In this document: positions 1 to 64,000 of the stretch, piece by piece
How positions within the stretch are numbered: the first letter of the stretch is position 1
How the letters are laid out: each line of letters opens with the position of its first letter
Assembly: GCA_021798985.1 (NCBI GenBank)
Contig: JAJZBI010000012.1
Span: 1-64,000 of the forward strand
Reading direction: 5' to 3'
Length of the DNA: 64,000 bases
Origin: Actinomycetes bacterium
GTDB taxonomy: Bacteria; Actinomycetota; Acidimicrobiia; Acidimicrobiales; Bog-793
Position numbers and translations under genes: made by a program
Notes under the pieces: generated by a model
Databases searched by the model: none
Told to the model about the DNA's origin: nothing
Seen by the model: the letters and a program-made list of their open reading frames with translations, nothing else

Positions 1-112
1 TCGGGGGTTTTGGCGCGCCCGCACGCGGTCGCCGATTCGGACACCGCGCCGGTGAGCTCCTGCTCAATCGTGGCGCCCTACCGGCGCCGCGGTCTTGACA
101 ACGGGCGCTCCT

Positions 113-532
113 TCATAGATGACTATTCCTCTGGTCATCGAGCGCGTGAACGAGCAGCAGGCGTACGCCGACGATCTCGGAGGCCTCGAGTGCCTTCTCG
201 ACGAAGTGCTTCAGCAGGGCTTGGCCAAGCCCGTGTCCCTGGTGCTTTCGATCGACGGCGAGGCGAGCGAGAAGGATCGCAGGGATCTCGTCTGGATGGT
301 TGCGAGCCGCGCGGCCTGTCGCTGCTCCCCGGAGGATCGAGGCCACCGCCGAGGCGCAGAGGGCGACGACCTCGGGCCCGTCTGAGCAGACCACCCAGGT
401 GCGGGAAGTCGCGGAGCGCTGGTTGCCGCGCGCTCGTCGCTGAAGCCAGGTGTCGAGCGACGCTTTGCCGCCGTCGAAGCCGGTGGTGACGTGCTCGCCC
501 GTGAGAACGAACGGCCCTCGGTACGGCGACAT
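113..532 (-). CDS. GNAT acetyltransferase, TacT-like, C-terminally truncated
   Basis: The 139-residue protein begins like the GNAT acetyltransferases of TacT-type toxin-antitoxin pairs (MSPYRGPFVL followed by a LDTWL segment). It carries the acetyl-CoA binding stretch DRKHQGHGLGQALL near residues 93-106 and the VHALDDQ strand near 127-133. Family members normally continue for about 25-35 residues with an aromatic FYxxxGF segment. Here the frame ends within five residues after the strand (RNSHL), so the C-terminal part of the fold is missing. No DUF1778-type antitoxin is visible upstream, where the integration site lies instead. Family membership is from motifs; loss of activity is inferred. 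Confidence 0.6.
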   Translation of the reverse strand: MSPYRGPFVLTGEHVTTGFDGGKASLDTWLQRRARGNQRSATSRTWVVCSDGPEVVALCASAVASILRGAATGRAARNHPDEIPAILLARLAVDRKHQGHGLGQALLKHFVEKALEASEIVGVRLLLVHALDDQRNSHL

Positions 533-570
533 CTAGCCCTCGAGAACAGTGGGCGACTCCAGGAGCTTTG

Positions 571-619
571 CCTTCAAACGGCCGAGGTCGGGGGTTCGAG
601 TCCCGCAGCGCCCACTCCA
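571..619 (+). other. tRNA 3'-end-like sequence, candidate att core
   Basis: The sequence contains GGTTCGAGTCCC, a typical T-loop and T-stem, followed by AGCGCCCAC and TCCA like a 3' acceptor arm. No D-arm or convincing anticodon arm is present 5' of it, so this is a 3' fragment and not a complete tRNA. The integrase gene runs antisense through it, giving the C-terminal residues AAGLEPPTSAV that commonly arise from antisense translation of tRNA ends. This fits an attachment-site repeat at the element end. The other copy was not found in the window. Confidence 0.55.
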
Positions 620-2274
620 CGCGTCTTACTCGAACCCTCGACATCGTGCATGAGGGTTCGAGTGGGACGCTTGGCCGCGTTCTGGCGCGTGTCAGCCCAG
701 GTGAGGGCCTGTTGCTGGGTGTCGGGGTCGAGCAGCAGCCCGAAGGATCGGGTGGGCTCGGTCCGGATCGTGTCGTCAGCGTCGAGGTAGATGCGGGTGA
801 AGAACGCCTGGTTCGCCATCCGCCGCGTGGTGTCCGAGCCGCAGGCGTAGACGGTCTGGCAGTCCCCGGCCAGCGCCAGGCACTCTTGGAGGTGGGTGCG
901 GGCTTCCTCGTAGGTGCTGTCGAGCGCGTCGAGGCGGGCGGTCACGAGGTCGAGCTGGCGGGCGAACCGGTCTTGCTCCTCTTTGAGCAGGTCCAGCGGC
1001 AAGGCTCCGGCGTAGTGGGCTTGGAGGCTGGCGCGGCGCTGGTCTTGGATGCGAGCTTGCTCGACGGTGAGCTGATGGCGCTCGGTCTCGCTGGAGGCAT
1101 GGAGCGCCGCGAACTCCTCATCGAGCATTCCGAGCATCGCCTTCCTGATCTCGGCCGGTATCTGGATGGTCTTGTAGTGGTCGGCGACGAGCTGCTCCAC
1201 TTTGTCCACGAGGATCGCGGGACGGGTGCAGTGGGTGCGCTTGGAATGCCGGCCGGCGCAGACGAAGTAGGGGTAGATGTTGCCGCTGGCGCTGCGTGCG
1301 TTGGAGATCATCAGCCGCGATCCGCAGGCGCCGCAGTAGACGGTGCCCTTGAGGTAGTGGTCGTGGCGACGCCGCCGGTCCCCGGCTGAGTTGTGTGCGG
1401 AGAGGACGGTTTGGACGCGGTACCAGACCTCGATCGGGACGATCGGCTGGTGGGTGCCGGCGTAGGTGACGCCCTTGTAGGTCACGTCGCCCTTGTAGTA
1501 GGGGTTGGTCAGCATCCGGTGCACCGACGAGAACGCCAACGGCTTCGCGGGATGGCGGGGCGTCGGCAGCGTGGTGAGGCCGCGGGCGATCAGCTCCTCG
1601 TATATCTGCGCGGTGGTCCAGTTGCCTGATGCGTAGGCGTGGAATGCCCAGGTCACGTGCGGGGAGCGTTCGGGATCGACTTCGATGGTGCGGATGTCGC
1701 GGCCCAGCTCGTCGCGTTTGCGGACGTTGAGATAGCCGATCGGCGCCCTGGTCGGGGTGCCGCCCGCGGCGGCCTTCTGGACCAGGCCCTTGGTGACCTC
1801 GGTCGCCAGGTTCAGGGAGTAGAACTCGGCGATCGAGGACATGATCCCGTGGACCAGCATGCCCGAGGGGGTCTCGTCGATGTTCTCGGTCGCGGAGACG
1901 AGCATGACGCCTGCTTGGCGCAGCTCGTAGTGGATCATCGCGTCGTCGAGGCGGCTACGGGCCAGCCGGTCGATCTTGTGGACGATGCAATACGCGACCG
2001 GGTGCGTCTTGACGTAGGCAAGTAAGCGTTGGAGGGCGGGACGGTCGGTGGTAGTGCCCGACTCGCCGGCCTCGATGAACTCCTCCACGATCACCGCCCC
2101 GAGGCTCTCGGCCTTGCGCTGGTTGGCCTCCCGCTGCGCGGGGAGCGAGAACCCCTCGTCACGGCCGCCGCGTTGGGCCTGTTCCTTGGTCGAGACCCGC
2201 AGGTAATCGACGGCCAGGGCGCCGTCCTCCCCGTTGGTCGGGTCGGCTGGCCGGGAACTGGATCGTTTTGCCAT
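574..2274 (-). CDS. Large serine recombinase (ICE integrase)
   Basis: About 566 residues. The N-terminal resolvase domain has DYLRVSTKEQ with the nucleophilic Ser, the D-R-L-A-R-S arginine motif and a DRPALQRLL segment. A recombinase domain follows (APIGYLNVR to MLTNPYYKG), then a zinc ribbon with CGACGSRL and YFVCAGRH, and a coiled coil (residues about 370-460). This is the layout of large serine integrases of phages and actinobacterial ICEs. The ATG at 2274 is preferred over the upstream 2361 start because GAGGAG stands 6 nt before it. The 3' end overlaps the tRNA-like att sequence, so it is the outermost gene and probably integrates and excises the element. Confidence 0.93.
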   Translation of the reverse strand: MAKRSSSRPADPTNGEDGALAVDYLRVSTKEQAQRGGRDEGFSLPAQREANQRKAESLGAVIVEEFIEAGESGTTTDRPALQRLLAYVKTHPVAYCIVHKIDRLARSRLDDAMIHYELRQAGVMLVSATENIDETPSGMLVHGIMSSIAEFYSLNLATEVTKGLVQKAAAGGTPTRAPIGYLNVRKRDELGRDIRTIEVDPERSPHVTWAFHAYASGNWTTAQIYEELIARGLTTLPTPRHPAKPLAFSSVHRMLTNPYYKGDVTYKGVTYAGTHQPIVPIEVWYRVQTVLSAHNSAGDRRRRHDHYLKGTVYCGACGSRLMISNARSASGNIYPYFVCAGRHSKRTHCTRPAILVDKVEQLVADHYKTIQIPAEIRKAMLGMLDEEFAALHASSETERHQLTVEQARIQDQRRASLQAHYAGALPLDLLKEEQDRFARQLDLVTARLDALDSTYEEARTHLQECLALAGDCQTVYACGSDTTRRMANQAFFTRIYLDADDTIRTEPTRSFGLLLDPDTQQQALTWADTRQNAAKRPTRTLMHDVEGSSKTRGVGAAGLEPPTSAV

Positions 2275-2480
2275 CGAAGGCTCCTCTCGTCGGTCGGAAC
2301 GCTGACCGGAGGGAACGACGATGGGCGGGTAGTCAGTCCTGAAGCCCCGACGAGAGGGCACTCACGCCAAGTTGCTGGCGAGTCCTAGAAAGATCCTCTG
2401 CTACCACACCAGCCCTCTGGCCGGCAGGTTCCTATAGGTTACCGCCCCCGCCGGCGGCAGACGGCCGTCTCCTGTTGGGG

Positions 2481-2675
2481 TCAGGACGTGCGGGCGCCCG
2501 CGCTGAGTCGGGCCTGGTCGCCGTGAGTGCGTTCGGCCTCGGCGCGCTCCAAGGCCATCTGGATGAACAGACGTGCCAGCAGCCGTGGGTCGAGCGGGTC
2601 GCGGTGGATCGCTCGGACCCGCCAGCTCGGTTCGGGCCGGCCGCCGGATCGACGGTGGCGCTTCGGAGCCGTCAT
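2481..2675 (-). CDS. Small basic ICE protein of unknown function
   Basis: A 64-residue protein starting MTAPKRHRRSGGRPEPSW and containing VRAIHRDPLDPRLLARLFIQMALE, a predicted helix. Its ATG overlaps the stop of the preceding gene (ATGA at 2672-2675), which fixes the start and indicates translational coupling. The basic N-terminus could bind nucleic acid, but no family was recognised. An antisense-frame alternative reaching 2401 was judged a shadow. Confidence 0.6.
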   Translation of the reverse strand: MTAPKRHRRSGGRPEPSWRVRAIHRDPLDPRLLARLFIQMALERAEAERTHGDQARLSAGARTS

Positions 2676-3280
2676 GGCCGGTCCTCGGGATCGGGCTCGC
2701 CACGGTGCAGGAACCGTGCTTCGGCCTCGGCCCGGCGGTTCACGTCGCCGATCACGAACGCGACGAACTCCTCGTCGCGGTTGATGATCGGCCGCTCGGC
2801 CTCGGCCGGCTGGGCGTCTTCGCCCGGCCACGTGGTCTGCCGGGTCGGCCGGTCACGGTCCAGCCGGGTGCCCGACAGCGCCACCCACTCGCGCAGGCGG
2901 ACTTGTGCGGCGTGGAAGTCGCTCATCCAGCCGATCGGGGCGGAAGCGTGCTGGGCGGGGTCGTAGGCACCGAGCCAGTGCAGGTGCAGCGCGGACAGCT
3001 CCCAGAGCAGCTCGGGGTGCCGGTGCCAGTACGGCGGGATGACCGAGGCGGGCAGGCCGAACTCGTGGCGTAGCCAGTCCACCCACTCGTTCAAGCTCAG
3101 CCATTCGTACTCGGCGTCCTCGGCGGTCAACGAGCGCCAGTTGACCGGGTGCGGCACATCGGTCTCGTCGCCTGCGGCCTGGGCGGTGATCTCGTCCGGC
3201 TCTGGCTCCAGGCCGCTGTCGGGGTCGCTGGCCCAGTCGTAGGGAGGGCCGGTGGGCGGTTCGGGAGGCTCGCTGCTCAT
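2672..3280 (-). CDS. Conserved hypothetical ICE protein, DUF4913-like
   Basis: 202 residues. The first 45 are acidic and Pro-rich. The centre holds WLSLNEWVDWLRHEFG, a conserved Trp/His-rich stretch (PPYWHRHPELLWELSALHLHW) and VRLREWVALSG, an arrangement resembling DUF4913 proteins of actinobacterial plasmids and ICEs. That assignment is tentative. It is transcribed with the small basic gene 3' of it (4 bp overlap). Its leader carries the GCGCACCT-type motif and a perfect GCACCGG/CCGGTGC hairpin (3311-3328). Confidence 0.65.
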   Translation of the reverse strand: MSSEPPEPPTGPPYDWASDPDSGLEPEPDEITAQAAGDETDVPHPVNWRSLTAEDAEYEWLSLNEWVDWLRHEFGLPASVIPPYWHRHPELLWELSALHLHWLGAYDPAQHASAPIGWMSDFHAAQVRLREWVALSGTRLDRDRPTRQTTWPGEDAQPAEAERPIINRDEEFVAFVIGDVNRRAEAEARFLHRGEPDPEDRP

Positions 3281-3310
3281 GATCGACTGCTCGCTTTCCT
3301 GACGGGTCGA

Positions 3311-3347
3311 GCACCGGTGATCCGGTGCTGTTACCGAGCAGGTGCGA
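3311..3347 (-). promoter_or_regulatory. Leader motif with hairpin (copy 1)
   Basis: Reading leftward, CCTCGCACCTG (3337-3347) is followed by GCACCGG-ATCA-CCGGTGC, a perfect 7-bp hairpin, and then the ATG at 3280. It is a variant of the GGCGCACCTG motif found upstream of other ICE genes. Confidence 0.5.
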
Positions 3348-3385
3348 GGCCGCTTCCAAAGCGGCAGCCAGGTTTCAGGTGACGG

Positions 3386-6300
3386 CTACCAGCTCAGGCC
3401 GGGCGTCGGGCGTGCCTGATCGCTTTGGCGTGCGACGGGCACGAACGTCGGTGGCTCGGGGCGCTGTGCTGGCGTGGGCCGCGGCGGTGGCCGGTGGGCG
3501 TGGAGGGCCTCGACGGTGATGCGCTCATCCAGCGGCGGGTCGGACGGCTCTGGCTCACCGGGTTGGTCGTCGTGGTTGAGTGCGGCCAGTTGCGCTTCGA
3601 CGTCGGCCAGGTGCCGTTCGGCCTCGTGGAGAGCCTGGCTGTGGCGGAAGGGCTGGCCGACGCGTTGGGCGGCGTCGGTGACGGTCTGGCGGGCGGCGGC
3701 GAGGTCGTCGCGGGCGTGGGCGAGCAGGGTGGGAATGCCCGAGACGCGATTCTCGATGCGTTGAATGAGCCCGGTCCCGCTTTCGATGAGGGTGTCACGG
3801 GGGATGGTGAAGGTGCTGCGGGGCACGCCGTCGAGGGTGATGTCGATGTTGGCGCCGTCGAAGCCTGGGCGGAGCGCGAGGTGGATGGGAAAGCCGCTGA
3901 TCTGGCCAACGATGCCGTAGTCGCGGCTCGTGTAGCGAGGCGCCCATTTCAGGCCGCTTTGGTCGGCCCAGCGGGCGAGCGCCGCGGCGGCGTCGACGCG
4001 GGAGGTGTAGGTACGGTCGTGGAGCTGGACGCGGAACCGCTCGCCGCTGGTATCGGTCACGTTGGGCAAGGCGGCTTCCAGGCCGGCGATGTCGCCAGTC
4101 GCCCGATCGGCCTGTCGTTGGGCGTCTTGGCGGGTGTGGACGAGCATGTTCTCGTTGCGCTGGTGGGCGCGCTCCAGACGCCGGAGCCGGCTGACCTCGT
4201 TCTGCACGGTGGAGTGCTCCAACAGGAGCGGGTTGCCGGAGGAGATGGCCTTGGCCTCCGCCGCGGAGAGAGCGCTTGAGTCGATCTCGTCGATCTCGCG
4301 GCTGTCGAGGCGGCCGCGCATGAGCTGGGCGATGAAGGTCGCCTTGCGCTCCACGCCTTGCCACATATAGCTGTCGAAGGACCGCTCGGTCACGAACCGG
4401 ACGATCGCGACCTCGCTGTTCTGGTTGCCCTGCCTCAAGATCCGGCCGTCGCGCTGGGCGATGTCGGAGGGCCGCCACGGGCAGTCCAGGTGGTAGAGGG
4501 CGGCAGCGCGGGCTTGGACGTTGGTCCCGACCCCCATCTTCTCGGTCGAGCCGATCAAGACGGCGACGTGCCCGGCGCGAGCGACCGCGAACAGCCGCGC
4601 CTTGTCCACGTCGGTCTTGGCCTCGTGCATAAACCGGATCGCGTCGCCGGGCATCCCGCGGGCGACAAGTGCCCGATGCAGCTCGTCATAGGCGTTCCAG
4701 CGGTCCGGGTTGGGGGTGCCGATGTCGGAGAACACGAGCTGCAACGCACCGCGGACGGGTGAGGGCTCGCCGGTGATGGTGTCGAGGTACTCGTTGTCGC
4801 GGGTCTGTTGCCAGACCCGGTAGATGGCGTCGGCGGCGGCGTCGACCTTGGTCGGCCCGGACGGGTCGCCGGGGAGGACCATGCGGATGTCGAGGGCGGC
4901 CTTGCGGCCGTCGGTCGAGATGGTGAGCATGTTGTCCTCGCTCGGGCTGACCTGCCGGGCGGCGACCGCCTCGGCGCGCCGGCCGAGCTGCTCGATGAAC
5001 TGCTCCAGCTCCACGGTCGGCTGCACCGCCACGGTGGCCGGGGCGCGCTGGCCGTCCTCACGCGCGATGAGGTCGGGAGTCGGGAGGCGGAGGTCCTCTG
5101 CGGTCTTCACGTCCGCGAACACCGACCACATGCGCAGCATCTCGGGGACGTTGGAGAACTTCGCGAACCGGGTCTTCATGCGGAAGGTGCCGTTGGCGGT
5201 CGGGGCCATCTCCATCTGGGTGACCGTCTGCCCAAAGGTCGCGGCCCAGGCATCGAACGCGCCGATCCCGGCCTTGTCCAACAAGTCCGGCCTCAAGTAC
5301 CGCTGCATGACGTATGCCTCGGTCACGCTGTTGGCGATCGGCGTCGCCGTCGCCCCGGTCGCTACGCGGTCGCGGCCTTGGGAGCGCAGGTACTCCAGCT
5401 TCATGTGCAAGTCCGAGGCCCGCTCGGAACCCTCGATCGCCGCGTCAGCGATGTTCGAGTCCGTGGCCAAGTTCTTGTACATGTGCATCTCGTCGACGAT
5501 CACGTAGTCGGTGCCGGTGTCCTCGAAGCACACGCCACGGTCGCGTCCCAGGTCGGTGCGAGCTTTCAGCTTGTTCTCCAACTGGAGCAGGCGACGCTCG
5601 ATCCGCTTGACGCTCATCCGCTGCCCGTCCTTGGCGTCATGGAGCACCTGGCGGACCTGATCGACCTGGCCTTGGATGTACGCCTTCTGCGTCTCGGCCC
5701 GCAGCGGGATCTTCGCGAACGCGCCTTGGGTGAGGATCACCGCGTCCCACTCGTTCGCCGCCACCCGAGCGACGAACAGGCGCCGCCGCTCAGCGGTCAG
5801 GTCGGCGCTGGACGCGGCGAGGATGCGGGCGCGGGGGTAGATCTGCAACCACTCCCGGCCGAACTGCTCCAGCATGTGATTGGGCACCACCACGACGGGC
5901 TTGGCGATCAGGCCCATGCGGCGCATCTCCATCGCGCCCATGATCATCTCGGCGGTCTTGCCCGCCCCGACCTCGTGGAACAGGCCGGCGGCGGGCTCGG
6001 CGATCATCCGCGCCACCGCGGCCCGCTGATGCTCCCGAGGGGTGAACGACGCAGCCATGCCGGGCAGCGACAGGTAGGCGCCGGCGTCGGTGTAGTCGCG
6101 CAGCACGATGCTGTTGAACCGGCGGTTGTACTCGTCCACGAGCTGCTTGGCGCGGGCGGGGTCCTCCCACACCCACTCCCCGAAGCGTTCTTGGAGGGCG
6201 TCGGCCTTCTCCTGCGCCGCGGTCGTCTCGACCGGGTTCAGGACTTGGCGTTTCTTGCCGTCGGCGTCCTCGTACTCGTCGTAGACGAGCAGGGTGCGCT

Positions 6301-8443
6301 GCTCCATCAACGCCTGGGCGATCATCGGCGCGGGACGGCGGACCGTGCCCCACTCGCTGGTGGACAGGATGCCTTGCCGGCCGCCGCGGACCTCCCACAT
6401 ACCCGGCAGCGGGTTCTCCACCCGCACCTCCTCGGCCCGCAGCAGCTCCCGCAAGAACTGCTGGTGGACCTGCTCGCTGATCCACACCGCGCCGAGGCGG
6501 GCGGTGATCTCCTCCACCCCGAGATCGGGCGGCAGTACGCCGGCCAGCGCCTCAACGTTCGCTTGGAACGAAGGGTCCTCGGCGGCTCGGGTCCGGGCGC
6601 TGTCGAGCTTGGCGCGCACGTCGCCGGACAGGTAGGCGGGGGCGTGGACCAGCTCGGCGGTGTCGGGGTCGGTGAACACCATCGCCGCAAGCGAGGTCCG
6701 AGCGTCGAGCTCGGGCATCCCCAACAGGTCCGCGATCAGCGGCAGGTCGATCCCGCCGCTGCGGTCCAGGCTGACCGCGACCGCATCGGCCGGGGTCTCC
6801 ACCCCCCGAACCTCGGCGCGGGGGGCGACGACCCGGCGGTGCATGATCGCCGCGGGCTGGGCGGTCTGGTCCTCGTCGTCGAACTGCTCCAAGGCCAGCA
6901 CGAGCGGCCCGAACGGGTCGGAGCGCAGCAGCCGAATCGCGCGGGGCACGATCCGGGCGAACGTGGCCTCGCCGGCGTCGTTGGTGCGGCCGGTCGGCCG
7001 CAGCGTGTAGCGGTTGATCGGCCCGTAGGCGCGGACGTAGCGCTCGTAGTCCAACCGAAGGGCGTGGCGGGCGGCGGTGATCTCCTCGGTGTCGTCCACC
7101 GTTGCTGCCTCCACGCTGAGCAACCGGGTGGCCCGGTCGCGCAGGCCGAGCAGGGCACGCAGCTCGGCGGCGGCCGACTTCGGGACCTCCATCGGCTCCA
7201 AGACGCCATCGGTGACGGCGGTGAACCCGGTCGGGTCGGCGACGATGGTCCCGTCCCACAGCTCGGGCGCGGAGGGCACCGACGCTGCCCGCCGCAGCTC
7301 GTGACCTGGCAGCGGGGCGGTCATGACTAGCCCGTTGCGGCGGGCGGTGAAGGTGATCTGGTTGAGGATGTCGGCCAGCTCGTCCTCGAGGCGGTCGAGG
7401 TCGCCGGTGAAGGTGAGCGCGTCGGTGCCGTACATGTCGCGGCTGGTGCCGACCTCACCGAGCATGTGGTCGGGGCGCTGGTCGAAGTAGGCGTTGATCT
7501 TGACCGGGGTGCCGTCGATCGTGATCGGCACGACCGTCTCCCACGAGTCGTCCGCCGGCGCCCGGTCGGGTTCGCGGCGGCGGAAGATCAGCAGGTCGGT
7601 CACGACCTCGGTGCCGGCCGCGCGCCAGTGCGCCCGGTTGGGAAGGCGCACGGCGCCGATCAGGTCGGCCAGGTCGTTCATCTCCCGGCGGGCGCCGGGG
7701 TTCTGGGCGTCCATCGTGTACTGCGACGTGAGCACCGCCATCAGCCCGCCGGGCCGGGTCAACGCCAGGGACTTCACGATGAAGTGGTTGTGCATCGACT
7801 GCCGCGTGCCGTTGTGCACCGGGTCGTGCAGGGTCACGTTCCCGAACGGCACGTTCCCGATCGCCGCATCGAACATCCCTTCCGGTAGACGCGTGTCGGC
7901 GAACGACTCCGACCGGATCGTCGCCTCCGGGTACAGCGCAGCCGAGATCGCGGCGGTGATCGGGTCAAGCTCGACCCCGGTCATCACCGCGGCCTCGGGG
8001 GCGAGGCCGATGAACGTGCCCGCCCCCGAGCCAGGCTCCAGTACCGCGCCGTACCGGAAGCCGAGATCGTGCAGCGCCCGCCACATCTGGCGGGCGATCA
8101 ACGGATCGGTGTAGTGCGCGTTGATCGTGGTCCGCGCCGCCGCGTCCCACTCCACATCGGAGAGCAGGCCCCGCAGCTCGGCCCGCTCGCTTGTCCAATC
8201 GTCCTTGGCCTGGTCGAACACGTCGGGGATCGCGCCCCAGCTCGACCAGCGGGCCAGCACCTGCTGCTCCTCGCTCGTCGCCTGGCGCCGCTCGTCGGCG
8301 AGGGTGCGCGCGAGGCGGATCGCGGCGACGTTCGCTCGGAAGCGGGCCTTGGCCCCCGAGGGGGCGAGGTCGTCTTGGGAGGCCGGGACGAACCGGCCAG
8401 CCGGCGCTAGCTGTTGGTCACGGGGCGCAGCTCGCGCCAGAAG
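3386..8443 (-). CDS. N6-adenine methylase-SF2 helicase fusion (DarB-like)
   Basis: Roughly 1,680 residues. The N-terminal part has a Rossmann methylase core, LEPGSGAGTF (near 8030-8000), and a GNVPFG motif (near 7840) replacing NPPF/Y. The C-terminal half is a SNF2/DEAD-type helicase with HEVGAGKT Walker A (near 5980-5955), VIVDEMHM as motif II (near 5505-5480), ATGATATP as motif III, and a late DGRILRQGNQN arginine-finger motif. A coiled-coil, acidic tail follows. The layout matches the large methylase-helicases of conjugative elements and phage P1 DarB, an antirestriction protein; that role is inferred. The frame is open to a GTG at 9091, but its first part overlaps another gene, so the true start is unresolved and lies near 8400-8450. 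Confidence 0.8.
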   Translation of the reverse strand, partial: LLARAAPRDQQLAPAGRFVPASQDDLAPSGAKARFRANVAAIRLARTLADERRQATSEEQQVLARWSSWGAIPDVFDQAKDDWTSERAELRGLLSDVEWDAAARTTINAHYTDPLIARQMWRALHDLGFRYGAVLEPGSGAGTFIGLAPEAAVMTGVELDPITAAISAALYPEATIRSESFADTRLPEGMFDAAIGNVPFGNVTLHDPVHNGTRQSMHNHFIVKSLALTRPGGLMAVLTSQYTMDAQNPGARREMNDLADLIGAVRLPNRAHWRAAGTEVVTDLLIFRRREPDRAPADDSWETVVPITIDGTPVKINAYFDQRPDHMLGEVGTSRDMYGTDALTFTGDLDRLEDELADILNQITFTARRNGLVMTAPLPGHELRRAASVPSAPELWDGTIVADPTGFTAVTDGVLEPMEVPKSAAAELRALLGLRDRATRLLSVEAATVDDTEEITAARHALRLDYERYVRAYGPINRYTLRPTGRTNDAGEATFARIVPRAIRLLRSDPFGPLVLALEQFDDEDQTAQPAAIMHRRVVAPRAEVRGVETPADAVAVSLDRSGGIDLPLIADLLGMPELDARTSLAAMVFTDPDTAELVHAPAYLSGDVRAKLDSARTRAAEDPSFQANVEALAGVLPPDLGVEEITARLGAVWISEQVHQQFLRELLRAEEVRVENPLPGMWEVRGGRQGILSTSEWGTVRRPAPMIAQALMEQRTLLVYDEYEDADGKKRQVLNPVETTAAQEKADALQERFGEWVWEDPARAKQLVDEYNRRFNSIVLRDYTDAGAYLSLPGMAASFTPREHQRAAVARMIAEPAAGLFHEVGAGKTAEMIMGAMEMRRMGLIAKPVVVVPNHMLEQFGREWLQIYPRARILAASSADLTAERRRLFVARVAANEWDAVILTQGAFAKIPLRAETQKAYIQGQVDQVRQVLHDAKDGQRMSVKRIERRLLQLENKLKARTDLGRDRGVCFEDTGTDYVIVDEMHMYKNLATDSNIADAAIEGSERASDLHMKLEYLRSQGRDRVATGATATPIANSVTEAYVMQRYLRPDLLDKAGIGAFDAWAATFGQTVTQMEMAPTANGTFRMKTRFAKFSNVPEMLRMWSVFADVKTAEDLRLPTPDLIAREDGQRAPATVAVQPTVELEQFIEQLGRRAEAVAARQVSPSEDNMLTISTDGRKAALDIRMVLPGDPSGPTKVDAAADAIYRVWQQTRDNEYLDTITGEPSPVRGALQLVFSDIGTPNPDRWNAYDELHRALVARGMPGDAIRFMHEAKTDVDKARLFAVARAGHVAVLIGSTEKMGVGTNVQARAAALYHLDCPWRPSDIAQRDGRILRQGNQNSEVAIVRFVTERSFDSYMWQGVERKATFIAQLMRGRLDSREIDEIDSSALSAAEAKAISSGNPLLLEHSTVQNEVSRLRRLERAHQRNENMLVHTRQDAQRQADRATGDIAGLEAALPNVTDTSGERFRVQLHDRTYTSRVDAAAALARWADQSGLKWAPRYTSRDYGIVGQISGFPIHLALRPGFDGANIDITLDGVPRSTFTIPRDTLIESGTGLIQRIENRVSGIPTLLAHARDDLAAARQTVTDAAQRVGQPFRHSQALHEAERHLADVEAQLAALNHDDQPGEPEPSDPPLDERITVEALHAHRPPPRPTPAQRPEPPTFVPVARQSDQARPTPGLSW

Positions 8444-8955
8444 CGGACGTTCGCCGCCTCCAGGAGCGCCGCCTGGTTGGCGAGCATGTACTCCCTCGGC
8501 GGTTCGGTCGCCACCAGCTCCTCCAGGAACTCCACCGACAGCGCCCAGGTCTGCGCCATCTCCTCCAGCTCCTCGGTCGAGGGCATCGAGTCCGGGAAGT
8601 TCTGGACGCGCTCGGCCCAGACGATCAGGTTCTCGTCGGAGGGCCGGGTCTGCTCCCACTCCTCGCGGGCCAGCTCCAGCGGCAGCTCCGGCTCCCGAGT
8701 CCACACCAGCTCTGCCATCACGACCTCCTCCGCTGTTCTCCTGGCCGTCTGCAACCGGGCGACCTTCTCCAAGTATGGCTCCGTCGAACAGTCGCCCGCC
8801 GTCATCATCGCGAGCCGGTCGGTCAGATCGTTCACCTCGGCCTCCACCTGGGCTCCCAGGTCGGTGAAGAACCCGGTCGGGTCCGCCAGGGCCGCCAGCC
8901 GGCTCGGGGCGTGCCTCTCCCAGTGCTGCCGGGCGGTCCTCCCGTAGCGGTTCAT
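8407..8955 (-). CDS. Conserved hypothetical ICE protein
   Basis: 182 residues starting MNRYGRTARQHWERH, with AGGAGG 7 nt before the ATG. It is mostly helical, with an acidic central part (WTREPELPLELAREEWEQTRP) and a final EYMLANQAALLEAANVRFWRELRP. Strong G/C in third codon positions shows that this frame, not the overlapping long frame of the methylase-helicase, is the coding one here. The 3' end abuts the start of the methylase-helicase, so the two are probably translationally coupled. No domain was recognised. Confidence 0.75.
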   Translation of the reverse strand: MNRYGRTARQHWERHAPSRLAALADPTGFFTDLGAQVEAEVNDLTDRLAMMTAGDCSTEPYLEKVARLQTARRTAEEVVMAELVWTREPELPLELAREEWEQTRPSDENLIVWAERVQNFPDSMPSTEELEEMAQTWALSVEFLEELVATEPPREYMLANQAALLEAANVRFWRELRPVTNS

Positions 8956-9091
8956 CACGGTCCTCCTGGGTCGCTGGTTGATCGCTGTCGGCAGGCTGGG
9001 CGGCCCGGTCGGCGGTGAGCTGCTCGTCGGCGGCCGCGGGGCTGAGGCCCCACAGGTCCAGCTCCAACTGGCCGAGCGTCTCGCGGGCCAC
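8956..9091 (-). CDS. Short N-terminal coding segment, fate of frame unclear
   Basis: A GTG at 9091 with GGAGGG upstream begins MARETLGQLELDLWGLSP and keeps coding-like composition for about 45 residues, until the next gene starts at 8955. The frame has no stop there and runs open into the methylase-helicase, while the intervening 550 bp are coding in another frame. It may be a small protein that lost its stop, or the first exon-like part of a frameshifted product. Confidence 0.35.
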
Positions 9092-9124
9092 CGCCCATCC
9101 CTCCGATCCGTGCCGGTTCGGCGG

Positions 9125-9616
9125 TCAATGGCCGAGCCCGTTGGACTCGACACCGACCGGCGCGTGCTCCGTGGCTGCGCGGCCGGTGCCGTTGCGGCCG
9201 GTCGAGTCCCGCGCCGCGGCGGGGGCCTCCCGCTCGCTGCGCGGGCGGCGGTCCACCTGGTAGGTGGTCGTGTTCGGGTCGTGCGCCAGGCGGTTGGTCA
9301 CGAACTGCTGGTCGTTGATCTCCTCGCCGTCGACGACGTGGGTGTAGTCGCGCACGTAGCCTTGGGCCAGAAAGTTGTCGCCTCGCCGGAACCGCTCCAT
9401 CGACAGCTCGGCGCCACGGCCGAACTGGATCAGGTCGTGGAAACTCGGGTCAAGCTCAGTGAAGCTGCCGTCCCCGTTGCGCTGGAAATGGTTGATTCCG
9501 ATCCGGGCGTAGAAACGAGCCTGCCCCCGGTCGTTGAACGTGATCTTCGGGTCACTGGCGATGAACCCGTTGATCGACTGCGAAGTCTTGATCGGCTGAG
9601 ACCGCTGATACTCCAC
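9125..9616 (-). CDS. ssb: Single-stranded DNA-binding protein
   Basis: 163 residues with an OB-fold core: NGFIASDPKITFNDRGQARFYARIGIN, FHDLIQFGRGAELSMERFRRGDNFLAQGYVRDY, and a disordered Gly/Arg-rich tail. It lacks the acidic DDDIPF-type C-terminal tip of housekeeping SSB, ending NGLGH, as is usual for plasmid-type SSBs. The start is GTG with GGGAGGT 5 nt upstream. It lies in the transfer region, where it would coat transferred strands. The leader carries the GGCGCACCT motif and a nested hairpin. Confidence 0.85.
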   Translation of the reverse strand: MEYQRSQPIKTSQSINGFIASDPKITFNDRGQARFYARIGINHFQRNGDGSFTELDPSFHDLIQFGRGAELSMERFRRGDNFLAQGYVRDYTHVVDGEEINDQQFVTNRLAHDPNTTTYQVDRRPRSEREAPAAARDSTGRNGTGRAATEHAPVGVESNGLGH

Positions 9617-9631
9617 CGTGTACCTCCCTCA

Positions 9632-9681
9632 CTCGGGTCGCGAAACGAGCACCGGCTGGTGCTCCACCCGAGAGGTGCGCC
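9632..9681 (-). promoter_or_regulatory. Leader motif with nested hairpin (copy 2, ssb)
   Basis: Reading leftward, GGCGCACCT (9681-9673) is followed by an outer stem CTCGGGT/ACCCGAG (9672-9666 with 9638-9632) enclosing GAGCACC-AGCC-GGTGCTC (9664-9647). The ssb GTG follows at 9616. The stems are exact matches read from the sequence. Confidence 0.6.
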
Positions 9682-9745
9682 ACGGCTCCCCATCTGCCGG
9701 CGCGAGCCTCCCTGCTCGCCCAGCGCCGACAAGTACGCTCCCCTT

Positions 9746-10321
9746 ATGCACGAGGTGTGGTGCTCGGGATGTGGGGCGCATGTGGCAGACGTGAGCGGCC
9801 CGACGCATCGCTATGTACCGAGCGCCCCTGGTTGCTGGCAGGTGTTCGGCGAGGTCCAGGCCGACGAGATGCAGCGCTTCGGGTATCCGCCAGCCCACCG
9901 GCTCGTCGTGGACGCCTACATGGCTCAGCACCCCGGTACCGGCGAGGACCGCCGCGACCGCCAATCGGTCTTCTCCCACCTCGTCGCGCTGTGCGCCGTG
10001 CTGGAGCAGTCCGTGCCGGCAGGGTCCGCCACCCGCCTGCTCGGCCTGGTCGTCGGCTCCCGTACCGATTTCCCGGTGCTCACGCGCTCGCACGGTCCGG
10101 GCGCGCTCACGGTGCGGCACATGCTCGGGGCGGACAGCCTCGACGACTACGGCGCTCGCGCCCGCGACTGGGCACAAGCGGTCTGGCAGTCGTGGGCAGC
10201 GGAGCACGAGATGATCCGCGCCGCGCTCGCCGGCACCGCCGTCGCGGACAGCCCCCGAGGAGAGCCCGCTACCCGGCGGCGGCACGCAACGACTGCTCGA
10301 CCTGGCGGCGCTGCTCGCTGA
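9746..10321 (+). CDS. DUF5946 family protein
   Basis: 191 residues. The N-terminus has two Cys (WCSGCGAHV) and the family signature PTHRYVPSAPGCWQVFGEV; the centre has RLVVDAYMAQHPG, where later residues (DRRDRQSVFSHLVALCAVLEQ) form helices. This resembles DUF5946, a family of unknown function with a putative metal site. It is the only plus-strand gene in the core transfer region, is divergent from ssb, and its 3' end overlaps the coupling-protein gene by 53 bp on the other strand. Confidence 0.75.
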   Translation: MHEVWCSGCGAHVADVSGPTHRYVPSAPGCWQVFGEVQADEMQRFGYPPAHRLVVDAYMAQHPGTGEDRRDRQSVFSHLVALCAVLEQSVPAGSATRLLGLVVGSRTDFPVLTRSHGPGALTVRHMLGADSLDDYGARARDWAQAVWQSWAAEHEMIRAALAGTAVADSPRGEPATRRRHATTARPGGAAR

Positions 10322-12035
10322 GCTGGCCGGCGTCGCGTCGGCCGGTCCAGGGGCGCAGGTCGGCGATGATCGGTGGGGCGGCGCGCAGCAGGATCGTCCC
10401 GAGCCCGAACGGCATCGTCCGCAGCGCGTCGGGGGGCAGGATCGGCACCCGGCGGATCGAGCGCTGGTGCGACCGTCCTCCGGTCGCGTCCGTCGTGGTC
10501 GAGTCGGTGGTCTCGTCGCGCTCCCCGATCAGGGTGGAGAGGTCTTGCAGGTCGCGGCTGTGCGACGCGCCGCCGAGCACGACCTTGACGATCGCGGCGT
10601 CCCAGATCGCCGCGGCCTGGTTCTCACCCCACTTCTGCCGGGCCGTCGCCAACGACTGGAGGACGGTCAGGCAGGTGAGGCCGCTGCCGCCGCCGTCGGC
10701 CATCAGCGTCGGCAGGGACGGCAGCGGCGCCAGGTTGCCGATCTCGTCCAAGGCGAGCAGCAGCGGCGGGTCGAGGCGGGCGCCGGGTGAGCGGGCGGCG
10801 TGGCGGCGGGCGGTCTCGGTCAGGTCCTCGATGAACGCGGAGACCAGCGCCGCGCTGGCCCCGGCCCCGGCGCCGGTCGCCAGCAGGTAGAGGGTGCCGT
10901 GCTCGGCCAGGAACGTGTCGGGGTCGAAGTCCTCGCCGTCTCTCGGGGTCACGGCGTCGAGCACGCGGGGGTCGGCCAGGGCGTTGAACGCCAGGCCGAC
11001 GCCCTGCCAGATCGAGTCACGGGTGCGGGGGTCGGCGTCGATCATCGACTCCAGCGAGTCCGCCCACCCCTCCGCCGCGCCCGGAGCGGACTGCAAGACG
11101 TGAACGGCGTCGGCGGCCGCGGTCGGGTTCAAGGCCCACTGATAGAGCGCGCGGGCGTCGCGGCCGTCCAGCGCGGCGGCGTGCAGCAGGGCTTGGATGG
11201 CCGCGGCGGTCTTGCCCTCCCAGAACCCGCCGCCCTCCACACCACCACCACCGAGCCCGGTCCCCGCCGCGAGGCCGGCGGCGCGGATCATCGCCGTCAA
11301 CGGGTCATCACAGCCCCGCACCGGCGACCACCGCAGCCCGGCGGGCAGGCCGGGCGCGAGGTGCTGGGGGTCGAACACCGCCACCGGCCCGACCTGTTGG
11401 CGGGCGGTGAGCGTGACGGTGAGGTTGTCGGGGCGGGTGGAGGTCGTCGCCACCGGCCCTGGCGCGTCGAGGATGGCGTTGATCACGACATGAAGGCCCT
11501 TGCCGCTGCGGGGCGGGCCGATCAGCAGCATCGAGTCCTCCACTGACGCCCACACCCGCCGGCCTTTCGCCCGCCCGAGCAGGTAGCCGACCTCGGACTC
11601 GGCGGGCTTGTGCAGTGAGGGGCGCAAGGTGGCGGCCCGGCGGCGCAACGCTCGCCCGGAGGCCACCTTGCGGATCTCCGGGCCGCTGGCGAGCCCGGCC
11701 CGTCGCCGCGGGTCATCACCAGCGGTCTGGGAGCGGAGCAGACGAACCGCCAGCCAGGCGAGCAACCCGACCACGAGCAGCAGAGCGGCGACGACGGCCC
11801 AGTAGGCGACCGGGTTCAGCCCCGGTGCCCGCAACGCCACCGCCGGCCGGGCCGGGTGGGCGAGCACCCCGAGGCCGGCGCCGATGCTCCCGGCCGGGCG
11901 GCGGGTCCCGGTCAGCCAGGCGGCGATGCTGCCCGCCACCCGCAACAGCCCGGCGAGTACGCCGAGCGCGGCGAGCAGCCCGAGGCCGAGGTTGACGGCC
12001 GTGTCGTTGCCCGGCCGGGCCGTCTGCCCGGTCAT
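10269..12035 (-). CDS. Type IV coupling protein (VirD4/TraG-like ATPase)
   Basis: 588 residues. Two N-terminal hydrophobic segments (LGLGLLAALGVLAGLL, about residue 16; VAYWAVVAALLLVVGLLAWLAV, about 75) precede the ATPase domain. Walker A is IGPPRSGKG (near residue 174) and Walker B is LLLALDEIGNLAPLPSLP (near 425), followed by QSLATARQKWGENQAAAIWDA and a GERDETTDS segment typical of TraG/TraD. The protein would link the relaxase-DNA complex to the secretion channel. The ATG at 12035 overlaps the upstream stop (ATGA). Confidence 0.9.
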   Translation of the reverse strand: MTGQTARPGNDTAVNLGLGLLAALGVLAGLLRVAGSIAAWLTGTRRPAGSIGAGLGVLAHPARPAVALRAPGLNPVAYWAVVAALLLVVGLLAWLAVRLLRSQTAGDDPRRRAGLASGPEIRKVASGRALRRRAATLRPSLHKPAESEVGYLLGRAKGRRVWASVEDSMLLIGPPRSGKGLHVVINAILDAPGPVATTSTRPDNLTVTLTARQQVGPVAVFDPQHLAPGLPAGLRWSPVRGCDDPLTAMIRAAGLAAGTGLGGGGVEGGGFWEGKTAAAIQALLHAAALDGRDARALYQWALNPTAAADAVHVLQSAPGAAEGWADSLESMIDADPRTRDSIWQGVGLAFNALADPRVLDAVTPRDGEDFDPDTFLAEHGTLYLLATGAGAGASAALVSAFIEDLTETARRHAARSPGARLDPPLLLALDEIGNLAPLPSLPTLMADGGGSGLTCLTVLQSLATARQKWGENQAAAIWDAAIVKVVLGGASHSRDLQDLSTLIGERDETTDSTTTDATGGRSHQRSIRRVPILPPDALRTMPFGLGTILLRAAPPIIADLRPWTGRRDAGQLSEQRRQVEQSLRAAAG

Positions 12036-12577
12036 CGCCGCCACCACCGGCGCCTCGAGATGGCCGGACGTCCCGCGAGGCTGCCCCGGACGGTCGTGCC
12101 CGAACTGGAGCCGAACAGGATCGCCTCACCGCCCGGCTTCGCTGCCAGCGGCAGGCCGGTCAGCGAAGCGGTCCCGTCAGGGCCGGCGTTGATCGTCGCG
12201 GTGACAACGGCGACGAGGACGGCCTCGCCCGGCAGGAACCCCCCGCCGGTCAGCATCGGCGCCTCAACCGGCGGCGCCTGCTCCTCGGTGCCGGCGGTCG
12301 GGCGGGGTCGGGGTTGGAGGATGTCGGCGTAGCGCGACCCGTCCGGCTCGCGAACCTCGACCCGCACGGCCCCGCCCGACTCGTCGGCAACTTTGGCGAG
12401 CACGCGGCCCAGCTCGGCCTGGCTCACCGGCCCGTCCGGGCGTTCGATGCCGTTCACCGAGACCTGCGCGGTCTCCGTGTCGTCGAGGGTGGCGATCACC
12501 TGGGGCAGCACCACCGGGACGGGCACGGTCCGCGGCTCGGCGCGGTCGGGGCTGGTGGCGTGCCGTGCCGGGCGCAT
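12032..12577 (-). CDS. ICE transfer-region protein of unknown function
   Basis: 181 residues starting MRPARHATSPDRAEPRTVPVP. The first half has a predicted alpha/beta segment (VIATLDDTETAQVSVNG to GRVLAKVADESGGAVRVEVREPDG); the second half is low-complexity with FLPGEAVLVAVVTATI. It is sandwiched between the VirB4-like and coupling-protein genes with TGATG and ATGA overlaps, so it is probably a transfer-apparatus accessory. No transmembrane segment or known family is evident. Confidence 0.7.
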   Translation of the reverse strand: MRPARHATSPDRAEPRTVPVPVVLPQVIATLDDTETAQVSVNGIERPDGPVSQAELGRVLAKVADESGGAVRVEVREPDGSRYADILQPRPRPTAGTEEQAPPVEAPMLTGGGFLPGEAVLVAVVTATINAGPDGTASLTGLPLAAKPGGEAILFGSSSGTTVRGSLAGRPAISRRRWWRR

Positions 12578-14061
12578 CAGCTTCCCTGCCTCATGCGGGC
12601 CGTCGTGTCGAACATGGCCAACTCGGCCGGGTGGAGCTGATGCTGCACGACGAAGCTGCGGTCCTTGATCCGCCACAGCCCCTGCCCGGTGCCCAACTGG
12701 GGGAGCATCTTCTGCTCGGTGCCGGTCAGGTTCAGCATCGCGGCGGTGGTGCCGAGCTGGTCGGACTCCTGGCGGTAGATGATCCTGGTCTCCGCATTCG
12801 CGAGCAGCGAGCTGGCGAGGGCGTGGGCGGCGGTGCCTTGGTCGCCCACGTTGTCCAGGTCCGACAGCTTGTGGAAGATCAGCATGTTCGCGATCCCCAG
12901 GTAGCGGGCGAGCCGCCAGTGGGCGTCCATCCGCCGCAGCAGCGCCGGGTGTTGCATGAGCTGCCACGCCTCGTCGTAGATGACCCACCGCTGCCCGCCG
13001 TGCGGGTCCAACAGGGCGGACTCCATCCACGCCGACGCGCAGGTCATCAGCACCGAGATCAGCGCGTTGTTCTCCGCCACCCGCGACAAGTCCAGGCTGA
13101 CCATTGGCAGGTCGGGGTCGAACGCGACGGTGGAAGGACCGTCGAAGATGCCGGCCAGGTCGCCGGCGACCAGGCGCCGCAGCGCGTGGCCGACGATCCG
13201 GCCGTCCTCCGCGAGTCGGGCGTCGCTGCCCGCGTCGGGGGTGAGGATGCGGTCGACGACCATCGGCAGGACTGGCGTCTGCGAGCTGGCGACCGCGGCG
13301 TGCAGCGCGATGTCGACGGCGGTGTGCTCGACCGGTGACAACGGCCGGCCGAGCACGGTTTCGGTGAGCGCGCCGATCAGGTCCCGGCGTCGGGCGGTGA
13401 CCATCGCCGCCCACTCCACATCCGACACACCGGACGGCCGGCGGCCCGCATCCAAGGGGTTGAGGCGGTTCGGGAGGCCGTGGCCGAGGACGATCGCCTG
13501 CCCGCCGACCGCCTTGGCGACCGCGGTGTGCTCGCCCTTGGGATCGCCCGGCACGTACACGCGGCGGCCGAAGCCGATGGAGCGGGTGTAGAGCGCCTTC
13601 GCCAGCGCCGACTTGCCCGCGCCCACGATGCCCGCCAACACCACGTTCGGCGCCGTGATCAGGCCGTTGGCATACAAGACCCACGGGTCGTAGACGAAGC
13701 TGCCGCCGCTGTAGAGGTCTTGGCCGACGAACACGCCCTCGCCGCCCAGGCCACCCTCCGCGAGATAGGGGTAGGCGCCGGCCAACGTGGCGCTGGTGTC
13801 TTGGTGGGCGGGGAGCCGGAACCGTCGCCACGCCCGCAACGCCGCGGGTCCCGGCTCCCCACTGCGAGGCAGGTACGTGACCGCTGCCCGCTCGGCCCGC
13901 TCCGCCTCTGCCTCGGCGTGGGCTTGGGCTTTGCGTTCGGCGGCGTCGGCGGCGTAAGCGCGACTCGCGGCGCGGCGTGCTGCCCGGCGGTCGCGGTGGC
14001 GTTGCCCGGCGCGGCCGACCAGCACCGTCGAGTACAGCTTCTTCTCAGCGCGTGGGCTCAT
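12577..14061 (-). CDS. VirB4/TraC-like conjugation ATPase
   Basis: 494 residues. After an Arg/Ala-rich N-terminus the protein enters the ATPase domain with VVLAGIVGAGKSALAKAL (Walker A near residue 143) and RVYVPGDPKGEHTAVAKA. RWVIYDEAWQLMQHP (near 355) is the Walker B, and FHKLSDLDNVGDQGTAA and QESDQLGTTAAMLNLTGTEQKML fit the VirB4/TraC fold. It would power substrate transfer and assembly of the type IV channel. It is translationally coupled to the following gene (TGATG). The leader carries the GGCGCACCTGACCGG motif, a hairpin and AAGGGAG. Confidence 0.88.
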   Translation of the reverse strand: MSPRAEKKLYSTVLVGRAGQRHRDRRAARRAASRAYAADAAERKAQAHAEAEAERAERAAVTYLPRSGEPGPAALRAWRRFRLPAHQDTSATLAGAYPYLAEGGLGGEGVFVGQDLYSGGSFVYDPWVLYANGLITAPNVVLAGIVGAGKSALAKALYTRSIGFGRRVYVPGDPKGEHTAVAKAVGGQAIVLGHGLPNRLNPLDAGRRPSGVSDVEWAAMVTARRRDLIGALTETVLGRPLSPVEHTAVDIALHAAVASSQTPVLPMVVDRILTPDAGSDARLAEDGRIVGHALRRLVAGDLAGIFDGPSTVAFDPDLPMVSLDLSRVAENNALISVLMTCASAWMESALLDPHGGQRWVIYDEAWQLMQHPALLRRMDAHWRLARYLGIANMLIFHKLSDLDNVGDQGTAAHALASSLLANAETRIIYRQESDQLGTTAAMLNLTGTEQKMLPQLGTGQGLWRIKDRSFVVQHQLHPAELAMFDTTARMRQGS

Positions 14062-14081
14062 CAGCGGCCCGCTCCCTTGCT

Positions 14082-14115
14082 CGGCAGGACAGGTGTCTGC
14101 CGGTCAGGTGCGCCG
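14082..14115 (-). promoter_or_regulatory. Leader motif with hairpin (copy 3, virB4-like)
   Basis: Reading leftward, GGCGCACCTGACCGG is followed by CGGCAG...CTGCCG (14102-14097 with 14087-14082), then AAGGGAG and the ATG at 14061. Confidence 0.6.
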
Positions 14116-14129
14116 GGCGGGCCGCCGCT

Positions 14130-14588
14130 TCAGCGGCCGAGCGGGTGCGGCCCTTCCCGCGACCCGGTATCGGTCCCGAAGGCCGACGGCGGGGCCAGCC
14201 GTCCAGCGCGGTCGCGTGGCCGGGTGAGGTCGGTGTCGATGCCGGGTTGCCAGGCGATCCGGCCGTTGTGGCTGAACGCCTCGTTCAGCGACCCGTGCGC
14301 CTGGCGTACCCGGTCGGCGGCGTCACGCAGGTACTCGCCGGCCGCCAGTGCGTCGTGCCGGCCCGCTCGCTGGTGGCCGTTGTCGTCGGCGGCCCGGCCG
14401 GCGTTGCGGTCATGCCAGTCGGCAAGCTGGTCCAGCGACTGGCGAAGTGACGCCAGCGCGGTCGTGAGCGATCCGAGCACCCGGTAGGTGTCGGACGGGT
14501 CGGTGACGACGCGGCTGGCGTGCGCCAGGCCGCGGAGCGCTTCGGCCGCCTCGTCGGCATCGACGGCTGGGTTCTCGTAGGTGGGCAT
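14130..14588 (-). CDS. ICE protein of unknown function with GRLAP tail
   Basis: 152 residues starting MPTYENPAVDADEAAEALRG. The first 105 residues are helical (LTTALASLRQSLDQLADWHDR). The C-terminal 27 residues are disordered and include AGRLAPPSAFG; the same AGRLAPxSAFG tail ends the protein at 24437-24835. It lies between the SCO6880-like and VirB4-like genes. No family was recognised. Confidence 0.7.
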   Translation of the reverse strand: MPTYENPAVDADEAAEALRGLAHASRVVTDPSDTYRVLGSLTTALASLRQSLDQLADWHDRNAGRAADDNGHQRAGRHDALAAGEYLRDAADRVRQAHGSLNEAFSHNGRIAWQPGIDTDLTRPRDRAGRLAPPSAFGTDTGSREGPHPLGR

Positions 14589-14625
14589 CGGCCACGCTCC
14601 GCGTTGGAAGTCCTGTCTTGCCGGT

Positions 14626-14636
14626 CAGGTGCGCCC
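14626..14636 (-). promoter_or_regulatory. Leader motif (copy 4)
   Basis: GGCGCACCTGACCGGC in gene orientation, 38 nt before the ATG at 14588. An imperfect hairpin CCAACGC/GCGTGG follows. Confidence 0.5.
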
Positions 14637-14648
14637 GCCTCGCCCGGC

Positions 14649-16109
14649 CTACAGGCCGCGGCACAGCGGCAAGGCGGCGGCGGTGAACGCCTGGGCTTGC
14701 TGGCCGACGAGGCGGCGGGTCTCGCACGAGGCTTGGATCGCGGCCTGCTCGACCGCAGCGACCGCGGCGTCCAGCTCATCGACCGTCGGGGCGCTGATGG
14801 CGATCAGGCCGATGTAGCGCAGGACGCCGTGCCCGGCGATCAGGTCCGCCTCTTGCTGGAGCACGTCGCGGTACTCGGCGGTCTGCTCGGCGTCCTCGAT
14901 CTGTCCGATCCTGGCCCGCTGCGTCGCATCCGACAAATACCCCGTCTTCTTCTTCCTGATGTCCCTGGCCGCGACATCGGCGCGCACCGGGTCACACAAC
15001 AAGCTGAACGCCCGCCGCACCCCCGAGGACAACAGGACCGGGGCCAGGAACCCCGGATAGACCTGCGAGCGGGGCCACTCCGACACCCACAGCACCGCAT
15101 GAAACGCGGAGTCCGACCGCAGCCGGTCCCACCGCTCCTCGACCGCGACCGGGCCGGCGGTGGCGAGATCCCGGCCGAGCTCGCTGCGCTCCAAGGTCGC
15201 CGCCACCGCCGGGTCATACGCCGAGCGCAGCAGCACCGCGAGCTGGCCGGGCGTGTACCACTCGCCCGGCGTCAGGTCAGCCGCCCGCAACGCCGTGGTC
15301 AAGGTGCGCATCTCGGCACGCAGCACGGCGGCAGCGCCGCGCATCCCGTGACCAGCCGAGCGGATCGCCCGCGCCGCGGCCTTCATGTCCAGCGACATCG
15401 AGACGGTGGTGACGTGCCGTTCGGCGGTCGGCCCGGCCCGCTCGATCAGCTCCCGGTAGGTCTGCGCCACCCAGGAGCCGTCATCCTTGCCGTGCGTCGC
15501 CCACCACTGCTCAAGACCGGTGCCCGAGTCGGGCACCGTGCGCTCTAGCACCTGCAACCGGGCCACCCGCCCCGACCGGCACACCGTCGACAGGGCACGG
15601 CCCCAGCCGGTCACGCGGCGCTGCTGCTCGCCAGGGTCCAGCAGGATGAAGCTCGGGTGGGTCACCTCCACTAGCGCCGTCAACGTGGCGCGATGCGGGT
15701 CGTGGACCATGACCGCCCCGGACTCAGGATCGAGGAGCTGGCGCAACGCGGCAGCGTCGCCGGGCAGCGCCAGGGTCCCGGCCGGGCGGGGCTTGGTGAC
15801 CCGCCAGCGGTACACGGTCTGCCCGGCGATCACCCGGAACGCCCAGTGGCCGGCGAGGGGTATCCACTCGATCAGCTTGTGCCCGCCGACCGGCACCCAC
15901 ACCAACAGCGCGCACACCCCGATCACCGGGACCATCAGCAGGAGCCCCTTGCCGCCCGCGGTGTAGAGCGCGCCGACGATCGCCACCGCCCCGACCCCGA
16001 GCACGATCACCTGCGGCAGCGACAGGCCGAGCAGCAGCCCGCGGCGGGCCAGCCGGGAGAACTTCACCGGCCCCAACTGCCGGCCCTCATCGTTGTGCTG
16101 ATCGGCCAT
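14649..16109 (-). CDS. SCO6880-like type IV secretion membrane protein
   Basis: 486 residues with the layout of SCO6880: two N-terminal transmembrane helices (LSLPQVIVLGVGAVAIVGALY and GLLLMVPVIGVCALLVWVPV) near residues 25-70, then WRVTKPRPAGTLALPG, a soluble domain with THPSFILLDPGEQQRRVTGWGRAL, and a C-terminal helical part. SCO6880 is a PrgI/TraC-N-type component of actinobacterial T4SS loci and acts beside VirB4. The ATG at 16109 overlaps the upstream stop as TGATG, favouring it over a GTG three bases earlier. Confidence 0.85.
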   Translation of the reverse strand: MADQHNDEGRQLGPVKFSRLARRGLLLGLSLPQVIVLGVGAVAIVGALYTAGGKGLLLMVPVIGVCALLVWVPVGGHKLIEWIPLAGHWAFRVIAGQTVYRWRVTKPRPAGTLALPGDAAALRQLLDPESGAVMVHDPHRATLTALVEVTHPSFILLDPGEQQRRVTGWGRALSTVCRSGRVARLQVLERTVPDSGTGLEQWWATHGKDDGSWVAQTYRELIERAGPTAERHVTTVSMSLDMKAAARAIRSAGHGMRGAAAVLRAEMRTLTTALRAADLTPGEWYTPGQLAVLLRSAYDPAVAATLERSELGRDLATAGPVAVEERWDRLRSDSAFHAVLWVSEWPRSQVYPGFLAPVLLSSGVRRAFSLLCDPVRADVAARDIRKKKTGYLSDATQRARIGQIEDAEQTAEYRDVLQQEADLIAGHGVLRYIGLIAISAPTVDELDAAVAAVEQAAIQASCETRRLVGQQAQAFTAAALPLCRGL

Positions 16110-17677
16110 CACGCCCCGTCCTGAGACGGCTCCGGTGGCGACGATGGCCCAGGCGCCGCAGACGAGGGCGGCGGAGCGGCAGGCGTAGCCGGCGGCGCGG
16201 TCGGAGCAGTGGCGGGAGGCGGTGGCGGGCTCTGTGTGGGACCGGCCGTGCCAGAAGGCGACGTGCTGCGCGGTTGCTGGGGTGAGACCGGCTCGCTCGT
16301 GGCCGGGGTCGCCTCGGTTGGTGGGACCGGGGCCGCTCCCCGCTGGCCGGGCTCGGCGGGCGCTGGGGCCGGGTGCCCGGCGGCGTCTTGCACGGCGTCG
16401 GCATGGCCTTCGGCGGCGCGTGCCACCGAGCGTCCGGTTGCCGGCCCGGCCTTCGCCGCCGCGGTGACCGCCTGGGCGCCGGCGACCGCCGCCAGCCCCA
16501 CCGGGCCGGCCGCGGCACCCGCCGCCCCACCACCAGCACCCGCTCCGCCAGCACCCGACGCTCCGCCCGTGCCCGGCCCCGGCCCGCTACCGGGACCGCC
16601 GCTCGACCCGCCCGAACCTCCTCCGCCGCCCGGCCTCTGGGAGCCGCCACCGCCGCCGCTGCCACCACCACCGTCACCACCGCTGCCGGTGCCGCTGTCG
16701 GGAGTGTCGCCGCCGAGGACCTTGCGGACCGAACCCAACCGTGACATGGCCGGGATCGGAATCGGCCGGTTCATCGCCCCCTTGGCCTCGCTCTCCGCGC
16801 TCATGGCGTGGTACAGGTCAAAGCCGACGAAGGAGATGAACTTGTAGGCCATATACGGCGCGAACGCCGCCACGAACATCAACACGATCCCCGCCACCGG
16901 GTTCGAGATCGAGGACAAGTCAAGGTTCAGCGGGGCGTTCATCTGGTTGATCGCCACCAGAAAGATCACGACCACCACCAGCTTCGAGACGATCAGCGCC
17001 ACCACGAACGACGCCCACTTGCTAAACCACCCGCGGGCGTGGTCCCACGACTGGCCCGACAGGGCAACCGGGGCGAGCACGATGGCGACCAACAACAGGG
17101 CCTTGCGGATCAGCAGGCTGAACCAGACGATCGCCGCTCCGGTGATCGCCAGGCAGCCGAGGAAGATGATGATGACCGCCCCCGCACCCGGCGCGGACAG
17201 GCTGATCGCGCCGATCCCGGCGGCCAGCGCGGCGATCTTGGCGCCCATCTCCGAGAGGGTGTTGCCGGTGGCCTGGATGATCCCGACGCACAGCTCGTCC
17301 ACGATCGTCAACGCCAGGCCGGTCAACGTGACGACCAGGAAGGAGCCGAGCACCGACTTCGCCAACCCGAGCCCAGCTCGTTGCAGGGCGCCAGGATCGC
17401 GTCGCACCAGGCCGGTGATGAGCTGGAGGCAGAAGAACAGCAGCATCAAGAAGACGGCGACGCCGAACAGGACGTCGTACACCTTCAGGTAGTTGGGGTC
17501 GGTGACATCGACGGCGGTGGTGGAGTCGAACAGTTGCCAGACGCCCTTGAACATCCACTCCGCCGCGTTGCCGACGCCCTCGGCGATCCAGTCGAACGGC
17601 GCGGAGATGATCGTGCCCGCCGCGCTGCCCGCGACATGGCAGACCGTGGAGATGACCGGGACAGAGCAGACACCCAT
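16109..17677 (-). CDS. VirB6/TrbL-like polytopic membrane protein
   Basis: 522 residues. There are about six to eight hydrophobic segments between residues 50 and 300, for example VLFGVAVFLMLLFFCLQLITGL, GSFLVVTLTGLALTIV and VVALIVSKLVVVVIFLVAINQM. The last ~190 residues are low-complexity Gly/Pro/Ala/Ser (near 16120-16700), predicted disordered. This matches the TrbL/VirB6 family, which forms the inner-membrane channel, in ICE gene order just before the SCO6880-like gene. The tail may vary in length between strains because of its repetitive composition. Confidence 0.82.
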   Translation of the reverse strand: MGVCSVPVISTVCHVAGSAAGTIISAPFDWIAEGVGNAAEWMFKGVWQLFDSTTAVDVTDPNYLKVYDVLFGVAVFLMLLFFCLQLITGLVRRDPGALQRAGLGLAKSVLGSFLVVTLTGLALTIVDELCVGIIQATGNTLSEMGAKIAALAAGIGAISLSAPGAGAVIIIFLGCLAITGAAIVWFSLLIRKALLLVAIVLAPVALSGQSWDHARGWFSKWASFVVALIVSKLVVVVIFLVAINQMNAPLNLDLSSISNPVAGIVLMFVAAFAPYMAYKFISFVGFDLYHAMSAESEAKGAMNRPIPIPAMSRLGSVRKVLGGDTPDSGTGSGGDGGGGSGGGGGSQRPGGGGGSGGSSGGPGSGPGPGTGGASGAGGAGAGGGAAGAAAGPVGLAAVAGAQAVTAAAKAGPATGRSVARAAEGHADAVQDAAGHPAPAPAEPGQRGAAPVPPTEATPATSEPVSPQQPRSTSPSGTAGPTQSPPPPPATAPTAPPATPAAPPPSSAAPGPSSPPEPSQDGA

Positions 17678-17689
17678 CGCGGCGCGTCC

Positions 17690-18022
17690 TCAGATGCCCT
17701 GGCCGACGTGCCAGAAGAAATTGATGAACGCCACCGCGCCGCCGGTGATGATCGCCGCGCCGCACGCGATCAGCACGCCGGTCTTGCCGCGAGTCGCCAG
17801 GTGCGGGTTGGCCGAATGGCTCCCGAAGGCCCACACCACCGAGGCCACGATCAACGCCAGCACCGACAGGATCAGCCCGACGGTCATGACCGCCCCGACG
17901 ATCGTCTGCAACGCGCTGATGCCGGGCAGCCCGTTGGAGTTCGGGGAGATGTTGACGTCGGCCAACAGCACCTCGGACCGGCCGAACAGGCCGGTCGTGA
18001 CAGGGGTAAGGACAGAGATCAT
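17690..18022 (-). CDS. DUF6112 small membrane protein (VirB2/pilin-like position), paralogue 1
   Basis: 110 residues starting MISVLTPVTTGLFGRSE, with GAGGAG 6 nt before the ATG. Two hydrophobic segments (IVGAVMTVGLILSVLALIVASVVWAF and TGVLIACGAAIITGGAVAFINFFW) flank a charged loop GSHSANPHLATRGK. This is the DUF6112 pattern. Size, two helices and position next to the VirB6-like gene recall VirB2/TrbC pilins, which is inference. The leader contains the GGCGCACCTG motif and a perfect GCGGGG/CCCCGC hairpin. Confidence 0.8.
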   Translation of the reverse strand: MISVLTPVTTGLFGRSEVLLADVNISPNSNGLPGISALQTIVGAVMTVGLILSVLALIVASVVWAFGSHSANPHLATRGKTGVLIACGAAIITGGAVAFINFFWHVGQGI

Positions 18023-18080
18023 CAGCGGCTCCTCGCAGCGCACGGACCCGCACACCCACAGTCAGCAGGTGACCGTCGTG

Positions 18081-18105
18081 GCGGGGTTCACCCCGCAGGT
18101 GCGCC
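18081..18105 (-). promoter_or_regulatory. Leader motif with hairpin (copy 5)
   Basis: GGCGCACCTG followed directly by GCGGGG-TGAA-CCCCGC (18096-18081). The DUF6112 ATG is at 18022. Confidence 0.6.
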
Positions 18106-18151
18106 CTCTCCGCCACCGCTCCGCCGCGACGGCCCGCCGCCGACCGAGCGA

Positions 18152-18457
18152 TCAGAGCGTGGGGCCGATGTGCAGCAGGAAGTTCAGCCAGGCGATCCCG
18201 GCGTCGTCGAGCACGGCGGCGCCAAGCGCGACCAGCAGCCCGGTCCGAGCCTTGGTGGCCGTCTGGTAGTTACCGTGGGCGGACGCGACCGCCCACGTGG
18301 CGGCGCAGACCAACATCATGAGCACGGCGACGATCAGCACGATCGTCATCAGCGCCCCGATCACCGTCTCGAGCTGCCCGGCACCGCCGACGCCGTTCAG
18401 GTTCGGGTAGACGCTCGTGGCAAGCAGCGTGTGCGAAGTGATGAGCGTGGTGGTCAC
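18152..18457 (-). CDS. DUF6112 small membrane protein, paralogue 2
   Basis: 101 residues. It parallels the neighbouring DUF6112 protein: VYPNLNGVGGAGQLETVIGALMTIVLIVAVLMM, a charged loop AHGNYQTATKARTG, and a second hydrophobic segment ending WLNFLLHIG. The GTG at 18457 is chosen because conservation begins at TTTLITSHTLL and GGCGCACCTGACGGGC stands immediately before it, as at the relaxase start. Two adjacent copies suggest a hetero-oligomeric membrane or pilus component. Confidence 0.75.
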   Translation of the reverse strand: MTTTLITSHTLLATSVYPNLNGVGGAGQLETVIGALMTIVLIVAVLMMLVCAATWAVASAHGNYQTATKARTGLLVALGAAVLDDAGIAWLNFLLHIGPTL

Positions 18458-18463
18458 GCCCGT

Positions 18464-18473
18464 CAGGTGCGCC
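18464..18473 (-). promoter_or_regulatory. Leader motif directly before start (copy 6)
   Basis: GGCGCACCTGACGGGC abuts the GTG start at 18457, and no purine-rich Shine-Dalgarno sequence lies between them. The context (motif, short spacer, GTGAC) is nearly that of the relaxase gene. Confidence 0.6.
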
Positions 18474-18498
18474 ACCCCACCAACCCGGCCAGTGCCGC

Positions 18499-18669
18499 TC
18501 AGCCGACGCGGCGGACCGTCGCGGACTGGCCGGTGAACTCCGACAGCGTGCCGTCGCCGACGTTCTGCCCGGTCTCCGGCGCCTGGAGAATCTTGTCGCC
18601 GCCCAGGTAGATGACGACGTGGTGGGGCACGCTGGCGCCGGGGTAGGTGTAGAAGATGATGTCCCCGTA
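18499..18669 (-). pseudogene. Duplicated 3' end of the NlpC/P60 gene
   Basis: This fragment encodes GDIIFYTYPGAS to VRRVG, the C-terminal part of an NlpC/P60 hydrolase. It matches the end of the intact gene at 20372-21523 at 48 of 54 aligned residues, and nothing upstream of GDII is conserved. The two copies are in the same orientation and flank the TetR-reductase-AraC cassette, so the cassette appears to have entered at the 3' end of the hydrolase gene and left this tail behind. Confidence 0.85.
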
Positions 18670-18733
18670 GGACACCAAACACAAGTGCGTCCGGTTCCGT
18701 TTACTTGCCAGTCGATCCTATTGACGGGATACG

Positions 18734-19399
18734 TCAGAGGTCCTTGGTGTGGTGGGGGTTCTTCGTGTTCAGTTTGTCGAGGCCGTCGAGGATCACGTCG
18801 AGGCCGAAGTGGAAGCCGTCATAGTCGCTCGCGGCTGCTTGGGAATGGAGGCATCGCAGGGCCTTGATCTTGTTCGGTGGCTGCTTGTCTAGCTCTGCCT
18901 GGAACGCTTGGCGAAGTTCTTGCTGGCGGGCGGCCGATGTCAGCGAGAGGCAGTAGCCGTGAACGAAGTCCACGAGCACGCCTGCGCTGGCTACGACCGC
19001 ATTGGGTGACATGCCGCTCGCTTCGAGCGCGGCGTAGAGGGTGTCGCTGATCCGGGCGGCGGCGACTGCGGTCGCGGCGGGGTCCGACACGATCCTCAGC
19101 ACGAGGTTGGGATGCTCGTCGGCCACGGCGCGGTAGGCGGTCGCCCAGCTTCGCACTCGTTGATGCCAGTCGCCGTCCAGGGCGGGCTGCGCCATGCTGT
19201 CAAAGACGTGTTCCACGAGTGCCCGCAGGAGCGTGTCCTTGCCGGGAACGTGGTGGTAGATCGACATCGGATCGACCCCGAGCCGGTTGGCGAGCTTGCG
19301 CATCGAGAGCGCGTCGAGGCCGTAGTGGTCAACTAGGTCGAGCGCCGCTACGACGATCTGGTCGCGGGTCAGCAGTGGTCCGTTGCGTGGTCGTGCCAT
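18734..19399 (-). CDS. TetR/AcrR-family repressor (TetR_C_1 type)
   Basis: 221 residues. The N-terminal helix-turn-helix reads LTRDQIVVAALDLVDHYGLDALSMRKLANRLGVDPMSIYHHVPGKDTL (residues 9-56), typical of the TetR_C_1 subgroup. The ligand domain contains VASAGVLVDFVHGYCLSL and YDGFHFGLDVILDGL. It is divergent from a flavin-reductase-like gene, with a palindromic operator between them (19433-19453), so it probably represses both. It is the first gene of cassette A. Confidence 0.88.
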   Translation of the reverse strand: MARPRNGPLLTRDQIVVAALDLVDHYGLDALSMRKLANRLGVDPMSIYHHVPGKDTLLRALVEHVFDSMAQPALDGDWHQRVRSWATAYRAVADEHPNLVLRIVSDPAATAVAAARISDTLYAALEASGMSPNAVVASAGVLVDFVHGYCLSLTSAARQQELRQAFQAELDKQPPNKIKALRCLHSQAAASDYDGFHFGLDVILDGLDKLNTKNPHHTKDL

Positions 19400-19432
19400 G
19401 CCCTCAGTCCTCGCTCACGCGGTCCATCTACG

Positions 19433-19453
19433 TTACCCTACAGTGTAGGATAA
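19433..19453. promoter_or_regulatory. Palindromic operator between tetR and reductase-like gene
   Basis: TTACCCTACA-G-TGTAGGATAA is an imperfect palindrome centred 45 bp from the TetR start and overlapping a TAGGAT -10-like hexamer for the plus-strand gene. This is a typical TetR operator position. Confidence 0.6.
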
Positions 19454-19487
19454 GCTGGAAGGGTTGACGAGCAAGAGGAATCGTTCG

Positions 19488-19943
19488 ATGAGTAGCTGGC
19501 AAGAGTTCGCCACGCAGGTACCGGACTTCGCGCAACGTGTCGAGGGCTTGTTCGTCGCCTACAAGCACCACACGATGGCGACGCTGCGGCTCGACGGCTC
19601 ACCGCGGATCAGCGGGACCGAGGTCACGTTTGATGACGGTCGATTGTTGCTCGGCATGATGCCCGGCACCCGCCGCGCCGCGGACCTGCGCCGTGACCCG
19701 CGCCTGGCGATCCACAGCCATACCGTCGATCCGTTAGAGACAAACCCCGCATCGTGGGACGGGGACGCGAAGATCACAGGCCGCGCGGTCGAGCTTCCGG
19801 CAGGCTTACGACCACCGGAGGGGTCTGACTGGTTCGCGGTCGAGGTCGCCGAGGTCGTTCTCACGAAGGTCGGTGATCCCGCGGATCATCTGGTGATCGA
19901 GTCATGGAAGGCCGACCGCGGGCACAAGACCCAACGCCGCTGA
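19488..19943 (+). CDS. Pyridoxamine 5'-phosphate oxidase-fold flavin/F420 protein
   Basis: 151 residues starting MSSWQEFATQVPDFAQRVEGLF, with AAGAGGA 8 nt upstream, preferred to an upstream TTG. The sequence HHTMATLRLDGSPRISGTEVTFDDGRLLLGMMPGTRRAADLRRDPRLAIHS is the split beta-barrel signature of PNPOx-like proteins, many of which bind FMN or F420 and reduce small molecules. The substrate is unknown. It is followed 12 bp later by an AraC-type gene. Confidence 0.8.
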   Translation: MSSWQEFATQVPDFAQRVEGLFVAYKHHTMATLRLDGSPRISGTEVTFDDGRLLLGMMPGTRRAADLRRDPRLAIHSHTVDPLETNPASWDGDAKITGRAVELPAGLRPPEGSDWFAVEVAEVVLTKVGDPADHLVIESWKADRGHKTQRR

Positions 19944-19954
19944 GCGACCAGATC

Positions 19955-20344
19955 GTGACTCCGACACGACACTCCCAGCCACCCGGTGCCGTTGCCAAGC
20001 ATGGCGTCGTCCGCGGTCACGTTGTCACGACGGTCGGGGTCTTGCGTGCAAGGCTGGCTGATCCGTGGACGCTGGATACGCTCGCCCACGAGGCCAACCT
20101 GTCGCGGTCTCAGCTCGTGCGCGCCTTCGATGCCACCACGGGCCTGAGCCCGATGGCCTATCTACGACAGATGCGCGTGGAGCAGATGGCGAGGCTGCTG
20201 GTCTCCACGGACGTATCGGTTGCTGAGGCCGCTCGGTCGGTCGGCTGGAAGAACCAGTTTCACGCCAGCCAGTGTTTTCACGCCGCCTACGGGATTTCGC
20301 CGACTGAGTACCGGCGACGGCAACCTGCCCGCCCCTTGACCTGA
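19955..20344 (+). CDS. AraC-type DNA-binding domain regulator, copy A
   Basis: About 129 residues from a GTG; the start is uncertain. The protein is only an AraC DNA-binding region with two helix-turn-helix units: WTLDTLAHEANLSRSQLVRAFDATTG and VSVAEAARSVGWKNQFHASQCFHAAYGISPTEYRRRQ. No sensor domain is present. From GVVRGH onward it matches copy C (35365-35754) at 88 of 107 residues, and copy B at 27863 is also related. It ends the plus-strand operon of cassette A. Confidence 0.82.
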   Translation: MTPTRHSQPPGAVAKHGVVRGHVVTTVGVLRARLADPWTLDTLAHEANLSRSQLVRAFDATTGLSPMAYLRQMRVEQMARLLVSTDVSVAEAARSVGWKNQFHASQCFHAAYGISPTEYRRRQPARPLT

Positions 20345-20371
20345 AGGTTCGCTTCGCGAACCTGAAGGTGG

Positions 20372-21523
20372 TCACGGTTCGGCGATCCGCCGGACGGCGG
20401 CGGCCTGCCCGGTGAACTCCGAGAGGGTGCCGTACCCGACGTTCTGCCCCGTCTCCGGCGCCTGGAGAATCCGGTCACCGCCGAGGTAGATCACGACGTG
20501 ATGCGGCATGCTGGCGCCGGGGTAGGTGTAGAAGATGATGTCGCCGGGTTGCTTGTTGGCCCAGGAAACGGGCTGGGTTTCGTTGATCTGGTCGCCGGTG
20601 TAGTGCAACAGCCTCACCTTCCCGCCCGAGGCTTGGTAGGCGGCGTACATCACCAGACCGGAGCAGTCGAAGCCGGGACCTCGGCCGTCCGTGGCTTCGC
20701 CGGAGGGGCCGGTGTAGGTGCCGCCGCCCCATACATACGGCAGGCCGATCTCTTTTTCCGCGGCGGCGATGAACGCTCCGGCGAACCCCGGCGGCAGGTT
20801 CCCTGTCGTGGTCGCGGTCGAGCACGAGGCGCCGGTGAGGGTGACGCCGGTCAGGGTGCTGGCGATCTTCTCCGCGACCGGCTGGTAGTTGGCGTAGCGG
20901 TCGGGGTATTGGGAGACCTCGACGGCTTGGGCGGCGGCGCCGAGGGAGAGGCTCTGCCAGTTGGGGATGTCCAAGAGACCGGCGGGTGAGCCGTGGTTGG
21001 GGCCGTCCGGCCCGCCGTAGAAGGCGCGGGTGGACCACACCGGGTCCATCAGCTCCGCGACCGTCCCCCACCCGTCCGGGGGTTGCATCTGGAACAGGCC
21101 GAGCGAGTCGTGATCGGAGCCGTCGCCGTCGTTGGGGTAGCTGGCGGAGGTCGGGTAGGCGGTCGTGTTGGCGAGCACGTGCAGGGTGGACTCGGTGAGC
21201 GCCGCCATCAACGCCACGAGCTGTCCGTTCTCGTCGATGTTCTCGCTGTTGCCGACCGCGATGATCGTCGCCGCCCGCACAAGCTGGGTGTGGTCCAACG
21301 TGACGGTCTGCCCGTCCGCGGTCGTCGCGGTCAGGCTTTGCGGCACGCTGCCGGAGACTGCCAGTGACGGCCCCGACAACCCGCCCGTGTCCTCGCTCGT
21401 CGAGCAGGCGGTGGCGGTGGTGATCGCCGGGTCGAACAGCGCGGCGAGGGTCACCAGGGCGATGCCGGGGCCGAGGAACACGATCGCCACGACCAGGCCG
21501 ATCAGGACCTTGCGGACCATCAC
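20372..21523 (-). CDS. NlpC/P60 peptidoglycan hydrolase of the transfer apparatus
   Basis: 383 residues. An N-terminal transmembrane segment (VLIGLVVAIVFLGPGIALVTLAALF) anchors or exports it. The middle part has a lysozyme-like look (SLGLFQMQPPDGWGTVAELMDP). The C-terminal NlpC/P60 domain has GFDCSGLVMYAAY with the catalytic Cys and PHHVVIYLGG with the His. It would open the cell wall for the conjugation channel (VirB1-like role). GTG at 21523 or ATG at 21520 are both possible. An 18499-18669 fragment repeats its 3' end. Confidence 0.88.
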   Translation of the reverse strand: MMVRKVLIGLVVAIVFLGPGIALVTLAALFDPAITTATACSTSEDTGGLSGPSLAVSGSVPQSLTATTADGQTVTLDHTQLVRAATIIAVGNSENIDENGQLVALMAALTESTLHVLANTTAYPTSASYPNDGDGSDHDSLGLFQMQPPDGWGTVAELMDPVWSTRAFYGGPDGPNHGSPAGLLDIPNWQSLSLGAAAQAVEVSQYPDRYANYQPVAEKIASTLTGVTLTGASCSTATTTGNLPPGFAGAFIAAAEKEIGLPYVWGGGTYTGPSGEATDGRGPGFDCSGLVMYAAYQASGGKVRLLHYTGDQINETQPVSWANKQPGDIIFYTYPGASMPHHVVIYLGGDRILQAPETGQNVGYGTLSEFTGQAAAVRRIAEP

Positions 21524-21535
21524 CAGCCCGTCCCG

Positions 21536-22240
21536 TTAGCCGAGGGGATCGTTGAGCTGCGACAGCCGCAGGGTGTGGCAGTCGGGCCAGGACGGGCTGC
21601 ACGCCTCAAAGACGGTGAAGCTCACCGGGTCGCTGGTGGAGGCGGGTTGGCCGTACCAGACGCCGGTGCGGTGCCGGACGCCGGTGATCGTGATCGCCGT
21701 CGTCCCCGGCCGGAGCTGGCCGTGTGCCTCGGCCAGCGCTTGGGGCCACAGCGATGGCACGACCGCGGTGGTGATCGTCAGGTGCTGGACAACCTGCATC
21801 GTCGCCAGCTCCGTCCACTGGGTATCGGTGGGCTCGTAGCTGGCGACATCCCCGATCAGTCCGGGTAGCTCGTCCCCGGACGGGTCCGCGTCCGCGAGCA
21901 CCGGGGAGGTGTAGTCAGACGGTGCGTAGCCGGTGGTCGTGGACCAGTCGAACAGCGCTTCGGCGACCGCCTTGGCGTAGGCGACCGGGTTGTCGGTCTT
22001 GGGCAGCACCGCTGGCGCCGGCCCGCGTGCCGGGCTGCTGGTCGGTCCCGAGCTGCCCGAGCCGGCCGGGCCCGCCGTGCCGGTCCCTGCCGAGGCGTGC
22101 CGCCCCGCCGCGGTGTAGCCGGGGCCGCGGATGAGCCCGTAGACACCGACGCCGACCGTCGCCAGCACGACGACACCGACGAGAGCAAGGACGACGATCA
22201 GGCGACGACGCGAAGCAGGCACGAGCAACTCCCAGGTCAC
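21536..22240 (-). CDS. Membrane-anchored VirB8/TcpC-like protein
   Basis: 234 residues. A basic start (PASRRRLI) is followed by one transmembrane helix (VVLALVGVVVLATVGVGVYGLI), a Ser/Gly/Pro linker, and an extracytoplasmic alpha/beta domain (YAKAVAEALFDWSTTTGYAPSDY to FTVFEACSPSWPDCHTL). One short cytoplasmic tail, one helix and an NTF2-like outer domain fit VirB8/TcpC-like scaffold proteins, but no decisive motif is visible. It precedes the NlpC/P60 gene by 12 bp. Confidence 0.7.
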   Translation of the reverse strand: MTWELLVPASRRRLIVVLALVGVVVLATVGVGVYGLIRGPGYTAAGRHASAGTGTAGPAGSGSSGPTSSPARGPAPAVLPKTDNPVAYAKAVAEALFDWSTTTGYAPSDYTSPVLADADPSGDELPGLIGDVASYEPTDTQWTELATMQVVQHLTITTAVVPSLWPQALAEAHGQLRPGTTAITITGVRHRTGVWYGQPASTSDPVSFTVFEACSPSWPDCHTLRLSQLNDPLG

Positions 22241-22260
22241 GAAAGGGGGTGGGTGCCGGT

Positions 22261-22270
22261 CAGGTACGCC
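22261..22270 (-). promoter_or_regulatory. Leader motif variant (copy 7)
   Basis: GGCGTACCTGACCGGCACC, with one base change, 20 nt before the GTG at 22240. Confidence 0.5.
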
Positions 22271-22307
22271 GCTCCTCCCGCCCCGCCCGGTCGCAGCGGG
22301 CCGGGGG

Positions 22308-23447
22308 TTAGGAGCAGGCGGCGTGCGGGGGCTGGTCTGGGTGCTGGCGGTCCGGGGCGCGCCCGGTGCTGTCGCGGGCGGTGGCGATGGCGTCGACGAA
22401 CGCCGCGCTGCCGTTCAGGCAGGCGCACAACTGCTGCCACCGCTCCCCGGACAGGCCGGCGGCGATCTCGGCCGCGTCGTAGTGCAGCCACCAGCCGTCC
22501 ATCTCCTCCATCGTCGCCAGGAACGCCCGCAGCCCGTAGTGCTTGACCGCCACCAGCCGCGGACGTCCCTGATCGCCGTTCTCACCGTCAGGGTGCTCGC
22601 CGTCAGGGCGCTGTCCGGTGGCGCGGGCGATGGCCGCTTGGGCGGCCCTGACCAGCTCGGCCGGCGGCTGGGTCTCATCGAGGGTGTCCAGCTCGCCCTT
22701 AGCCCGCTGGCGGACCGAGGCGGGCTGGTCCGCGTCGCCCGCGAGGCGGCTGAGCGCGTCGGTGTGCGAGGCGGCTTGGACGGTCAGGTAATGGCCGTCG
22801 ATGGTGCCGTCGGCGTCCATGCCGGCCAGCTCCCGCCGGGCGATCTCCCGCACCCGCTCCGACGCGAGCGGGTCGTCGGCGAGGCGTTGGACCTCGGTGA
22901 CGTGATCCAACGATCGCGACGAGTCCCGGCCGGTGATCGCCCTGGCCGCCTGCTGGCGTGCCTTGCCAACCGCACCATCCCCGCCGTCTGGGAGCGGGGT
23001 TGACGGTGGTGGCAAATTGCCACCACCGTCACTTTCCCCGTGATGACGCGGGTTGCGCTCGGCGCTGAAATGGGTGGCGGCCTGGCGGCGGGCGGCGTCC
23101 TCGGCGTAGACCTGCTTCAACTCCGCGTACAGACTGGCGGCCTCGGTCGGGGTCAGGGGCTTGCGGGCGGTGTTCTCGTGCTGCTCGGCCAGCAGCTCCG
23201 CCAGCCGGGACGACACGGCCGAGGTGATCCACACCTTGACCCGCTCCCAGCCGAGCTCCTTGACCGCGGCGAGGCGGCGGGCGCCGCAGACCAGCACGCC
23301 GGTCGGGGTGATCGTGATCGGTTGCAGCAGCCCGACCTGTTGGATCGAGGCGCACAGCTCCTCGAGGTCCCCGAGGTCGTGGCGGACCCGGTAGCCGACC
23401 TGGATCGACTCGACCGTCCGGTCAAGCTCCACACCCCCGCTACTCAT
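22308..23447 (-). CDS. ParB/Spo0J-like partition-domain protein
   Basis: 379 residues. The N-terminal ParB-like nuclease/CTPase domain reads QVGYRVRHDLGDLEELCASIQQVGLLQPITITPTGVLVCGARRLAAVKELGWERVKV (residues 11-68), including the GxRRLAA signature. An HTH-like region (PLTPTEAASLYAELKQVY) and a long helical C-terminus follow. The start overlaps the stop of the upstream gene (ATGAGTAG). It may maintain the excised element or regulate it. The variable middle part has low-complexity spacers. Confidence 0.82.
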   Translation of the reverse strand: MSSGGVELDRTVESIQVGYRVRHDLGDLEELCASIQQVGLLQPITITPTGVLVCGARRLAAVKELGWERVKVWITSAVSSRLAELLAEQHENTARKPLTPTEAASLYAELKQVYAEDAARRQAATHFSAERNPRHHGESDGGGNLPPPSTPLPDGGDGAVGKARQQAARAITGRDSSRSLDHVTEVQRLADDPLASERVREIARRELAGMDADGTIDGHYLTVQAASHTDALSRLAGDADQPASVRQRAKGELDTLDETQPPAELVRAAQAAIARATGQRPDGEHPDGENGDQGRPRLVAVKHYGLRAFLATMEEMDGWWLHYDAAEIAAGLSGERWQQLCACLNGSAAFVDAIATARDSTGRAPDRQHPDQPPHAACS

Positions 23448-24291
23448 CGACCCCGCCCTCCGGTGCGCGACAGGCCAGCAGGTGGGGGCGGGAGTGGCAG
23501 ACGAGCGCGGCTTGGACGAGGCGGTTGTCGTCCAGCAGGTCGCGGACACCCTCGCCCAGCAGCAGCCGGGCCAGCACTCCTTTGCGGGTCGGGCGGCCCG
23601 GCTGGGGCCGGGACCCGAGCAGCACCCCGAGCAGCCGGCTCCAGGCGGCGCGGTCGAGGTCGAGATGGGCGCGCATCGCGAGGTCGCGGCGCAACATCTC
23701 ATAGGCGGCGGTGATGCTCCCGGCGTCGGCCAGCCTGCCGGCGACGTACTCGACGACCATTCCGGCCACCGGCTCGGGCCAGCCGAGCAGGCACAGGAAC
23801 AGCGTGGCGTCGGCCAGCGCTGGCTCGGGCTCGGGCTCGCTGTCCGGTCCGGGCGCGCCGGACGGTGCGATGGTGAGGTTGTCGGTCAGCTCCCCGGCCC
23901 GGACCGGTATGTCGCCGTCGGTGTGCTGGGTGCGTCGCGCTTTCTCCGTCGAGGTCAGGTGCCGATCGGCGTGGCTCTCGGCCGAGAGGCTGACCTGCAC
24001 CGCGCGGGTCACGACCGCCCAGGGGTCCTCCGCCCGGCGTACCCCGTCGTGCAGCATCGCCACGAACGCCGCCGAGGCCGCCTCGCCAGGGTCGCGATGC
24101 CAGCTCCGCGCCAGCGGGGCGTACCGCTCGATCGTGTATGCCAACAGCGCGGTCGCGTCCGGGTCGGCCCGCCACGCCCCCTTCCCGGCCGCGTGCAACC
24201 GCTCCAGCAGCGCACGCAACCCTGCCGGTGTCGCGAACACCGGCTCAGCGCCCGGGCCGGGCGACAAAGGAGAGGAATCGTGGACGGGCAT
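23440..24291 (-). CDS. ICE protein of unknown function upstream of parB
   Basis: 283 residues starting MPVHDSSPLSPGPG. It is helical throughout; ALLAYTIERYAPLARSWHRDPGEAASAAFVAMLHDGVRRAEDPWAVVTRAVQVSL resembles the helical N-terminus of some sigma-factor-like plasmid proteins, and the C-terminal half has LFLCLLGWPEPVAGMVVEYVAGRL. It overlaps parB by 8 bp, so the two are co-translated. A leader motif lies 11 nt before the ATG, which supports this start over an in-frame one at 24321. Confidence 0.7.
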   Translation of the reverse strand: MPVHDSSPLSPGPGAEPVFATPAGLRALLERLHAAGKGAWRADPDATALLAYTIERYAPLARSWHRDPGEAASAAFVAMLHDGVRRAEDPWAVVTRAVQVSLSAESHADRHLTSTEKARRTQHTDGDIPVRAGELTDNLTIAPSGAPGPDSEPEPEPALADATLFLCLLGWPEPVAGMVVEYVAGRLADAGSITAAYEMLRRDLAMRAHLDLDRAAWSRLLGVLLGSRPQPGRPTRKGVLARLLLGEGVRDLLDDNRLVQAALVCHSRPHLLACRAPEGGVDE

Positions 24292-24301
24292 GGCAACCTC
24301 T

Positions 24302-24309
24302 AGGTGCGC
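24302..24309 (-). promoter_or_regulatory. Leader motif directly before start (copy 8)
   Basis: GTGCGCACCTAGAGG stands about 11 nt before the ATG at 24291; the core GCGCACCT is conserved. Confidence 0.45.
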
Positions 24310-24436
24310 ACCCCGTGCCACCGTGACCGGCCCTGTGCCGATGCTCCCGCCCGTAGGCGTCAGATCGTCAGCACGGCCCCTGGCCCCAGCCGCTCACCGG
24401 GCACGGCAGCACAGCAACACACGCAGAAACGAAGGG

Positions 24437-24835
24437 TCAACGGCCGATCACCGATCGCGCCGCGACCGTCCGCTCGGCGTCCGGCTGGCGCCCGAACGCC
24501 GACAGCGGCGCCAACCGGCCGGCACGACCGAGATCGTCTCGGTTCGCTCGGGTACGCAGGCTGTCGCGGACCCGGCGATGGGCGGCCACGTGTGCGGCCA
24601 CCGCTGCCCCGGCGGCCCTGGCGCCGATCCGGGCGGCCAGGTCCGTCGGGCGCACCCACTCCACGTTCATCCCATGCCCGCGGGCGGGGGTCCGCGTCGC
24701 CGCGGCCCGGCGGCGGGAGGGGTCGTGGAGCGCGAGCAGTTGCCGGGGGGACTCGGCCCCGCCCGGCTGATCGTGCGTGGTGCGCTCGTGATGTTCGTTG
24801 TGGCCGGCCGAGGGCCGGTCGTGGTCTGTGGTCAT
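24437..24835 (-). CDS. ICE protein of unknown function with GRLAP tail
   Basis: 132 residues, rich in His and Arg at the N-terminus (TTDHDRPSAGHNEHHE). A central helical stretch is VRPTDLAARIGARAAGAAVAAHVAAHRRV. The C-terminus has GRAGRLAPLSAFGRQPDAER, the same AGRLAPxSAFG motif that ends the 14130-14588 protein. It lies immediately 3' of the DUF2637 gene. No family was recognised. Confidence 0.65.
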   Translation of the reverse strand: MTTDHDRPSAGHNEHHERTTHDQPGGAESPRQLLALHDPSRRRAAATRTPARGHGMNVEWVRPTDLAARIGARAAGAAVAAHVAAHRRVRDSLRTRANRDDLGRAGRLAPLSAFGRQPDAERTVAARSVIGR

Positions 24836-24845
24836 GGTTCGCTCC

Positions 24846-25598
24846 TTACTTGTGCGGGACTGTCTCGCCGTCGATCTGGCCGGCGGCGTCCTCCAGCAGT
24901 GGTGGCCCGCCGCCGGTCGCGGTCAACGGCGGCGGTTTATGTTTCAGCCAGCGGCCCACGGTCGAGGGATGGACCCTGAGCCGGGCCGCGATCTCCCGGT
25001 TCGTCATCGACGTGCCCTCCCGCAGACGCAGCGCCTCACCCGCCCGCCCGTGCTCCCGGTCCCCGCCCGCGGCGTCCGCCTCTGCCGAGGCTGCCGGCCG
25101 GCGGCTCGTCACGGCTGGGCTTGTCCTGGCGGGGATCGCCGCTGGCGGGGTGGGGCGGCGGGTCAGCTCGACGGTCAGGTGGGTGATCGCGACCAGCACC
25201 ACCGGCGGGACCGCCGCCACCAGCGCCGCCAACACCGCCGGCACCTGAGCCTGGGCGGTCACGATCGCGTGGCTGGCGTTGCCCAGCACCGACACCCCGG
25301 CGCCCGCGGTCAACAGCACCCACGGGTAGCGGGCGGCGCGCCGTTCGCGGCCGCTGCCGCCCATCGCCACGACCGACACGGTGGCCACCACGATCACGCC
25401 GTCGACGGTCAGCGGCCACACCCACGCCCGATCGCCCGGTATCCCGCACCGTTGCGCCAGCGCCGCCAGGGAAGTGAACGACAGCCAGAACGCGCCCAGC
25501 GCGATGCCCACCGTGCCAGCGACCGCCACGCCCAGCACCAGCCGCCCCGACCGCGGCGAAGCGGACGGCGCTACGGCAAGGGCCGCCGGGCCGCTCAC
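24846..25598 (-). CDS. DUF2637 (SpdB-like) membrane protein with C-terminal HTH
   Basis: 250 residues. Four hydrophobic segments from about residue 25 to 150 (LVLGVAVAGTVGIALGAFWLSF, WVWPLTVDGVIVVATVSVVAMG, YPWVLLTAGAGVSVLGNASHAI, VLAALVAAVPPVVLVAITHLTVEL) match DUF2637, found in Spd spread proteins of Streptomyces plasmids. A C-terminal helix-turn-helix (MTNREIAARLRVHPSTVGRWLKH) is like the WhiA/excisionase-type HTH of these proteins. The GTG at 25598 overlaps the primase stop (GTGA). It probably acts in plasmid spread between mycelial or cell compartments. Confidence 0.85.
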   Translation of the reverse strand: MSGPAALAVAPSASPRSGRLVLGVAVAGTVGIALGAFWLSFTSLAALAQRCGIPGDRAWVWPLTVDGVIVVATVSVVAMGGSGRERRAARYPWVLLTAGAGVSVLGNASHAIVTAQAQVPAVLAALVAAVPPVVLVAITHLTVELTRRPTPPAAIPARTSPAVTSRRPAASAEADAAGGDREHGRAGEALRLREGTSMTNREIAARLRVHPSTVGRWLKHKPPPLTATGGGPPLLEDAAGQIDGETVPHK

Positions 25599-26464
25599 CG
25601 CCCCAACCCTCCGGCCGCCGCCGGCGCCGACCACCGGCGGGTAGTTGTGCGGTACGCGGAGGCGAGGGTGGCGTCGATCTCCCGCTCACCCAGCCCGCTC
25701 CGGGCCGCCGCCGACCCCAGCACCGCCCTGGCGTCGTCTTGGGAGATGCCGGCCTCGGCCTGGCGGCACGCCGCCCAGAACAACGCCCGGTTGCGGTTCC
25801 CCTCCGCCTGGCCCGCCAGCCACACGCCCAGCGACTCACCCGACCGCCGGCCATCCCAGGCCATCCCAGGCCGCGGCCGAGGCCGGGCCGGCTTCGGTTC
25901 CAGCAGCCGCCGCACCACCCGCCCGTCCACCGGGCTCAGGTCACGGCCGGTCGCGATCAGCCGGTACCCACGCCCCTCGACCAGCGACGGCGGGGCGATC
26001 ACGTACCCGCCGAGACCGCGGAAGTCCACATGGGCGCGCGGCAGCGCCCACGACGCCTGCTCACCGCCCTCGGCCTCGGCGGCGGCCGGAAAGTACAGGT
26101 GCAGACCGCCCGACGGGGTACGGACCAGCGCCGCCCACCCCTCGACCAGCCCGGCCAGGCGTGCCCGGCGCAGCGCCGGGAACCCCGACCCGCCGGGATG
26201 CACGTCGATGTCGAGCACATCGAACCCGCCCCGGTAGCCGGTCGCCAGGCCGATGTTCGCCTGCGGCCAGCGCCGCCACCAGCTCCCGACCCGCTCGGAG
26301 TCGCTGCTGGCGTCGGTGAACCCATGCCGGGTCATCGGCCGCTTGGCTCCCGGCACGCACGGGAACACCAACAGCCCCGCCGTCGCATACGCCACGGCGG
26401 CGTCGGGCAACGACCGTCGCCCGACCGACGCCAGCACCGAAGTTCGCTCAGCCGGGCTGCTCAT
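25595..26464 (-). CDS. Bifunctional DNA primase/polymerase (Prim-Pol) domain protein
   Basis: 289 residues. The Prim-Pol signature is present: YATAGLLVFPCVPGAKRPMTRHGFTDASSD, NIGLATGYRGGFDVLDIDVHPGG (catalytic D-x-D) and RTPSGGLHLYFP, GYVIAPPSLVEGRGY. No helicase domain is fused, which is usual for actinobacterial ICEs. It would start replication of the excised element. It overlaps DUF2637 (4 bp) and the upstream small gene (ATGA). Confidence 0.9.
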   Translation of the reverse strand: MSSPAERTSVLASVGRRSLPDAAVAYATAGLLVFPCVPGAKRPMTRHGFTDASSDSERVGSWWRRWPQANIGLATGYRGGFDVLDIDVHPGGSGFPALRRARLAGLVEGWAALVRTPSGGLHLYFPAAAEAEGGEQASWALPRAHVDFRGLGGYVIAPPSLVEGRGYRLIATGRDLSPVDGRVVRRLLEPKPARPRPRPGMAWDGRRSGESLGVWLAGQAEGNRNRALFWAACRQAEAGISQDDARAVLGSAAARSGLGEREIDATLASAYRTTTRRWSAPAAAGGLGR

Positions 26465-26577
26465 GCCGGCCGCCCCGCGACCGCACGCGCGGGCCGCAGG
26501 GACAGCACGGTCAACTTTGCTTCATCGACCTTCTCGTAACGTTCCGTCGTCTCGATTGCTGTCCCGCGTAGCGCCAT
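26461..26577 (-). CDS. Small 38-residue protein heading the Prim-Pol operon
   Basis: A short gene starting MALRGTAIETTERYEKVDE with a strong AGGAGG Shine-Dalgarno 6 nt before ATG. Its stop overlaps the Prim-Pol start (ATGA). It would be missed by length filters. No domain is recognisable; the tail is Arg/Ala-rich (LRPARAVAGRPA). It may be a leader peptide or an accessory replication protein. Confidence 0.6.
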   Translation of the reverse strand: MALRGTAIETTERYEKVDEAKLTVLSLRPARAVAGRPA

Positions 26578-26602
26578 CGCCGCTCCTCCTGACCCGCACG
26601 AA

Positions 26603-26640
26603 CCGCCAACATCGGCGGTGTGTCGAAGGCCAGGTACGCA
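26603..26640 (-). promoter_or_regulatory. Leader motif with hairpin (copy 9)
   Basis: GCGTACCTGGCC, then CCGCC-GATGTT-GGCGG (26618-26603), then AGGAGG and the ATG at 26577: the same motif-hairpin-Shine-Dalgarno order as copies 1-3 and 5. Confidence 0.5.
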
Positions 26641-26863
26641 AGACGAGCCCGGTCACCGCACCGTCCACACACTCCAACGAATCGGCAGGCTCACCCCAGC
26701 CATAGCACCCCCTCCAGCAAAGCCGGAGCGGTACCCCGCACAATGCGAACCTGGTGCAGGAATACGCGCCAGCTGTCCAGGCCGTTGGGGCCAGCCTGCC
26801 ACGCTCCGCGATGGGCAGCCTCGCCCCGACGACGCTGCCCCCTGACCGACGCGTCTGCTCCGC

Positions 26864-27238
26864 TCACGACCGCGTAGGGCCGATGTGGTCGGCCGCGACC
26901 ACGATCACGACCAGCGCGCCCGAGAGCGCCTCGTCGATATCGGCGGCGTCCTCGGGGTCCTCAGAGAGCCGATCGGAGGTGGCGACCACGCAGTAGCCGA
27001 CCTGCTGGCCGGTCACGTAGTCGAGCATGCGGCGCAGGCCGGGGCGGTCCATGCTCATCCCCGAGTAGCCGACATCGGTGAACTCCTCTGCCAGACGCAA
27101 CCCCATGCGCTCGGCAGCCAACGCGATCTGTGCCCGCTGCCGCTCCACAGCACGAGCCGCGTCATCCACCTCGCTCAACGCAACCCGGACGTAGGAGACC
27201 GCCGGCAGATCGCTCGGAGACCACGCCTCGTCGCTCAT
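26864..27238 (-). CDS. Catalytically dead serine-resolvase domain protein, copy 1
   Basis: 124 residues, only the N-terminal resolvase fold: AVSYVRVALSE, EFTDVGYSGMSMDRPGLRRMLDYV and YCVVATSDRLSEDPEDAADI. In active enzymes the first motif is YxRVS with the nucleophilic Ser; here that position is Ala. The DRLSR arginine is replaced by Glu (DRLSE). The fold is kept while catalysis is lost, and no DNA-binding domain is attached. Its ATG overlaps the stop of the membrane-protein gene (TGATG). A clear paralogue lies at 41606-41986. A DNA- or protein-binding regulatory role is inferred. Confidence 0.8.
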   Translation of the reverse strand: MSDEAWSPSDLPAVSYVRVALSEVDDAARAVERQRAQIALAAERMGLRLAEEFTDVGYSGMSMDRPGLRRMLDYVTGQQVGYCVVATSDRLSEDPEDAADIDEALSGALVVIVVAADHIGPTRS

Positions 27239-27639
27239 CACGCCCGCCCAGCCGCCACCGCGGCGGCCATCCGGCCGGTGTCAGCAGGCGCCGGGCCGGC
27301 CCGCTCGGCACGCTGGCACTCCCGCAGCAGCACCTTCTCCTGGTGGCGGACCCGCAGCAACCGCACCACCGAGACCGGGACCAGCACGCCAAAGCGGACC
27401 GTGTTCCAGAACCCGACGATGAAGAACAGGTTCACCCACCCCGGCCCGCCGTCACGGACGATCCTGCCAGTGGCGGCCATGAGCAGCCCGTAGACCACCA
27501 CCCCGGCCAACCCGACGAGCGGCCCCCACTTGATCCCGGTACGGGTGTGGAGCCGGCGGATGACGATGTTGCTCGGCGCGAACCGCTGCACCAAGCCATA
27601 CAGGCGAGCACTGATCGCCCAACTGGCTGCGAAGATCAC
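27238..27639 (-). CDS. Small membrane protein paired with dead resolvase, copy 1
   Basis: 133 residues from a GTG with GGGAGGA upstream. Two hydrophobic segments (WGPLVGLAGVVVYGLLMAATG and WVNLFFIVGFWNTVRFGVLVPVSVV) are separated by RIVRDGGPG, followed by VRLLRVRHQEKVLLRECQR, a basic cytoplasmic helix. No known family was recognised. It is translationally coupled to the resolvase-domain gene, and the same pair recurs at 41983-42369. A homologous leader of about 130 bp precedes each copy. Confidence 0.75.
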   Translation of the reverse strand: MIFAASWAISARLYGLVQRFAPSNIVIRRLHTRTGIKWGPLVGLAGVVVYGLLMAATGRIVRDGGPGWVNLFFIVGFWNTVRFGVLVPVSVVRLLRVRHQEKVLLRECQRAERAGPAPADTGRMAAAVAAGRA

Positions 27640-27649
27640 GACGATCCTC

Positions 27650-27785
27650 CCTCTGGTCAGACGCGCGAGGCGTCAAGTTGCCGTTGGCAGTCCAGAGAGA
27701 GATTCCAACCCGGCCAGACCGGGAAGCGGCGCCCGAAGGCGCGAGAGATGTTCACTGCTCCCACAGAGCATAGCGCTGCAGGAGG
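27650..27785 (-). promoter_or_regulatory. Conserved leader of the membrane/dead-resolvase pair
   Basis: The stretch aligns with 45570-45705: shared blocks CTGGTCAGAC, GGCAGTCCAGA, AGATGTTC and TAGCGCT occur in the same order and spacing. It contains a TATGCT -10-like hexamer in gene orientation. Conservation of a non-coding leader upstream of both pair copies suggests a shared promoter or regulatory RNA. Confidence 0.55.
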
Positions 27786-27862
27786 CCGGAGAAAGGATGG
27801 ATCCGGCCGGCGGGCCAAGACCCGCTGATGCGACGATAGGACCCACCGCGCCCGAGCACCGC

Positions 27863-28273
27863 TCACGAAGGTCCCGACGGACAGGTCCGGCGGCGGAACT
27901 CAGTGGGTGAGATCCCGTGCTGGGCGTGGAAACACCGGCTGGCGTAATTCGCGTCCGACCAGCCCACCGACCGCGCTACCTCGGCCACCGAGAGGTCGGT
28001 TGATGAAAGCAGCTGGGCCATCTGCTCGGCACGCATCCACCGCAGGTACGCCATCGGGCTCCTCCCGATCGTGGCGTCAAACGCCCTGACCAGCTGAGAG
28101 CGAGACAAGTGGACTTCCTCGGCAAGCGCGTTGAGCGTCCACCGCTCGGCCAGGCGGGTGCGTAGCACGCCGACCGCAGTGACAACGTGCCCTCGGACGA
28201 CGCCCCGCCTGGCGATTAGGGCGGGTGTCGTGCCGCTGATCTGTCCTTTGATCGTGTCGCTGGGAGTCGTCAT
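27863..28273 (-). CDS. AraC-type DNA-binding domain regulator, copy B
   Basis: 136 residues. Again only the two-HTH AraC region: WTLNALAEEVHLSRSQLVRAFDATIG and LSVAEVARSVGWSDANYASRCFHAQHGISPTEFRRR, preceded by ARRGVVRGHVVTAVGVLR as in copies A and C. It starts 4 bp after the stop of the preceding gene and is the last gene of the MFS operon of cassette B. Confidence 0.82.
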   Translation of the reverse strand: MTTPSDTIKGQISGTTPALIARRGVVRGHVVTAVGVLRTRLAERWTLNALAEEVHLSRSQLVRAFDATIGRSPMAYLRWMRAEQMAQLLSSTDLSVAEVARSVGWSDANYASRCFHAQHGISPTEFRRRTCPSGPS

Positions 28274-28277
28274 TCGT

Positions 28278-28775
28278 CTAGTCGGGTCGGACTGGTAGGT
28301 AGCTGGCGAGTCGGGTGGCGTGAGCGGGGATGTGCTGGCGGGTGCGGAGGTCGATGAGGTGTGCCCAGGTCATGTCGGTGTCGCCGACGTGCTGGCCGGT
28401 CTTGTCGTGGAACCGGAGCGTTAGCGGGGCTTGGGCTGCCTGGTCGGAGGTCTGGTCGAGTACGGAGATCAGGCCGGCGGCGTGCTGCCGCACCGCCGCG
28501 ATCCTGTCTTGGTGGGTGGTGGAGGCGCTCATCGCGGCGAGGGCGGCGGGGTCCATCGCTGGCTGGTTGTCCACGACCAGCTCGGCCGTCGTCCCCGCCT
28601 GGCGAGAGCGGACCTCCCGGGCCTTGTGGGTGAGGATTTGGTCGCTGAGCGCGACGTGACAGAGCGTCCAGTCCATGTCCGCGCGTTGGTCAGGATCGAG
28701 CCGAGTGTCCTCTGTGATCGCTTGCGCGGAGGCGAGTAAGCGCTGGTAGGCGGCGGCGAGATCGCGGGTGTTCAT
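28278..28775 (-). CDS. DinB-like/mycothiol-type helical protein
   Basis: 165 residues. MDWTLCHVALSDQILTHKA and repeated helices with His (MDWTLCHVALSD) give a DinB-like or mycothiol-dependent-isomerase-like pattern, but metal-binding His triads cannot be confirmed. Start ATG at 28775 overlaps the MFS stop (ATGA) and has AAGGAG upstream. The role is unknown; the position suggests part of the same response as the exporter. Confidence 0.6.
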   Translation of the reverse strand: MNTRDLAAAYQRLLASAQAITEDTRLDPDQRADMDWTLCHVALSDQILTHKAREVRSRQAGTTAELVVDNQPAMDPAALAAMSASTTHQDRIAAVRQHAAGLISVLDQTSDQAAQAPLTLRFHDKTGQHVGDTDMTWAHLIDLRTRQHIPAHATRLASYLPVRPD

Positions 28776-30040
28776 CGCGGGGCTCCTTCTTGCTCGTGCG
28801 GGTCGGGTTCTGCCTGCGCCGGTCGGTCGCAAGCAGTTAGCCGCGCTTGTGGGTTGCGGTAGGCGAGGGTGATGGTGAGCGCGAGGCAGAGGGCGGCGAC
28901 GGCGAGCGCGAAGTACTGCACCGAGTGCAACAGCCCGATCGCGGTGGCGAGGAAGCCGACGCCGATCACGGGTAGTCCGACGCCGAGGTAGACGATCACG
29001 TAGAAGCTGGAGAGCACGTCGGCGCGACGTTCGGGTGGTGCGGCGGTGGTGACCTCGGTGATCCCCGCCAGGAACACGAGCCCCTGTCCGACCCCGGCGA
29101 TCGAAGTGGCGACCAGCAACACCGCGAGCGAGGACACGGCACCGGCGACTGCGAGCAGGATCAGTCCGGTGGCGAGGAGGCAGAGCCCGACCGTCTGGAC
29201 CGCGGACGATGATCGGCCGTGGGCGGTGATCTGGGCGATGACCGAGCAGGCGATCATGACCGCGACCGCGCCGCCGCCGAGCACGAGGTTGGCGCTGTGA
29301 GCGAGGCTGGCGACGTAGGTCGGGATCAGGGCGAGGAACAGGCCGATCACCGCGAACGCGAGGAAGTTCGCGGAGCCGTTGACCAGGAACACGCAGCGGG
29401 CGCTCTCGGGTATCTGCGGACGGCGGGGCCGCCACCGCGTCCTGCCGGTCCGCTCGGGCAGGGTCGCCGTCACCAGGACGGCCGGGATCAGCGCGGCGAT
29501 CTCGACCAGGAACGGCAGCCGCCTGGGCGCCGGTCCGTACTGCGCCAGGATGCCCGCCAGCAGCGGACCGACGCCGAGCCCGCCGACCGACGCGGCGGTC
29601 GCCAACAGGGCGGCCCGGCGGTGATCGCCGCGTGGCTCGGTCTCGGTCAGCGTGGCGGTCAGCGCTCCCGAGGCCGCACCCACCGCAAGGCCCTGGATGA
29701 CCCGCCCCGCGAACAACCAGGCAGTCGAGTCGGCCAACGCGAACACGCCAGCGCCCACGGCGGCGACGATCACCGCCGGGGCCAGCACCGCGCGCCGACC
29801 GATCGCGTCCGACAATGGTCCGGCGATCAGCAGCGATGGGATCAGCGCGGCGACGTAGGCGGCGAAGATGACCGTCACGATCACCGCGGAGAACCCGAAC
29901 AGCCGCTGGTAGGTGCCATACAGCGGGGTCGCGAGGTTCGTTCCGGTCAGCAGCACCAGCAAGCTGTAGCTGACCGCCCAGAACCGCCAGGCAGGACGCC
30001 TTCCTGTGCTGTCGTGCGTCGTGATGGTTGTGGGTCTCAT
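28772..30040 (-). CDS. MFS efflux transporter (DHA1-like)
   Basis: 422 residues from ATG (MRPTTITTHDS), an in-frame TTG start at 30064 being less likely. Twelve hydrophobic segments are visible, with the MFS loop motif GPLSDAIGRRAVLAPA between helices 2 and 3 (motif A) and AGRVIQGLAVGAASGAL. A second half repeats the pattern (GLFLALIPTYVASL to FYVIVYLGVGLPVIGVGFLA). Likely exports a drug or hydrophobic metabolite. It is divergent from a TetR gene, with two palindromic operators in between. Confidence 0.88.
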   Translation of the reverse strand: MRPTTITTHDSTGRRPAWRFWAVSYSLLVLLTGTNLATPLYGTYQRLFGFSAVIVTVIFAAYVAALIPSLLIAGPLSDAIGRRAVLAPAVIVAAVGAGVFALADSTAWLFAGRVIQGLAVGAASGALTATLTETEPRGDHRRAALLATAASVGGLGVGPLLAGILAQYGPAPRRLPFLVEIAALIPAVLVTATLPERTGRTRWRPRRPQIPESARCVFLVNGSANFLAFAVIGLFLALIPTYVASLAHSANLVLGGGAVAVMIACSVIAQITAHGRSSSAVQTVGLCLLATGLILLAVAGAVSSLAVLLVATSIAGVGQGLVFLAGITEVTTAAPPERRADVLSSFYVIVYLGVGLPVIGVGFLATAIGLLHSVQYFALAVAALCLALTITLAYRNPQARLTACDRPAQAEPDPHEQEGAPR

Positions 30041-30069
30041 GGTGCTCGCTCGTATCTCGCTCAACTATC

Positions 30070-30109
30070 GGACGGACCGTCAGTCCATCATAGGACGGAC
30101 GGTCCGTCA
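30070..30109. promoter_or_regulatory. Two TetR operators between mfs and tetR
   Basis: GACGGACCGTC (30071-30081) and GGACGGACGGTCCGTC (30093-30108) are palindromic sites sharing GACGG/CCGTC half sites and separated by about one helical turn. They sit between the divergent genes, so the TetR protein probably represses both. Confidence 0.7.
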
Positions 30110-30172
30110 ACACGTGCGGTAAGGTTTCAGAAGCCCGAGACCGATCAGGAAAGAAGGCATCGAGACATCGAG

Positions 30173-30874
30173 ATGGACCCCACCCCGACCCCATCTGAGA
30201 CTCCGGCGCGTCGTCGGCGGGTAGTCAAGAGCCCCGAGGACCGCCGCGCCGACATCCTGGCCGCCGGACGACAGGTGTTCGCGTCGATCGGCTTCGCGGA
30301 GGCCACGATCGACGACCTCGCCGCCGCCGCGCAGATCGGCAAGGGCACCTTCTACCGGCAATTCGAGTCCAAGGACCACCTGCTCGGCGCGCTGTGGGAG
30401 CGCTACGTCGACGCGATCGTGCAGATCACCCAACAGGTCCTAGAGGATCACGCCGACCGGCCCGGTGAGTGGTGGGCGACGCTCGACCAGATCATGACCA
30501 CGCTCATTGCTCACGCCCTCGAGAACGCCGACCTGCACCGCATCGTCTACGGCCAGGCCAACGCCGCCGCCCTGGACATCTGCAAGCAGGCCAACCACCG
30601 CGTCATCGACCTCATCTGCGACTACATCAACCAAGGCGCTGATGCGGGCGCCTTCCAAGCACGCCACCCGACTGTCGCGTTTCGGATCGCCTACCACGGC
30701 ATCGACGGGCTGCTCGATGACCGCATCAGCGACCACAGCCCGATCGACACAGACGACCTCACCGCCGACGCCCTCCAACTTCTGCACCGCGCCCTCGGAC
30801 GCCCAGACCAAACCTCCGATCGCGCCGACCAACCCGCCGCCACCAAGAGGACCGCACGAAAGCAGGCCAAGTGA
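30173..30874 (+). CDS. TetR-family repressor of the MFS operon
   Basis: 233 residues. HTH: EDRRADILAAGRQVFASIGFAEATIDDLAAAAQIGKGTFYRQFESKDHLL (residues 24-72), a classic TetR domain; the ligand domain has LDQIMTTLIAHALENADLHRIVYGQANAAALDICKQ. The start ATG follows AAGAAGG about 15 nt upstream. The last four residues overlap the next gene (GTGA). It likely responds to a substrate of the MFS exporter. Confidence 0.88.
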   Translation: MDPTPTPSETPARRRRVVKSPEDRRADILAAGRQVFASIGFAEATIDDLAAAAQIGKGTFYRQFESKDHLLGALWERYVDAIVQITQQVLEDHADRPGEWWATLDQIMTTLIAHALENADLHRIVYGQANAAALDICKQANHRVIDLICDYINQGADAGAFQARHPTVAFRIAYHGIDGLLDDRISDHSPIDTDDLTADALQLLHRALGRPDQTSDRADQPAATKRTARKQAK

Positions 30875-31323
30875 CGACCAACCCCGCCACTTCCGCTCTG
30901 GGCCCCGACGAGCTGCTGGCGATGATGCCCTACGCCACCACGCTCGGCATCCAACTACATGAGGCCACCCCGGCGCTGGTCACCGGCAGCCTCGCCTGGA
31001 CGCCCGAGCGCTGCACCGCCGGAGGCATCCTCCACGGCGGCGCGATCATGTCGCTGGCCGACACGATCGGCGCCGTCTGCGCCTTCCTCAACCTCCCGGA
31101 CGGCACCACCACCACCGCCACGATCGACTCCACCACCCGCCTCTACCGCCCCCTCCGCACCGGCACTCTGCATGCCACCGCACGGCCAGCCCACGTCGGG
31201 CGAACCCTGATCGCAGTGACCACCGACCTCACCGACGACCAAGGCCGCCTCATCGCCCAAACCAGCCAAGCCCAGGCCGTCACCACCGCCCACCCGGCGC
31301 CCGCGACCCAAACCTCGGACTGA
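30871..31323 (+). CDS. PaaI-type hotdog thioesterase
   Basis: 150 residues. YATTLGIQLHEATPALVTGSLAWTPERCTAGGILHGGAIMSLADTIGAVCAF has the HGGAIMSLAD motif of PaaI thioesterases, followed by TATIDSTTRLYRPLRTGTLHATARPAHVGRTL. It would hydrolyse an acyl-CoA. GTG overlaps the tetR stop. Co-expression with an MFS exporter suggests detoxification of an acyl-type compound, which is inference. Confidence 0.82.
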   Translation: MTTNPATSALGPDELLAMMPYATTLGIQLHEATPALVTGSLAWTPERCTAGGILHGGAIMSLADTIGAVCAFLNLPDGTTTTATIDSTTRLYRPLRTGTLHATARPAHVGRTLIAVTTDLTDDQGRLIAQTSQAQAVTTAHPAPATQTSD

Positions 31324-31352
31324 GGAGTCCCTCAAGCTCAAGGGGGGGATCG

Positions 31353-31559
31353 CTAGAGCGGTCGGCGCCGACCACGATCAACGCGTCGGGATACGATCCC
31401 TCCGCACGAGCAAACACGCAGCTACACCCTGAGGGCATCCCCCGCGGGCACGCCTGGTGCGCCGCCGTCGCCCACATCACGGTCGCCGACCCCACCCACG
31501 CGATCGACACCTACAGCGGCCATACCGTCTCGTGGTGGCCTGTAACTGGCTGCTCGTAA
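31353..31559 (+). pseudogene. C-terminal remnant of an ICE protein
   Basis: An uninterrupted frame of 68 residues without start ends in GHAWCAAVAHITVADPTHAIDTYSGHTVSWWPVTGCS. It looks like the end of a longer ICE-associated protein; its N-terminal portion is missing, since the hotdog gene occupies that space. Family unknown. Confidence 0.4.
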
Positions 31560-31764
31560 GCCAGTCGCGTAGGTCGGTCACGGACGACCCCGCTCGTCCG
31601 CCTCGGCCTCAACCCCCGCCTGACCGGACAGAGCCTCCCGAGCGCGGCAGCACGGCCAACGCGCGTCCGACAGCCTCTATCACCCCGCCAGGGCCAGCAT
31701 CGAGCCCACGCCTGAGCCCTGCCCCACCGGCCGGTCCACACCTCTTGCACCACGAGGTAACCCC

Positions 31765-31777
31765 GGCGCACCTGACC
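31765..31777 (+). promoter_or_regulatory. Leader motif before relaxase (copy 10)
   Basis: GGCGCACCTGACC on the plus strand, 3 nt before the GTG of the relaxase. Its orientation follows the gene, so the motif is strand-specific relative to transcription. It supports the start at 31781. Confidence 0.6.
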
Positions 31778-31780
31778 CGT

Positions 31781-34700
31781 GTGACGGTCTCGATGCGCGT
31801 GATGTCGGCCGGGGACGGCTACAAGTACCTGCTCCAGTCGGTCGCCGCTGGCGACGGGCACCGGCCGCTGACCACCCCACTCGTCGCCTACTACGCGGAG
31901 AAGGGAACCCCGCCGGGCTACTGGCTCGGCACGGGCGTCCACGGCCTCGGCAGCACCGACCGGCGGATCGAGCCGGGCGGGATCGTGACCGAGGACCATC
32001 TGCGCCGCCTACTCGGGCAGGGCCGCGATCCGGTCACCGGCGACCCACTCGGCCTGCCCTACTTCCGCCACAAGACCGTCGAGGAACGCATCGCCGCACG
32101 GGTCGAGCATCTGGACTCCGAGCTGACCGTCGACGAACACGCCGCAGCGGTCGAGCGGATCGAGGGCGAGGAACGCAAGCGTGGCACCCGCCGGACGGTG
32201 GCCGGGTATGACTACACGTTCTCGGTCCCCAAGAGCGTGTCCGCGCTATGGGCCGTTGCCGACCCTGCGGTGCAAGCCGCGATCGTGGAAGCACATCACC
32301 AGGCGGTTGCGGACGTGCTTGCGCTGATGGAGCGCGATGTTGCAGCTACCAGGGTCGGGCACGCTGGGGTTGCACAGGTCGCTACTCGCGGGTTGATTGC
32401 AACGGCGTATGACCACTACGACTCGCGGGCCGCTGATCCGCAGTTGCATACGCACGTCGTGATCGCCAACAAGGTTCAGGGCGAGGACGGCAAATGGCGT
32501 GCGCTCGACGGGCGGCCGATGCACCAGGCCGTCGTCGCGATCTCCGAGCATTACAACGCCGTGCTGGCCGACCGCATGACCGGCGGCCTCGGCGTTGGGT
32601 GGGAGCAGCGGGAGCGGGGTCGGGATCGGAACCCGGCATGGGAGATCATCGGCGTGCCCGACGAGTTGATCGCCGAGTTCTCATCGCGCAGTGCGGCGAT
32701 CGACGCGGAGACCGACCGGCTCATCGACGCCTACGTCACCGATCATGGGCACCGGCCGGACAAGCGGGCGGTGCTGCGGTTGCGACAGCAGGCCACGCTC
32801 TCGACCCGGCCGGACAAGACGCACTACTCACTGGCGGAGCTGACCGACCAGTGGCGCCGCCGCGCTGACCGCGTGCTCGGTCAGGACGCCGACACCTGGG
32901 CGGACCACCTGCTCGCGACCAGCAACGGCACGGTGGTTGTGCGCGCCGAGGACGTGGGTCGCGACGAGCTCGTGGCGCTCGCGCAGGCCGTGGTCGAGCA
33001 GGTACAGGAGAAGCGCTCGACCTGGGGGCGGTGGAACCTCTCGGCGGAGGCGTCCCGGCAGACGATGGGCCTGCGCTTCCCGACGGTCGAGGATCGGGAG
33101 GCGGTCGTCGGGATCATCACCGACGCCGCCGAAGCCGCGTCGTTGCGGCTCACCCCGCCCGAGCTGACCACCGCCCCGGCGGCATTTACCCGGTCGGACG
33201 GGTCGAGCGTGTTCCGGCCCCGCCATTCGACCCTCTACACGTCAACTGCGTTGTTGGCGGCGGAGGATCGGCTGCTTGACCTCTCCCGAAGCACAGACGG
33301 CCCGGCGCTCGACCCGATGCTTGCCGCCAGTGTGGCGGGTAACGCGGATGAGCAGGGGCGGGTGCTGTCGGCCGATCAGCGCAGTGTGGTCGAGCGCATA
33401 GCGGTTTCGGGCAGGACTGTGGATGTGTTGGTCGGCCCGGCCGGGGCGGGCAAGACCCTCGCGCTCGGCGGCCTGCGCCGCGCCTGGGAGGCGGAGCATG
33501 GTTCGGGGAGCGTCATCGGCCTCGCCCCGTCCGCGGCGGCGGCCGATGTGCTCGCCGGCGATCTTGGGATCGGGACGGAGAACACGGCCAAGTGGCTCTA
33601 CGAGCACGATCACGGTCGTTGGGACCTGCGGGCCGGTGAATTGGTGATCGCGGATGAGGCGTCCCTGGCCGGGACGATGCTGCTCGACCAGCTCACCACT
33701 CACGCCGCCAGTGTCGGGGCGAAGGTGCTGCTGGCCGGTGACCCGGCGCAGCTCGCGGCGGTGGACGCGGGCGGTGCGTTCGGCCTGCTCGTCCGCCACC
33801 GCAACGCGCGAGACGGGGCTGGCGCCCCGGAGTTGGCCGACATCCGCCGCTTCAAAAACGAGTGGGAGAAGAACGCATCGCTGCGCCTGCGCCGCGGTGA
33901 TACGGACGTGATCGACCTCTACGACGAGCACGGCCGGATCGTCGGCGGCGACCACGACACCATGCTCGACGCCGCCTACCACGCTTGGCAGACCGACATC
34001 GCCGCTGGGCGGTCGAGCATCCTGATCGCCGAGACCGGCGACACCGTGATCGCCTTGAATCAGCGCGCCCGTGCTGATCGAATACTCGCCGGGCGAGTCG
34101 CCGTCGAAGGCGTGGCCCTGCATGACGGGACCGTGGCCGGGCGCGGGGACACGATCGTCACCCGCAACAACGACCGCCGCCTCACCACCGGCAGGTCATG
34201 GGTCAAGAACGGCGACGCCTGGACCGTGATCGCCAGCCACGAGGACGGGAGCCTGACCGTGCAGCGCCCCGGCCCCCGTGGACGACGCGGCCGGGTCGCC
34301 CTGCCCGCCGACTACGTGGCCGAGCACGTCGAGCTGGGCTACGCGATCACCGCGCATCGGGCGCAGGGCGCGACCGTGGACACCGCCCACCTGGTCGTCC
34401 ACAGCAGCTCGATGACCCGTGAGGCGTTCTATGTGGCGATGACCCGTGGGCGCCTGGCGAACGTCGCGTATGTCGCGACCGACGAGGCGCATCTTGAGGA
34501 ACACCAGCACACGCCGGGCTACGAGGATGAGGTCACCGCTCGGACGATCCTCTACGGGGTGCTCCAGCACGAGGGGGCGGAGAAGTCCGCGCACGAGACG
34601 ATCGAGGCCGAGCAAGAGAAGTGGTCGAGCATCGCCCAACTCGCCGCCGAGTACGAGACCATCGCCCAGACCGCCCAGCACCAGCGGTTCGCCACCGCCG

Positions 34701-35350
34701 TCACGAGCAGCGGCCTGGCCGATGATCACGCGGGAGCCGTTGTGGGTGGGGAGTCGTTCGGGTCGCTGGTCGCGCAGCTCCGTCGCACCGAAGCCGACGG
34801 GCACCAGCCTGAACAGCTCTTGTCACGCGCGGTCCGCGCGGGCGGGCTCGATGGCGCCAACGACCCGGCCGCGGTGCTCGCCGCTCGCCTCGCCAAGCTG
34901 ACCGCTGCCCGCCCCGGCGGCACCCGTCCCCGCCGCCGACCCCACTACATCGCCGGGCTAATCCCCGAGGCCACCGGGGCGATGCCCACCGACATGCGCC
35001 AAGCTCTCGGAGAGCTACAGGACTTGATCGAGCAGCGTGCTACAGCGCTCGCCATCGAAGCTATCCAAGACGGCCAGCCGTGGGTAAGCAGGCTCGGACA
35101 ATCGCTCACCGATCCCGCCCGGCGGGCCGCCTGGGAGCAACAGGTCCGCACCATCGCCGCCTACCGCGACCGCTACGGCATCACCGGCCCCGACCCGCTC
35201 GGACCCGTGCCCAGCGGCCAAGGCCAACGGCTTGACTACCTGCGAGCGGATGCCGCCGCCCGCCGAGCACAGGCGACCGCGAACGAGAACGTTCGGCGGC
35301 GGCACGGACCGGATTTGCAGATCGACTCGGGACGCGACCTCAGCCGTTGA
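31781..35350 (+). CDS. MobF-type relaxase-helicase (TraA/TrwC-like)
   Basis: 1,189 residues. The relaxase domain (1-330) starts MTVSMRVMSAGDGYKYLL and has AYYAEKGTPPGYW with candidate nicking tyrosines, TFSVPKSVSALWAV and the histidine motif DPQLHTHVV near residue 223. The helicase domain follows: VGPAGAGKT Walker A (Lys near 558), VIADEASLAG as motif II, LLAGDPAQLAAVDAGG, and GYAITAHRAQGATVDTAHLVV as motif V. The C-terminal part is helical. It would nick oriT and unwind the transferred strand. It lies 15 kb from the transfer operon and on the opposite strand; oriT is probably in the gene-free 31560-31780 stretch. Confidence 0.92.
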   Translation: MTVSMRVMSAGDGYKYLLQSVAAGDGHRPLTTPLVAYYAEKGTPPGYWLGTGVHGLGSTDRRIEPGGIVTEDHLRRLLGQGRDPVTGDPLGLPYFRHKTVEERIAARVEHLDSELTVDEHAAAVERIEGEERKRGTRRTVAGYDYTFSVPKSVSALWAVADPAVQAAIVEAHHQAVADVLALMERDVAATRVGHAGVAQVATRGLIATAYDHYDSRAADPQLHTHVVIANKVQGEDGKWRALDGRPMHQAVVAISEHYNAVLADRMTGGLGVGWEQRERGRDRNPAWEIIGVPDELIAEFSSRSAAIDAETDRLIDAYVTDHGHRPDKRAVLRLRQQATLSTRPDKTHYSLAELTDQWRRRADRVLGQDADTWADHLLATSNGTVVVRAEDVGRDELVALAQAVVEQVQEKRSTWGRWNLSAEASRQTMGLRFPTVEDREAVVGIITDAAEAASLRLTPPELTTAPAAFTRSDGSSVFRPRHSTLYTSTALLAAEDRLLDLSRSTDGPALDPMLAASVAGNADEQGRVLSADQRSVVERIAVSGRTVDVLVGPAGAGKTLALGGLRRAWEAEHGSGSVIGLAPSAAAADVLAGDLGIGTENTAKWLYEHDHGRWDLRAGELVIADEASLAGTMLLDQLTTHAASVGAKVLLAGDPAQLAAVDAGGAFGLLVRHRNARDGAGAPELADIRRFKNEWEKNASLRLRRGDTDVIDLYDEHGRIVGGDHDTMLDAAYHAWQTDIAAGRSSILIAETGDTVIALNQRARADRILAGRVAVEGVALHDGTVAGRGDTIVTRNNDRRLTTGRSWVKNGDAWTVIASHEDGSLTVQRPGPRGRRGRVALPADYVAEHVELGYAITAHRAQGATVDTAHLVVHSSSMTREAFYVAMTRGRLANVAYVATDEAHLEEHQHTPGYEDEVTARTILYGVLQHEGAEKSAHETIEAEQEKWSSIAQLAAEYETIAQTAQHQRFATAVTSSGLADDHAGAVVGGESFGSLVAQLRRTEADGHQPEQLLSRAVRAGGLDGANDPAAVLAARLAKLTAARPGGTRPRRRPHYIAGLIPEATGAMPTDMRQALGELQDLIEQRATALAIEAIQDGQPWVSRLGQSLTDPARRAAWEQQVRTIAAYRDRYGITGPDPLGPVPSGQGQRLDYLRADAAARRAQATANENVRRRHGPDLQIDSGRDLSR

Positions 35351-35364
35351 CCAAGAGCTGCGGG

Positions 35365-35754
35365 TCAGTGGACAGGAGGCGGGAGCTGGCGCCGCCGGTA
35401 CTCAGTCGGCGATATCCCATAGGCGGCGTGAAAGCACTGACTGGCATGAAACTGGTTCTTCCAACCTACCGAGCGCGCGGCCTCGGCGATCGACAGGTCG
35501 GTCGAGGCCAAGAGCCGGGCCATCCGCTCCACTCGCATCTGCCGTAGATACGCCATAGGACTCTTACCCACCGTCGCGCCGAAAGACCTCGCGAGCTGAG
35601 AGCGGGAAAGATGAACTTCATCAGCCAGAGAATCAAGCGTCCAACGCTCCGTTAGGCGTGTTCGCAGTACACCCACGGCTGCGACGACGTGACCGCGGAC
35701 CACGCCGTGGCTACCCTGAACATGGCCCGCTGGCTGTCTTGGGGCAGCAGGCAC
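35365..35754 (-). CDS. AraC-type DNA-binding domain regulator, copy C
   Basis: 129 residues from GTG. It matches copy A at 88 of 107 aligned residues (WKNQFHASQCFHAAYGISPTEYRRRQ identical). Like A and B it lacks a sensor domain. Before insertion of the IS at 35806 it lay about 50 bp downstream of the CoA-transferase gene, so it was the last gene of the citrate-synthase operon of cassette C. Confidence 0.82.
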   Translation of the reverse strand: MPAAPRQPAGHVQGSHGVVRGHVVAAVGVLRTRLTERWTLDSLADEVHLSRSQLARSFGATVGKSPMAYLRQMRVERMARLLASTDLSIAEAARSVGWKNQFHASQCFHAAYGISPTEYRRRQLPPPVH

Positions 35755-35805
35755 TTCGGCCGAATCGGAGGGGTTGGGCCGCGCGGGGAAGTGACGATGG
35801 GCTAT

Positions 35806-37625
35806 GGGTGCGGCTCCTTCTGAGGGACCTCATGCCTGGCGGGGGATGACACCGTTGGCGTAGCGTAGGTCGTGGTTGCGGTGCCGTTCGTGCGTGAGGT
35901 GGTACTGCCAGTAATCATCGAAGTCGCCGTTGGTGATGAGCGCGCGGAGCTTCAGGATCGCTTCGGCGCCGTCGAGGCCCCAGCGGGCGCCGGTGATGTC
36001 CATCCGATCTTTCACTAAATGGCGACACGCGCCCTCGATCACACCAGTCGCGATCGGCCAGCCGTTGCTCAGGGCGGTGGGGTAATCGAGGTAGGGTGCC
36101 TTGTTGAGGAGGTAGTCGGCGGCGCGATCGGCGTTTTTGCGCTTGTCGTCGGGGAGTGCGAGCTTGGTCGCTTTGCGGCGGATCGAGGCGGCCACGATCC
36201 CGGCCTTGCCTTCCAGGACCGCAAGCGCCTTGGCGTGCACCCACCGTTCGGCCGCTGGGTCGCCTTCCTCGAAGAAGCACCAGCAGGCGGACCACAGATA
36301 TTCCATGACATGAATCAGGTCAACAACGATCGTGACCTTCACCTTGCGCCGGCGGGCTTCTTTTCGGATCCGGTCGATCTGGTGGTTGTTGCCGTCCACC
36401 AACGCCACCCAGGCACGCTGGTGCTTGCCGTCGCGTCGCTCGGCCTCCTCGAAGATGTCCGCCACGACCGTGGCGGCGTCCTCGAGAACGCTGGCGGTCA
36501 GCCACTTGTGCTTGGCCTTTGGCGGTTTGAGCGTCTTGTCCTTCGTCGGGGCGAGCACGTCAGCCGGCGTGCGTGGCGCCGGCTCGAGCTCGTACACCGC
36601 GCCGACCTCGGCGATCCGCTTGCGGTTGGCTTTTTCTCCTCTGGACAAGCGGGTTTTGAGCTTCGGGGAGGCTCGCTGCGCGGCCTTGGCGGTCTGCTCC
36701 CTGAGCGCCTCGCTGCGCATCACGATCCCCTTCCCATCGCAGGAGAGCACCAGCACGTCCTTCTGCTCGCCACGCTCGCGCTCCTCAGCGTCGCTGACAC
36801 GCTCGGCATAGAACGCGTCGAAATCGACCGCAGCGCGGACCGCCAGCTCCTCAACCTGGCGCTTACCCAGATCAAGCCCTGTGCGCTCCCGCACCAGCCC
36901 GGTCGCGTCCTCAAACGACCCTCCCGCAGCCGCCCTCGCCGCCAGCCGCCTGACCCCATGCGAGGCGTGCTCGGCCGGGAGGTTCAACACCCCATCAGCG
37001 ACATACAGGTTCTCCTGCCCACGCGCCCGGTAGGCCAGCCGATCGACCCTCACCTCCCCGAACACGCTCGACAGCTGACGGCGATGATCACGCTCAACCG
37101 CCGGACGCCCGACCTCACGCGCGTCAACGACCACCTCCAGACGCCGCTCCCGCAAGGCACGCAGATCCAAACGATCCTGAAACAGCTGACGCAACACCGC
37201 TCGCCCCTCCCGCTCGATCAGCACCTCGAGCTCCCCATGCTCAAACCCATCCGCCTCGACACTCGTCAACTGCTCGACGATCTGCTCAAGCTGAGCGCGC
37301 GAGCGATCAAACCCATCAGCCCCGCCCCCCTTCACCGGGCGGTCCGTTGCGAGCGGATCGCTCCCACCCCCCGCTTGCAGGACTTCATCAGCCGGCGCGT
37401 AAACTTCGCGGCAGCGGGTGCCGAAATCGGTGATCACGAGGCCACCTCCAGGTGGTCGGCGTTGATGTGAGCAACACCAATTTCGGCGCCCCTGATCGCT
37501 TGTCCTGCCGCCTTTCACCCCCGCGCAGGCAAAACCCCCCGCAAAACCTCAGGCTGCGACCAACACCTCAGCCCCACATCCCCCAGAACTCCGGGCTCCA
37601 ACGCCCCTCAAACCGAGCCGCACCC
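35806..37625 (-). mobile_element. ISKra4-type insertion sequence with 9-bp target duplication
   Basis: The ends are GGGTGCGGCTC (35806-35816) and its inverse GAGCCGCACCC (37615-37625), with a further matching TGAGGG inside, giving about 24 bp imperfect inverted repeats. ATGGGCTAT flanks both sides (35797-35805 and 37626-37634). The 1,820-bp element carries one transposase. The right target copy covers the stop codon region of the CoA-transferase gene, leaving that protein intact. Confidence 0.88.
35830..37437 (-). CDS. ISKra4-family transposase
   Basis: 535 residues. GTG at 37437 with GGAGGTGG upstream. Features fitting ISKra4: EVRVDRLAYRARGQENLYVADGVLNLP, DVLVLSCDGKGIVMR (first acidic site), WVALVDGNNHQID (second), HVMEYLWSACWCFFEEGDPAAERWV and GVIEGACRHLVKDRMDITGARWGLDGAEAILKLRAL (third, Glu). 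The gene is uninterrupted, so it may be functional. Confidence 0.88.
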   Translation of the reverse strand: MITDFGTRCREVYAPADEVLQAGGGSDPLATDRPVKGGGADGFDRSRAQLEQIVEQLTSVEADGFEHGELEVLIEREGRAVLRQLFQDRLDLRALRERRLEVVVDAREVGRPAVERDHRRQLSSVFGEVRVDRLAYRARGQENLYVADGVLNLPAEHASHGVRRLAARAAAGGSFEDATGLVRERTGLDLGKRQVEELAVRAAVDFDAFYAERVSDAEERERGEQKDVLVLSCDGKGIVMRSEALREQTAKAAQRASPKLKTRLSRGEKANRKRIAEVGAVYELEPAPRTPADVLAPTKDKTLKPPKAKHKWLTASVLEDAATVVADIFEEAERRDGKHQRAWVALVDGNNHQIDRIRKEARRRKVKVTIVVDLIHVMEYLWSACWCFFEEGDPAAERWVHAKALAVLEGKAGIVAASIRRKATKLALPDDKRKNADRAADYLLNKAPYLDYPTALSNGWPIATGVIEGACRHLVKDRMDITGARWGLDGAEAILKLRALITNGDFDDYWQYHLTHERHRNHDLRYANGVIPRQA

Positions 37626-37630
37626 ATGGG

Positions 37631-39040
37631 CTATCGCGCGTTCCATGTGGCCGGGTGTCGGTCGAGTGGTCCGGCTTGCTGTGCCCAGTGCGGGGGAATG
37701 CCGTCGATGTGTCCGGGCAGCGGTACGCGCTTTGCCGGTCCCCAGACGGTGGTGGTGTCTTCGAGGGTGAAGTCGCCGGGCTTGGGCCGCGGAGGGCGTT
37801 CGGCGGGAGCGTCCAGGGTGTAGAGCAGGTTGGCGGTGCCGATCAGCGAGGCGTGGATGCGAGAGGTCACCGATGCGGTGAGGCGGCGGGTCAGGGCGCG
37901 GGTAACGGCGGCGGCGAGGAACCAGCCGGTCGCGTGGTCGAGGGCTTGCACGGGCAGCGGTGCCGGTTCGTCTTGGTCTTTGGCGGCGGCTCCGGCGGCG
38001 GCGATGCCGCAGCTCATTTGGACCAGGCTGTCGAACCCGCGACGGTTACGCCATGGCCCGTCCCAGCCGTAGGCGTCGAGGCTGGCGATGACCAGGCCGG
38101 GGTTGAGCGCGGCGAGGGTGTGGTCGTCGTAGCCGAGGTCGGCCAGTGCGTCGGCGCGTAGCCCGACGACCAGCACGTCGGCGTCGGCCAGCAGGGTCTC
38201 GAATGTGGCTCGTCCGGCGGGGGTGGTGAGGTCCAGAGCGGTGGTGCGCTTGCCGAGCGTCGTCTCGGGGAGCAGCGAGGCCACTTCCTCGAAGCCGGGT
38301 GGGTCGATGCGCAGCACGTCGGCGCCGTAGGCGGCGAGGAACTTCGTACAGACGGGTCCCGCGATTACGCGGGTCAGGTCCAGCACCCGCACCCCGGTCA
38401 AGGGTCGCTCGCCGCGTGTCGTCGTCCATGCGGCGGGTTCGGTATGCCCGCTTTCAGTGACGGTCAGCGGTGGGGCCTGTGCGGTCGCTGCCCCGGCGGG
38501 AGAGGCCAGCCATTCGCTGCGGGTGTGCATGGCGGCCGCGGCGCCGCCCGCTTCGACGATCGCCTGCTCGATCTGCTCGGCGGGCTGATCCGCCACCGCG
38601 GCCTGCACGGTGTCGCGATCATGCGCGGCGAGCACTCTTTCCACAGCGGCCCGGTGGTAGGCGTAGTTGGTGTGGAGCCTGATCCACCCGTCGGCGGCGC
38701 GGTAGTTGCCGGCGATCGGGTCCCACAGCGGCGGCTGTTCCCAGCCGATCGGCTGGAACAATCCTTCACCCGCGAACCCGGCGCTCGCCTCACGGCTGTC
38801 CACCGTCACCGCTGGCGGTGGGGACTGGTGGCGTGCGGCGGCCAGTCGAGCAGCGGCCAGCGTCGCGATCGCGACCGCGCCGGTCGCCAGCCCGGTCACG
38901 TCGAACACGGACGGCAGGACCGCTCGTGGTCCTGCCGTCGTCACCGCGTCAAGAGGCGTCTCGGCCGGATCGTGCTGGCTGCCGGTGGCGTCCCATAGGC
39001 GGGAGATCACGTCGTTGAAGGTGTCGCCCATACCAGCCAT
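37631..39040 (-). CDS. CaiB/BaiF family III CoA-transferase
   Basis: 469 residues. VRVLDLTRVIAGPVCTKFLAAYGADVLRIDPPGFEE is the family III Rossmann-like signature, and LDLTTPAGRATFETLLADADVLVVGLRADALADLGYD is the second. The protein is longer at its N-terminus than usual (residues 1-200, SREASAGFAGEGLF). The substrate is unknown. It lies between an HTH-citrate synthase and AraC copy C, so it may activate an acid (citrate, methylcitrate or a related dicarboxylate) for those enzymes. Start ATG 39040 with GGAG upstream. Confidence 0.8.
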   Translation of the reverse strand: MAGMGDTFNDVISRLWDATGSQHDPAETPLDAVTTAGPRAVLPSVFDVTGLATGAVAIATLAAARLAAARHQSPPPAVTVDSREASAGFAGEGLFQPIGWEQPPLWDPIAGNYRAADGWIRLHTNYAYHRAAVERVLAAHDRDTVQAAVADQPAEQIEQAIVEAGGAAAAMHTRSEWLASPAGAATAQAPPLTVTESGHTEPAAWTTTRGERPLTGVRVLDLTRVIAGPVCTKFLAAYGADVLRIDPPGFEEVASLLPETTLGKRTTALDLTTPAGRATFETLLADADVLVVGLRADALADLGYDDHTLAALNPGLVIASLDAYGWDGPWRNRRGFDSLVQMSCGIAAAGAAAKDQDEPAPLPVQALDHATGWFLAAAVTRALTRRLTASVTSRIHASLIGTANLLYTLDAPAERPPRPKPGDFTLEDTTTVWGPAKRVPLPGHIDGIPPHWAQQAGPLDRHPATWNAR

Positions 39041-39060
39041 CGTGAACGACTCCGGGCGAC

Positions 39061-39078
39061 AGATCAACGTTGATTATC
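39061..39078. promoter_or_regulatory. Inverted repeat upstream of CoA-transferase gene
   Basis: ATCAACGTTGAT (39063-39074) is a perfect 12-bp palindrome. Read leftward it lies in GATAATCAACGTTGA, also found, with one change, upstream of the divergent citrate synthases at 40321 (GATAATCAACCTTGA). A common regulator is likely, for which the HTH domain of the adjacent citrate synthase is the obvious candidate. Confidence 0.5.
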
Positions 39079-39079
39079 G

Positions 39080-40312
39080 TCAGTCCTTCTGTTGGTCGGG
39101 GTTTCCGTTGTCCGCGGGCTTGGGGATGGCGCGGGCACGGAAGCGTAGCGGCGGTTCGGTGTACTCCTCGATCGCGTGCGCGATCCAGCCGGCGGCGCGG
39201 GCGATCGTGAAGATCGTCTCGCCTGCGGTCGCCGGCATGTGCGCCGTGGTGGAGAGGGCGCCCAACGCGAAGTCGATGTTCGGCCGGACCTCGGAATGGC
39301 GGTGGGCGGCGTCGATCAAGGCGCGGGCGGCTCGCAGACCGCGCGCCGTGGGGGCAGTCGTTTGGATCATGTCGAGCAGGACCGCTGCTCTCGGGTCGCC
39401 GTCGGAGTAGAGCCGGTGGCCGAAACCGGGGAGGTGCCGGTGCGTCTCCAGCGCGGTCGCCAGCGCCGTGGCGGGGTCTGCGGTGGTGGCGTCCTCGATC
39501 ATCCGGTGGACCAGAGCGCTGGCGCCCGCATGAAGCGGCCCCGCGATCGAGCCGAGTCCGGCGAGGACGACGGAGAACGGGTCGGCCCGCACCGACGCGG
39601 CGACCCTGGCGGTCACGGTCGAGGACGCCAGCTCGTGATCTGCGAGCAGGACCAGCGCCGCGTTGAGCGCGGCGACCAGGCCCGGCGTCGGCCGACCGCC
39701 CGCGAGGCGACCCCAGAGCAGGCCGGCGATGCTGGCGCGGATCGGCGGACGGTCGCCTACCAATGCGAGCCGTGCCACCCGCGCATCGGATGCGCCCGGT
39801 ACGGCGGCGGCCATGCTCGCGATCAGCCGCCGGGCGCTGGCGGTCATGGCCGGGGTGCTCAGGTCTGAGCGCAGCGGCTCGGCCGCCGAACTGATGACGA
39901 CGGCGACGCGCATCCTGTCGCGAGCAGACTCAAGCTCATCCGGGAGGGCCATCGGGTACGGCTCCCAGCCAAGGACGGGCACGTCGTCACGTCCGGTCCA
40001 CAGCCAGTCGGCGACCTCCTCGAAAGAGTGGGTTCGCGCGAGCGCGCTGGCGTCGCGTCCGCGGTAGCGAATCCGCTGATCCACGATCGTCGTCAACCCG
40101 GTCTCCACGATCAGGTCCAGCGCCGACGGCCGACTGGTGCGGCGCGGGCGGCCCCGCCGGGCCAGCGTCTCGACCTCCTGCGGGTCGAAGACGCTGCGGC
40201 GCGAGCCGGGCTGCCCGCGGGCGGTGAGTACGCCGCGGCTGACGTAGGCGTAGACGGTGTCGAGCTTGACCCCGAGCCGAGCGGCGACCTCCTGTGCGGT
40301 CATCCCAGACAT
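39080..40312 (-). CDS. HTH-citrate synthase fusion
   Basis: 410 residues. The N-terminus is a MerR-type HTH (MTAQEVAARLGVKLDTVYAYVSRGVLTARGQPGSRRSVFDPQEVETLARR) and the rest a citrate synthase fold: SIAGPLHAGASALV, FGHRLYSDGDPRA and EVRPNIDFALG, which carry the active-site His, His and Asp. The enzyme may also be its own regulator, like other HTH-fused synthases. It faces the second citrate synthase at 40359 across about 46 bp. Confidence 0.8.
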   Translation of the reverse strand: MSGMTAQEVAARLGVKLDTVYAYVSRGVLTARGQPGSRRSVFDPQEVETLARRGRPRRTSRPSALDLIVETGLTTIVDQRIRYRGRDASALARTHSFEEVADWLWTGRDDVPVLGWEPYPMALPDELESARDRMRVAVVISSAAEPLRSDLSTPAMTASARRLIASMAAAVPGASDARVARLALVGDRPPIRASIAGLLWGRLAGGRPTPGLVAALNAALVLLADHELASSTVTARVAASVRADPFSVVLAGLGSIAGPLHAGASALVHRMIEDATTADPATALATALETHRHLPGFGHRLYSDGDPRAAVLLDMIQTTAPTARGLRAARALIDAAHRHSEVRPNIDFALGALSTTAHMPATAGETIFTIARAAGWIAHAIEEYTEPPLRFRARAIPKPADNGNPDQQKD

Positions 40313-40315
40313 GAC

Positions 40316-40336
40316 TTGATGATAATCAACCTTGAA
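40316..40336. promoter_or_regulatory. Candidate operator between divergent citrate synthase genes
   Basis: TTGAT-GATA-ATCAA (40316-40329) is an inverted repeat continuing into AACCTTGA. The GATAATCAAC core is repeated upstream of the CoA-transferase gene (39061-39078). Sited between two divergent starts. Confidence 0.5.
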
Positions 40337-40358
40337 TAAGCAGCAAGCGCTGGACACA

Positions 40359-41531
40359 ATGAAATTCATGTCAAGCGTCGCAGACCTGCCACCCGGCACC
40401 GTTGACGTGCCACGAGGCCTCAAGGGCGTGGTCGTCGCCGAGACCGAGATCGGCGACGTACGCGGCTCCGAGGGCTTCTACCACTACCGGCAGTACTCGG
40501 CCGTCGAACTCGCCAAAGCCCGGCCGCTGGAGGACGTTTGGCGGCTGCTGATCGACGGGACACTGCCCAACACCCCAGCGGAGCGCGCTACGTTCTGCGA
40601 CGAAGTACGGCCACTGCGGGCACTCCCACCTGCACTCGCCTCGGTGCTGCCCGCCATCGCCAGAGCATCCGATCCGATGACCGGACTGCGTACCGCGCTG
40701 TCGTTGGCCGCAGCAGAGCGAGGCTGTCGTCCGATCTACGACGTGGACCCGGCGGCGCGTCGTGCGGACGCGCTGTTCATCGCGGCCGTGACGCCCACGA
40801 TCCTGACCGCCCTGTACCGGCTGCGTCACGACCAGCAGCCCGTGCCACCCCGCGACGATCTCGACTACGCCGCCAACTACCTATGGATGCTCACCGGCAC
40901 CGAGCCCGAGCCATCTCACGCCGATGCGATCAAGCACTACCTGATCTCCACGATCGACCACGGCTTCAACGCCTCGACCTTCACCGCCAGGGTCATCGCC
41001 TCCACCGGCGCCGACATGGGAGCCTGCGTCGTCGGCGCGATCGGGGCACTCAGTGGCCCGCTGCACGGCGGCGCGCCCAGCCGAGCGCTCGACTTGCTTG
41101 ACGAGATCGGCACCCTTGACCGCGCCCGCCCGATCGTCACCGACAAGGTACTGAGCGGCGAGCGGATCATGGGCTTCGGCCACGCCGTCTACACCACCGA
41201 CGACCCCCGCTCGGTAATGCTCAAACAGGTCGCCCAGCGCCTCGGCGGTCCACTCGTGGACCTCGCAACCCAAGTCGAGCAGACCGTCGTCTCAGTGCTC
41301 GCCGAGCTTAAGCCGGGACGCCATCTCTATGCGAACGTCGAGTTCTACGCCGGCGTCGTGATGTCACTTTGCGGCGTGCCACCCGAGATGTTCACGCCCA
41401 CGTTCGCCGCAAGCCGCGTCATCGGATGGACCGCCAACATCATCGAGCAGGCGCACGACCCGAAGATCATCAGGCCGAGCGCCCGCTACATCGGACCACC
41501 CCCGCCGGAGCCGGTCCCGCCGTTGCTGTAG
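40359..41531 (+). CDS. Citrate synthase/2-methylcitrate synthase-like
   Basis: 390 residues. LKGVVVAETEIGDVRGSEGFYHYRQY is typical of type II citrate/methylcitrate synthases. Active-site segments: GPLHGGAPSRALDLLDEI (His), MGFGHAVYTTDDPR (His) and LYANVEFYAGVVM where Glu replaces the usual Asp of the DF motif. The substrate (acetyl-CoA or propionyl-CoA) cannot be told from sequence. The two starts at 40359 and 40368 are both plausible. It is divergent from the HTH-fused synthase. Confidence 0.8.
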   Translation: MKFMSSVADLPPGTVDVPRGLKGVVVAETEIGDVRGSEGFYHYRQYSAVELAKARPLEDVWRLLIDGTLPNTPAERATFCDEVRPLRALPPALASVLPAIARASDPMTGLRTALSLAAAERGCRPIYDVDPAARRADALFIAAVTPTILTALYRLRHDQQPVPPRDDLDYAANYLWMLTGTEPEPSHADAIKHYLISTIDHGFNASTFTARVIASTGADMGACVVGAIGALSGPLHGGAPSRALDLLDEIGTLDRARPIVTDKVLSGERIMGFGHAVYTTDDPRSVMLKQVAQRLGGPLVDLATQVEQTVVSVLAELKPGRHLYANVEFYAGVVMSLCGVPPEMFTPTFAASRVIGWTANIIEQAHDPKIIRPSARYIGPPPPEPVPPLL

Positions 41532-41605
41532 CCGGCTCCCGTGTCGGCCAGCCACTACGCTCGACTCCCATCCCCTTGGGGATGGGACAGCCAGGACTCC
41601 GTGGG

Positions 41606-41986
41606 TCAATCGCCTTCGCGCCTTGGCCCTATGTGATCGGCAGCGACCACGATCGCAACCAGCGCGCCATCCAGGGCCTCGTCAATGTCGGCGATGTCCT
41701 CGGGGTCCTCGGAGAGCCGTTCGCGGGTCGCGACGACGCAGAACCCGACCCGATGGGCGGCGACGTGATCGAGTAGGCGGCGCAGGTCGGGGCGGTCCAT
41801 GCTCATCCCCGAGTAGCCGACATCAACGAACTCGTCGGCCGTCCGCAACCCGAGACGCTGCGCGGCGAGCCCGATCTGCGCGCGCTGATGCTCGACCTGG
41901 CGTGCCGCCTCATCGGTGGTCGTGGGCGCGACGCGGATGTAGGAGACGGCGGGCAGGTCGCTCGGGGACCAGTCCTCGGCACTCAT
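41606..41986 (-). CDS. Catalytically dead serine-resolvase domain protein, copy 2
   Basis: 126 residues, clearly paralogous to 26864-27238: same WSPSDLPAVSY start, AVSYIRVAPTT with Ala-Pro where the nucleophilic Ser belongs, FVDVGYSGMSMDRPDLRRLLDHV, and ATRERLSEDPEDIADIDEALDGALVAIVVAADHIGP. The same two catalytic positions are lost in both copies, so inactivity is conserved rather than accidental. Start overlaps the membrane-protein stop (ATGA). Confidence 0.8.
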   Translation of the reverse strand: MSAEDWSPSDLPAVSYIRVAPTTTDEAARQVEHQRAQIGLAAQRLGLRTADEFVDVGYSGMSMDRPDLRRLLDHVAAHRVGFCVVATRERLSEDPEDIADIDEALDGALVAIVVAADHIGPRREGD

Positions 41987-42369
41987 GACGCCTGCGCGGC
42001 CGGTACCCGGTCCATGCGCCCGGCCTCGACGGGGTGCGTGCGCTGCCAGTCACGCAGCAGCACCTTCTCCTGATGGCGGACCCGCAGCAACCGGACCACC
42101 GAGGTCGGGATCAGGAACATGAACCGGCAGGCGTTCCAGAACCCGACGATGAAGAACAGATTGACCCAGCCCGGCCCACCGTCACGAACGATCGAACCCG
42201 CAGCGACCATGACCAGGCCGTAGACGACGATCCCGGCGAGGCCGACGAGCGGCCCCCACTTGATGCCGGAACGGGTGTGGACGCGGCGGAGGACGATGTT
42301 GCTTGGGCAGAACCGCTGCGCCAGGCCGTAGAGGCGGGAACTGAGTGCCCAACTGGCTGCGAAGATCAT
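41983..42369 (-). CDS. Small membrane protein paired with dead resolvase, copy 2
   Basis: 128 residues from ATG. MIFAASWALSSRLYGLAQRF, GIKWGPLVGLAGIVVYGLVM and GPGWVNLFFIVGFWNACRFMFLIPTSVVRLLRVRHQEKVLLR match copy 1 almost residue for residue. Only 12 bp upstream of the start the TniB/DDE element begins, cutting the gene from the leader that precedes copy 1; that leader is found beyond the element at 45566. Confidence 0.75.
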   Translation of the reverse strand: MIFAASWALSSRLYGLAQRFCPSNIVLRRVHTRSGIKWGPLVGLAGIVVYGLVMVAAGSIVRDGGPGWVNLFFIVGFWNACRFMFLIPTSVVRLLRVRHQEKVLLRDWQRTHPVEAGRMDRVPAAQAS

Positions 42370-42495
42370 GACGGCCCTCTTGTTGGCCGGCGGGCACGGT
42401 GAGCACGTGAGCGGCATTCACGCTGATCACCGCTCGTGGACGCGCTGTCGCTGCACGTGCCCACCGTGTCGCCATCCGTCCTCAGGCTGTCGGGA

Positions 42496-43311
42496 TCACT
42501 CGCCGGTGATCTCGGCGACGGCCATCTGCGCCGAGGACTCGTCCACGATCGCCTTCTTCTGGGCGTAGGCGGCGACGAGGGACTGGACCGCCAGGTTGTT
42601 GACCGCCCGGGGAAGTCCCCGGCTCACCTGGTGGACGAGCGCGATCGCGTCGTCGGAGAACAGGGTGTCGGAACGCCCGGCGAGGGCCAGGTGATGGGCG
42701 AGGTACTCGCCGGTCTCGGTCGCGCTCATGCCCTGGAGGTGGTAGCGGAGGGCGATGCGTTGGTCGAGGGCGGCGAAGGCCCCGAGGCGGATCCGTCGCC
42801 GCAGCGTGGGCTGGCCGCAGAGCACGAGCGAGAAGGGGCTCACCGAGTCGAGCTCGGCGTTCATGAGCAGGCGGATGCCTTCGAGCTGCTCTGGCGAGCA
42901 CAGGTGCGCCTCGTCGATGGCGAGCACGACCCTCTTTCCGCGTTCTGCGACCTCTTGGGCGAGGAGATCCGCCGTCTGGGGCACGAGCGCTGCGGCGTGG
43001 AACCGAGGGATGCCGCCAAGCGCGGTGACGATCGCTGCGTGCAGGCCCCGGACCCCGACGGTCGGGTTCGAGAGGTAGACGACGCTGTGGCGCGACGGCT
43101 CGAGGGCGGAGATGGCGGCACGAAGCGCCACGGTCTTCCCGGCGCCGACCTCGCCGGTGACGACGCCTGCAGCTCCCTCTGCGACGAGGAAGGAGATGCG
43201 CGCCACGGCCTCTTGCTGGGAGGCCTGGCGATGGAGCGCTCCTGGTGCGACGTCCTTGCCGAAGGGCATCTTCGAGAACCCGTAGTGGGCACGGAGGCGC
43301 TCGATGCTCAT
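42496..43311 (-). CDS. TniB/ExeA-like AAA+ transposition ATPase
   Basis: 271 residues. ARISFLVAEGAAGVVTGEVGAGKTVALRAAI (Walker A near residue 56) and KRVVLAIDEAHLCSPEQLEGIRLLMN (Walker B near 132) define an AAA+ ATPase of the ExeA/TniB type. The C-terminal TPR-like part and LHHLALAGR tail fit TniB of Tn7-like and Mu-like elements. It overlaps the transposase by 4 bp (ATGA) and would select the target. Confidence 0.85.
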   Translation of the reverse strand: MSIERLRAHYGFSKMPFGKDVAPGALHRQASQQEAVARISFLVAEGAAGVVTGEVGAGKTVALRAAISALEPSRHSVVYLSNPTVGVRGLHAAIVTALGGIPRFHAAALVPQTADLLAQEVAERGKRVVLAIDEAHLCSPEQLEGIRLLMNAELDSVSPFSLVLCGQPTLRRRIRLGAFAALDQRIALRYHLQGMSATETGEYLAHHLALAGRSDTLFSDDAIALVHQVSRGLPRAVNNLAVQSLVAAYAQKKAIVDESSAQMAVAEITGE

Positions 43312-44735
43312 CGTGCCGCCTCCTCGTCCTCGTCATGGTCCTCGCCGAGCGGCCGGTCGGCGTCGAGGTCCCACGACGGCGGCGAGCAGAGCACGGCGTC
43401 CTCGCCGTGGTCCTCCTCCTCGGGCTCGTCATCGCCGCCGGCGGGATCGCCGAGGCCGTCATAGGAGATGCGGCGGCGGGAGAGCTCGTCCTCGTGGCGA
43501 GCCTGGACGATGCCGAGGTAGTCGATCCCGGTCGGCTCGACGACGAGCGGCGGCGGCGCGACGCGGGGATGGCTGTGGCGCCTGAGCACGTGAGGGACGG
43601 CCTTGCCCATCTCTCGGCCCTCGAAGTGCACCTCGATGTCGGAGAGGTCGAAGGGGTCGAAGACGAGCTCGACGCCGCGTCCGACGAGCACGGGATCGAC
43701 CTCGTAGGCGTTCCCGAACAAGGTGACGGTCCCGGTCTTTGCCACCCGGCGGCGCTCGGACCACAAGAACGCGGCGCGCAGCTGCTCGGGGCTCGGCACC
43801 TTTGGCGGACCGGCCGAGCCGAACCGCTCGATCGGGGCCTCGCCGGTCTCCGAATGGGCTCGGCGGTGATAGATCGTCTCGACCCAGGCCGAGAACCGCC
43901 GGTTCAGCTGGGTGAGGTCAGAGACGACGGCCGGGTCGATCTCGACGAGGAACTGGTGGCGGACGGTCTCGAACGCTCGCTCGATCTTGCCCCGGCCCTC
44001 TGGTCTTCCGGGTCGACTATGGACAAGGGTGATGCCGAGACAGGCACAGGCTCGGAGCAGCTGGCGGGAGACCATGGCCGAGCCGTTGTCCAGGTAGAGA
44101 CGGCGGGGAAGGCCCCGGCGCTCGATGCCCGAGCGAAGGGCGGCCTCGAGACGCAGCGTGTCCTCGGCGATGCCCCAGCGATAGCCGGTGAAGGCGCGGC
44201 TGTGGTCGTCGATGAAGCAGAACAGGTAGGTCTTCTTGTTCCCGATCACCGGGCCGTGGAGCGCGTCGCCGGTCCACAGCTCGTTCGCCTCGCCGGCCTC
44301 GAAGCGCCCGAAGGCGACGACCGGGTGGGCGATCTTGCGCGACAGCCCGATGCGGGCGAAGTAGCGCTGGATCGTGCGCTCGTCCGGTGACCAGCCGTTC
44401 ACCGTTCGGAGCAGCTCGCAGACGTGCGCTGCGGTGCGCTCGGGGCGCTCGCGGCGCAACCGCTCCGCGAGGTCGAGCACCTCGGCCGGCGTGCGCGGGT
44501 TCGCGGCGCGCGCTGGCGGCTTCAGCGCCTCGAAGCCGCCGGAGCGCAGGCTGCGCACCCAGCGGTCGATCGTGCCCCGCGACACCCGCACCGCTGCGCC
44601 GCCGGGCCCGGTGTGGGTCCTCTCGGCGAGCGCCCGGGCGCGCCGACCCCGCTCGGCCTTCGACAGGGCCTCATCGGTGAGCTCTTTCACGAGGCTGTAG
44701 CGGAACAGCGCCACGTCCGTCGCTCGGTCGTCCAT
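43308..44735 (-). CDS. DDE transposase (TniA/Mu-like, IS481-related)
   Basis: 475 residues. HTH regions (AVRVSRGTIDRWVRSLRSGG and TIQRYFARIGLSRK) precede a retroviral-integrase fold: ELWTGDALHGPVIGNKK (first Asp), RRLYLDNGSAMVSRQLL (second Asp), GRPEGRGKIERAFETVRHQF (Glu). C-terminal Mu-type beta barrel has GNAYEVDPVLVGRGVELVFDPFDLSDIEV. ATG at 44735 with GGGGG-rich upstream. Acidic tail (DDEPEEEDHGED). Confidence 0.88.
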   Translation of the reverse strand: MDDRATDVALFRYSLVKELTDEALSKAERGRRARALAERTHTGPGGAAVRVSRGTIDRWVRSLRSGGFEALKPPARAANPRTPAEVLDLAERLRRERPERTAAHVCELLRTVNGWSPDERTIQRYFARIGLSRKIAHPVVAFGRFEAGEANELWTGDALHGPVIGNKKTYLFCFIDDHSRAFTGYRWGIAEDTLRLEAALRSGIERRGLPRRLYLDNGSAMVSRQLLRACACLGITLVHSRPGRPEGRGKIERAFETVRHQFLVEIDPAVVSDLTQLNRRFSAWVETIYHRRAHSETGEAPIERFGSAGPPKVPSPEQLRAAFLWSERRRVAKTGTVTLFGNAYEVDPVLVGRGVELVFDPFDLSDIEVHFEGREMGKAVPHVLRRHSHPRVAPPPLVVEPTGIDYLGIVQARHEDELSRRRISYDGLGDPAGGDDEPEEEDHGEDAVLCSPPSWDLDADRPLGEDHDEDEEAAR

Positions 44736-44787
44736 CACGTCCCCCTTCTCGGTCCGCCCATTGGGCAGGAGAAGGCTGCTCGGCCGC

Positions 44788-45369
44788 TCAGGGCGCTCGG
44801 AAGGTGCAGCTCGTGTTGGCGAGCAGCCGCCCGCCGGTGAGCACCGACGCCCACCGAAAGCCCGGCCGGGGGCCGAGGCGACGGCCGGCCGCGCGCATGG
44901 CGACCCCGAGCGCCTCGACGGCATCGGCGAAGGGAGCGCCCTGGGCGACGATCGGCTCGAGCTCGGGGTCGAGGGCGTGGGCCATCGCCCACAGCCCGAC
45001 CCGCAGCTCCTCGGCGCAGGCCGCGAACCGGCGCAGCCAGCGGCGAACGGTGTCGAAGGGGACGCCGAGCTCGGTGGCGATGACGGCGCTCGCCTGCTTC
45101 TTCGCCTTGGTCACGAGCGCCGACACGATCGTGGACACGCTGTCCCGCCGGCGCAGCAGGCAGCGATCCGGGAGCAGCACGTGGGACCTCGCGCAGGCGC
45201 TGCAGCGCGACCGCCGCACCGAGAGGCGCTCCTCTTGACCGGCCTCCCGAACCGCCCGCTCCCTCGCCCATCCCCACGGCCGGAGCACCCCAGCACAGCT
45301 CGGGCAGGAGAGCTTCCCGGTGGAAAGGAACAGCTCGACCGCGGCCGGGTCGCTCTCTACGATGAGCAC
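44788..45369 (-). CDS. DUF6431 protein of the transposable element
   Basis: 193 residues from GTG. A zinc-ribbon N-terminus (LSCPSCAGVLRPWGWAR and SRCSACARSHVLLPDR) is followed by an HTH (KKQASAVIATELGVPFDTVRRWLRRF) and AEELRVGLWAMAHALDPELEPI. DUF6431 proteins commonly accompany TniB/DDE elements. It is within the element borders, so it is probably part of the mobile unit. Confidence 0.8.
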   Translation of the reverse strand: MLIVESDPAAVELFLSTGKLSCPSCAGVLRPWGWARERAVREAGQEERLSVRRSRCSACARSHVLLPDRCLLRRRDSVSTIVSALVTKAKKQASAVIATELGVPFDTVRRWLRRFAACAEELRVGLWAMAHALDPELEPIVAQGAPFADAVEALGVAMRAAGRRLGPRPGFRWASVLTGGRLLANTSCTFRAP

Positions 45370-45565
45370 GGACGCCCTCCGGGGTGTTTGTGGAGGACCT
45401 CCCCGTCGACTGGTCAAGGTGGAGCGGGGAGGTCCTTGCGCGTCAGGACGTCCCCACGCTGTCGTCACCGCACCGACAGCGCAACCACGCGTCCACCTGC
45501 TCGCCGTCAACGCCGTCGGTGTCGCCACCTGCCTGGCCGGTGCTCAGCGAGCGTGTCGTTCAACA

Positions 45566-45710
45566 CCTCTTTCTGGTCAGACACGCCCAGGGCGCGTCAG
45601 ATTGCGGGAGTGGCAGTCCAGAAAAGAGGGCAACCCAAGCCGGAGCCGGGTGCAGCGCCGAAGCGTCGATAGATGTTCTCTGCCAGCACTCAGACTAGCG
45701 CTGGCACCGG
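45566..45710 (-). promoter_or_regulatory. Leader of dead-resolvase pair copy 2, displaced by transposon
   Basis: This aligns with 27650-27785 (CTGGTCAGAC, GGCAGTCCAGA, GATGTTC, TAGCGCT). In copy 1 the block sits directly before the membrane-protein gene; here the 3.2-kb element lies between the two, so copy 2 may have lost its normal promoter. Confidence 0.6.
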
Positions 45711-45762
45711 GCGGATGGAAGGGAAGATGCGCCGTCCAGTGATGTGTGCCGACGCCGGTGTA

Positions 45763-46209
45763 TTACGCGACCGTCGCGACCTTCCTGCGCCCGCCTGGTC
45801 TGATCGTCACCGCTCGCTCGACCAGCACCCGCCGGATCGTCTGATCCGCCACGCCCAACCGCTGACCCAGGCTGTGCAGCGTCCAACCCTCTCGATACAG
45901 GACGACCGCCTCGTCAATCTGCGCCTCGGTCATGACCGGCCGCGTCTTGCCTGCACGGGCGACGTGCTTGGCGACCGTCGTGCGATGAAGCTCGTAGACC
46001 TTCGCCAGCTCGCAGACACGAGCACCGGCCTCATACTCGGCGATCAACGCCTCCAGCTCGGCTGGAGAGAGCCGCCGCTGAACCTGCCGCAGCACGCGCA
46101 CGTTCGGACCCCGCGCATCCTCAAACACCGTCACCGGCGACTCTTGGGCCGCGTTGCCGCCCTTGTCGACCCGACGAAGTAGCCGCCTGACCAGGGATTT
46201 TGCGGACAT
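45763..46209 (-). CDS. Stand-alone recombinase-type HTH protein
   Basis: 148 residues starting MSAKSLVRRLLRRVDKGG. Two resolvase/Hin-like helix-turn-helix units: SPAELEALIAEYEAGARVCELAKVYELHRTTVAKHV and MTEAQIDEAVVLYREGWTLHSLGQRLGVADQTIRRVL. Such HTH tails are usually fused to serine recombinases in actinobacteria. Here the resolvase domain is absent, and the dead resolvase domain protein exists separately nearby. Whether the two act together is conjecture. Confidence 0.65.
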   Translation of the reverse strand: MSAKSLVRRLLRRVDKGGNAAQESPVTVFEDARGPNVRVLRQVQRRLSPAELEALIAEYEAGARVCELAKVYELHRTTVAKHVARAGKTRPVMTEAQIDEAVVLYREGWTLHSLGQRLGVADQTIRRVLVERAVTIRPGGRRKVATVA

Positions 46210-46323
46210 GCAAGAGTTTGAGAACTCTCTACGTAGGTCCACCGCGAATTTCGGGGAATCGTTGCTGGCACACGCCGGTCGTCCTGCGGCAGTCCCTGGC
46301 GGACTCGAACTGGGCTTGGGCAA

Positions 46324-46737
46324 TTACAGCGTCGGGATCGTCTCGAAACGTTGCCGCCCTCGGAACCGGTAGATCTGAAAGTCGGCGTCGAGGGTGAAGA
46401 TTCGCCGATCGCCGCGCTCCTCCGCGAACGCCACGAGGGTGGCGTCCGCCAGGTCCATCGGTCGATCCGCGTACTGGTCCATCAATCGAGCGCTCCGGTC
46501 GACGGCGGATGGCGGGAGGTCTGCGACGACGAGTCGGTCAGTTGACACGAGGCGCCAGAGTGCTTGCTGAGCTCGAATGCCTCCAGCGCGGGCGAGCAGG
46601 TACATCGCTTCGGTGAACGCCGGCCACGTCGTGACGAGCGGGAGGATCAGGTGATCGAGTGCATCCATGCACGAAGCGTGGTCGGGCTCGTCGGCATCGA
46701 TGATCGCGATGAGCGGACCTGCGTCGGTGAGCGTCAC
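46324..46737 (-). CDS. PIN-domain toxin (VapC-like)
   Basis: 137 residues. MTLTDAGPLIAIIDADEPDHASC carries the first acidic pair, TWPAFTEAMYLLARAGG the Glu, and MDLADATLVAFAEERGDRRIFTLDADFQIYRFRG the last Asp cluster of PIN RNases. It overlaps the antitoxin gene (4 bp), so the pair is a type II toxin-antitoxin module that would cleave RNA. Confidence 0.85.
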   Translation of the reverse strand: MTLTDAGPLIAIIDADEPDHASCMDALDHLILPLVTTWPAFTEAMYLLARAGGIRAQQALWRLVSTDRLVVADLPPSAVDRSARLMDQYADRPMDLADATLVAFAEERGDRRIFTLDADFQIYRFRGRQRFETIPTL

Positions 46738-46979
46738 CGGCGTCTGCGGTCCTCTGCCAGGGTTTCGGTGAACGCGGCGCCGGTCCGGCGGGCTCGGCCG
46801 CCGCCACCGTGAACCACCCCGGCCACATCCGTGAAACGCTCGCTCGGGTGGCCGGCGAGCGTCTCCTCGGCTCGTTCTGCCGCAGCCCGGCGGAGGAATT
46901 CGGACACGGATTCGCCCTTCGCTGCCGCTGCGCGGCGTACCTTCTCGTCAAGGTCGGGATCAAGCCGAAGGCTTCGCAT
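46734..46979 (-). CDS. Ribbon-helix-helix antitoxin (VapB-like)
   Basis: 81 residues. MRSLRLDPDLDEKVRRAAAAKGESVSEFLRRAAAERAEE is a ribbon-helix-helix DNA-binding domain, followed by a flexible tail for toxin binding. It is upstream of the PIN gene. An 8-bp inverted repeat (46989-47015) just before the start is its likely operator. Confidence 0.85.
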   Translation of the reverse strand: MRSLRLDPDLDEKVRRAAAAKGESVSEFLRRAAAERAEETLAGHPSERFTDVAGVVHGGGGRARRTGAAFTETLAEDRRRR

Positions 46980-46988
46980 GTGGTAAGT

Positions 46989-47015
46989 GTATCACACAGG
47001 CGCTCAATGTGATAC
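46989..47015. promoter_or_regulatory. Operator of the RHH-PIN module
   Basis: GTATCACA (46989-46996) and TGTGATAC (47008-47015) form a perfect 8-bp inverted repeat with an 11-bp spacer, ending 10 bp from the antitoxin start, suited to RHH autoregulation. Confidence 0.6.
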
Positions 47016-47238
47016 GGCATGACGTGGCCGTTCCTCAGCACCTGCTCGGAACGAGCCGCAGGAGCCGTTTCCGCACGTCCAGCAGGTTCGAATACGAGTG
47101 TCTACGGCCCACAATCTCGGCGCGTACGAACCGCGCTGGTCGTGCCTGGCCGTGCCTCAGACCAGAATCGAATCCGACGTCGAGCTCGTGATGCCGCTCT
47201 GGCTGATGGCAGATCGCGCTCAGAGGCGTACCGGCCCG

Positions 47239-47547
47239 TCAGCTCGCCAGCAGGTTGGGTGCGAGCGTGCGGCGAAGGACTTCTTCAAGTTTGGCGGCGA
47301 TGCGGTCGGCATCCGCGTCGCCCAAGGCGGCGAGGATGATGTCGCGGGCCAGTGCCGACGTCGGCAAGCCGGCCGCGGCCGCGCGCGCGGAGAGCTGCTC
47401 GAGCTGAGCCTTGGTGAGGCGGACGGAGAGCACGGCGGGGCTGCCGGCACCGGCGCGGCGCTGCCCGCGTACATCGGGTGCGGGAGCGGTGTCCCGGCGG
47501 CCCTCGGCGTTGGCTGCTTCGGAGGCGAGGGTCTTTTCGATGCTCAT
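47239..47547 (-). CDS. Ribbon-helix-helix protein, probable antitoxin
   Basis: 102 residues starting MSIEKTLASEAANAEGRR. VLSVRLTKAQLEQLSARAAAAGLPTSALARDIILAALG is a ribbon-helix-helix motif, preceded by a disordered arginine-rich part. Its start overlaps the stop of the upstream protein (TGATG), suggesting a toxin-antitoxin pair with the toxin first. Confidence 0.65.
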   Translation of the reverse strand: MSIEKTLASEAANAEGRRDTAPAPDVRGQRRAGAGSPAVLSVRLTKAQLEQLSARAAAAGLPTSALARDIILAALGDADADRIAAKLEEVLRRTLAPNLLAS

Positions 47548-47858
47548 CACTGCTCCTCGGTCGTGAGGTAGTGGCGTTCGTCGATGGCGTTGGCACGGAA
47601 CGCCGTCGCGCCCCACAGATGGCCGTCCGCGTCGCGGACGGTGATGACGGTGACAAGGAACCCGGCCGAGTCGGACCAGCCGATCGTCCGCGCTGAGAGG
47701 CCGGTCTGCGACGCGTAGTCCGGGTCGAAGGTCACCGCGAACGCGTCCAGGTATGCCTCGTTCGCCCACGCGACGAGGATGTCGGGCTCAGTCTCGCCCT
47801 TCCGGCTCGACCTCCGCTCGATGTGCTCACGGCTGTGGGCCCAGTCGGGAACCCTCAG
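47547..47858 (-). CDS. Possible BrnT-like toxin, start unresolved
   Basis: The in-frame sequence includes VPDWAHSREHIERRSSRKGETEP, ILVAWANEAYLDAF, ARTIGWSDSAGFLVTVITVRDADGHLWGATAFRANAIDERHYL. The pattern recalls BrnT-type or other small toxins in which HxxH-type and GATAFRA segments recur. No ATG, GTG or TTG precedes the conserved part; the frame begins at a CTG at 47858 after a stop. Either a non-standard start or a frameshift is present. Confidence 0.4.
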   Translation of the reverse strand: MRVPDWAHSREHIERRSSRKGETEPDILVAWANEAYLDAFAVTFDPDYASQTGLSARTIGWSDSAGFLVTVITVRDADGHLWGATAFRANAIDERHYLTTEEQ

Positions 47859-48171
47859 TCACGTAAACAAATCTACTACGAGACGTACCCCGTGCCACCG
47901 CGAGTGGCGCTCGGCCCCTGGACGAAGAGGTAGCGGTTCGTATGCTGTCCCCCAGTGTCCACCAAATTCGCGACCGTAGGTTGCGCTTCGAACTTCAAGA
48001 TGCCGCGCTGGGCCGTCCACTCAGGCGCTAGACAGCGCTCCGATGCTCGACGCGGTCAATGTGGACGATGCGACCGCTTCTCGTCGATCCCGAGCGGGTG
48101 CTCATCATCAACGTGAGGGGGCCGTCTTTGCAGAAGGCGGCGGACTGTCTCACCGGTGATACACTCCCCGC

Positions 48172-48408
48172 GTGGGTGCTGTGACCATTCGGGAGCTCCG
48201 CAACAACGGCGGGGAGGTCGTCGACCGGGTCGAACATGGCGAGACCGTCACGGTGACCCGAGATGGGAAGCCGGTCGCGGAGCTGCGCCCTCTTCCACCG
48301 CATCCGCTCTCCGCCGAGGTCCTGCTGAGGAGGTGGCGCCGGCTTCCTCACGTCGATCCCGCTGCGCTGCCAGAGGACCTCGGCGCCGTCCTCGACTCGC
48401 GTTTGTGA
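48172..48408 (+). CDS. Phd/YefM-family antitoxin
   Basis: 78 residues from GTG. VTIRELRNNGGEVVDRVEHGETVTVTRDGKPVAELRPLP is the Phd/YefM DNA-binding fold; the C-terminus is the toxin-binding helix. The start lies 6 nt after a TACACT -10-like hexamer, so the transcript may be leaderless. The stop overlaps the toxin start (GTGA). Confidence 0.85.
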   Translation: MGAVTIRELRNNGGEVVDRVEHGETVTVTRDGKPVAELRPLPPHPLSAEVLLRRWRRLPHVDPAALPEDLGAVLDSRL

Positions 48409-48836
48409 GCAGCGCGAGGCCGGCGCGCGGCATCCTCGACACCTCAACGGTGATCCTCTTGGCGCGCATGGTCGACGCCACGACACTTCCGCGGGAGCCA
48501 CTGATCACCGCGGTCACGCTGGGCGAGCTGTCCGCGGGTCCGCTCGTTGCCGGAGACGACGCGGAGCGAGCAGCGCGCCAGGCGCACCTCCAGCAGGCCG
48601 AAGCAGACTTCGACCCGCTTCCCTTCGACGCAGCAGCAGCGCGAGCCTTTGGCCGAGTGGCGGCTTCGCTCCGCCGATCAGGGCGGAAGGCGTCGGCGCG
48701 CAGCTACGACGCCATGATCGCCGCCACGGCATTGGCGAACGATCTTCCGCTGTATACGTGCAATCCCGGCGACTTCAGCGACATCGACGGCCTCGAGGTC
48801 GTCGCGGTGCCGCATCCCGGCGTGTCTGGGCGCTGA
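48405..48836 (+). CDS. PIN-domain toxin (VapC-like)
   Basis: 143 residues. ARGILDTSTVILLARM (first Asp), ITAVTLGELSAGPLVA (Glu) and SYDAMIAATALANDLPLYTCNPGDFSDIDGLEVV (later acidic residues) make a PIN RNase. Paired with the preceding Phd/YefM antitoxin, a common actinobacterial TA module. GTG start overlaps the antitoxin stop by 4 bp. Confidence 0.87.
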   Translation: MSSARPARGILDTSTVILLARMVDATTLPREPLITAVTLGELSAGPLVAGDDAERAARQAHLQQAEADFDPLPFDAAAARAFGRVAASLRRSGRKASARSYDAMIAATALANDLPLYTCNPGDFSDIDGLEVVAVPHPGVSGR

Positions 48837-49408
48837 TCGATTCGAGCCGGCTCGGCGCCCAGTCGAAGATCCTCCACTCTCCGCTCGAGCGCTCCAAGCT
48901 CAGCACCGCTTCCTACACGATTCCCCGACGGGGTCGAAGGTGTCACACGTCACCGTCCGCCGGCATTGACTCATCTCTTCGGCTGCAGTCCACGACCCCG
49001 CCTGCGCTCAGGAAGATGTGTTGACAGAAGTATCGAGCCCAGACGCGCCGGTGCGAGCCCGTAGCCGAACGCCCCTCGAGGCTCGCGAACCGACAGCAAA
49101 CCGCGCCCGCCAGCGCGGGCAGGTCGACCTCGTCCCAGACAACGACAGGTTGACACCGAGATCACCGCAAACGAGGTCGTCCTCGCAAGGAATCTCCGAG
49201 TGGGCGTGCTCGAGCGGGGGGACCGTCTGAGGCTCCACTTGGTGCGCGTGTTCAAGCCGTAGATTGAACGTCGCGTCGCGGAGCGCGTTCATCGCGCTAT
49301 GCGTGAAAAATGCGGCGGTGAGAACACGACGATCGCTCGCTGCACGGTCTCAACATGGCGATCTTTGAGCGGTTGAACACTCTCAACTCCGGCGCACGCG
49401 TGGCGCGC
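48837..49408. other. Gene-poor stretch with decayed coding remnant
   Basis: About 570 bp with no convincing gene. Plus-strand 49147-49263 keeps a coding-like frame (DTEITANEVVLARNLRVGVLERGDRLRLHLVRVFKP, ending TAG) without a usable start, probably a fragment. Confidence 0.4.
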
Positions 49409-50581
49409 TCACGCTCCCTTCAACGCCCGAAGCACCGCGGCGTTGTCCTCAAGATGTCGGTCGTTGCTCACCATGACGAGGCCGCCATGCGCATCGCGAA
49501 TGATCCGATCCAGACTGGACTCACTGTCACGCCGATAGCCCTCGATCCCACAGATCGCAAGCGCTCCGCTTGCCGCCTCCGCGGCGAGCCGCGAGGTGCC
49601 GACTTTCAAATTGCGCAAGGCGACCATCATCGCGGCGCTCTCGAGTGCCTCGTGATCACCTTCGACGCGCTCGAACCAGGTACACGCGCTTTGCAGCAAG
49701 CTCCGCGACTTGTTGAGGAGCACGCCGAGCTCGGCAACTCGCGTCGCATCGAGCGATAGCACTCCAGGGGCACGACGGGCGCGACGGCGCACGTGCCGAT
49801 GCGCCGTCATGACGGCCGCCTCGGCGATGCCGACCCACACCGCGCTGAGCAGCAGCTGGCGGACCTGGGCCGCTCCCTGCCCAGCGATCGTGGCGAACGG
49901 CACGGGGAAGACGAGATCTGGCTCCACCGGAGACTGCAGGTGGTAGCCGTTCGAGCACGTACCTCGCAGCCCGCTCGTATTCCAGGTCGACGTCGCAGTG
50001 AGCTGCATCGCCGGGCGACGACGGACGACGAGAACCTGGTCGGTCTCCGCGCTCTCTGGCGCCCGACGACAGGTCGCTACGACGGCGTCGGCGTGGTCCC
50101 CATAAGAGATCGCAAGGACGTGCTTGTCGAGGAACAACCCCCCCTCGCGTTGCTCGAGCGCGCAGAGGCTCCGCCCCGCCGCGCCGCCGAGGCCGACCTC
50201 GCTGCTGGCGTTGCCGATAAGGAGCTGAGTCACGGCGATTTCTTCGAGCAGCGCACGCAGGCCCGGGGTCTTTCCGTGGCGTAGGAGCGTGTCAACCTCG
50301 ACCGAGTGCATCGCAAGGACCAGCGCGCTCGATGGGCAGTGTGCGGCGAGCGCCCGCAGCGCGCCGGCCATCTCCCGGACGCTGAAGCCAAGGCCGCCAT
50401 CGGCTTTGGGGATCAAGGCCGCAAGGAGGCGCTCCTCGCGCATCGCGGCGACCGTCTCGAGCGGGAACCGGGCGCGCTGGTCGACATCGCCGGCCGCCGG
50501 CGCCGCGACCTCGACACCGATGCGCCAGGCGAGCCGCTCGAGCTCTGCGCTGCTGCACGCGGGAGATAAAAGGGAATCCAA
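49409..50581 (-). CDS. Acyl-CoA dehydrogenase family protein
   Basis: 390 residues from a TTG with GAGGAGG 7 nt upstream, which gives the length usual for the family. SAELERLAWRIGVEVAAPAAGDVDQRARFPLETVAAMREERLLAALIPKADGGLGFSVREMAGALRALAAHCPSSALVLAMHSVEV is the N-terminal helical domain; QLLIGNASSEVG and YGDHADAVVATCRRA follow in the beta domain. The C-terminus has AICGIEGYRRDSESSLDRIIRDAHGGLVMVSND. A typical catalytic Glu cannot be confirmed. Role in fatty-acid or amino-acid breakdown. Confidence 0.8.
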   Translation of the reverse strand: MDSLLSPACSSAELERLAWRIGVEVAAPAAGDVDQRARFPLETVAAMREERLLAALIPKADGGLGFSVREMAGALRALAAHCPSSALVLAMHSVEVDTLLRHGKTPGLRALLEEIAVTQLLIGNASSEVGLGGAAGRSLCALEQREGGLFLDKHVLAISYGDHADAVVATCRRAPESAETDQVLVVRRRPAMQLTATSTWNTSGLRGTCSNGYHLQSPVEPDLVFPVPFATIAGQGAAQVRQLLLSAVWVGIAEAAVMTAHRHVRRRARRAPGVLSLDATRVAELGVLLNKSRSLLQSACTWFERVEGDHEALESAAMMVALRNLKVGTSRLAAEAASGALAICGIEGYRRDSESSLDRIIRDAHGGLVMVSNDRHLEDNAAVLRALKGA

Positions 50582-50750
50582 CGACCGGCCTCCTCGGGGA
50601 GCTGTGCTGCCCGTTGGGGCCAGTGATGCCCGCTGGGCCGGTCGGGAAACCGTAGGCAGGGGCGACTGCTCCACGGACGCGTGAAACCTCCTGGTCAGGG
50701 GGCAAAGGCTCGACGGGGAGCAATTCAACCGGTACGGTTCTGCCCCCGTG

Positions 50751-52088
50751 ATGGCGCGACAAAGCAGCCGCTCAACGCGCGCTCGGTTTCGGATCGCTGC
50801 GCTGGTCGTGGCCGGACTCTCCAGCTCTGCCCTCACCGGCGCGGCGCTAAACATGGCGGCCCACCCGGCCGTCGCGGCCAGCGTGTCTGGGGACCGTTCG
50901 AGCATCGGACGCCTCGAAGCAGCGATCGCCCACGAAGGGACGATCGTGCAGAGCCTCGTGAGCCGCGCCAATGCCGCGCAGGTCCGCGAGAACGCGATCC
51001 AGGCGCACCTCGCGCAGGCGTCCCGGGAGCTCGTGAGCGAACGCGCCACGATGGCCCACCTCACCACCGAGGTGCGTCAGGTGGCGATCAGCGCGTACGT
51101 CGCCGGAGGTTCGACGGGCGTCGGGCTCGGCGCCCCGAGCACCAACGCCGACCTCGCGAGCGTGTACGCCAATGTCGCCACCAGTCGCTTCGACCAGGTG
51201 CTCACGAGCTACTCGCTCGCCCGCCACCGCATCGGCGTTGCCCGGAGCGTGCTACGAATCGAAGGCCAGCGCGAGCGCACCACGCTGCGCCAGCTGCGGA
51301 GCGCCGAGCAGACCGCCAACCAGGCGGTCGCCCGCGACGAGCAGCTGCTGTCGGGGGTGCGGGGCAATCTGCAGGGCCTGCTCGCCGCCGCAGCGGCCCG
51401 CGAGGCTGCGGCCCGGCGCGCCCAAGAACAAGCTCTCGCCCGCGCCGAAGCCGCCGCCGCGGCAGCCGCAGCGGCCACCTCCACCACGACGACCGCCCCG
51501 CCGGCGCCGCATCCCGCGCGCGCGCACGTGCGCATCGCGCCGCGCCGTGCCGTCACCCACCGGGTGGTCAACCGCCCGCTCACCACGGCGAGCCAGGTGG
51601 CGGCGCCGACCGGCTACCTGAACCCGCTGCGCGGCATCGCGGGCCTCAGCCCCGAGCGCATCGACCAGGGCGTCGACTACAGCGGCTACGGCCCGATCTT
51701 CGCCATCGGCGACGGCGTGGTGCTGAGCACCGTCAATGGTGGGTGGCCGGGCGGCACCTACATCACCTACCGCCTGACCGACGGCCCCGCCGCCGGGCTC
51801 GTCGTCTACGCCGCCGAGGACATCAACCCGACGGTGAGCGTCGGTGAGTCGGTCAACGCCGACACCGTGATCGGTACCGTCTACGGCGGTCCGGACGGCA
51901 TCGAGACCGGCTGGGCGAACGGGAGCCTCGGCGACACGATGGCCGCCGCGGCGGGCCAGTTCTACGGGGACAACACGACCGCCTTCGGCGCCAACTTCTC
52001 GGCGCTGCTCACGAGCCTTGGCGCCCCCGGCGGGCTCGAGCAGAACGCGCCGAGCGGCGCGCTGCCGCTCGGCTGGCCCAACTGGTAG
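50751..52088 (+). CDS. Secreted coiled-coil protein with degenerate M23-like domain
   Basis: 445 residues. Signal peptide with Arg-rich start and hydrophobic core (FRIAALVVAGLSSSALTGAALN). A helical coiled-coil follows (DRSSIGRLEAAIAHEGTIVQSLVSRANAAQVRENAIQAHL, residues 50-230), then an Ala/Pro/Thr linker and a C-terminal M23-like fold (SPERIDQGVDYSGYGPIFAIGDGVVLSTV). The metal-binding His of the HxGxD motif is replaced by Gln, so hydrolase activity is unlikely. Resembles EnvC/NlpD-type non-catalytic activators. ATG at 50751 is preferred to the GTG three bases earlier. Confidence 0.75.
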   Translation: MARQSSRSTRARFRIAALVVAGLSSSALTGAALNMAAHPAVAASVSGDRSSIGRLEAAIAHEGTIVQSLVSRANAAQVRENAIQAHLAQASRELVSERATMAHLTTEVRQVAISAYVAGGSTGVGLGAPSTNADLASVYANVATSRFDQVLTSYSLARHRIGVARSVLRIEGQRERTTLRQLRSAEQTANQAVARDEQLLSGVRGNLQGLLAAAAAREAAARRAQEQALARAEAAAAAAAAATSTTTTAPPAPHPARAHVRIAPRRAVTHRVVNRPLTTASQVAAPTGYLNPLRGIAGLSPERIDQGVDYSGYGPIFAIGDGVVLSTVNGGWPGGTYITYRLTDGPAAGLVVYAAEDINPTVSVGESVNADTVIGTVYGGPDGIETGWANGSLGDTMAAAAGQFYGDNTTAFGANFSALLTSLGAPGGLEQNAPSGALPLGWPNW

Positions 52089-52128
52089 GCGGGGCCGGCG
52101 CCACCAGCGGCCGCGCGATCATCCCTGG

Positions 52129-52899
52129 ATGGTCGCTGACGACTTCCGCCGCGCCCACGGGCTCGTCGGTCGAGCGACCCGCATCGTCGTGCTGAGCGGT
52201 GCGGGCATCTCGACGGACTCGGGCATCCCGGACTTTCGCGGCCCCAACGGCCTGTGGGCAAAGGACCCCGGAGCCGAGCGTCGGGCGACCCTGGCCGCCT
52301 ACCTGAGCGACCCCGAGCTGCGCAGCACCGCGTGGCAGCGCCTCGCCGACCGATCGCGACCCGACCCGGTCCCGAACGCAGGCCATCGCGCCCTCGTTGG
52401 CCTGGAAGACGCCGGACGTCTCGAGCTGCTCGCCACCCAGAACACCGACGGCCTGCACCTCGCGGCCGGCCACCACCCCGAGCGCGTCGTCGAGCTGCAC
52501 GGTTCGAGTCGGCGGACGCGCTGTTGGCGCTGCGGGGTCGAGCAGGACACTGACCGCGTGCTGGAGCGCGTCCGCGCCGGAGAGACCGATCCGTGCTGTA
52601 CGGCAACGATCGCGGGCGCACCGTGTGGCGGCCTCCTCAAGCGCTCGACCATCCTGTTCGGTGAGCCGCTCGACGCCGCAGCCTTGCGCCGTGCCGCCCT
52701 GGCGGTGCGCGACGCCGACCTACTCATGGCGGTGGGCACGACGCTCAGCGTCCATCCGGCCGCTGGCCTCGTCCACCTCGCGCACGAGCTCGGCCGGCCG
52801 ATCGTGATCCTCACCAGGGGACCGACCGAGCTTGACCATCTCGCCAGCGCTCGCCTCGATGGCTCGATCAGCGAGCTCCTGCCCGCGCTGTGCGCCTGA
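52129..52899 (+). CDS. Sir2 family NAD-dependent deacetylase
   Basis: 256 residues. GAGISTDSGIPDFRGPNGLW, TQNTDGLHLAAG, catalytic-His VELHGSSRRTRC and GTTLSVHPAAGLVHLA are the sirtuin motifs. Two Cys pairs (CWRCG and DPCC...PCGG) form the zinc ribbon. It removes acyl groups from lysines using NAD+. ATG follows GGATG-rich intergenic sequence 41 bp after the M23-like gene. Confidence 0.9.
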   Translation: MVADDFRRAHGLVGRATRIVVLSGAGISTDSGIPDFRGPNGLWAKDPGAERRATLAAYLSDPELRSTAWQRLADRSRPDPVPNAGHRALVGLEDAGRLELLATQNTDGLHLAAGHHPERVVELHGSSRRTRCWRCGVEQDTDRVLERVRAGETDPCCTATIAGAPCGGLLKRSTILFGEPLDAAALRRAALAVRDADLLMAVGTTLSVHPAAGLVHLAHELGRPIVILTRGPTELDHLASARLDGSISELLPALCA

Positions 52900-52946
52900 G
52901 ACCGGAGCCTTCTGCTGCCCGGGGCGCGGCGACTAGCCTTTGGCCC

Positions 52947-53591
52947 GTGACGAGCTCCCACGACGGCGACCAGGCGCCCCCCGAACGGGCCGAGGCAGCC
53001 GAGGAGCCCTCCCGCTTCAAGCCCCGCTCGCTCGTCGAGATCGTCAGCGACCTCTGGCACCAAAAGCCCGGACCGCGCGAGCCCAAAGCGCCAGCGGCGC
53101 CGGCGAACTCCAAGGAGATCGTGAACGGGCTCGAGCGCCGTGAGGTCATCTTCGGGGCCGTGCTCAGCGCGATCGCCGCGGTCTTGGCGGTGGCGGTGTA
53201 CTTCGTCGCCCGGGCGTCTTCCACGGCCACGATTCGCCACGACGCCGCCACGTACCTCATTGCCGGCCTCGTCGGCTGCGCCATCTTGGTCGGCGGCGTG
53301 GTGTTCCGTCGCCGCGCCCTGCTTGGCTTCGCCTCGTTCCTCGTCGGGATGGAAATGCTCTCGACCGGCTTCCTCTACGGCGCCGTGCTCTACCTCTTCT
53401 TCGGCGGCTGGCTGATCTTCCGCGTGATGAAGAAGCAGCGCCAGGACCAGGCGGCCGGGCGCTTCCGCGGCACAATCGACACCGGCCCGAAGTCGGGCGC
53501 CAGCAAGAGCACCAAGGTGCCGGCCGCCTCCAAGCGCTACACGCCACCGCGGCGCGCCGCCACGCGGGCCGCTGCCTCTCGCCGGCGGTGA
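52947..53591 (+). CDS. Membrane protein of unknown function heading lipid operon
   Basis: 214 residues from GTG. A soluble, charged N-terminus (about 60 residues) is followed by three to four hydrophobic segments (VIFGAVLSAIAAVLAVAVYFVA, AATYLIAGLVGCAILVGGVVF, LLGFASFLVGMEMLSTGFLYGAVLYLFFGGWLIF) and a basic C-terminal tail (KKQRQDQAAGRF). No family recognised. Its stop overlaps the following gene, so it is probably linked to it. Confidence 0.75.
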   Translation: MTSSHDGDQAPPERAEAAEEPSRFKPRSLVEIVSDLWHQKPGPREPKAPAAPANSKEIVNGLERREVIFGAVLSAIAAVLAVAVYFVARASSTATIRHDAATYLIAGLVGCAILVGGVVFRRRALLGFASFLVGMEMLSTGFLYGAVLYLFFGGWLIFRVMKKQRQDQAAGRFRGTIDTGPKSGASKSTKVPAASKRYTPPRRAATRAAASRRR

Positions 53592-55984
53592 TCTCCTCGC
53601 TCCTTGCCGGTCGCCGCATTGCAGTGACCGGGGCAACGGGTTTCCTTGGCACGGCGCTCGTCGAGCGCCTGCTGCGTGCCGTACCCGACTGCGAGATCGT
53701 CGTCCTCGTCCGCCCGGGCCGGCGGACGAGCGCCTCCGAGCGCACCGCCCGGGAGATCATCCGCAACGACTGCTTCGACCGGCTGCGCAGCGAGCTCGGC
53801 GACGCCTTCGAGGAGACCGTCGCCCGCCGCCTCCAGACGATTGCCGGCGACGTCGGAACCGACGGACTCGGGCTGAGCGAGGGCGACGGCGCGATCCTCG
53901 CGAGCTGCGACGTCGTCGTGCACTCGGCGGCCACGGTCAGCTTCGACGCACCGCTCGACGGCGCCGTCGAGGTGAACCTGCTCGGGCCGAGCCGTGTCGC
54001 TACGACCTTGCTCGAACTCGCCGCACGCCACCGACCGGCGGGGGCACCGCTCCCCCATCTTGTCGCAGTCTCGACGGCCTATGTCCAAAGCGGTCGGCAC
54101 GGCGACGCGCCCGAGCAGCCCGTCGCCGACGACCGCTTCTTCACGCTCCCGGACTGGCGCGGGGAGGTCGCCGCCGCTCGGCGGGCGCGCAGTGAGGCCG
54201 ATGGCCAGAGCCGAGAGCCCGACCGCCTCGCCGCCTTCGCCAAGGCGGCCCGCCAAGAGCTCGGAGCCGCCGGCCGCAGCCTGCTCGCCGAGCGGACCGA
54301 GCGGCTCCGCATGGACTGGGTGAGCGACCGCATGGTCGAGCTCGGGCGTGCCCGCGCCCAAGGCCTCGGCTGGCCGGACGCCTACGCGTACACCAAGTCC
54401 CTCGGCGAGGTGGCGCTATCGCAAAACCACGGCCCGCTTCCGACCACGATCGTGCGGCCCTCGATCGTCGAGTCCGCCCTCGCCGAGCCCCGGCCCGGCT
54501 GGATCCGCGGCTTTCGCATGGCCGAGCCCGTGATCATCTCTTACGCCCGCGGACTGCTGCGCCAGTTCCCCGGCGTCCCCGAGGGCGTGGTCGACGTCAT
54601 CCCGGTCGACCTCGTCACCGCCGCGCTGATCGCCGTCGCCGCCCACCCGCCGACTGGCGAGCGCGACGCGCCACCGCCGATCTTCCAGGTCGCCTCGGGG
54701 GTCCGCAACCCGCTGCGCTACGGCAAGCTGGTGCGGCTCTGTGAGGAGTGGTTCAACGAGCGACCCCTCTATGACCAGCGCGGTGAGCCGATCGCGGTGG
54801 CCACGTGGCAGTTCCCCGGGCGCGGGAAGGTCCAAGGCGAGCTTCGCCGCGCCGCCAAGGTCCTCGGGCTGATCGAGCGCCTCGCCTCGTCCCTTCCGGT
54901 GCGCGGCGAGCGGGCCGAGCAGATCGTCGAGATCGAAGAGCGCAAGGCGCTCGCCGAGCGGGCGCTCGGCTACGTCGAGTTGTACGGCTCGTACACCGAG
55001 ACCGAGGCGCGCTTTTCGATCGACCGCAGCCTCGCGTTCTTCGCCAACCTCGATGCCGCCGACCAGGCGGAGTTCTGCTTCGACCCCGGGGTCGTCGACT
55101 GGGAGCGCTACGTCACCGAGATCCACCTCCCCTCGGTCGTTCGCCACGCCCGGGTGCGCACGAGCCCGGGAAAGCGCGTGAGTGGTACCCGAGAAGAGCG
55201 CGCCCGCCGGGCGATCTTGTCCAACGAGCCCCGCGTCGCGGTCTTCGACCTCGAGCAGACGATCGTCAACTCCAACGTGGTGGAGTCCTACGCCTGGCTC
55301 GCCACGCGCCACCTCGAGCCCCTGCGGCGCGCCCAGCTCACCTTGGCCTTGATGCTCGAGGGCCCGCGCCTGCTCGCCGTCGACCGACGCGACCGCGGCG
55401 ACTTCCTCCGCTCCTTCTACCGCCGCTATGAGGACGCGCCCGTCGAGCGGGTCCGACAAGACGCCTGGGAGCTGTTCAGCGACCTGCTCCTCACCCGGGC
55501 GTTCCCGGGCGCGATCCAGCGCGTGCGGGCCCACCGAGCGCTCGGTCACCACACGCTGTTGATCACCGGGGCGCTCGACTTCGTCGTGGCACCGCTCGCG
55601 CCGTTGTTCGACGAGATCGTCTGCGCCCGCCTCGGCGAGCGCGACGGCCGCTTCACCGGCGAGATGGTCTCCACCCCGCCGACCGGCGAGGCGAGGGCAA
55701 CCCTGATGGAGCAGTGGGCGGCGCGCCACGGACTCGAGTTGTCGAGCACGGTGGCGTATGCGGACTCGACGAGCGACCTGCCGATGCTCGAGGCTGCCGG
55801 CATGCCGGTCGCCGTCAACCCCGAGCCGAAGCTCGCCGCCGTCGCCCGACGGCGCGGCTGGCCCGTCGAGCGCTGGGGACGCACCGCGGGGGGGCCGCGC
55901 AACCTCCTCGCCGTCGCCACCCGCCGCCTCGGAGCGCGAACCACCGTCGCCCCCCAGCTCACCGGCCCACAGGAGCAGCGATGA
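53588..55984 (+). CDS. Fatty acyl reductase-HAD phosphatase fusion
   Basis: 798 residues, GTG overlapping the upstream stop. Residues 1-530: reductase of the NAD_binding_4/FAR type with GATGFLGTALVERLL, AYTKSLGEVAL (YxxxK), VRPSIVESALAEPRPGWIRGF and VIPVDLVTAALIAV. Residues about 545-780: HAD-IB phosphatase with VAVFDLEQTIVNSN, in which the second Asp of DxD is Glu, HHTLLITGALDFVV and AYADSTSDLPMLEAAG. The phosphatase fold is related to SerB. Likely reduces an acyl-CoA and acts on a phosphorylated intermediate. Confidence 0.85.
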   Translation: MISSLLAGRRIAVTGATGFLGTALVERLLRAVPDCEIVVLVRPGRRTSASERTAREIIRNDCFDRLRSELGDAFEETVARRLQTIAGDVGTDGLGLSEGDGAILASCDVVVHSAATVSFDAPLDGAVEVNLLGPSRVATTLLELAARHRPAGAPLPHLVAVSTAYVQSGRHGDAPEQPVADDRFFTLPDWRGEVAAARRARSEADGQSREPDRLAAFAKAARQELGAAGRSLLAERTERLRMDWVSDRMVELGRARAQGLGWPDAYAYTKSLGEVALSQNHGPLPTTIVRPSIVESALAEPRPGWIRGFRMAEPVIISYARGLLRQFPGVPEGVVDVIPVDLVTAALIAVAAHPPTGERDAPPPIFQVASGVRNPLRYGKLVRLCEEWFNERPLYDQRGEPIAVATWQFPGRGKVQGELRRAAKVLGLIERLASSLPVRGERAEQIVEIEERKALAERALGYVELYGSYTETEARFSIDRSLAFFANLDAADQAEFCFDPGVVDWERYVTEIHLPSVVRHARVRTSPGKRVSGTREERARRAILSNEPRVAVFDLEQTIVNSNVVESYAWLATRHLEPLRRAQLTLALMLEGPRLLAVDRRDRGDFLRSFYRRYEDAPVERVRQDAWELFSDLLLTRAFPGAIQRVRAHRALGHHTLLITGALDFVVAPLAPLFDEIVCARLGERDGRFTGEMVSTPPTGEARATLMEQWAARHGLELSSTVAYADSTSDLPMLEAAGMPVAVNPEPKLAAVARRRGWPVERWGRTAGGPRNLLAVATRRLGARTTVAPQLTGPQEQR

Positions 55985-57294
55985 AGGCCCTGGTCGTCGA
56001 GCGCCAGCTGCACCGCTTCGCCGCCGCGCGCCTCGCCTCGGCGCTCGCCGGAACGGGGGCCGCCCACGGGCTCGGCCCGCTCCGCCTGCTCGAGACCGAG
56101 CCGCCGGCGCTCCCTTCACCCGCCTGGCACCGCATTCGGCCCCGCCTGGCCGGGATCTGCGGGTCAGATCTGCACACCGTCGATGGCGCCAGCTCGCGCT
56201 ACTTCGAGCCCATCGTCAGCTTCCCCTTCGTGCTCGGCCACGAAGTCGTCGCCGACGTCCTCGACGGCCCCCTCGCGGGGCGGCGCGCCGTGCTCGAGCC
56301 GGTGCTCGGCTGCGCGGCACGGGGCATCGATCCGCCCTGTCCCGCCTGCCAGCGCGGCCAGAAGGGGCTGTGCGAGCGCATCGCCTACGGCGAGGTCTCC
56401 GCCGGCCTGCAGACCGGCTTTTGCCACGACACCGGCGGCGCGTTCGCCGAAGAGCTCATCGCCCACGACTCCCAGCTGCACGCTGTCCCGGACGAGCTGA
56501 GCGACGAGGAGGCGGTGATCGTCGAGCCGACGGCGTGCGGGATCCACGTGGCGCTCGCCGCCAACGTCGTGCCCGGCGAGGTCGCCGTCGTGCTCGGCTC
56601 GGGGACGATCGGCCTCACCACGCTGGCGGCGCTTCGCCGCTACCGCCTGCCCCGAACCTTGATCGCCGTCGCCCGCCATCCCATCCAGCGCAGCTTCGCC
56701 CGCTCCCTTGGCGCCGATGCGGTCGTCTCCTCAACCGAGCTCGCTCGCGCGGTACGGCGGGCGACGGGGACGCTCGCATTCGAGCGCGACGCCGACGAGC
56801 TTGAGCGCCTGGCGGGCGGCGCCGACGTCGTCTTGGACTGCGTCGGCACGGCGGAGTCGATCACCGAGGCGCTCGCGGTCGTCCGACCCGGCGGGCGCGT
56901 CGTGCTCGCGGGGATGCCCTCGACGGTCAAAGTCGACCTGGCACCGCTGTGGCAGCGCGAGATCACCCTGCTCGGGGCCTACACCTACGGTACCGAGCAC
57001 GTCGCCGAGCCGGCCCGGCCGGGCGCGCCCGCCGAGGTCCTGGCGCGGCCGACCTTCGACCTCGCCTTCGAGCTCGTGCGCTCCGCCGATCTCGGCCGGC
57101 TCGTCTCGGCCAGCTACGCTCTCGAGCACTACGAAGAGGCGCTTCGGCACGCCGGCCAGGCCGGGCGCCGGGGCGCGATCAAGATCGTCTTCGACCTGCG
57201 GCGCCCAGCCGGCTCGTGGCGCAACCCCGAGCCCGCCACGGCCGCCGACGCGCCGCTCGTCGCCGACCACAGCCCAACGAAGGGAGCGTCGTGA
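55981..57294 (+). CDS. Zinc-dependent alcohol dehydrogenase (MDR)
   Basis: 437 residues, ATG overlapping the reductase stop. AGICGSDLHTVDG (catalytic-zinc Cys), GHEVVADV (His), PPCPACQRGQKGLC (structural-zinc Cys), VVLGSGTIGLTTLAAL (Rossmann) and VDLAPLWQREITLLGAYTYGTEHV are typical of medium-chain zinc alcohol dehydrogenases. The C-terminal 50 residues are longer than usual. In this operon it may interconvert a fatty aldehyde and alcohol. Confidence 0.85.
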   Translation: MKALVVERQLHRFAAARLASALAGTGAAHGLGPLRLLETEPPALPSPAWHRIRPRLAGICGSDLHTVDGASSRYFEPIVSFPFVLGHEVVADVLDGPLAGRRAVLEPVLGCAARGIDPPCPACQRGQKGLCERIAYGEVSAGLQTGFCHDTGGAFAEELIAHDSQLHAVPDELSDEEAVIVEPTACGIHVALAANVVPGEVAVVLGSGTIGLTTLAALRRYRLPRTLIAVARHPIQRSFARSLGADAVVSSTELARAVRRATGTLAFERDADELERLAGGADVVLDCVGTAESITEALAVVRPGGRVVLAGMPSTVKVDLAPLWQREITLLGAYTYGTEHVAEPARPGAPAEVLARPTFDLAFELVRSADLGRLVSASYALEHYEEALRHAGQAGRRGAIKIVFDLRRPAGSWRNPEPATAADAPLVADHSPTKGAS

Positions 57295-58877
57295 GTCCGA
57301 GGCCGGGGTTCGTCCTCGAGGTCGACCGCTCGACGCCGCCAACGCTGTTCTGGCACGGCGAGAACTTCCGCCTCGAGCGCCTTCCCGTCGGCAGCCGCGT
57401 CGTCTACCCGCCCGAGCCGCTGGTGCCGCTCGCCGACCCCGACGCCGCGATCGCCCATGCCCTCGAGCACCCGCTCGGAGACTCGGCGCCGCTGTCCGCG
57501 CTGCTCCATCGGGGAATGAAGCTGACGATCGCCTTCGACGACGTCTCCTTGCCGCTCCCCCAGATGGAATCCCCAGACGTCCGCTCGCGGGTGATCGAGG
57601 CCGTCCTCGACCAGGCGGCAGCCGCCGGCGTCGACGACGTCGTGCTCATCGCCGCGCTCGCGCTGCACCGGCGGATGACCGACGACGAGTTGCGCCATGC
57701 GCTCGGCAAGCGGGTCTTCGACGCCTTCGCGCCGCACGGGCTGTTGTGGCAACACGACGCCGAGGATCCCGACGGCATGGTCACCCTGGGCGAGACCGAC
57801 GAGGGCGAGCTCGTCGCCATCAACCGACGCGCCGCGGAGAGCGACCTGCTGGTCTACGTCAACATCAACCTCGTGGCGATGGACGGTGGTCACAAGTCAG
57901 TCGCCACCGGCCTCGCCAGCTACGACAGCATCCGCCATCACCACAACGTCAAGACGATGCAGCACAGCCGCTCGTTCATGGACCGGCACCACTCCGAGCT
58001 GCACACCTCGAACTGGCGAATGGGGCGCCTCATCGCGAAGTCGCTGAAGATCTTCCAGATCGAGACGACGCTCAACACCGCGACCTTCCCTGACCAGTTC
58101 GGCTTCCTCAACCACCGGGAGTGGGAGTGGGGGCTGAAGGACCGGGCGGCCTTCCACACCGTGCGCGCCGCCCTCGATCGCACGCCGGCGCCGCTCGCCC
58201 GACAGATCTTCCACTCCGTGCGCGCCCCCTACCGGCTGACCTCGGTGCAGGCCGGCGAGGTCGAGGCCGTGCACGAGCAGACCCTCGAGCACCTCTTCGC
58301 CCAGCAGCTCGTGCCCGTGCAAGGCCAGGCCGACGTGTTGACGATGGGCCTGCCCTTCATCTCGCCCTACAACGTCAACTCGATCATGAACCCGATCCTC
58401 GTGGCCTGCCTCGGGCTCGGGTATCTGTTCAACCTCTACAAGGGCAAGCCGCTCGTGCGCCAAGGTGGCGTCGCGATCCTCTCGCACCCCACCCCGTGGG
58501 CGTTCCACCCCGTGCACCACCCGAGCTACATCGACTTCTTCGAGCAGGTGCTCGCCGAGACAACCGATCCCTTGGAGGTCGAGAAGCGCTTCGAGGAGAG
58601 CTACGCGCGCGACCCCTGGTACATCCACCTGTACCGGACGTCGTACGCGTACCACGGAGTCCACCCCTTCTACATGTGGTACTGGTGCGCGCACGCCCTC
58701 GATCACCTCGGCGCCGTCATCGTGGTCGGCGGCGACCGCGCCGCGGTGCGCCGCCTCGGCTTCAAGCCGGCCAGCACGCTCGCCGACGCCCTCGAGATGG
58801 CCGAGGACGTCGTCGGCCGGGACCCCTCCATCACGCACCTGCACACGCCGCCGCTGCTGATCGCCGAGGTGTCGTGA
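57291..58877 (+). CDS. LarA-like (nickel-pincer lactate racemase family) protein
   Basis: 528 residues from GTG overlapping the ADH stop. N-terminal LarA_N-like: GMKLTIAFDDVSLPLPQMESPDVRSRVIEAVLDQAAAAGVDDVVLIAALALHRRMTDDELRHALG, followed by LVYVNINLVAMDGGHKSVATGLASYDSI, corresponding to the GGRK/KxxxPG region of LarA. The catalytic His/Lys set cannot be confirmed in full. The C-terminal 250 residues (QFGFLNHREWEWGL to MYWYWCAHALDHLGAVIVVGG) extend beyond LarA. Possible racemase or epimerase of a lipid precursor. Confidence 0.7.
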   Translation: MSPRPGFVLEVDRSTPPTLFWHGENFRLERLPVGSRVVYPPEPLVPLADPDAAIAHALEHPLGDSAPLSALLHRGMKLTIAFDDVSLPLPQMESPDVRSRVIEAVLDQAAAAGVDDVVLIAALALHRRMTDDELRHALGKRVFDAFAPHGLLWQHDAEDPDGMVTLGETDEGELVAINRRAAESDLLVYVNINLVAMDGGHKSVATGLASYDSIRHHHNVKTMQHSRSFMDRHHSELHTSNWRMGRLIAKSLKIFQIETTLNTATFPDQFGFLNHREWEWGLKDRAAFHTVRAALDRTPAPLARQIFHSVRAPYRLTSVQAGEVEAVHEQTLEHLFAQQLVPVQGQADVLTMGLPFISPYNVNSIMNPILVACLGLGYLFNLYKGKPLVRQGGVAILSHPTPWAFHPVHHPSYIDFFEQVLAETTDPLEVEKRFEESYARDPWYIHLYRTSYAYHGVHPFYMWYWCAHALDHLGAVIVVGGDRAAVRRLGFKPASTLADALEMAEDVVGRDPSITHLHTPPLLIAEVS

Positions 58878-59800
58878 GACCGGCACTGCCCCGCCGACTC
58901 GCGGCGGTCCTGTCCCCCCCGACCTGGCCCGGCGCCATCGAGCGCCCGGCACCAAAGGCCCGCCTCGGCACCAGCTACGACACCTCCTGGGCACGCACCC
59001 CCGCCGCGCGCGTCGGTCGGGCGGTCATGCTCGACAACCTGACGCGCCCGCTCGTGCACCTCGTCGCCGCCCCGGAGGTGAGTGGCCTCGAGCACCTCGA
59101 GCCGCTCGAGCGACCGGTGATCTTTGCCGGCAACCACGCCAGCCACCTCGACACCTCGATCTTGCTGTCGTGCCTCCCGGCGCGCTTTCGCCACAAGAGC
59201 GTCGTCGCCGCGGCGTCGGACTACTTCTTCGACCGCCACTGGAAGGCCGCGCTGTGGTCCTTCTCGCTCGGGACGATCCCGATCGAGCGAACCAAGGTCG
59301 AGCGCCGGAGCCTCGAGCTGATCGCCGGGCTGCTCGATGACGGCTGGAGCCTCGTGATCTTCCCCGAGGGTGGCCGCAGCCCCGACGGCTGGGGCCAGGA
59401 GTTCCGCGGCTGGGCCGCCTACCTCGCCAAGCGCTGCGGCGTGCCCGTCGTGCCCTTCCACCTGCGCGGCACCCGACCGATTCTCGCCAAGGGGAGCTCG
59501 AGCCTGCGGCCGGGCAAGGTCGAGGTGCGCTTCGGCGACGCGCTCCGCCTCGAGCCGGCCGGCCCCGAGCGCCGGGAGGAAGACGCCCGGCGGTTCGGCG
59601 CCCGCATCGAAGCGGCCGTCTCCCTGCTCGCCGACGAGGCAGAGAGCGACTGGTGGAGCGCCCGGCGCCGCGCCAGCGAGGGCGCAACCCCACCGTTGCG
59701 GGGGCCCCAGGCGGCGCCGTGGCGACGCACCTGGGCGCTGCCCGACAGCGCCAGGAAAGACGGCGCCCGACGCCGGCTCGGGCCAGCTCAGCCCTGGTAG
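58874..59800 (+). CDS. Lysophospholipid acyltransferase (PlsC-like)
   Basis: 308 residues, GTG overlapping the LarA-like stop. FAGNHASHLDTSILLS is the HX4D catalytic motif; IPIERTKVERRSLELIAGLL and LVIFPEGGRSPDGWG are the second and third acyltransferase motifs; VPVVPFHLRGTRPIL follows. Acyl-CoA or acyl-ACP to lysophosphatidate acyl transfer. It ends the operon; a decayed ABC gene follows convergently. Confidence 0.88.
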   Translation: MRPALPRRLAAVLSPPTWPGAIERPAPKARLGTSYDTSWARTPAARVGRAVMLDNLTRPLVHLVAAPEVSGLEHLEPLERPVIFAGNHASHLDTSILLSCLPARFRHKSVVAAASDYFFDRHWKAALWSFSLGTIPIERTKVERRSLELIAGLLDDGWSLVIFPEGGRSPDGWGQEFRGWAAYLAKRCGVPVVPFHLRGTRPILAKGSSSLRPGKVEVRFGDALRLEPAGPERREEDARRFGARIEAAVSLLADEAESDWWSARRRASEGATPPLRGPQAAPWRRTWALPDSARKDGARRRLGPAQPW

Positions 59801-60958
59801 GAGGGCGTGCTGGCGGCGAGCTCCTCGCCGAGGAGGTGCTCGCCGGTCGACGGCGAGAACAAGTAGCACTGGAGTGGATCGACCGCCAGGCGAATCGGCT
59901 CGCCCGCCGCCGCGGCCGAGCGCGCCTCGACCCGGGCGATGACGAGGGCCCGGCCGCGCGCCGTGAGCAAGGTGAGATCGTCGTCGGGGTCGTCGGTGCG
60001 CGCCTGCTCGACCATGACGCTCTCGGCGTCGAGCTCGATAAAGACATGGGTCTCCGAGCCGAGCTCTTCGACGACGGCCACGCTGGCGTCAAAGGCCGGG
60101 AGTCCGGACCCTGCGAGAGCGGCGTCGGGGAACGCCTCGGGGCGGATCCCCACGATGAGCTCGACCTCGCGCAGCGCCGGCCGGTGCGTCGGGTCGAGGG
60201 CGAGGCGAGGGCGGGCGAGCTGGACCTCCTCGTCGCGGATCACGCCCTTCATGAGCTTCATGGCCGGCGAGCCGATGAACCCGGCGACGAAGAGGTTGGC
60301 CGGGTGCCGGTACAGGCGCTGGGGCCGGTCCACCTACTGGACGCGCCCGTCTCGCATCACCGCCACGCGCTGGCCGAGCGTCATCGCCTCGACCTGGTCG
60401 TGGGTGACCTAGATGGTGGTGCTGCGGAGCCGGTGATGGCGTTCTTGGCGCGATGTGCGCATCGACACCCAGAGCTTTGCGTCGAGGTTCGACAGCGGCT
60501 CGTCCATCAACAAGCCCGCCAGGGCGGCCGATGATCGCCCGCCCCATCGCCACGCGCGGTTGCCGGCCCCCCGAGAGCTCGCGCGGCCGTCGAGACCGCA
60601 AGTCGCTCAAGCCGAGCATCGGAGCGACTTCTTGCACTCGTGTCGCAATCTCCAGCTTTGGCGTCTTGTGGACGCGCAGGCTGGAGCCGAGGTTCTCGCG
60701 CACCGTCATGTGCGGAAATTGCGCGTCGTTCGGGAAGACCATCGCGAGGTCGCGCTCACCGGGCGCGAGGCGCGTCACGTCGCGACCGTCGATCACGATG
60801 CGCCCCGAGGAGATCTGCTCGAGGCCGCCGATCGAGCGCAACAGCGTCGTCTTGCCGCAGCCCGACGCCGTGCTCGTTGACCCCGTGGTCGATGACAATC
60901 TCTGCCAAGGCGCGGAGCAACGGGGCTCCGTCGCCCGCAAACGCTGCCACACGCACTA
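59788..60958 (-). pseudogene. MalK/UgpC-type sugar ABC ATPase pseudogene
   Basis: SGCGKTTLLRSIGGLEQISSGRIVIDGRDVTRLAPGERDLAMVF, VREN, RELSGGRQPRVAMGRAI and C-terminal VGIRPEAFPDAAL, VFIELDAESVMVEQA show a MalK-type ATPase. In VTHDQVEAM and DGRVQ-DRPQRLYRHPAN, codons for Tyr and Gln are TAG (near 60410 and 60335), and frameshifts break the Walker B region (60440-60560). The gene is inactive; the neighbouring LacI gene remains. Confidence 0.85.
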
Positions 60959-60984
60959 GGTTGAGCCCAAAGGAGAGAGCCACC

Positions 60985-62046
60985 GTGCGGACCAAGGAGC
61001 GAGAACACCCCGCGCGTCAAAGCCGTGTCCGCGGCGTCGGAGCAACCGGCCGGCCCGTCACCTTGAGCGACCTCGCCCGGGAGGCCCGGACCTCGCCCTC
61101 GACCGCATCGCGGGCGCTGCGGGGCCAAGGATATGTCTCCGGCGAGGTCCGCACGCGCCTGTTGGCGGCGGCCGAGCGGCTTGGCTATGTGCCGAACGCC
61201 TCGGCGCAGAACCTGAAGCACCGGACGTCGAAGATCATCGGCGTGGTCGTGTCGGACCTCTCGAACCAGTTCTACGCCCGGGTGGCGGCGGGCATCGAGG
61301 CGGAGCTGCGCTGCTCGGGCTACCAGATGATGCTGGTGGGCGACCACAACGACGACACCGAAGAGCTCGCCGCGGCGCGCAGCTTCCTCGCCCTGCGCTC
61401 GCCCGGCGTCATCATCACTCCGATCCGTCCGACCGTCTCCGAGCTGCTCGCGGCGCGCGGCGTCGCCGTCGTCGAGGTCGATCGGCAGCTCTCGCCCCGC
61501 TCGTGTGACGCGGTCGTGCTCGACAACGTGACCGGCGCCTTCGCCGCCACCTCGCACCTGCTCAGCCTTGGGCATCGCCGCGTCGCTTTCATCGGCGTCG
61601 AGACGAGCTGGACGAGCGACGCCGGTCGCCGCCTCGGCTACCAGCAGGCTCACGAGCGGGCGAACCTGCCCAGTGATCCAGCGCTCAGCCTCCTCGTGCC
61701 GCAAGGACCGGGCAGCCACGAAGCCGTGATCGCCGAATTCCTGGCCCGCACCCAGCCGACCGCACTGTTCATCGGGAACAACGCGCTCGCCGATCACACC
61801 TGGCGGGTGCTGCGCGACCGCGGCGACCGCCTGCCCGCGGACATCTCCCTCGTCGCGTTCGACGACCTGCCCTGGATGGACATGGTCACGCCCACGATCA
61901 CCGTCGTCGCCCAGCCGACCGAAGAGCTGGGCCGGCGTGCGGCCCAGCTGTGCCTCGAGCGCATCGCGGATCCCACCCTCCCCCGCCGCGTTGTTGAAAT
62001 CGCCCCCAACCTGCTCCTTCGCGGCTCCACGGCACCAGTTGCCTGA
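60985..62046 (+). CDS. LacI-family transcriptional regulator
   Basis: 353 residues from GTG with AAAGGAGAG 8 nt upstream. PVTLSDLAREARTSPSTASRALRGQGYVSGEVRTRLLAAAERLGYVPNASAQNLK is the LacI HTH with hinge helix, and TSKIIGVVVSDLSNQFYARVAAGIEAELRCSGYQMMLVG begins the sugar-binding domain (DNVTGAF, SLGHRRVAFI, ADISLVAFDDLPW). Likely regulated the adjacent sugar ABC and glycosidase genes, now decayed; it may survive as an orphan. Confidence 0.88.
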   Translation: MRTKEREHPARQSRVRGVGATGRPVTLSDLAREARTSPSTASRALRGQGYVSGEVRTRLLAAAERLGYVPNASAQNLKHRTSKIIGVVVSDLSNQFYARVAAGIEAELRCSGYQMMLVGDHNDDTEELAAARSFLALRSPGVIITPIRPTVSELLAARGVAVVEVDRQLSPRSCDAVVLDNVTGAFAATSHLLSLGHRRVAFIGVETSWTSDAGRRLGYQQAHERANLPSDPALSLLVPQGPGSHEAVIAEFLARTQPTALFIGNNALADHTWRVLRDRGDRLPADISLVAFDDLPWMDMVTPTITVVAQPTEELGRRAAQLCLERIADPTLPRRVVEIAPNLLLRGSTAPVA

Positions 62047-62479
62047 TCGGGAACACGTGGTCGCGCGCGTCATCCACCGACGCGGCGATCGCAAGCTTTG
62101 GCGACGATGCGAGACCGCGTCCGCCGCGGCCACGACGGCGGGAGCCGGGCTCCCCGTCAGTGTGTGACACCACCGATTCCCAACAAGGGCACTTGGAGCG
62201 CCTGCCGACACGGGGGAACGCTCCAGGCGCGGGAGCGCATAAGGAGCATGTCCTTCGCCTGGAAGCAGGTTGTCTGGTCCAAGCACTCGCTCGCCATGCC
62301 TCGGTCGGCGTTGCCGTCGCCGTGCGGGCGGGCGATGAACTGGCAGAAGCAAGACAGGGCGTCGTGCTGGCGCGGCGCTACATGGGGTCTCGCTGCTCAC
62401 CGGCGCACAAGAGCGCGAACCTGCGGTGCGCTGCGGCGAGAAGGTCCGATGCCGAGGACACCACCGGGGGGCCTCGCGC

Positions 62480-62640
62480 CGGACGGCAGCGTCTTCCCCC
62501 CCCGGGGGGATTTTGTTCGGGGCGAGCACGTCGGCGTTCCAGGTGGAGGGCTCCCTCGATCGCGACGGGCCGGCCCGAGCAGCTGGGACTGCTTTTGCGC
62601 CGAGCAGGGCCAGGTGCACGGTGGAGCGCGCTCCCTCGCC
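62480..62640 (+). pseudogene. GH1 glycosidase N-terminal remnant
   Basis: In shifting frames LFGASTSAFQVEGSLDRDG appears, resembling the start of family 1 beta-glucosidases (FLFGxATAxYQxEG), then SSWDCF and GQVHGG. Frameshifts interrupt it. Region 62047-62480 has no intact gene. Confidence 0.55.
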
Positions 62641-62880
62641 GCCCTCGACTGCCCGATCCCCTATCGCTGCCTGTTGCCCAAGCGCCACGAGGCCCACAAC
62701 CTGCTCGTGCCGGTGTGCTGTTCGGCCAGCCACCTCGCCTAAGGCTCGATGCGCACCGAGCCGACACCCTGATGGCCCTTGGCGAGGCGGTTGGGACGGC
62801 CGCCGCCCTCTCGGCGATCGGCGGGACGGCTGCCCACGACGTGGCGACCGACCGCCTCCTCCCCCGGCTGGACGCCTGAG
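62641..62880 (+). pseudogene. FAD-dependent oxidoreductase C-terminal remnant
   Basis: LPKRHEAHNLLVPVCCSASHLA, a TAA at the expected Tyr codon, then GSMRTEP and, after a frameshift, LMALGEAVGTAAALSAIGG. This is the C-terminal signature of FAD-dependent oxidoreductases (PF12831-like). Stop and frameshift make it non-functional. Confidence 0.6.
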
Positions 62881-62889
62881 TGCGGGCGG

Positions 62890-63927
62890 TCACGGCTCGG
62901 CGGAAAAGCGCGTCACCTCGACGCGCAGCAGCTCGGCCATCGCCGAGAGCCCCGAGCCACCGCTCGCCCCGCTCGCCTCGGCGATGGCGTCGAACTGGCC
63001 GGACATGGCGCTGATCAGCGAGGCGATCTCGCCCACGCCCTCGACGGTGGAACCCGCCAAGCGCTGGGCCGCCGCGATGTTGTCGCCGATCTCTTCTGAC
63101 GAGCGCGCCACCTCATCGGCCAGGCTCTTGATCTCGTTCGCCACGACGTTGAAGCCCCGTCCCGCCTCACCGGCGCGGGCGGCCTCGATGGCGGCGTTGA
63201 GGGCGAGCAGCTTGGTCTGCGAGGCGACACTGCGGATGAGATCGGCGGCCCGCCCGATCGTGCGCGAGGACTCCCGCAGGGACTCGACCGTGGCAATCAC
63301 GGTGCCGGTGCGCCCGACGGCCGACGCGGCGTCCCCGGCCACCGCAGCGGCCGACGCCGCGAACTCGGTCGAGGCCGCCGCGACCTGGGCCGCGATGTCG
63401 AGGACCTTGGCGGCGAGCACCTGGCGCTCCTCGCGCTGGCGCGCCCCGGCGGCCACGGCCCCCTCGAGCGCCGCGCGGGCCTCGTCGATGCGTCGCGCCC
63501 GCTCCCGGAAGGTCGCCGGCATGCCGCGCACTAAAAAGTGGCGGTGGAAGCGCCCGGACCCCGCCGCCGCGAGCGTGGCGGCCGACTCGCGGCCGAACGC
63601 GTCGGCGAGGTCGACGACGTGGTTGACCGCCCGGCGCAGCGCGTCGAGCTCGGGGACCTCGACGGAGGGGAGACGGACCTCGAGATCCCCCGCCGCCAGG
63701 CGACGACAGCCCTCGGCGAGCTGGGCGATCGCCGCCTGGTGGCGCGCCAGCTCGCTCGCCGCTGGTGCCGGCGCGGCCAGGTCGGCCGTGGGCAGGTCGG
63801 CCGTGGGCAGGTCGGCCACTGGCAGGTCCGGCGCAGGCAGGTCCGGCGCAGGCAGGTCCGGCGCAGGCAACTCGGGCACGGGCAGCTCGGGCCGCGCCGG
63901 CGAGCCGAGCGTCTCCGTGCCGCCCAT
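62890..63927 (-). CDS. Soluble methyl-accepting chemotaxis-like signalling protein
   Basis: 345 residues. N-terminal Leu-Pro repeat (about residues 15-50; [13 protein letters not shown] and ADLPTADLP units), then a HAMP-like segment ([40 protein letters not shown]) and an MCP signalling helix pair with [44 protein letters not shown]. No transmembrane segment or sensor domain is present. The ATG at 63927 overlaps the stop of the upstream gene. Confidence 0.8.
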
Positions 63928-64000
63928 CACGCCGCCTCGGCGCGGTTGATGAGGTCCCACACGAACGCGTCGTAGTCCTGGTCTCGCGCCCCGAGCAGGT
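63927..64000 (-). CDS. 3' end of unknown gene upstream of chemoreceptor
   Basis: A partial frame ending [20 protein letters not shown] then TGA, overlapping the next ATG (TGATG). It belongs to a gene continuing past the window; probably in the same signalling operon. Confidence 0.6.

Follow-up and report, generated by a model that had tools for sequence, protein, structure and literature searches.

The motif that recurs ahead of genes of an integrative and conjugative element (ICE) in an actinomycete contig, analysed here as a window of 64,000 nucleotides, is strongly indicated by sequence comparison to be a sharply defined and previously undescribed promoter class of a large family of actinobacterial conjugative elements. 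This promoter class is likely to be private to a family of actinobacterial T4SS-type ICEs and to be read by an alternative sigma factor encoded by the element itself (positions 23440-24291), which would also transcribe its own gene and switch on the transfer operons together.

Definition of a composite promoter element

Related loci were gathered with the VirB4-like ATPase encoded at 12577-14061, yielding 80 loci from many actinobacterial genera, and genes were predicted in all of them. Where intergenic space exists upstream of the VirB4-like gene, GCACCT or GTACCT is present in nearly all loci within otherwise divergent surroundings. Across the 80 loci, GYACCT is one of the hexamers with the highest oriented enrichment ahead of starts, and in the B group it stands above the Shine-Dalgarno hexamer AAGGAG. 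In group A, CGYACCTG occurs at 4.3 sites/kb upstream in the sense orientation, compared with 0.16 antisense and 0.10 within genes. The short string GGCGYACCTG, by which a first-pass annotation of the window had summarised the motif, proved too weak: with up to one mismatch it matches the window 33 times against 20.4 expected, a nearly uninformative count, and its exact copies at 28043 and 42901 are intragenic and lie outside the set of ten sites described below.

When 278 non-redundant instances were aligned on the core, a composite element emerged, GG(-25/-24)-N10-G(C/T)ACCT(G) at -13 to -7, followed by N5-Y/R at -1/+1. In this alignment, GG stands 11 and 12 bases upstream of the core, GCG precedes the core, G-N-C-N-GG-C/T comes after it, and position +13 is a purine. 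After refinement, +13 is A in 49% of sites and G in 50% (99% purine), and a pyrimidine stands just before it in 96%. Two features that were unused in selection separate upstream sites from the same core within genes, namely GG at -25/-24 (50% versus 9%) and YR at -1/+1 (81% versus 32%).

For scoring, the window and its two near relatives, and with them the window's clade, were left out of matrix training, and a threshold of at least 16 was applied. Exactly ten window sites reach this score (16.2-24.3, the next best being 14.0). They are the ten sites of the first-pass annotation, all of which were present at the positions and in the orientations it reported when the sequence was read back. A matrix trained on a single sigma clade again returned ten, and random sequence matched to the window in dinucleotide composition gave a mean of 0.31 sites and at most 3. 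Separately fetched loci (L178-L202) contained 50 sites in 95 kb, with L181 and L182 largely repeating training sequence. Because the training sites had been drawn from upstream regions, enrichment among the training loci is partly circular, a reservation that does not apply to the window, to the loci fetched separately or to the GG and YR features. The 15-mer originally given for the motif survives only in part: it is exact at 14100-14114, 14621-14635 and, with T, 22256-22270 only, the sites at 3339, 9673, 24302 and 26631 deviate from it, and what is conserved is the core GYACCT within the longer composite.

A divergent form was observed in the subclade comprising L067, L090, L095 and L099, where few sites reach the threshold and none lies ahead of the sigma-like gene. 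Promoters in these loci have CACGCACCT or a similar sequence, preceded by GGGGA, and a common sequence like GGTCGGTAGCGAGGTTGCC stands before the start of the sigma-like gene.

Sites in the window and their operons

The ten predicted promoters are given from -25 to +1 with their matrix scores, and all except the last lie on the minus strand. At 3332..3357 (start 3332; score 22.3), a site with the composite pattern precedes the gene of a conserved 202-aa ICE protein (2672-3280), and at 9665..9690 (start 9665; 19.7) another precedes an ssb-like gene (9125-9616, GTG at 9616). The site at 14098..14123 (start 14098; 20.1) stands before the genes for the VirB4-like ATPase, p12032 and the coupling protein, while that at 14619..14644 (start 14619; 24.3, the window maximum) stands before gene 14130-14588. 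The second DUF6112 gene (17690-18022), together with SCO6881/SCO6880-type genes, lies behind the site at 18089..18114 (start 18089; 18.7). The first DUF6112 gene (18152-18457) lies behind 18457..18482 (22.4), whose start at 18457 is the GTG of the gene, making it leaderless, and whose GG is shifted by one base. Gene 21536-22222 and the NlpC/P60 gene follow the site at 22254..22279 (start 22254; 21.9). The site at 24294..24319 (16.2) starts at 24294, three bases ahead of the ATG of the sigma-like gene, for which autoregulation is predicted, and that at 26624..26649 (start 26624; 17.8) precedes a 38-aa ORF (26577-26461) overlapping the primase-polymerase gene. On the plus strand, the site at 31756..31781 (18.1) starts at 31781, the GTG of the MobF/TrwC relaxase-helicase gene (31781..35350, plus strand), a predicted leaderless member of the regulon.

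Among orthologues in the related loci, sites stand at operon heads: before ssb in 53 of 60, before the second DUF6112 gene in 47 of 61, before the family of gene 21536 in 42 of 51 and before the sigma-like gene in 29 of 39. Genes abutting their predecessor carry none in the case of the coupling protein (0/66) and NlpC (0/52) and few in that of the ParB-like gene (3/47), and the integrase has a site in 0 of 23.

An integrase, a VirB4-like ATPase, a coupling protein and a relaxase, by which T4SS-type actinobacterial ICEs are defined, are present together in the element. The relaxase and coupling protein were identified by Pfam and NCBIfam, the VirB4-like ATPase (12577..14061, minus strand) has a weak AAA_10 match (9e-4, below the cut-off), and the serine recombinase (574-2274) was recognised from its sequence. 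Adjoining the recombinase, positions 593-613 resemble the 3' end of a tRNA gene (GGTTCGAGTCCCGCAGCGCCC) and may be an attachment site; ARAGORN found no whole tRNA at 593-613, and the tRNA-like sequence is single copy in the window.

Several repeats were also observed. The terminal part of the NlpC/P60 gene is present twice, at 18504-18667 and 20383-20546 (87% identical, spacing 1879), and the copies bracket an insertion that carries TetR-like and other genes; since L040 also has a second partial nlpC match, insertion appears to recur at this point. Outside the transfer module, a cassette comprising a resolvase N-terminal-like gene and another small gene occurs twice, at 26871-27610 and 41619-42340 (79-82% identical), and contains none of the new-class promoters. 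Three related short ORFs resembling AraC-type helix-turn-helix proteins (19904-20344, 27863-28273 and 35365-35754) lie in or adjoin the element.

Transcription start and the nature of the motif

Transcription starts are characteristically marked by a YR step at a fixed position. If position +13 of the alignment is that start, leaderless genes are expected to have their start codon exactly there, and such a peak was found: 12 unrelated instances have a start codon exactly at +13, whereas position 10 has one, position 12 has three, and positions 11, 14 and 15 have none. Five further cases of ATG at +1 came from loci fetched afterwards via another protein. The sites reported by the first-pass annotation to lack a ribosome-binding sequence are thereby explained, as the GTG at 18457 and that at 31781 coincide with the +1 base and the ATG at 24291 lies three bases past +1. 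The predicted start site would thus be a purine at a fixed distance from a motif at approximately -10, spanning -13 to -7, which is where sigma region 2 contacts DNA.

The same position bears on an alternative in which the motif serves another element protein as operator or activator site and a host sigma factor initiates. The candidates would be the ParB-like protein (22308-23447) and the DUF2637-HTH protein (24846-25598), both of which carry DNA-binding domains and adjoin the sigma-like gene. The ParB-like gene (minus strand; Pfam ParB_N, 1.9e-06), found in 51 loci, overlaps the sigma-like gene in the same operon, and its product could be a partner. However, the motif occupies the positions contacted by sigma region 2, -13 to -7, at a fixed distance from +1, no other conserved -10 or -35 accompanies it, it is non-palindromic, and DUF2637-HTH was found in just 24 loci. 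This alternative is accordingly considered unlikely, though it is the strongest of those weighed.

The first-pass annotation had left the choice between an element acting in the RNA and an oriented promoter element, and of these the promoter is favoured by the YR step at +12/+13, the leaderless codons and the placement at operon heads, whereas the motif itself would lie upstream of the transcript. The possibility it raised that CACCT, in resembling the anti-Shine-Dalgarno core, controls translation is removed on the same ground, since a motif at -13 to -7 would sit outside the mRNA. An RNA-level element, in which CACCT masks or mimics Shine-Dalgarno pairing or binds an RNA-binding protein, could draw on a complementary segment near the ribosome-binding sequence in some leaders (L041, L055, L083) and on hairpins in some. 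Against this stand the exact leaderless peak, the YR and GG features, and the genes that abut their predecessor, which carry no motif even though translational control would need one there too, leaving this reading very improbable. The hairpins reported after the motif are real at some sites (9665, 26624 and 3332) and are not general: 16% of transcript starts are followed by hairpins with z below -2 versus 1-5% in control stretches, a minor effect, and 5'-terminal stems show no enrichment (73 observed, 83 expected).

The element-encoded sigma-like protein

The reader of these promoters is probably the element-encoded sigma-like protein of 283 aa, unannotated, whose gene (23440..24291, minus strand) lies behind its own promoter copy. 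Two conserved segments, DPWEAAxAAFxAM and DPWAVVTRAV, pointed to sigma region 2 prior to the fold search. The structure model is confident for residues 20-118, with pLDDT mostly 94-98 for residues 20-110, and residues 20-118 are modelled as sigma region 2. The best structural matches of this N-terminal domain are sigma region 2 domains, including SigB (Z 8.5, rmsd 2.0 over 82 residues) and domain 2 of Mycobacterium tuberculosis SigA (Z 6.8, rmsd 2.5 over 87), with Z scores up to 8.5 lying within the range of chance helical matches and possibly reflecting a common arrangement. SigE, SigS and WhiG were also matched; many independent sigma region 2 structures were thus recovered, the best with rmsd 2.0-3.1 over 79-91 residues, and Foldseek E-values were weak (best 0.49).

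At the level of sequence, no sigma domain or other match was found in Pfam, NCBIfam or PDB sequences, no sigma similarity was found in PHROGs, and hhalign of the N-terminal domain against 20 host sigma-70 region 2 sequences gave no match. Since PF04542-type similarity is absent, the protein is called sigma-like rather than filed as a sigma-70 member. The C-terminal domain is equally helical; no sigma factor or region 4 appears among the matches listed for it, a result that excludes nothing, and when predicted alone it gave weak matches to Nab2-like and other helical folds (Z 6.5). It may serve as a partial control for the caveat on helical bundles, and it suggests that region 4 may be replaced by this C-terminal domain. 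The sigma assignment is a supported structural inference, and binding of core RNA polymerase and of the promoter is predicted.

An inverted repeat across the start site was additionally observed at the sigma-like gene in L178, L179, L183, L186 and others, composed of promoter core and ribosome-binding sequence (GCGCACCTGCCTGTC-AGGAGGTGC). A repressor of the sigma-like gene could use this repeat as its operator.

Co-occurrence of the protein and the promoter

The sigma-like gene was found directly in 48 loci. A further 24 genomes were examined in which the locus broke off or was interrupted ahead of the gene or, in a single case, lacked any site at threshold; 20 of them carry the protein, and the four that do not include three metagenome-assembled genomes. 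The protein occurs in none of 34 family relatives of the window's genome, a family in which 31 of 35 genomes (the window's own included) contain a VirB4-like element. The 20 VirB4 regions examined, 19 from these relatives and a second region of the window's own genome, have no site of at least 16. This second, distant VirB4-like gene (39% identical; contig C67, 215559-216941) has none of these promoters. Among 395 genomes of the class, one other carries the protein, and it has two sites scoring above 20 in 3.9 kb, one before the gene and one leaderless. Relatives of the protein were found in no phages or viral contigs and in one case in plasmids. Other element genes, ParB-like and DUF2637-HTH, co-occur as well.

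Base preferences also differ between sigma clades: position -12 is T at 29 of 64 sites in one clade and at 12 of 125 in a second (p 5e-8), and inspection suggests a preference for A at -15 in a further subclade. A matched sigma/promoter pair would predict such clade-linked shifts, but element phylogeny confounds those at -12 and -15.

The element might instead borrow an alternative sigma factor of the host (ECF or other) to read the promoters, the host having 20 sigma-70 region 2 genes. Twenty 20-kb host stretches (~400 kb) hold four sites of at least 16, however, against ten in ~31 kb of the element, and the same promoter recurs across many genera and is absent from related genomes without the element, so that host ownership has little chance of being correct. 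A sigma-54 promoter (GG-N10-GC with the start 12 bases on), despite spacing exactly that of -24/-12 promoters, can practically be dismissed, as T replaces C at -12 in one clade and the sigma-54 DNA-binding domain was detected in 0 of 22 carrier genomes, with control genomes positive.

Proposed mechanism and significance

Under the favoured interpretation, an element-encoded sigma factor, the sigma-like protein would, once made, form a holoenzyme with host RNA polymerase specific for GG-N10-GYACCT promoters. This holoenzyme would transcribe the sigma-like gene itself, in positive autoregulation, and the separate transfer operons for the relaxase, ssb, T4SS genes and primase, some as leaderless mRNAs, leaving the integrase and cargo genes undriven. 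Production of the protein would thereby turn on all transfer operons at once. The GG-N10-GC arrangement is too short for a normal -35/-10 pair. GG at -25/-24 lies one helical turn above the core, too near for a normal -35, and as a conjecture the C-terminal domain may touch it.

On balance, and with somewhat less confidence than in the promoter class and its reader taken together, we favour the view that the protein founds an unrecognised branch of the sigma-70 superfamily, which would combine region 2 with a new C-terminal domain in place of region 4 and use a compact GG-N10-GYACCT promoter with sigma-54-like spacing to run a transfer regulon. If true, a master switch of transfer would be provided for a widespread family of actinobacterial conjugative elements for which the literature searched names no regulator. 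The promoter signature would allow the elements and their regulon to be located in any genome, and the sigma/promoter pair would be an orthogonal one. Use of a ten-base-spaced promoter by a sigma protein that lacks a recognisable region 4 would additionally offer a test of promoter recognition without a normal -35.

Comparison with known systems

ECF (group 4) sigma factors of Actinomycetota are small alternative sigma factors with a region 2 fold, and self-activation is common among them. The protein described here differs in having neither a region 4 match nor a match to the region 2 profile, and its promoter has ten-base spacing in place of a GGAAC-type -35 at 16-17 bp. Sigma-54 (-24/-12) promoters are alike in GG-N10-GC geometry and start distance, whereas the sequence at -12 differs (GYACCT). 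SetCD is an activator that acts with the host polymerase. In SXT/R391 ICEs, the SetCD regulon, as presented in the portion of the source consulted (PMC4344509), likewise has one element regulator switching on several transfer operons; unlike in that case, the motif here is at the -10 position.

The T4SS-type ICEs of Actinobacteria surveyed by Ghinet et al. 2011 (PMC3218068) are alike, in the part of the survey consulted, in integrase, VirB4-like ATPase, coupling protein and relaxase, and that part gives no sigma factor, regulator or promoter class for them. No sigma factor or promoter class for these elements was found in the literature searched, with subscription papers and preprints outside its scope, in agreement with the first-pass annotation, which knew of no described element of this kind in ICEs.

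A close parallel is SigN (ZpdN) of plasmid pBS32 in Bacillus subtilis, a mobile-element sigma factor that activates its own gene (PMC6751061). The likeness lies in an element-encoded sigma or sigma-like protein and in self-activation, which is predicted here. SigN, however, is a recognised sigma factor of Bacillota tied to cell death after DNA damage (PMC6751061), whereas the present protein lacks a Pfam sigma domain, differs in its C-terminal half, and is associated with GC-rich promoters and with genes for conjugation. SigN already shows that a mobile element can carry its own sigma factor, and what is new here is this promoter class, possibly accompanied by a new branch of sigma factors.
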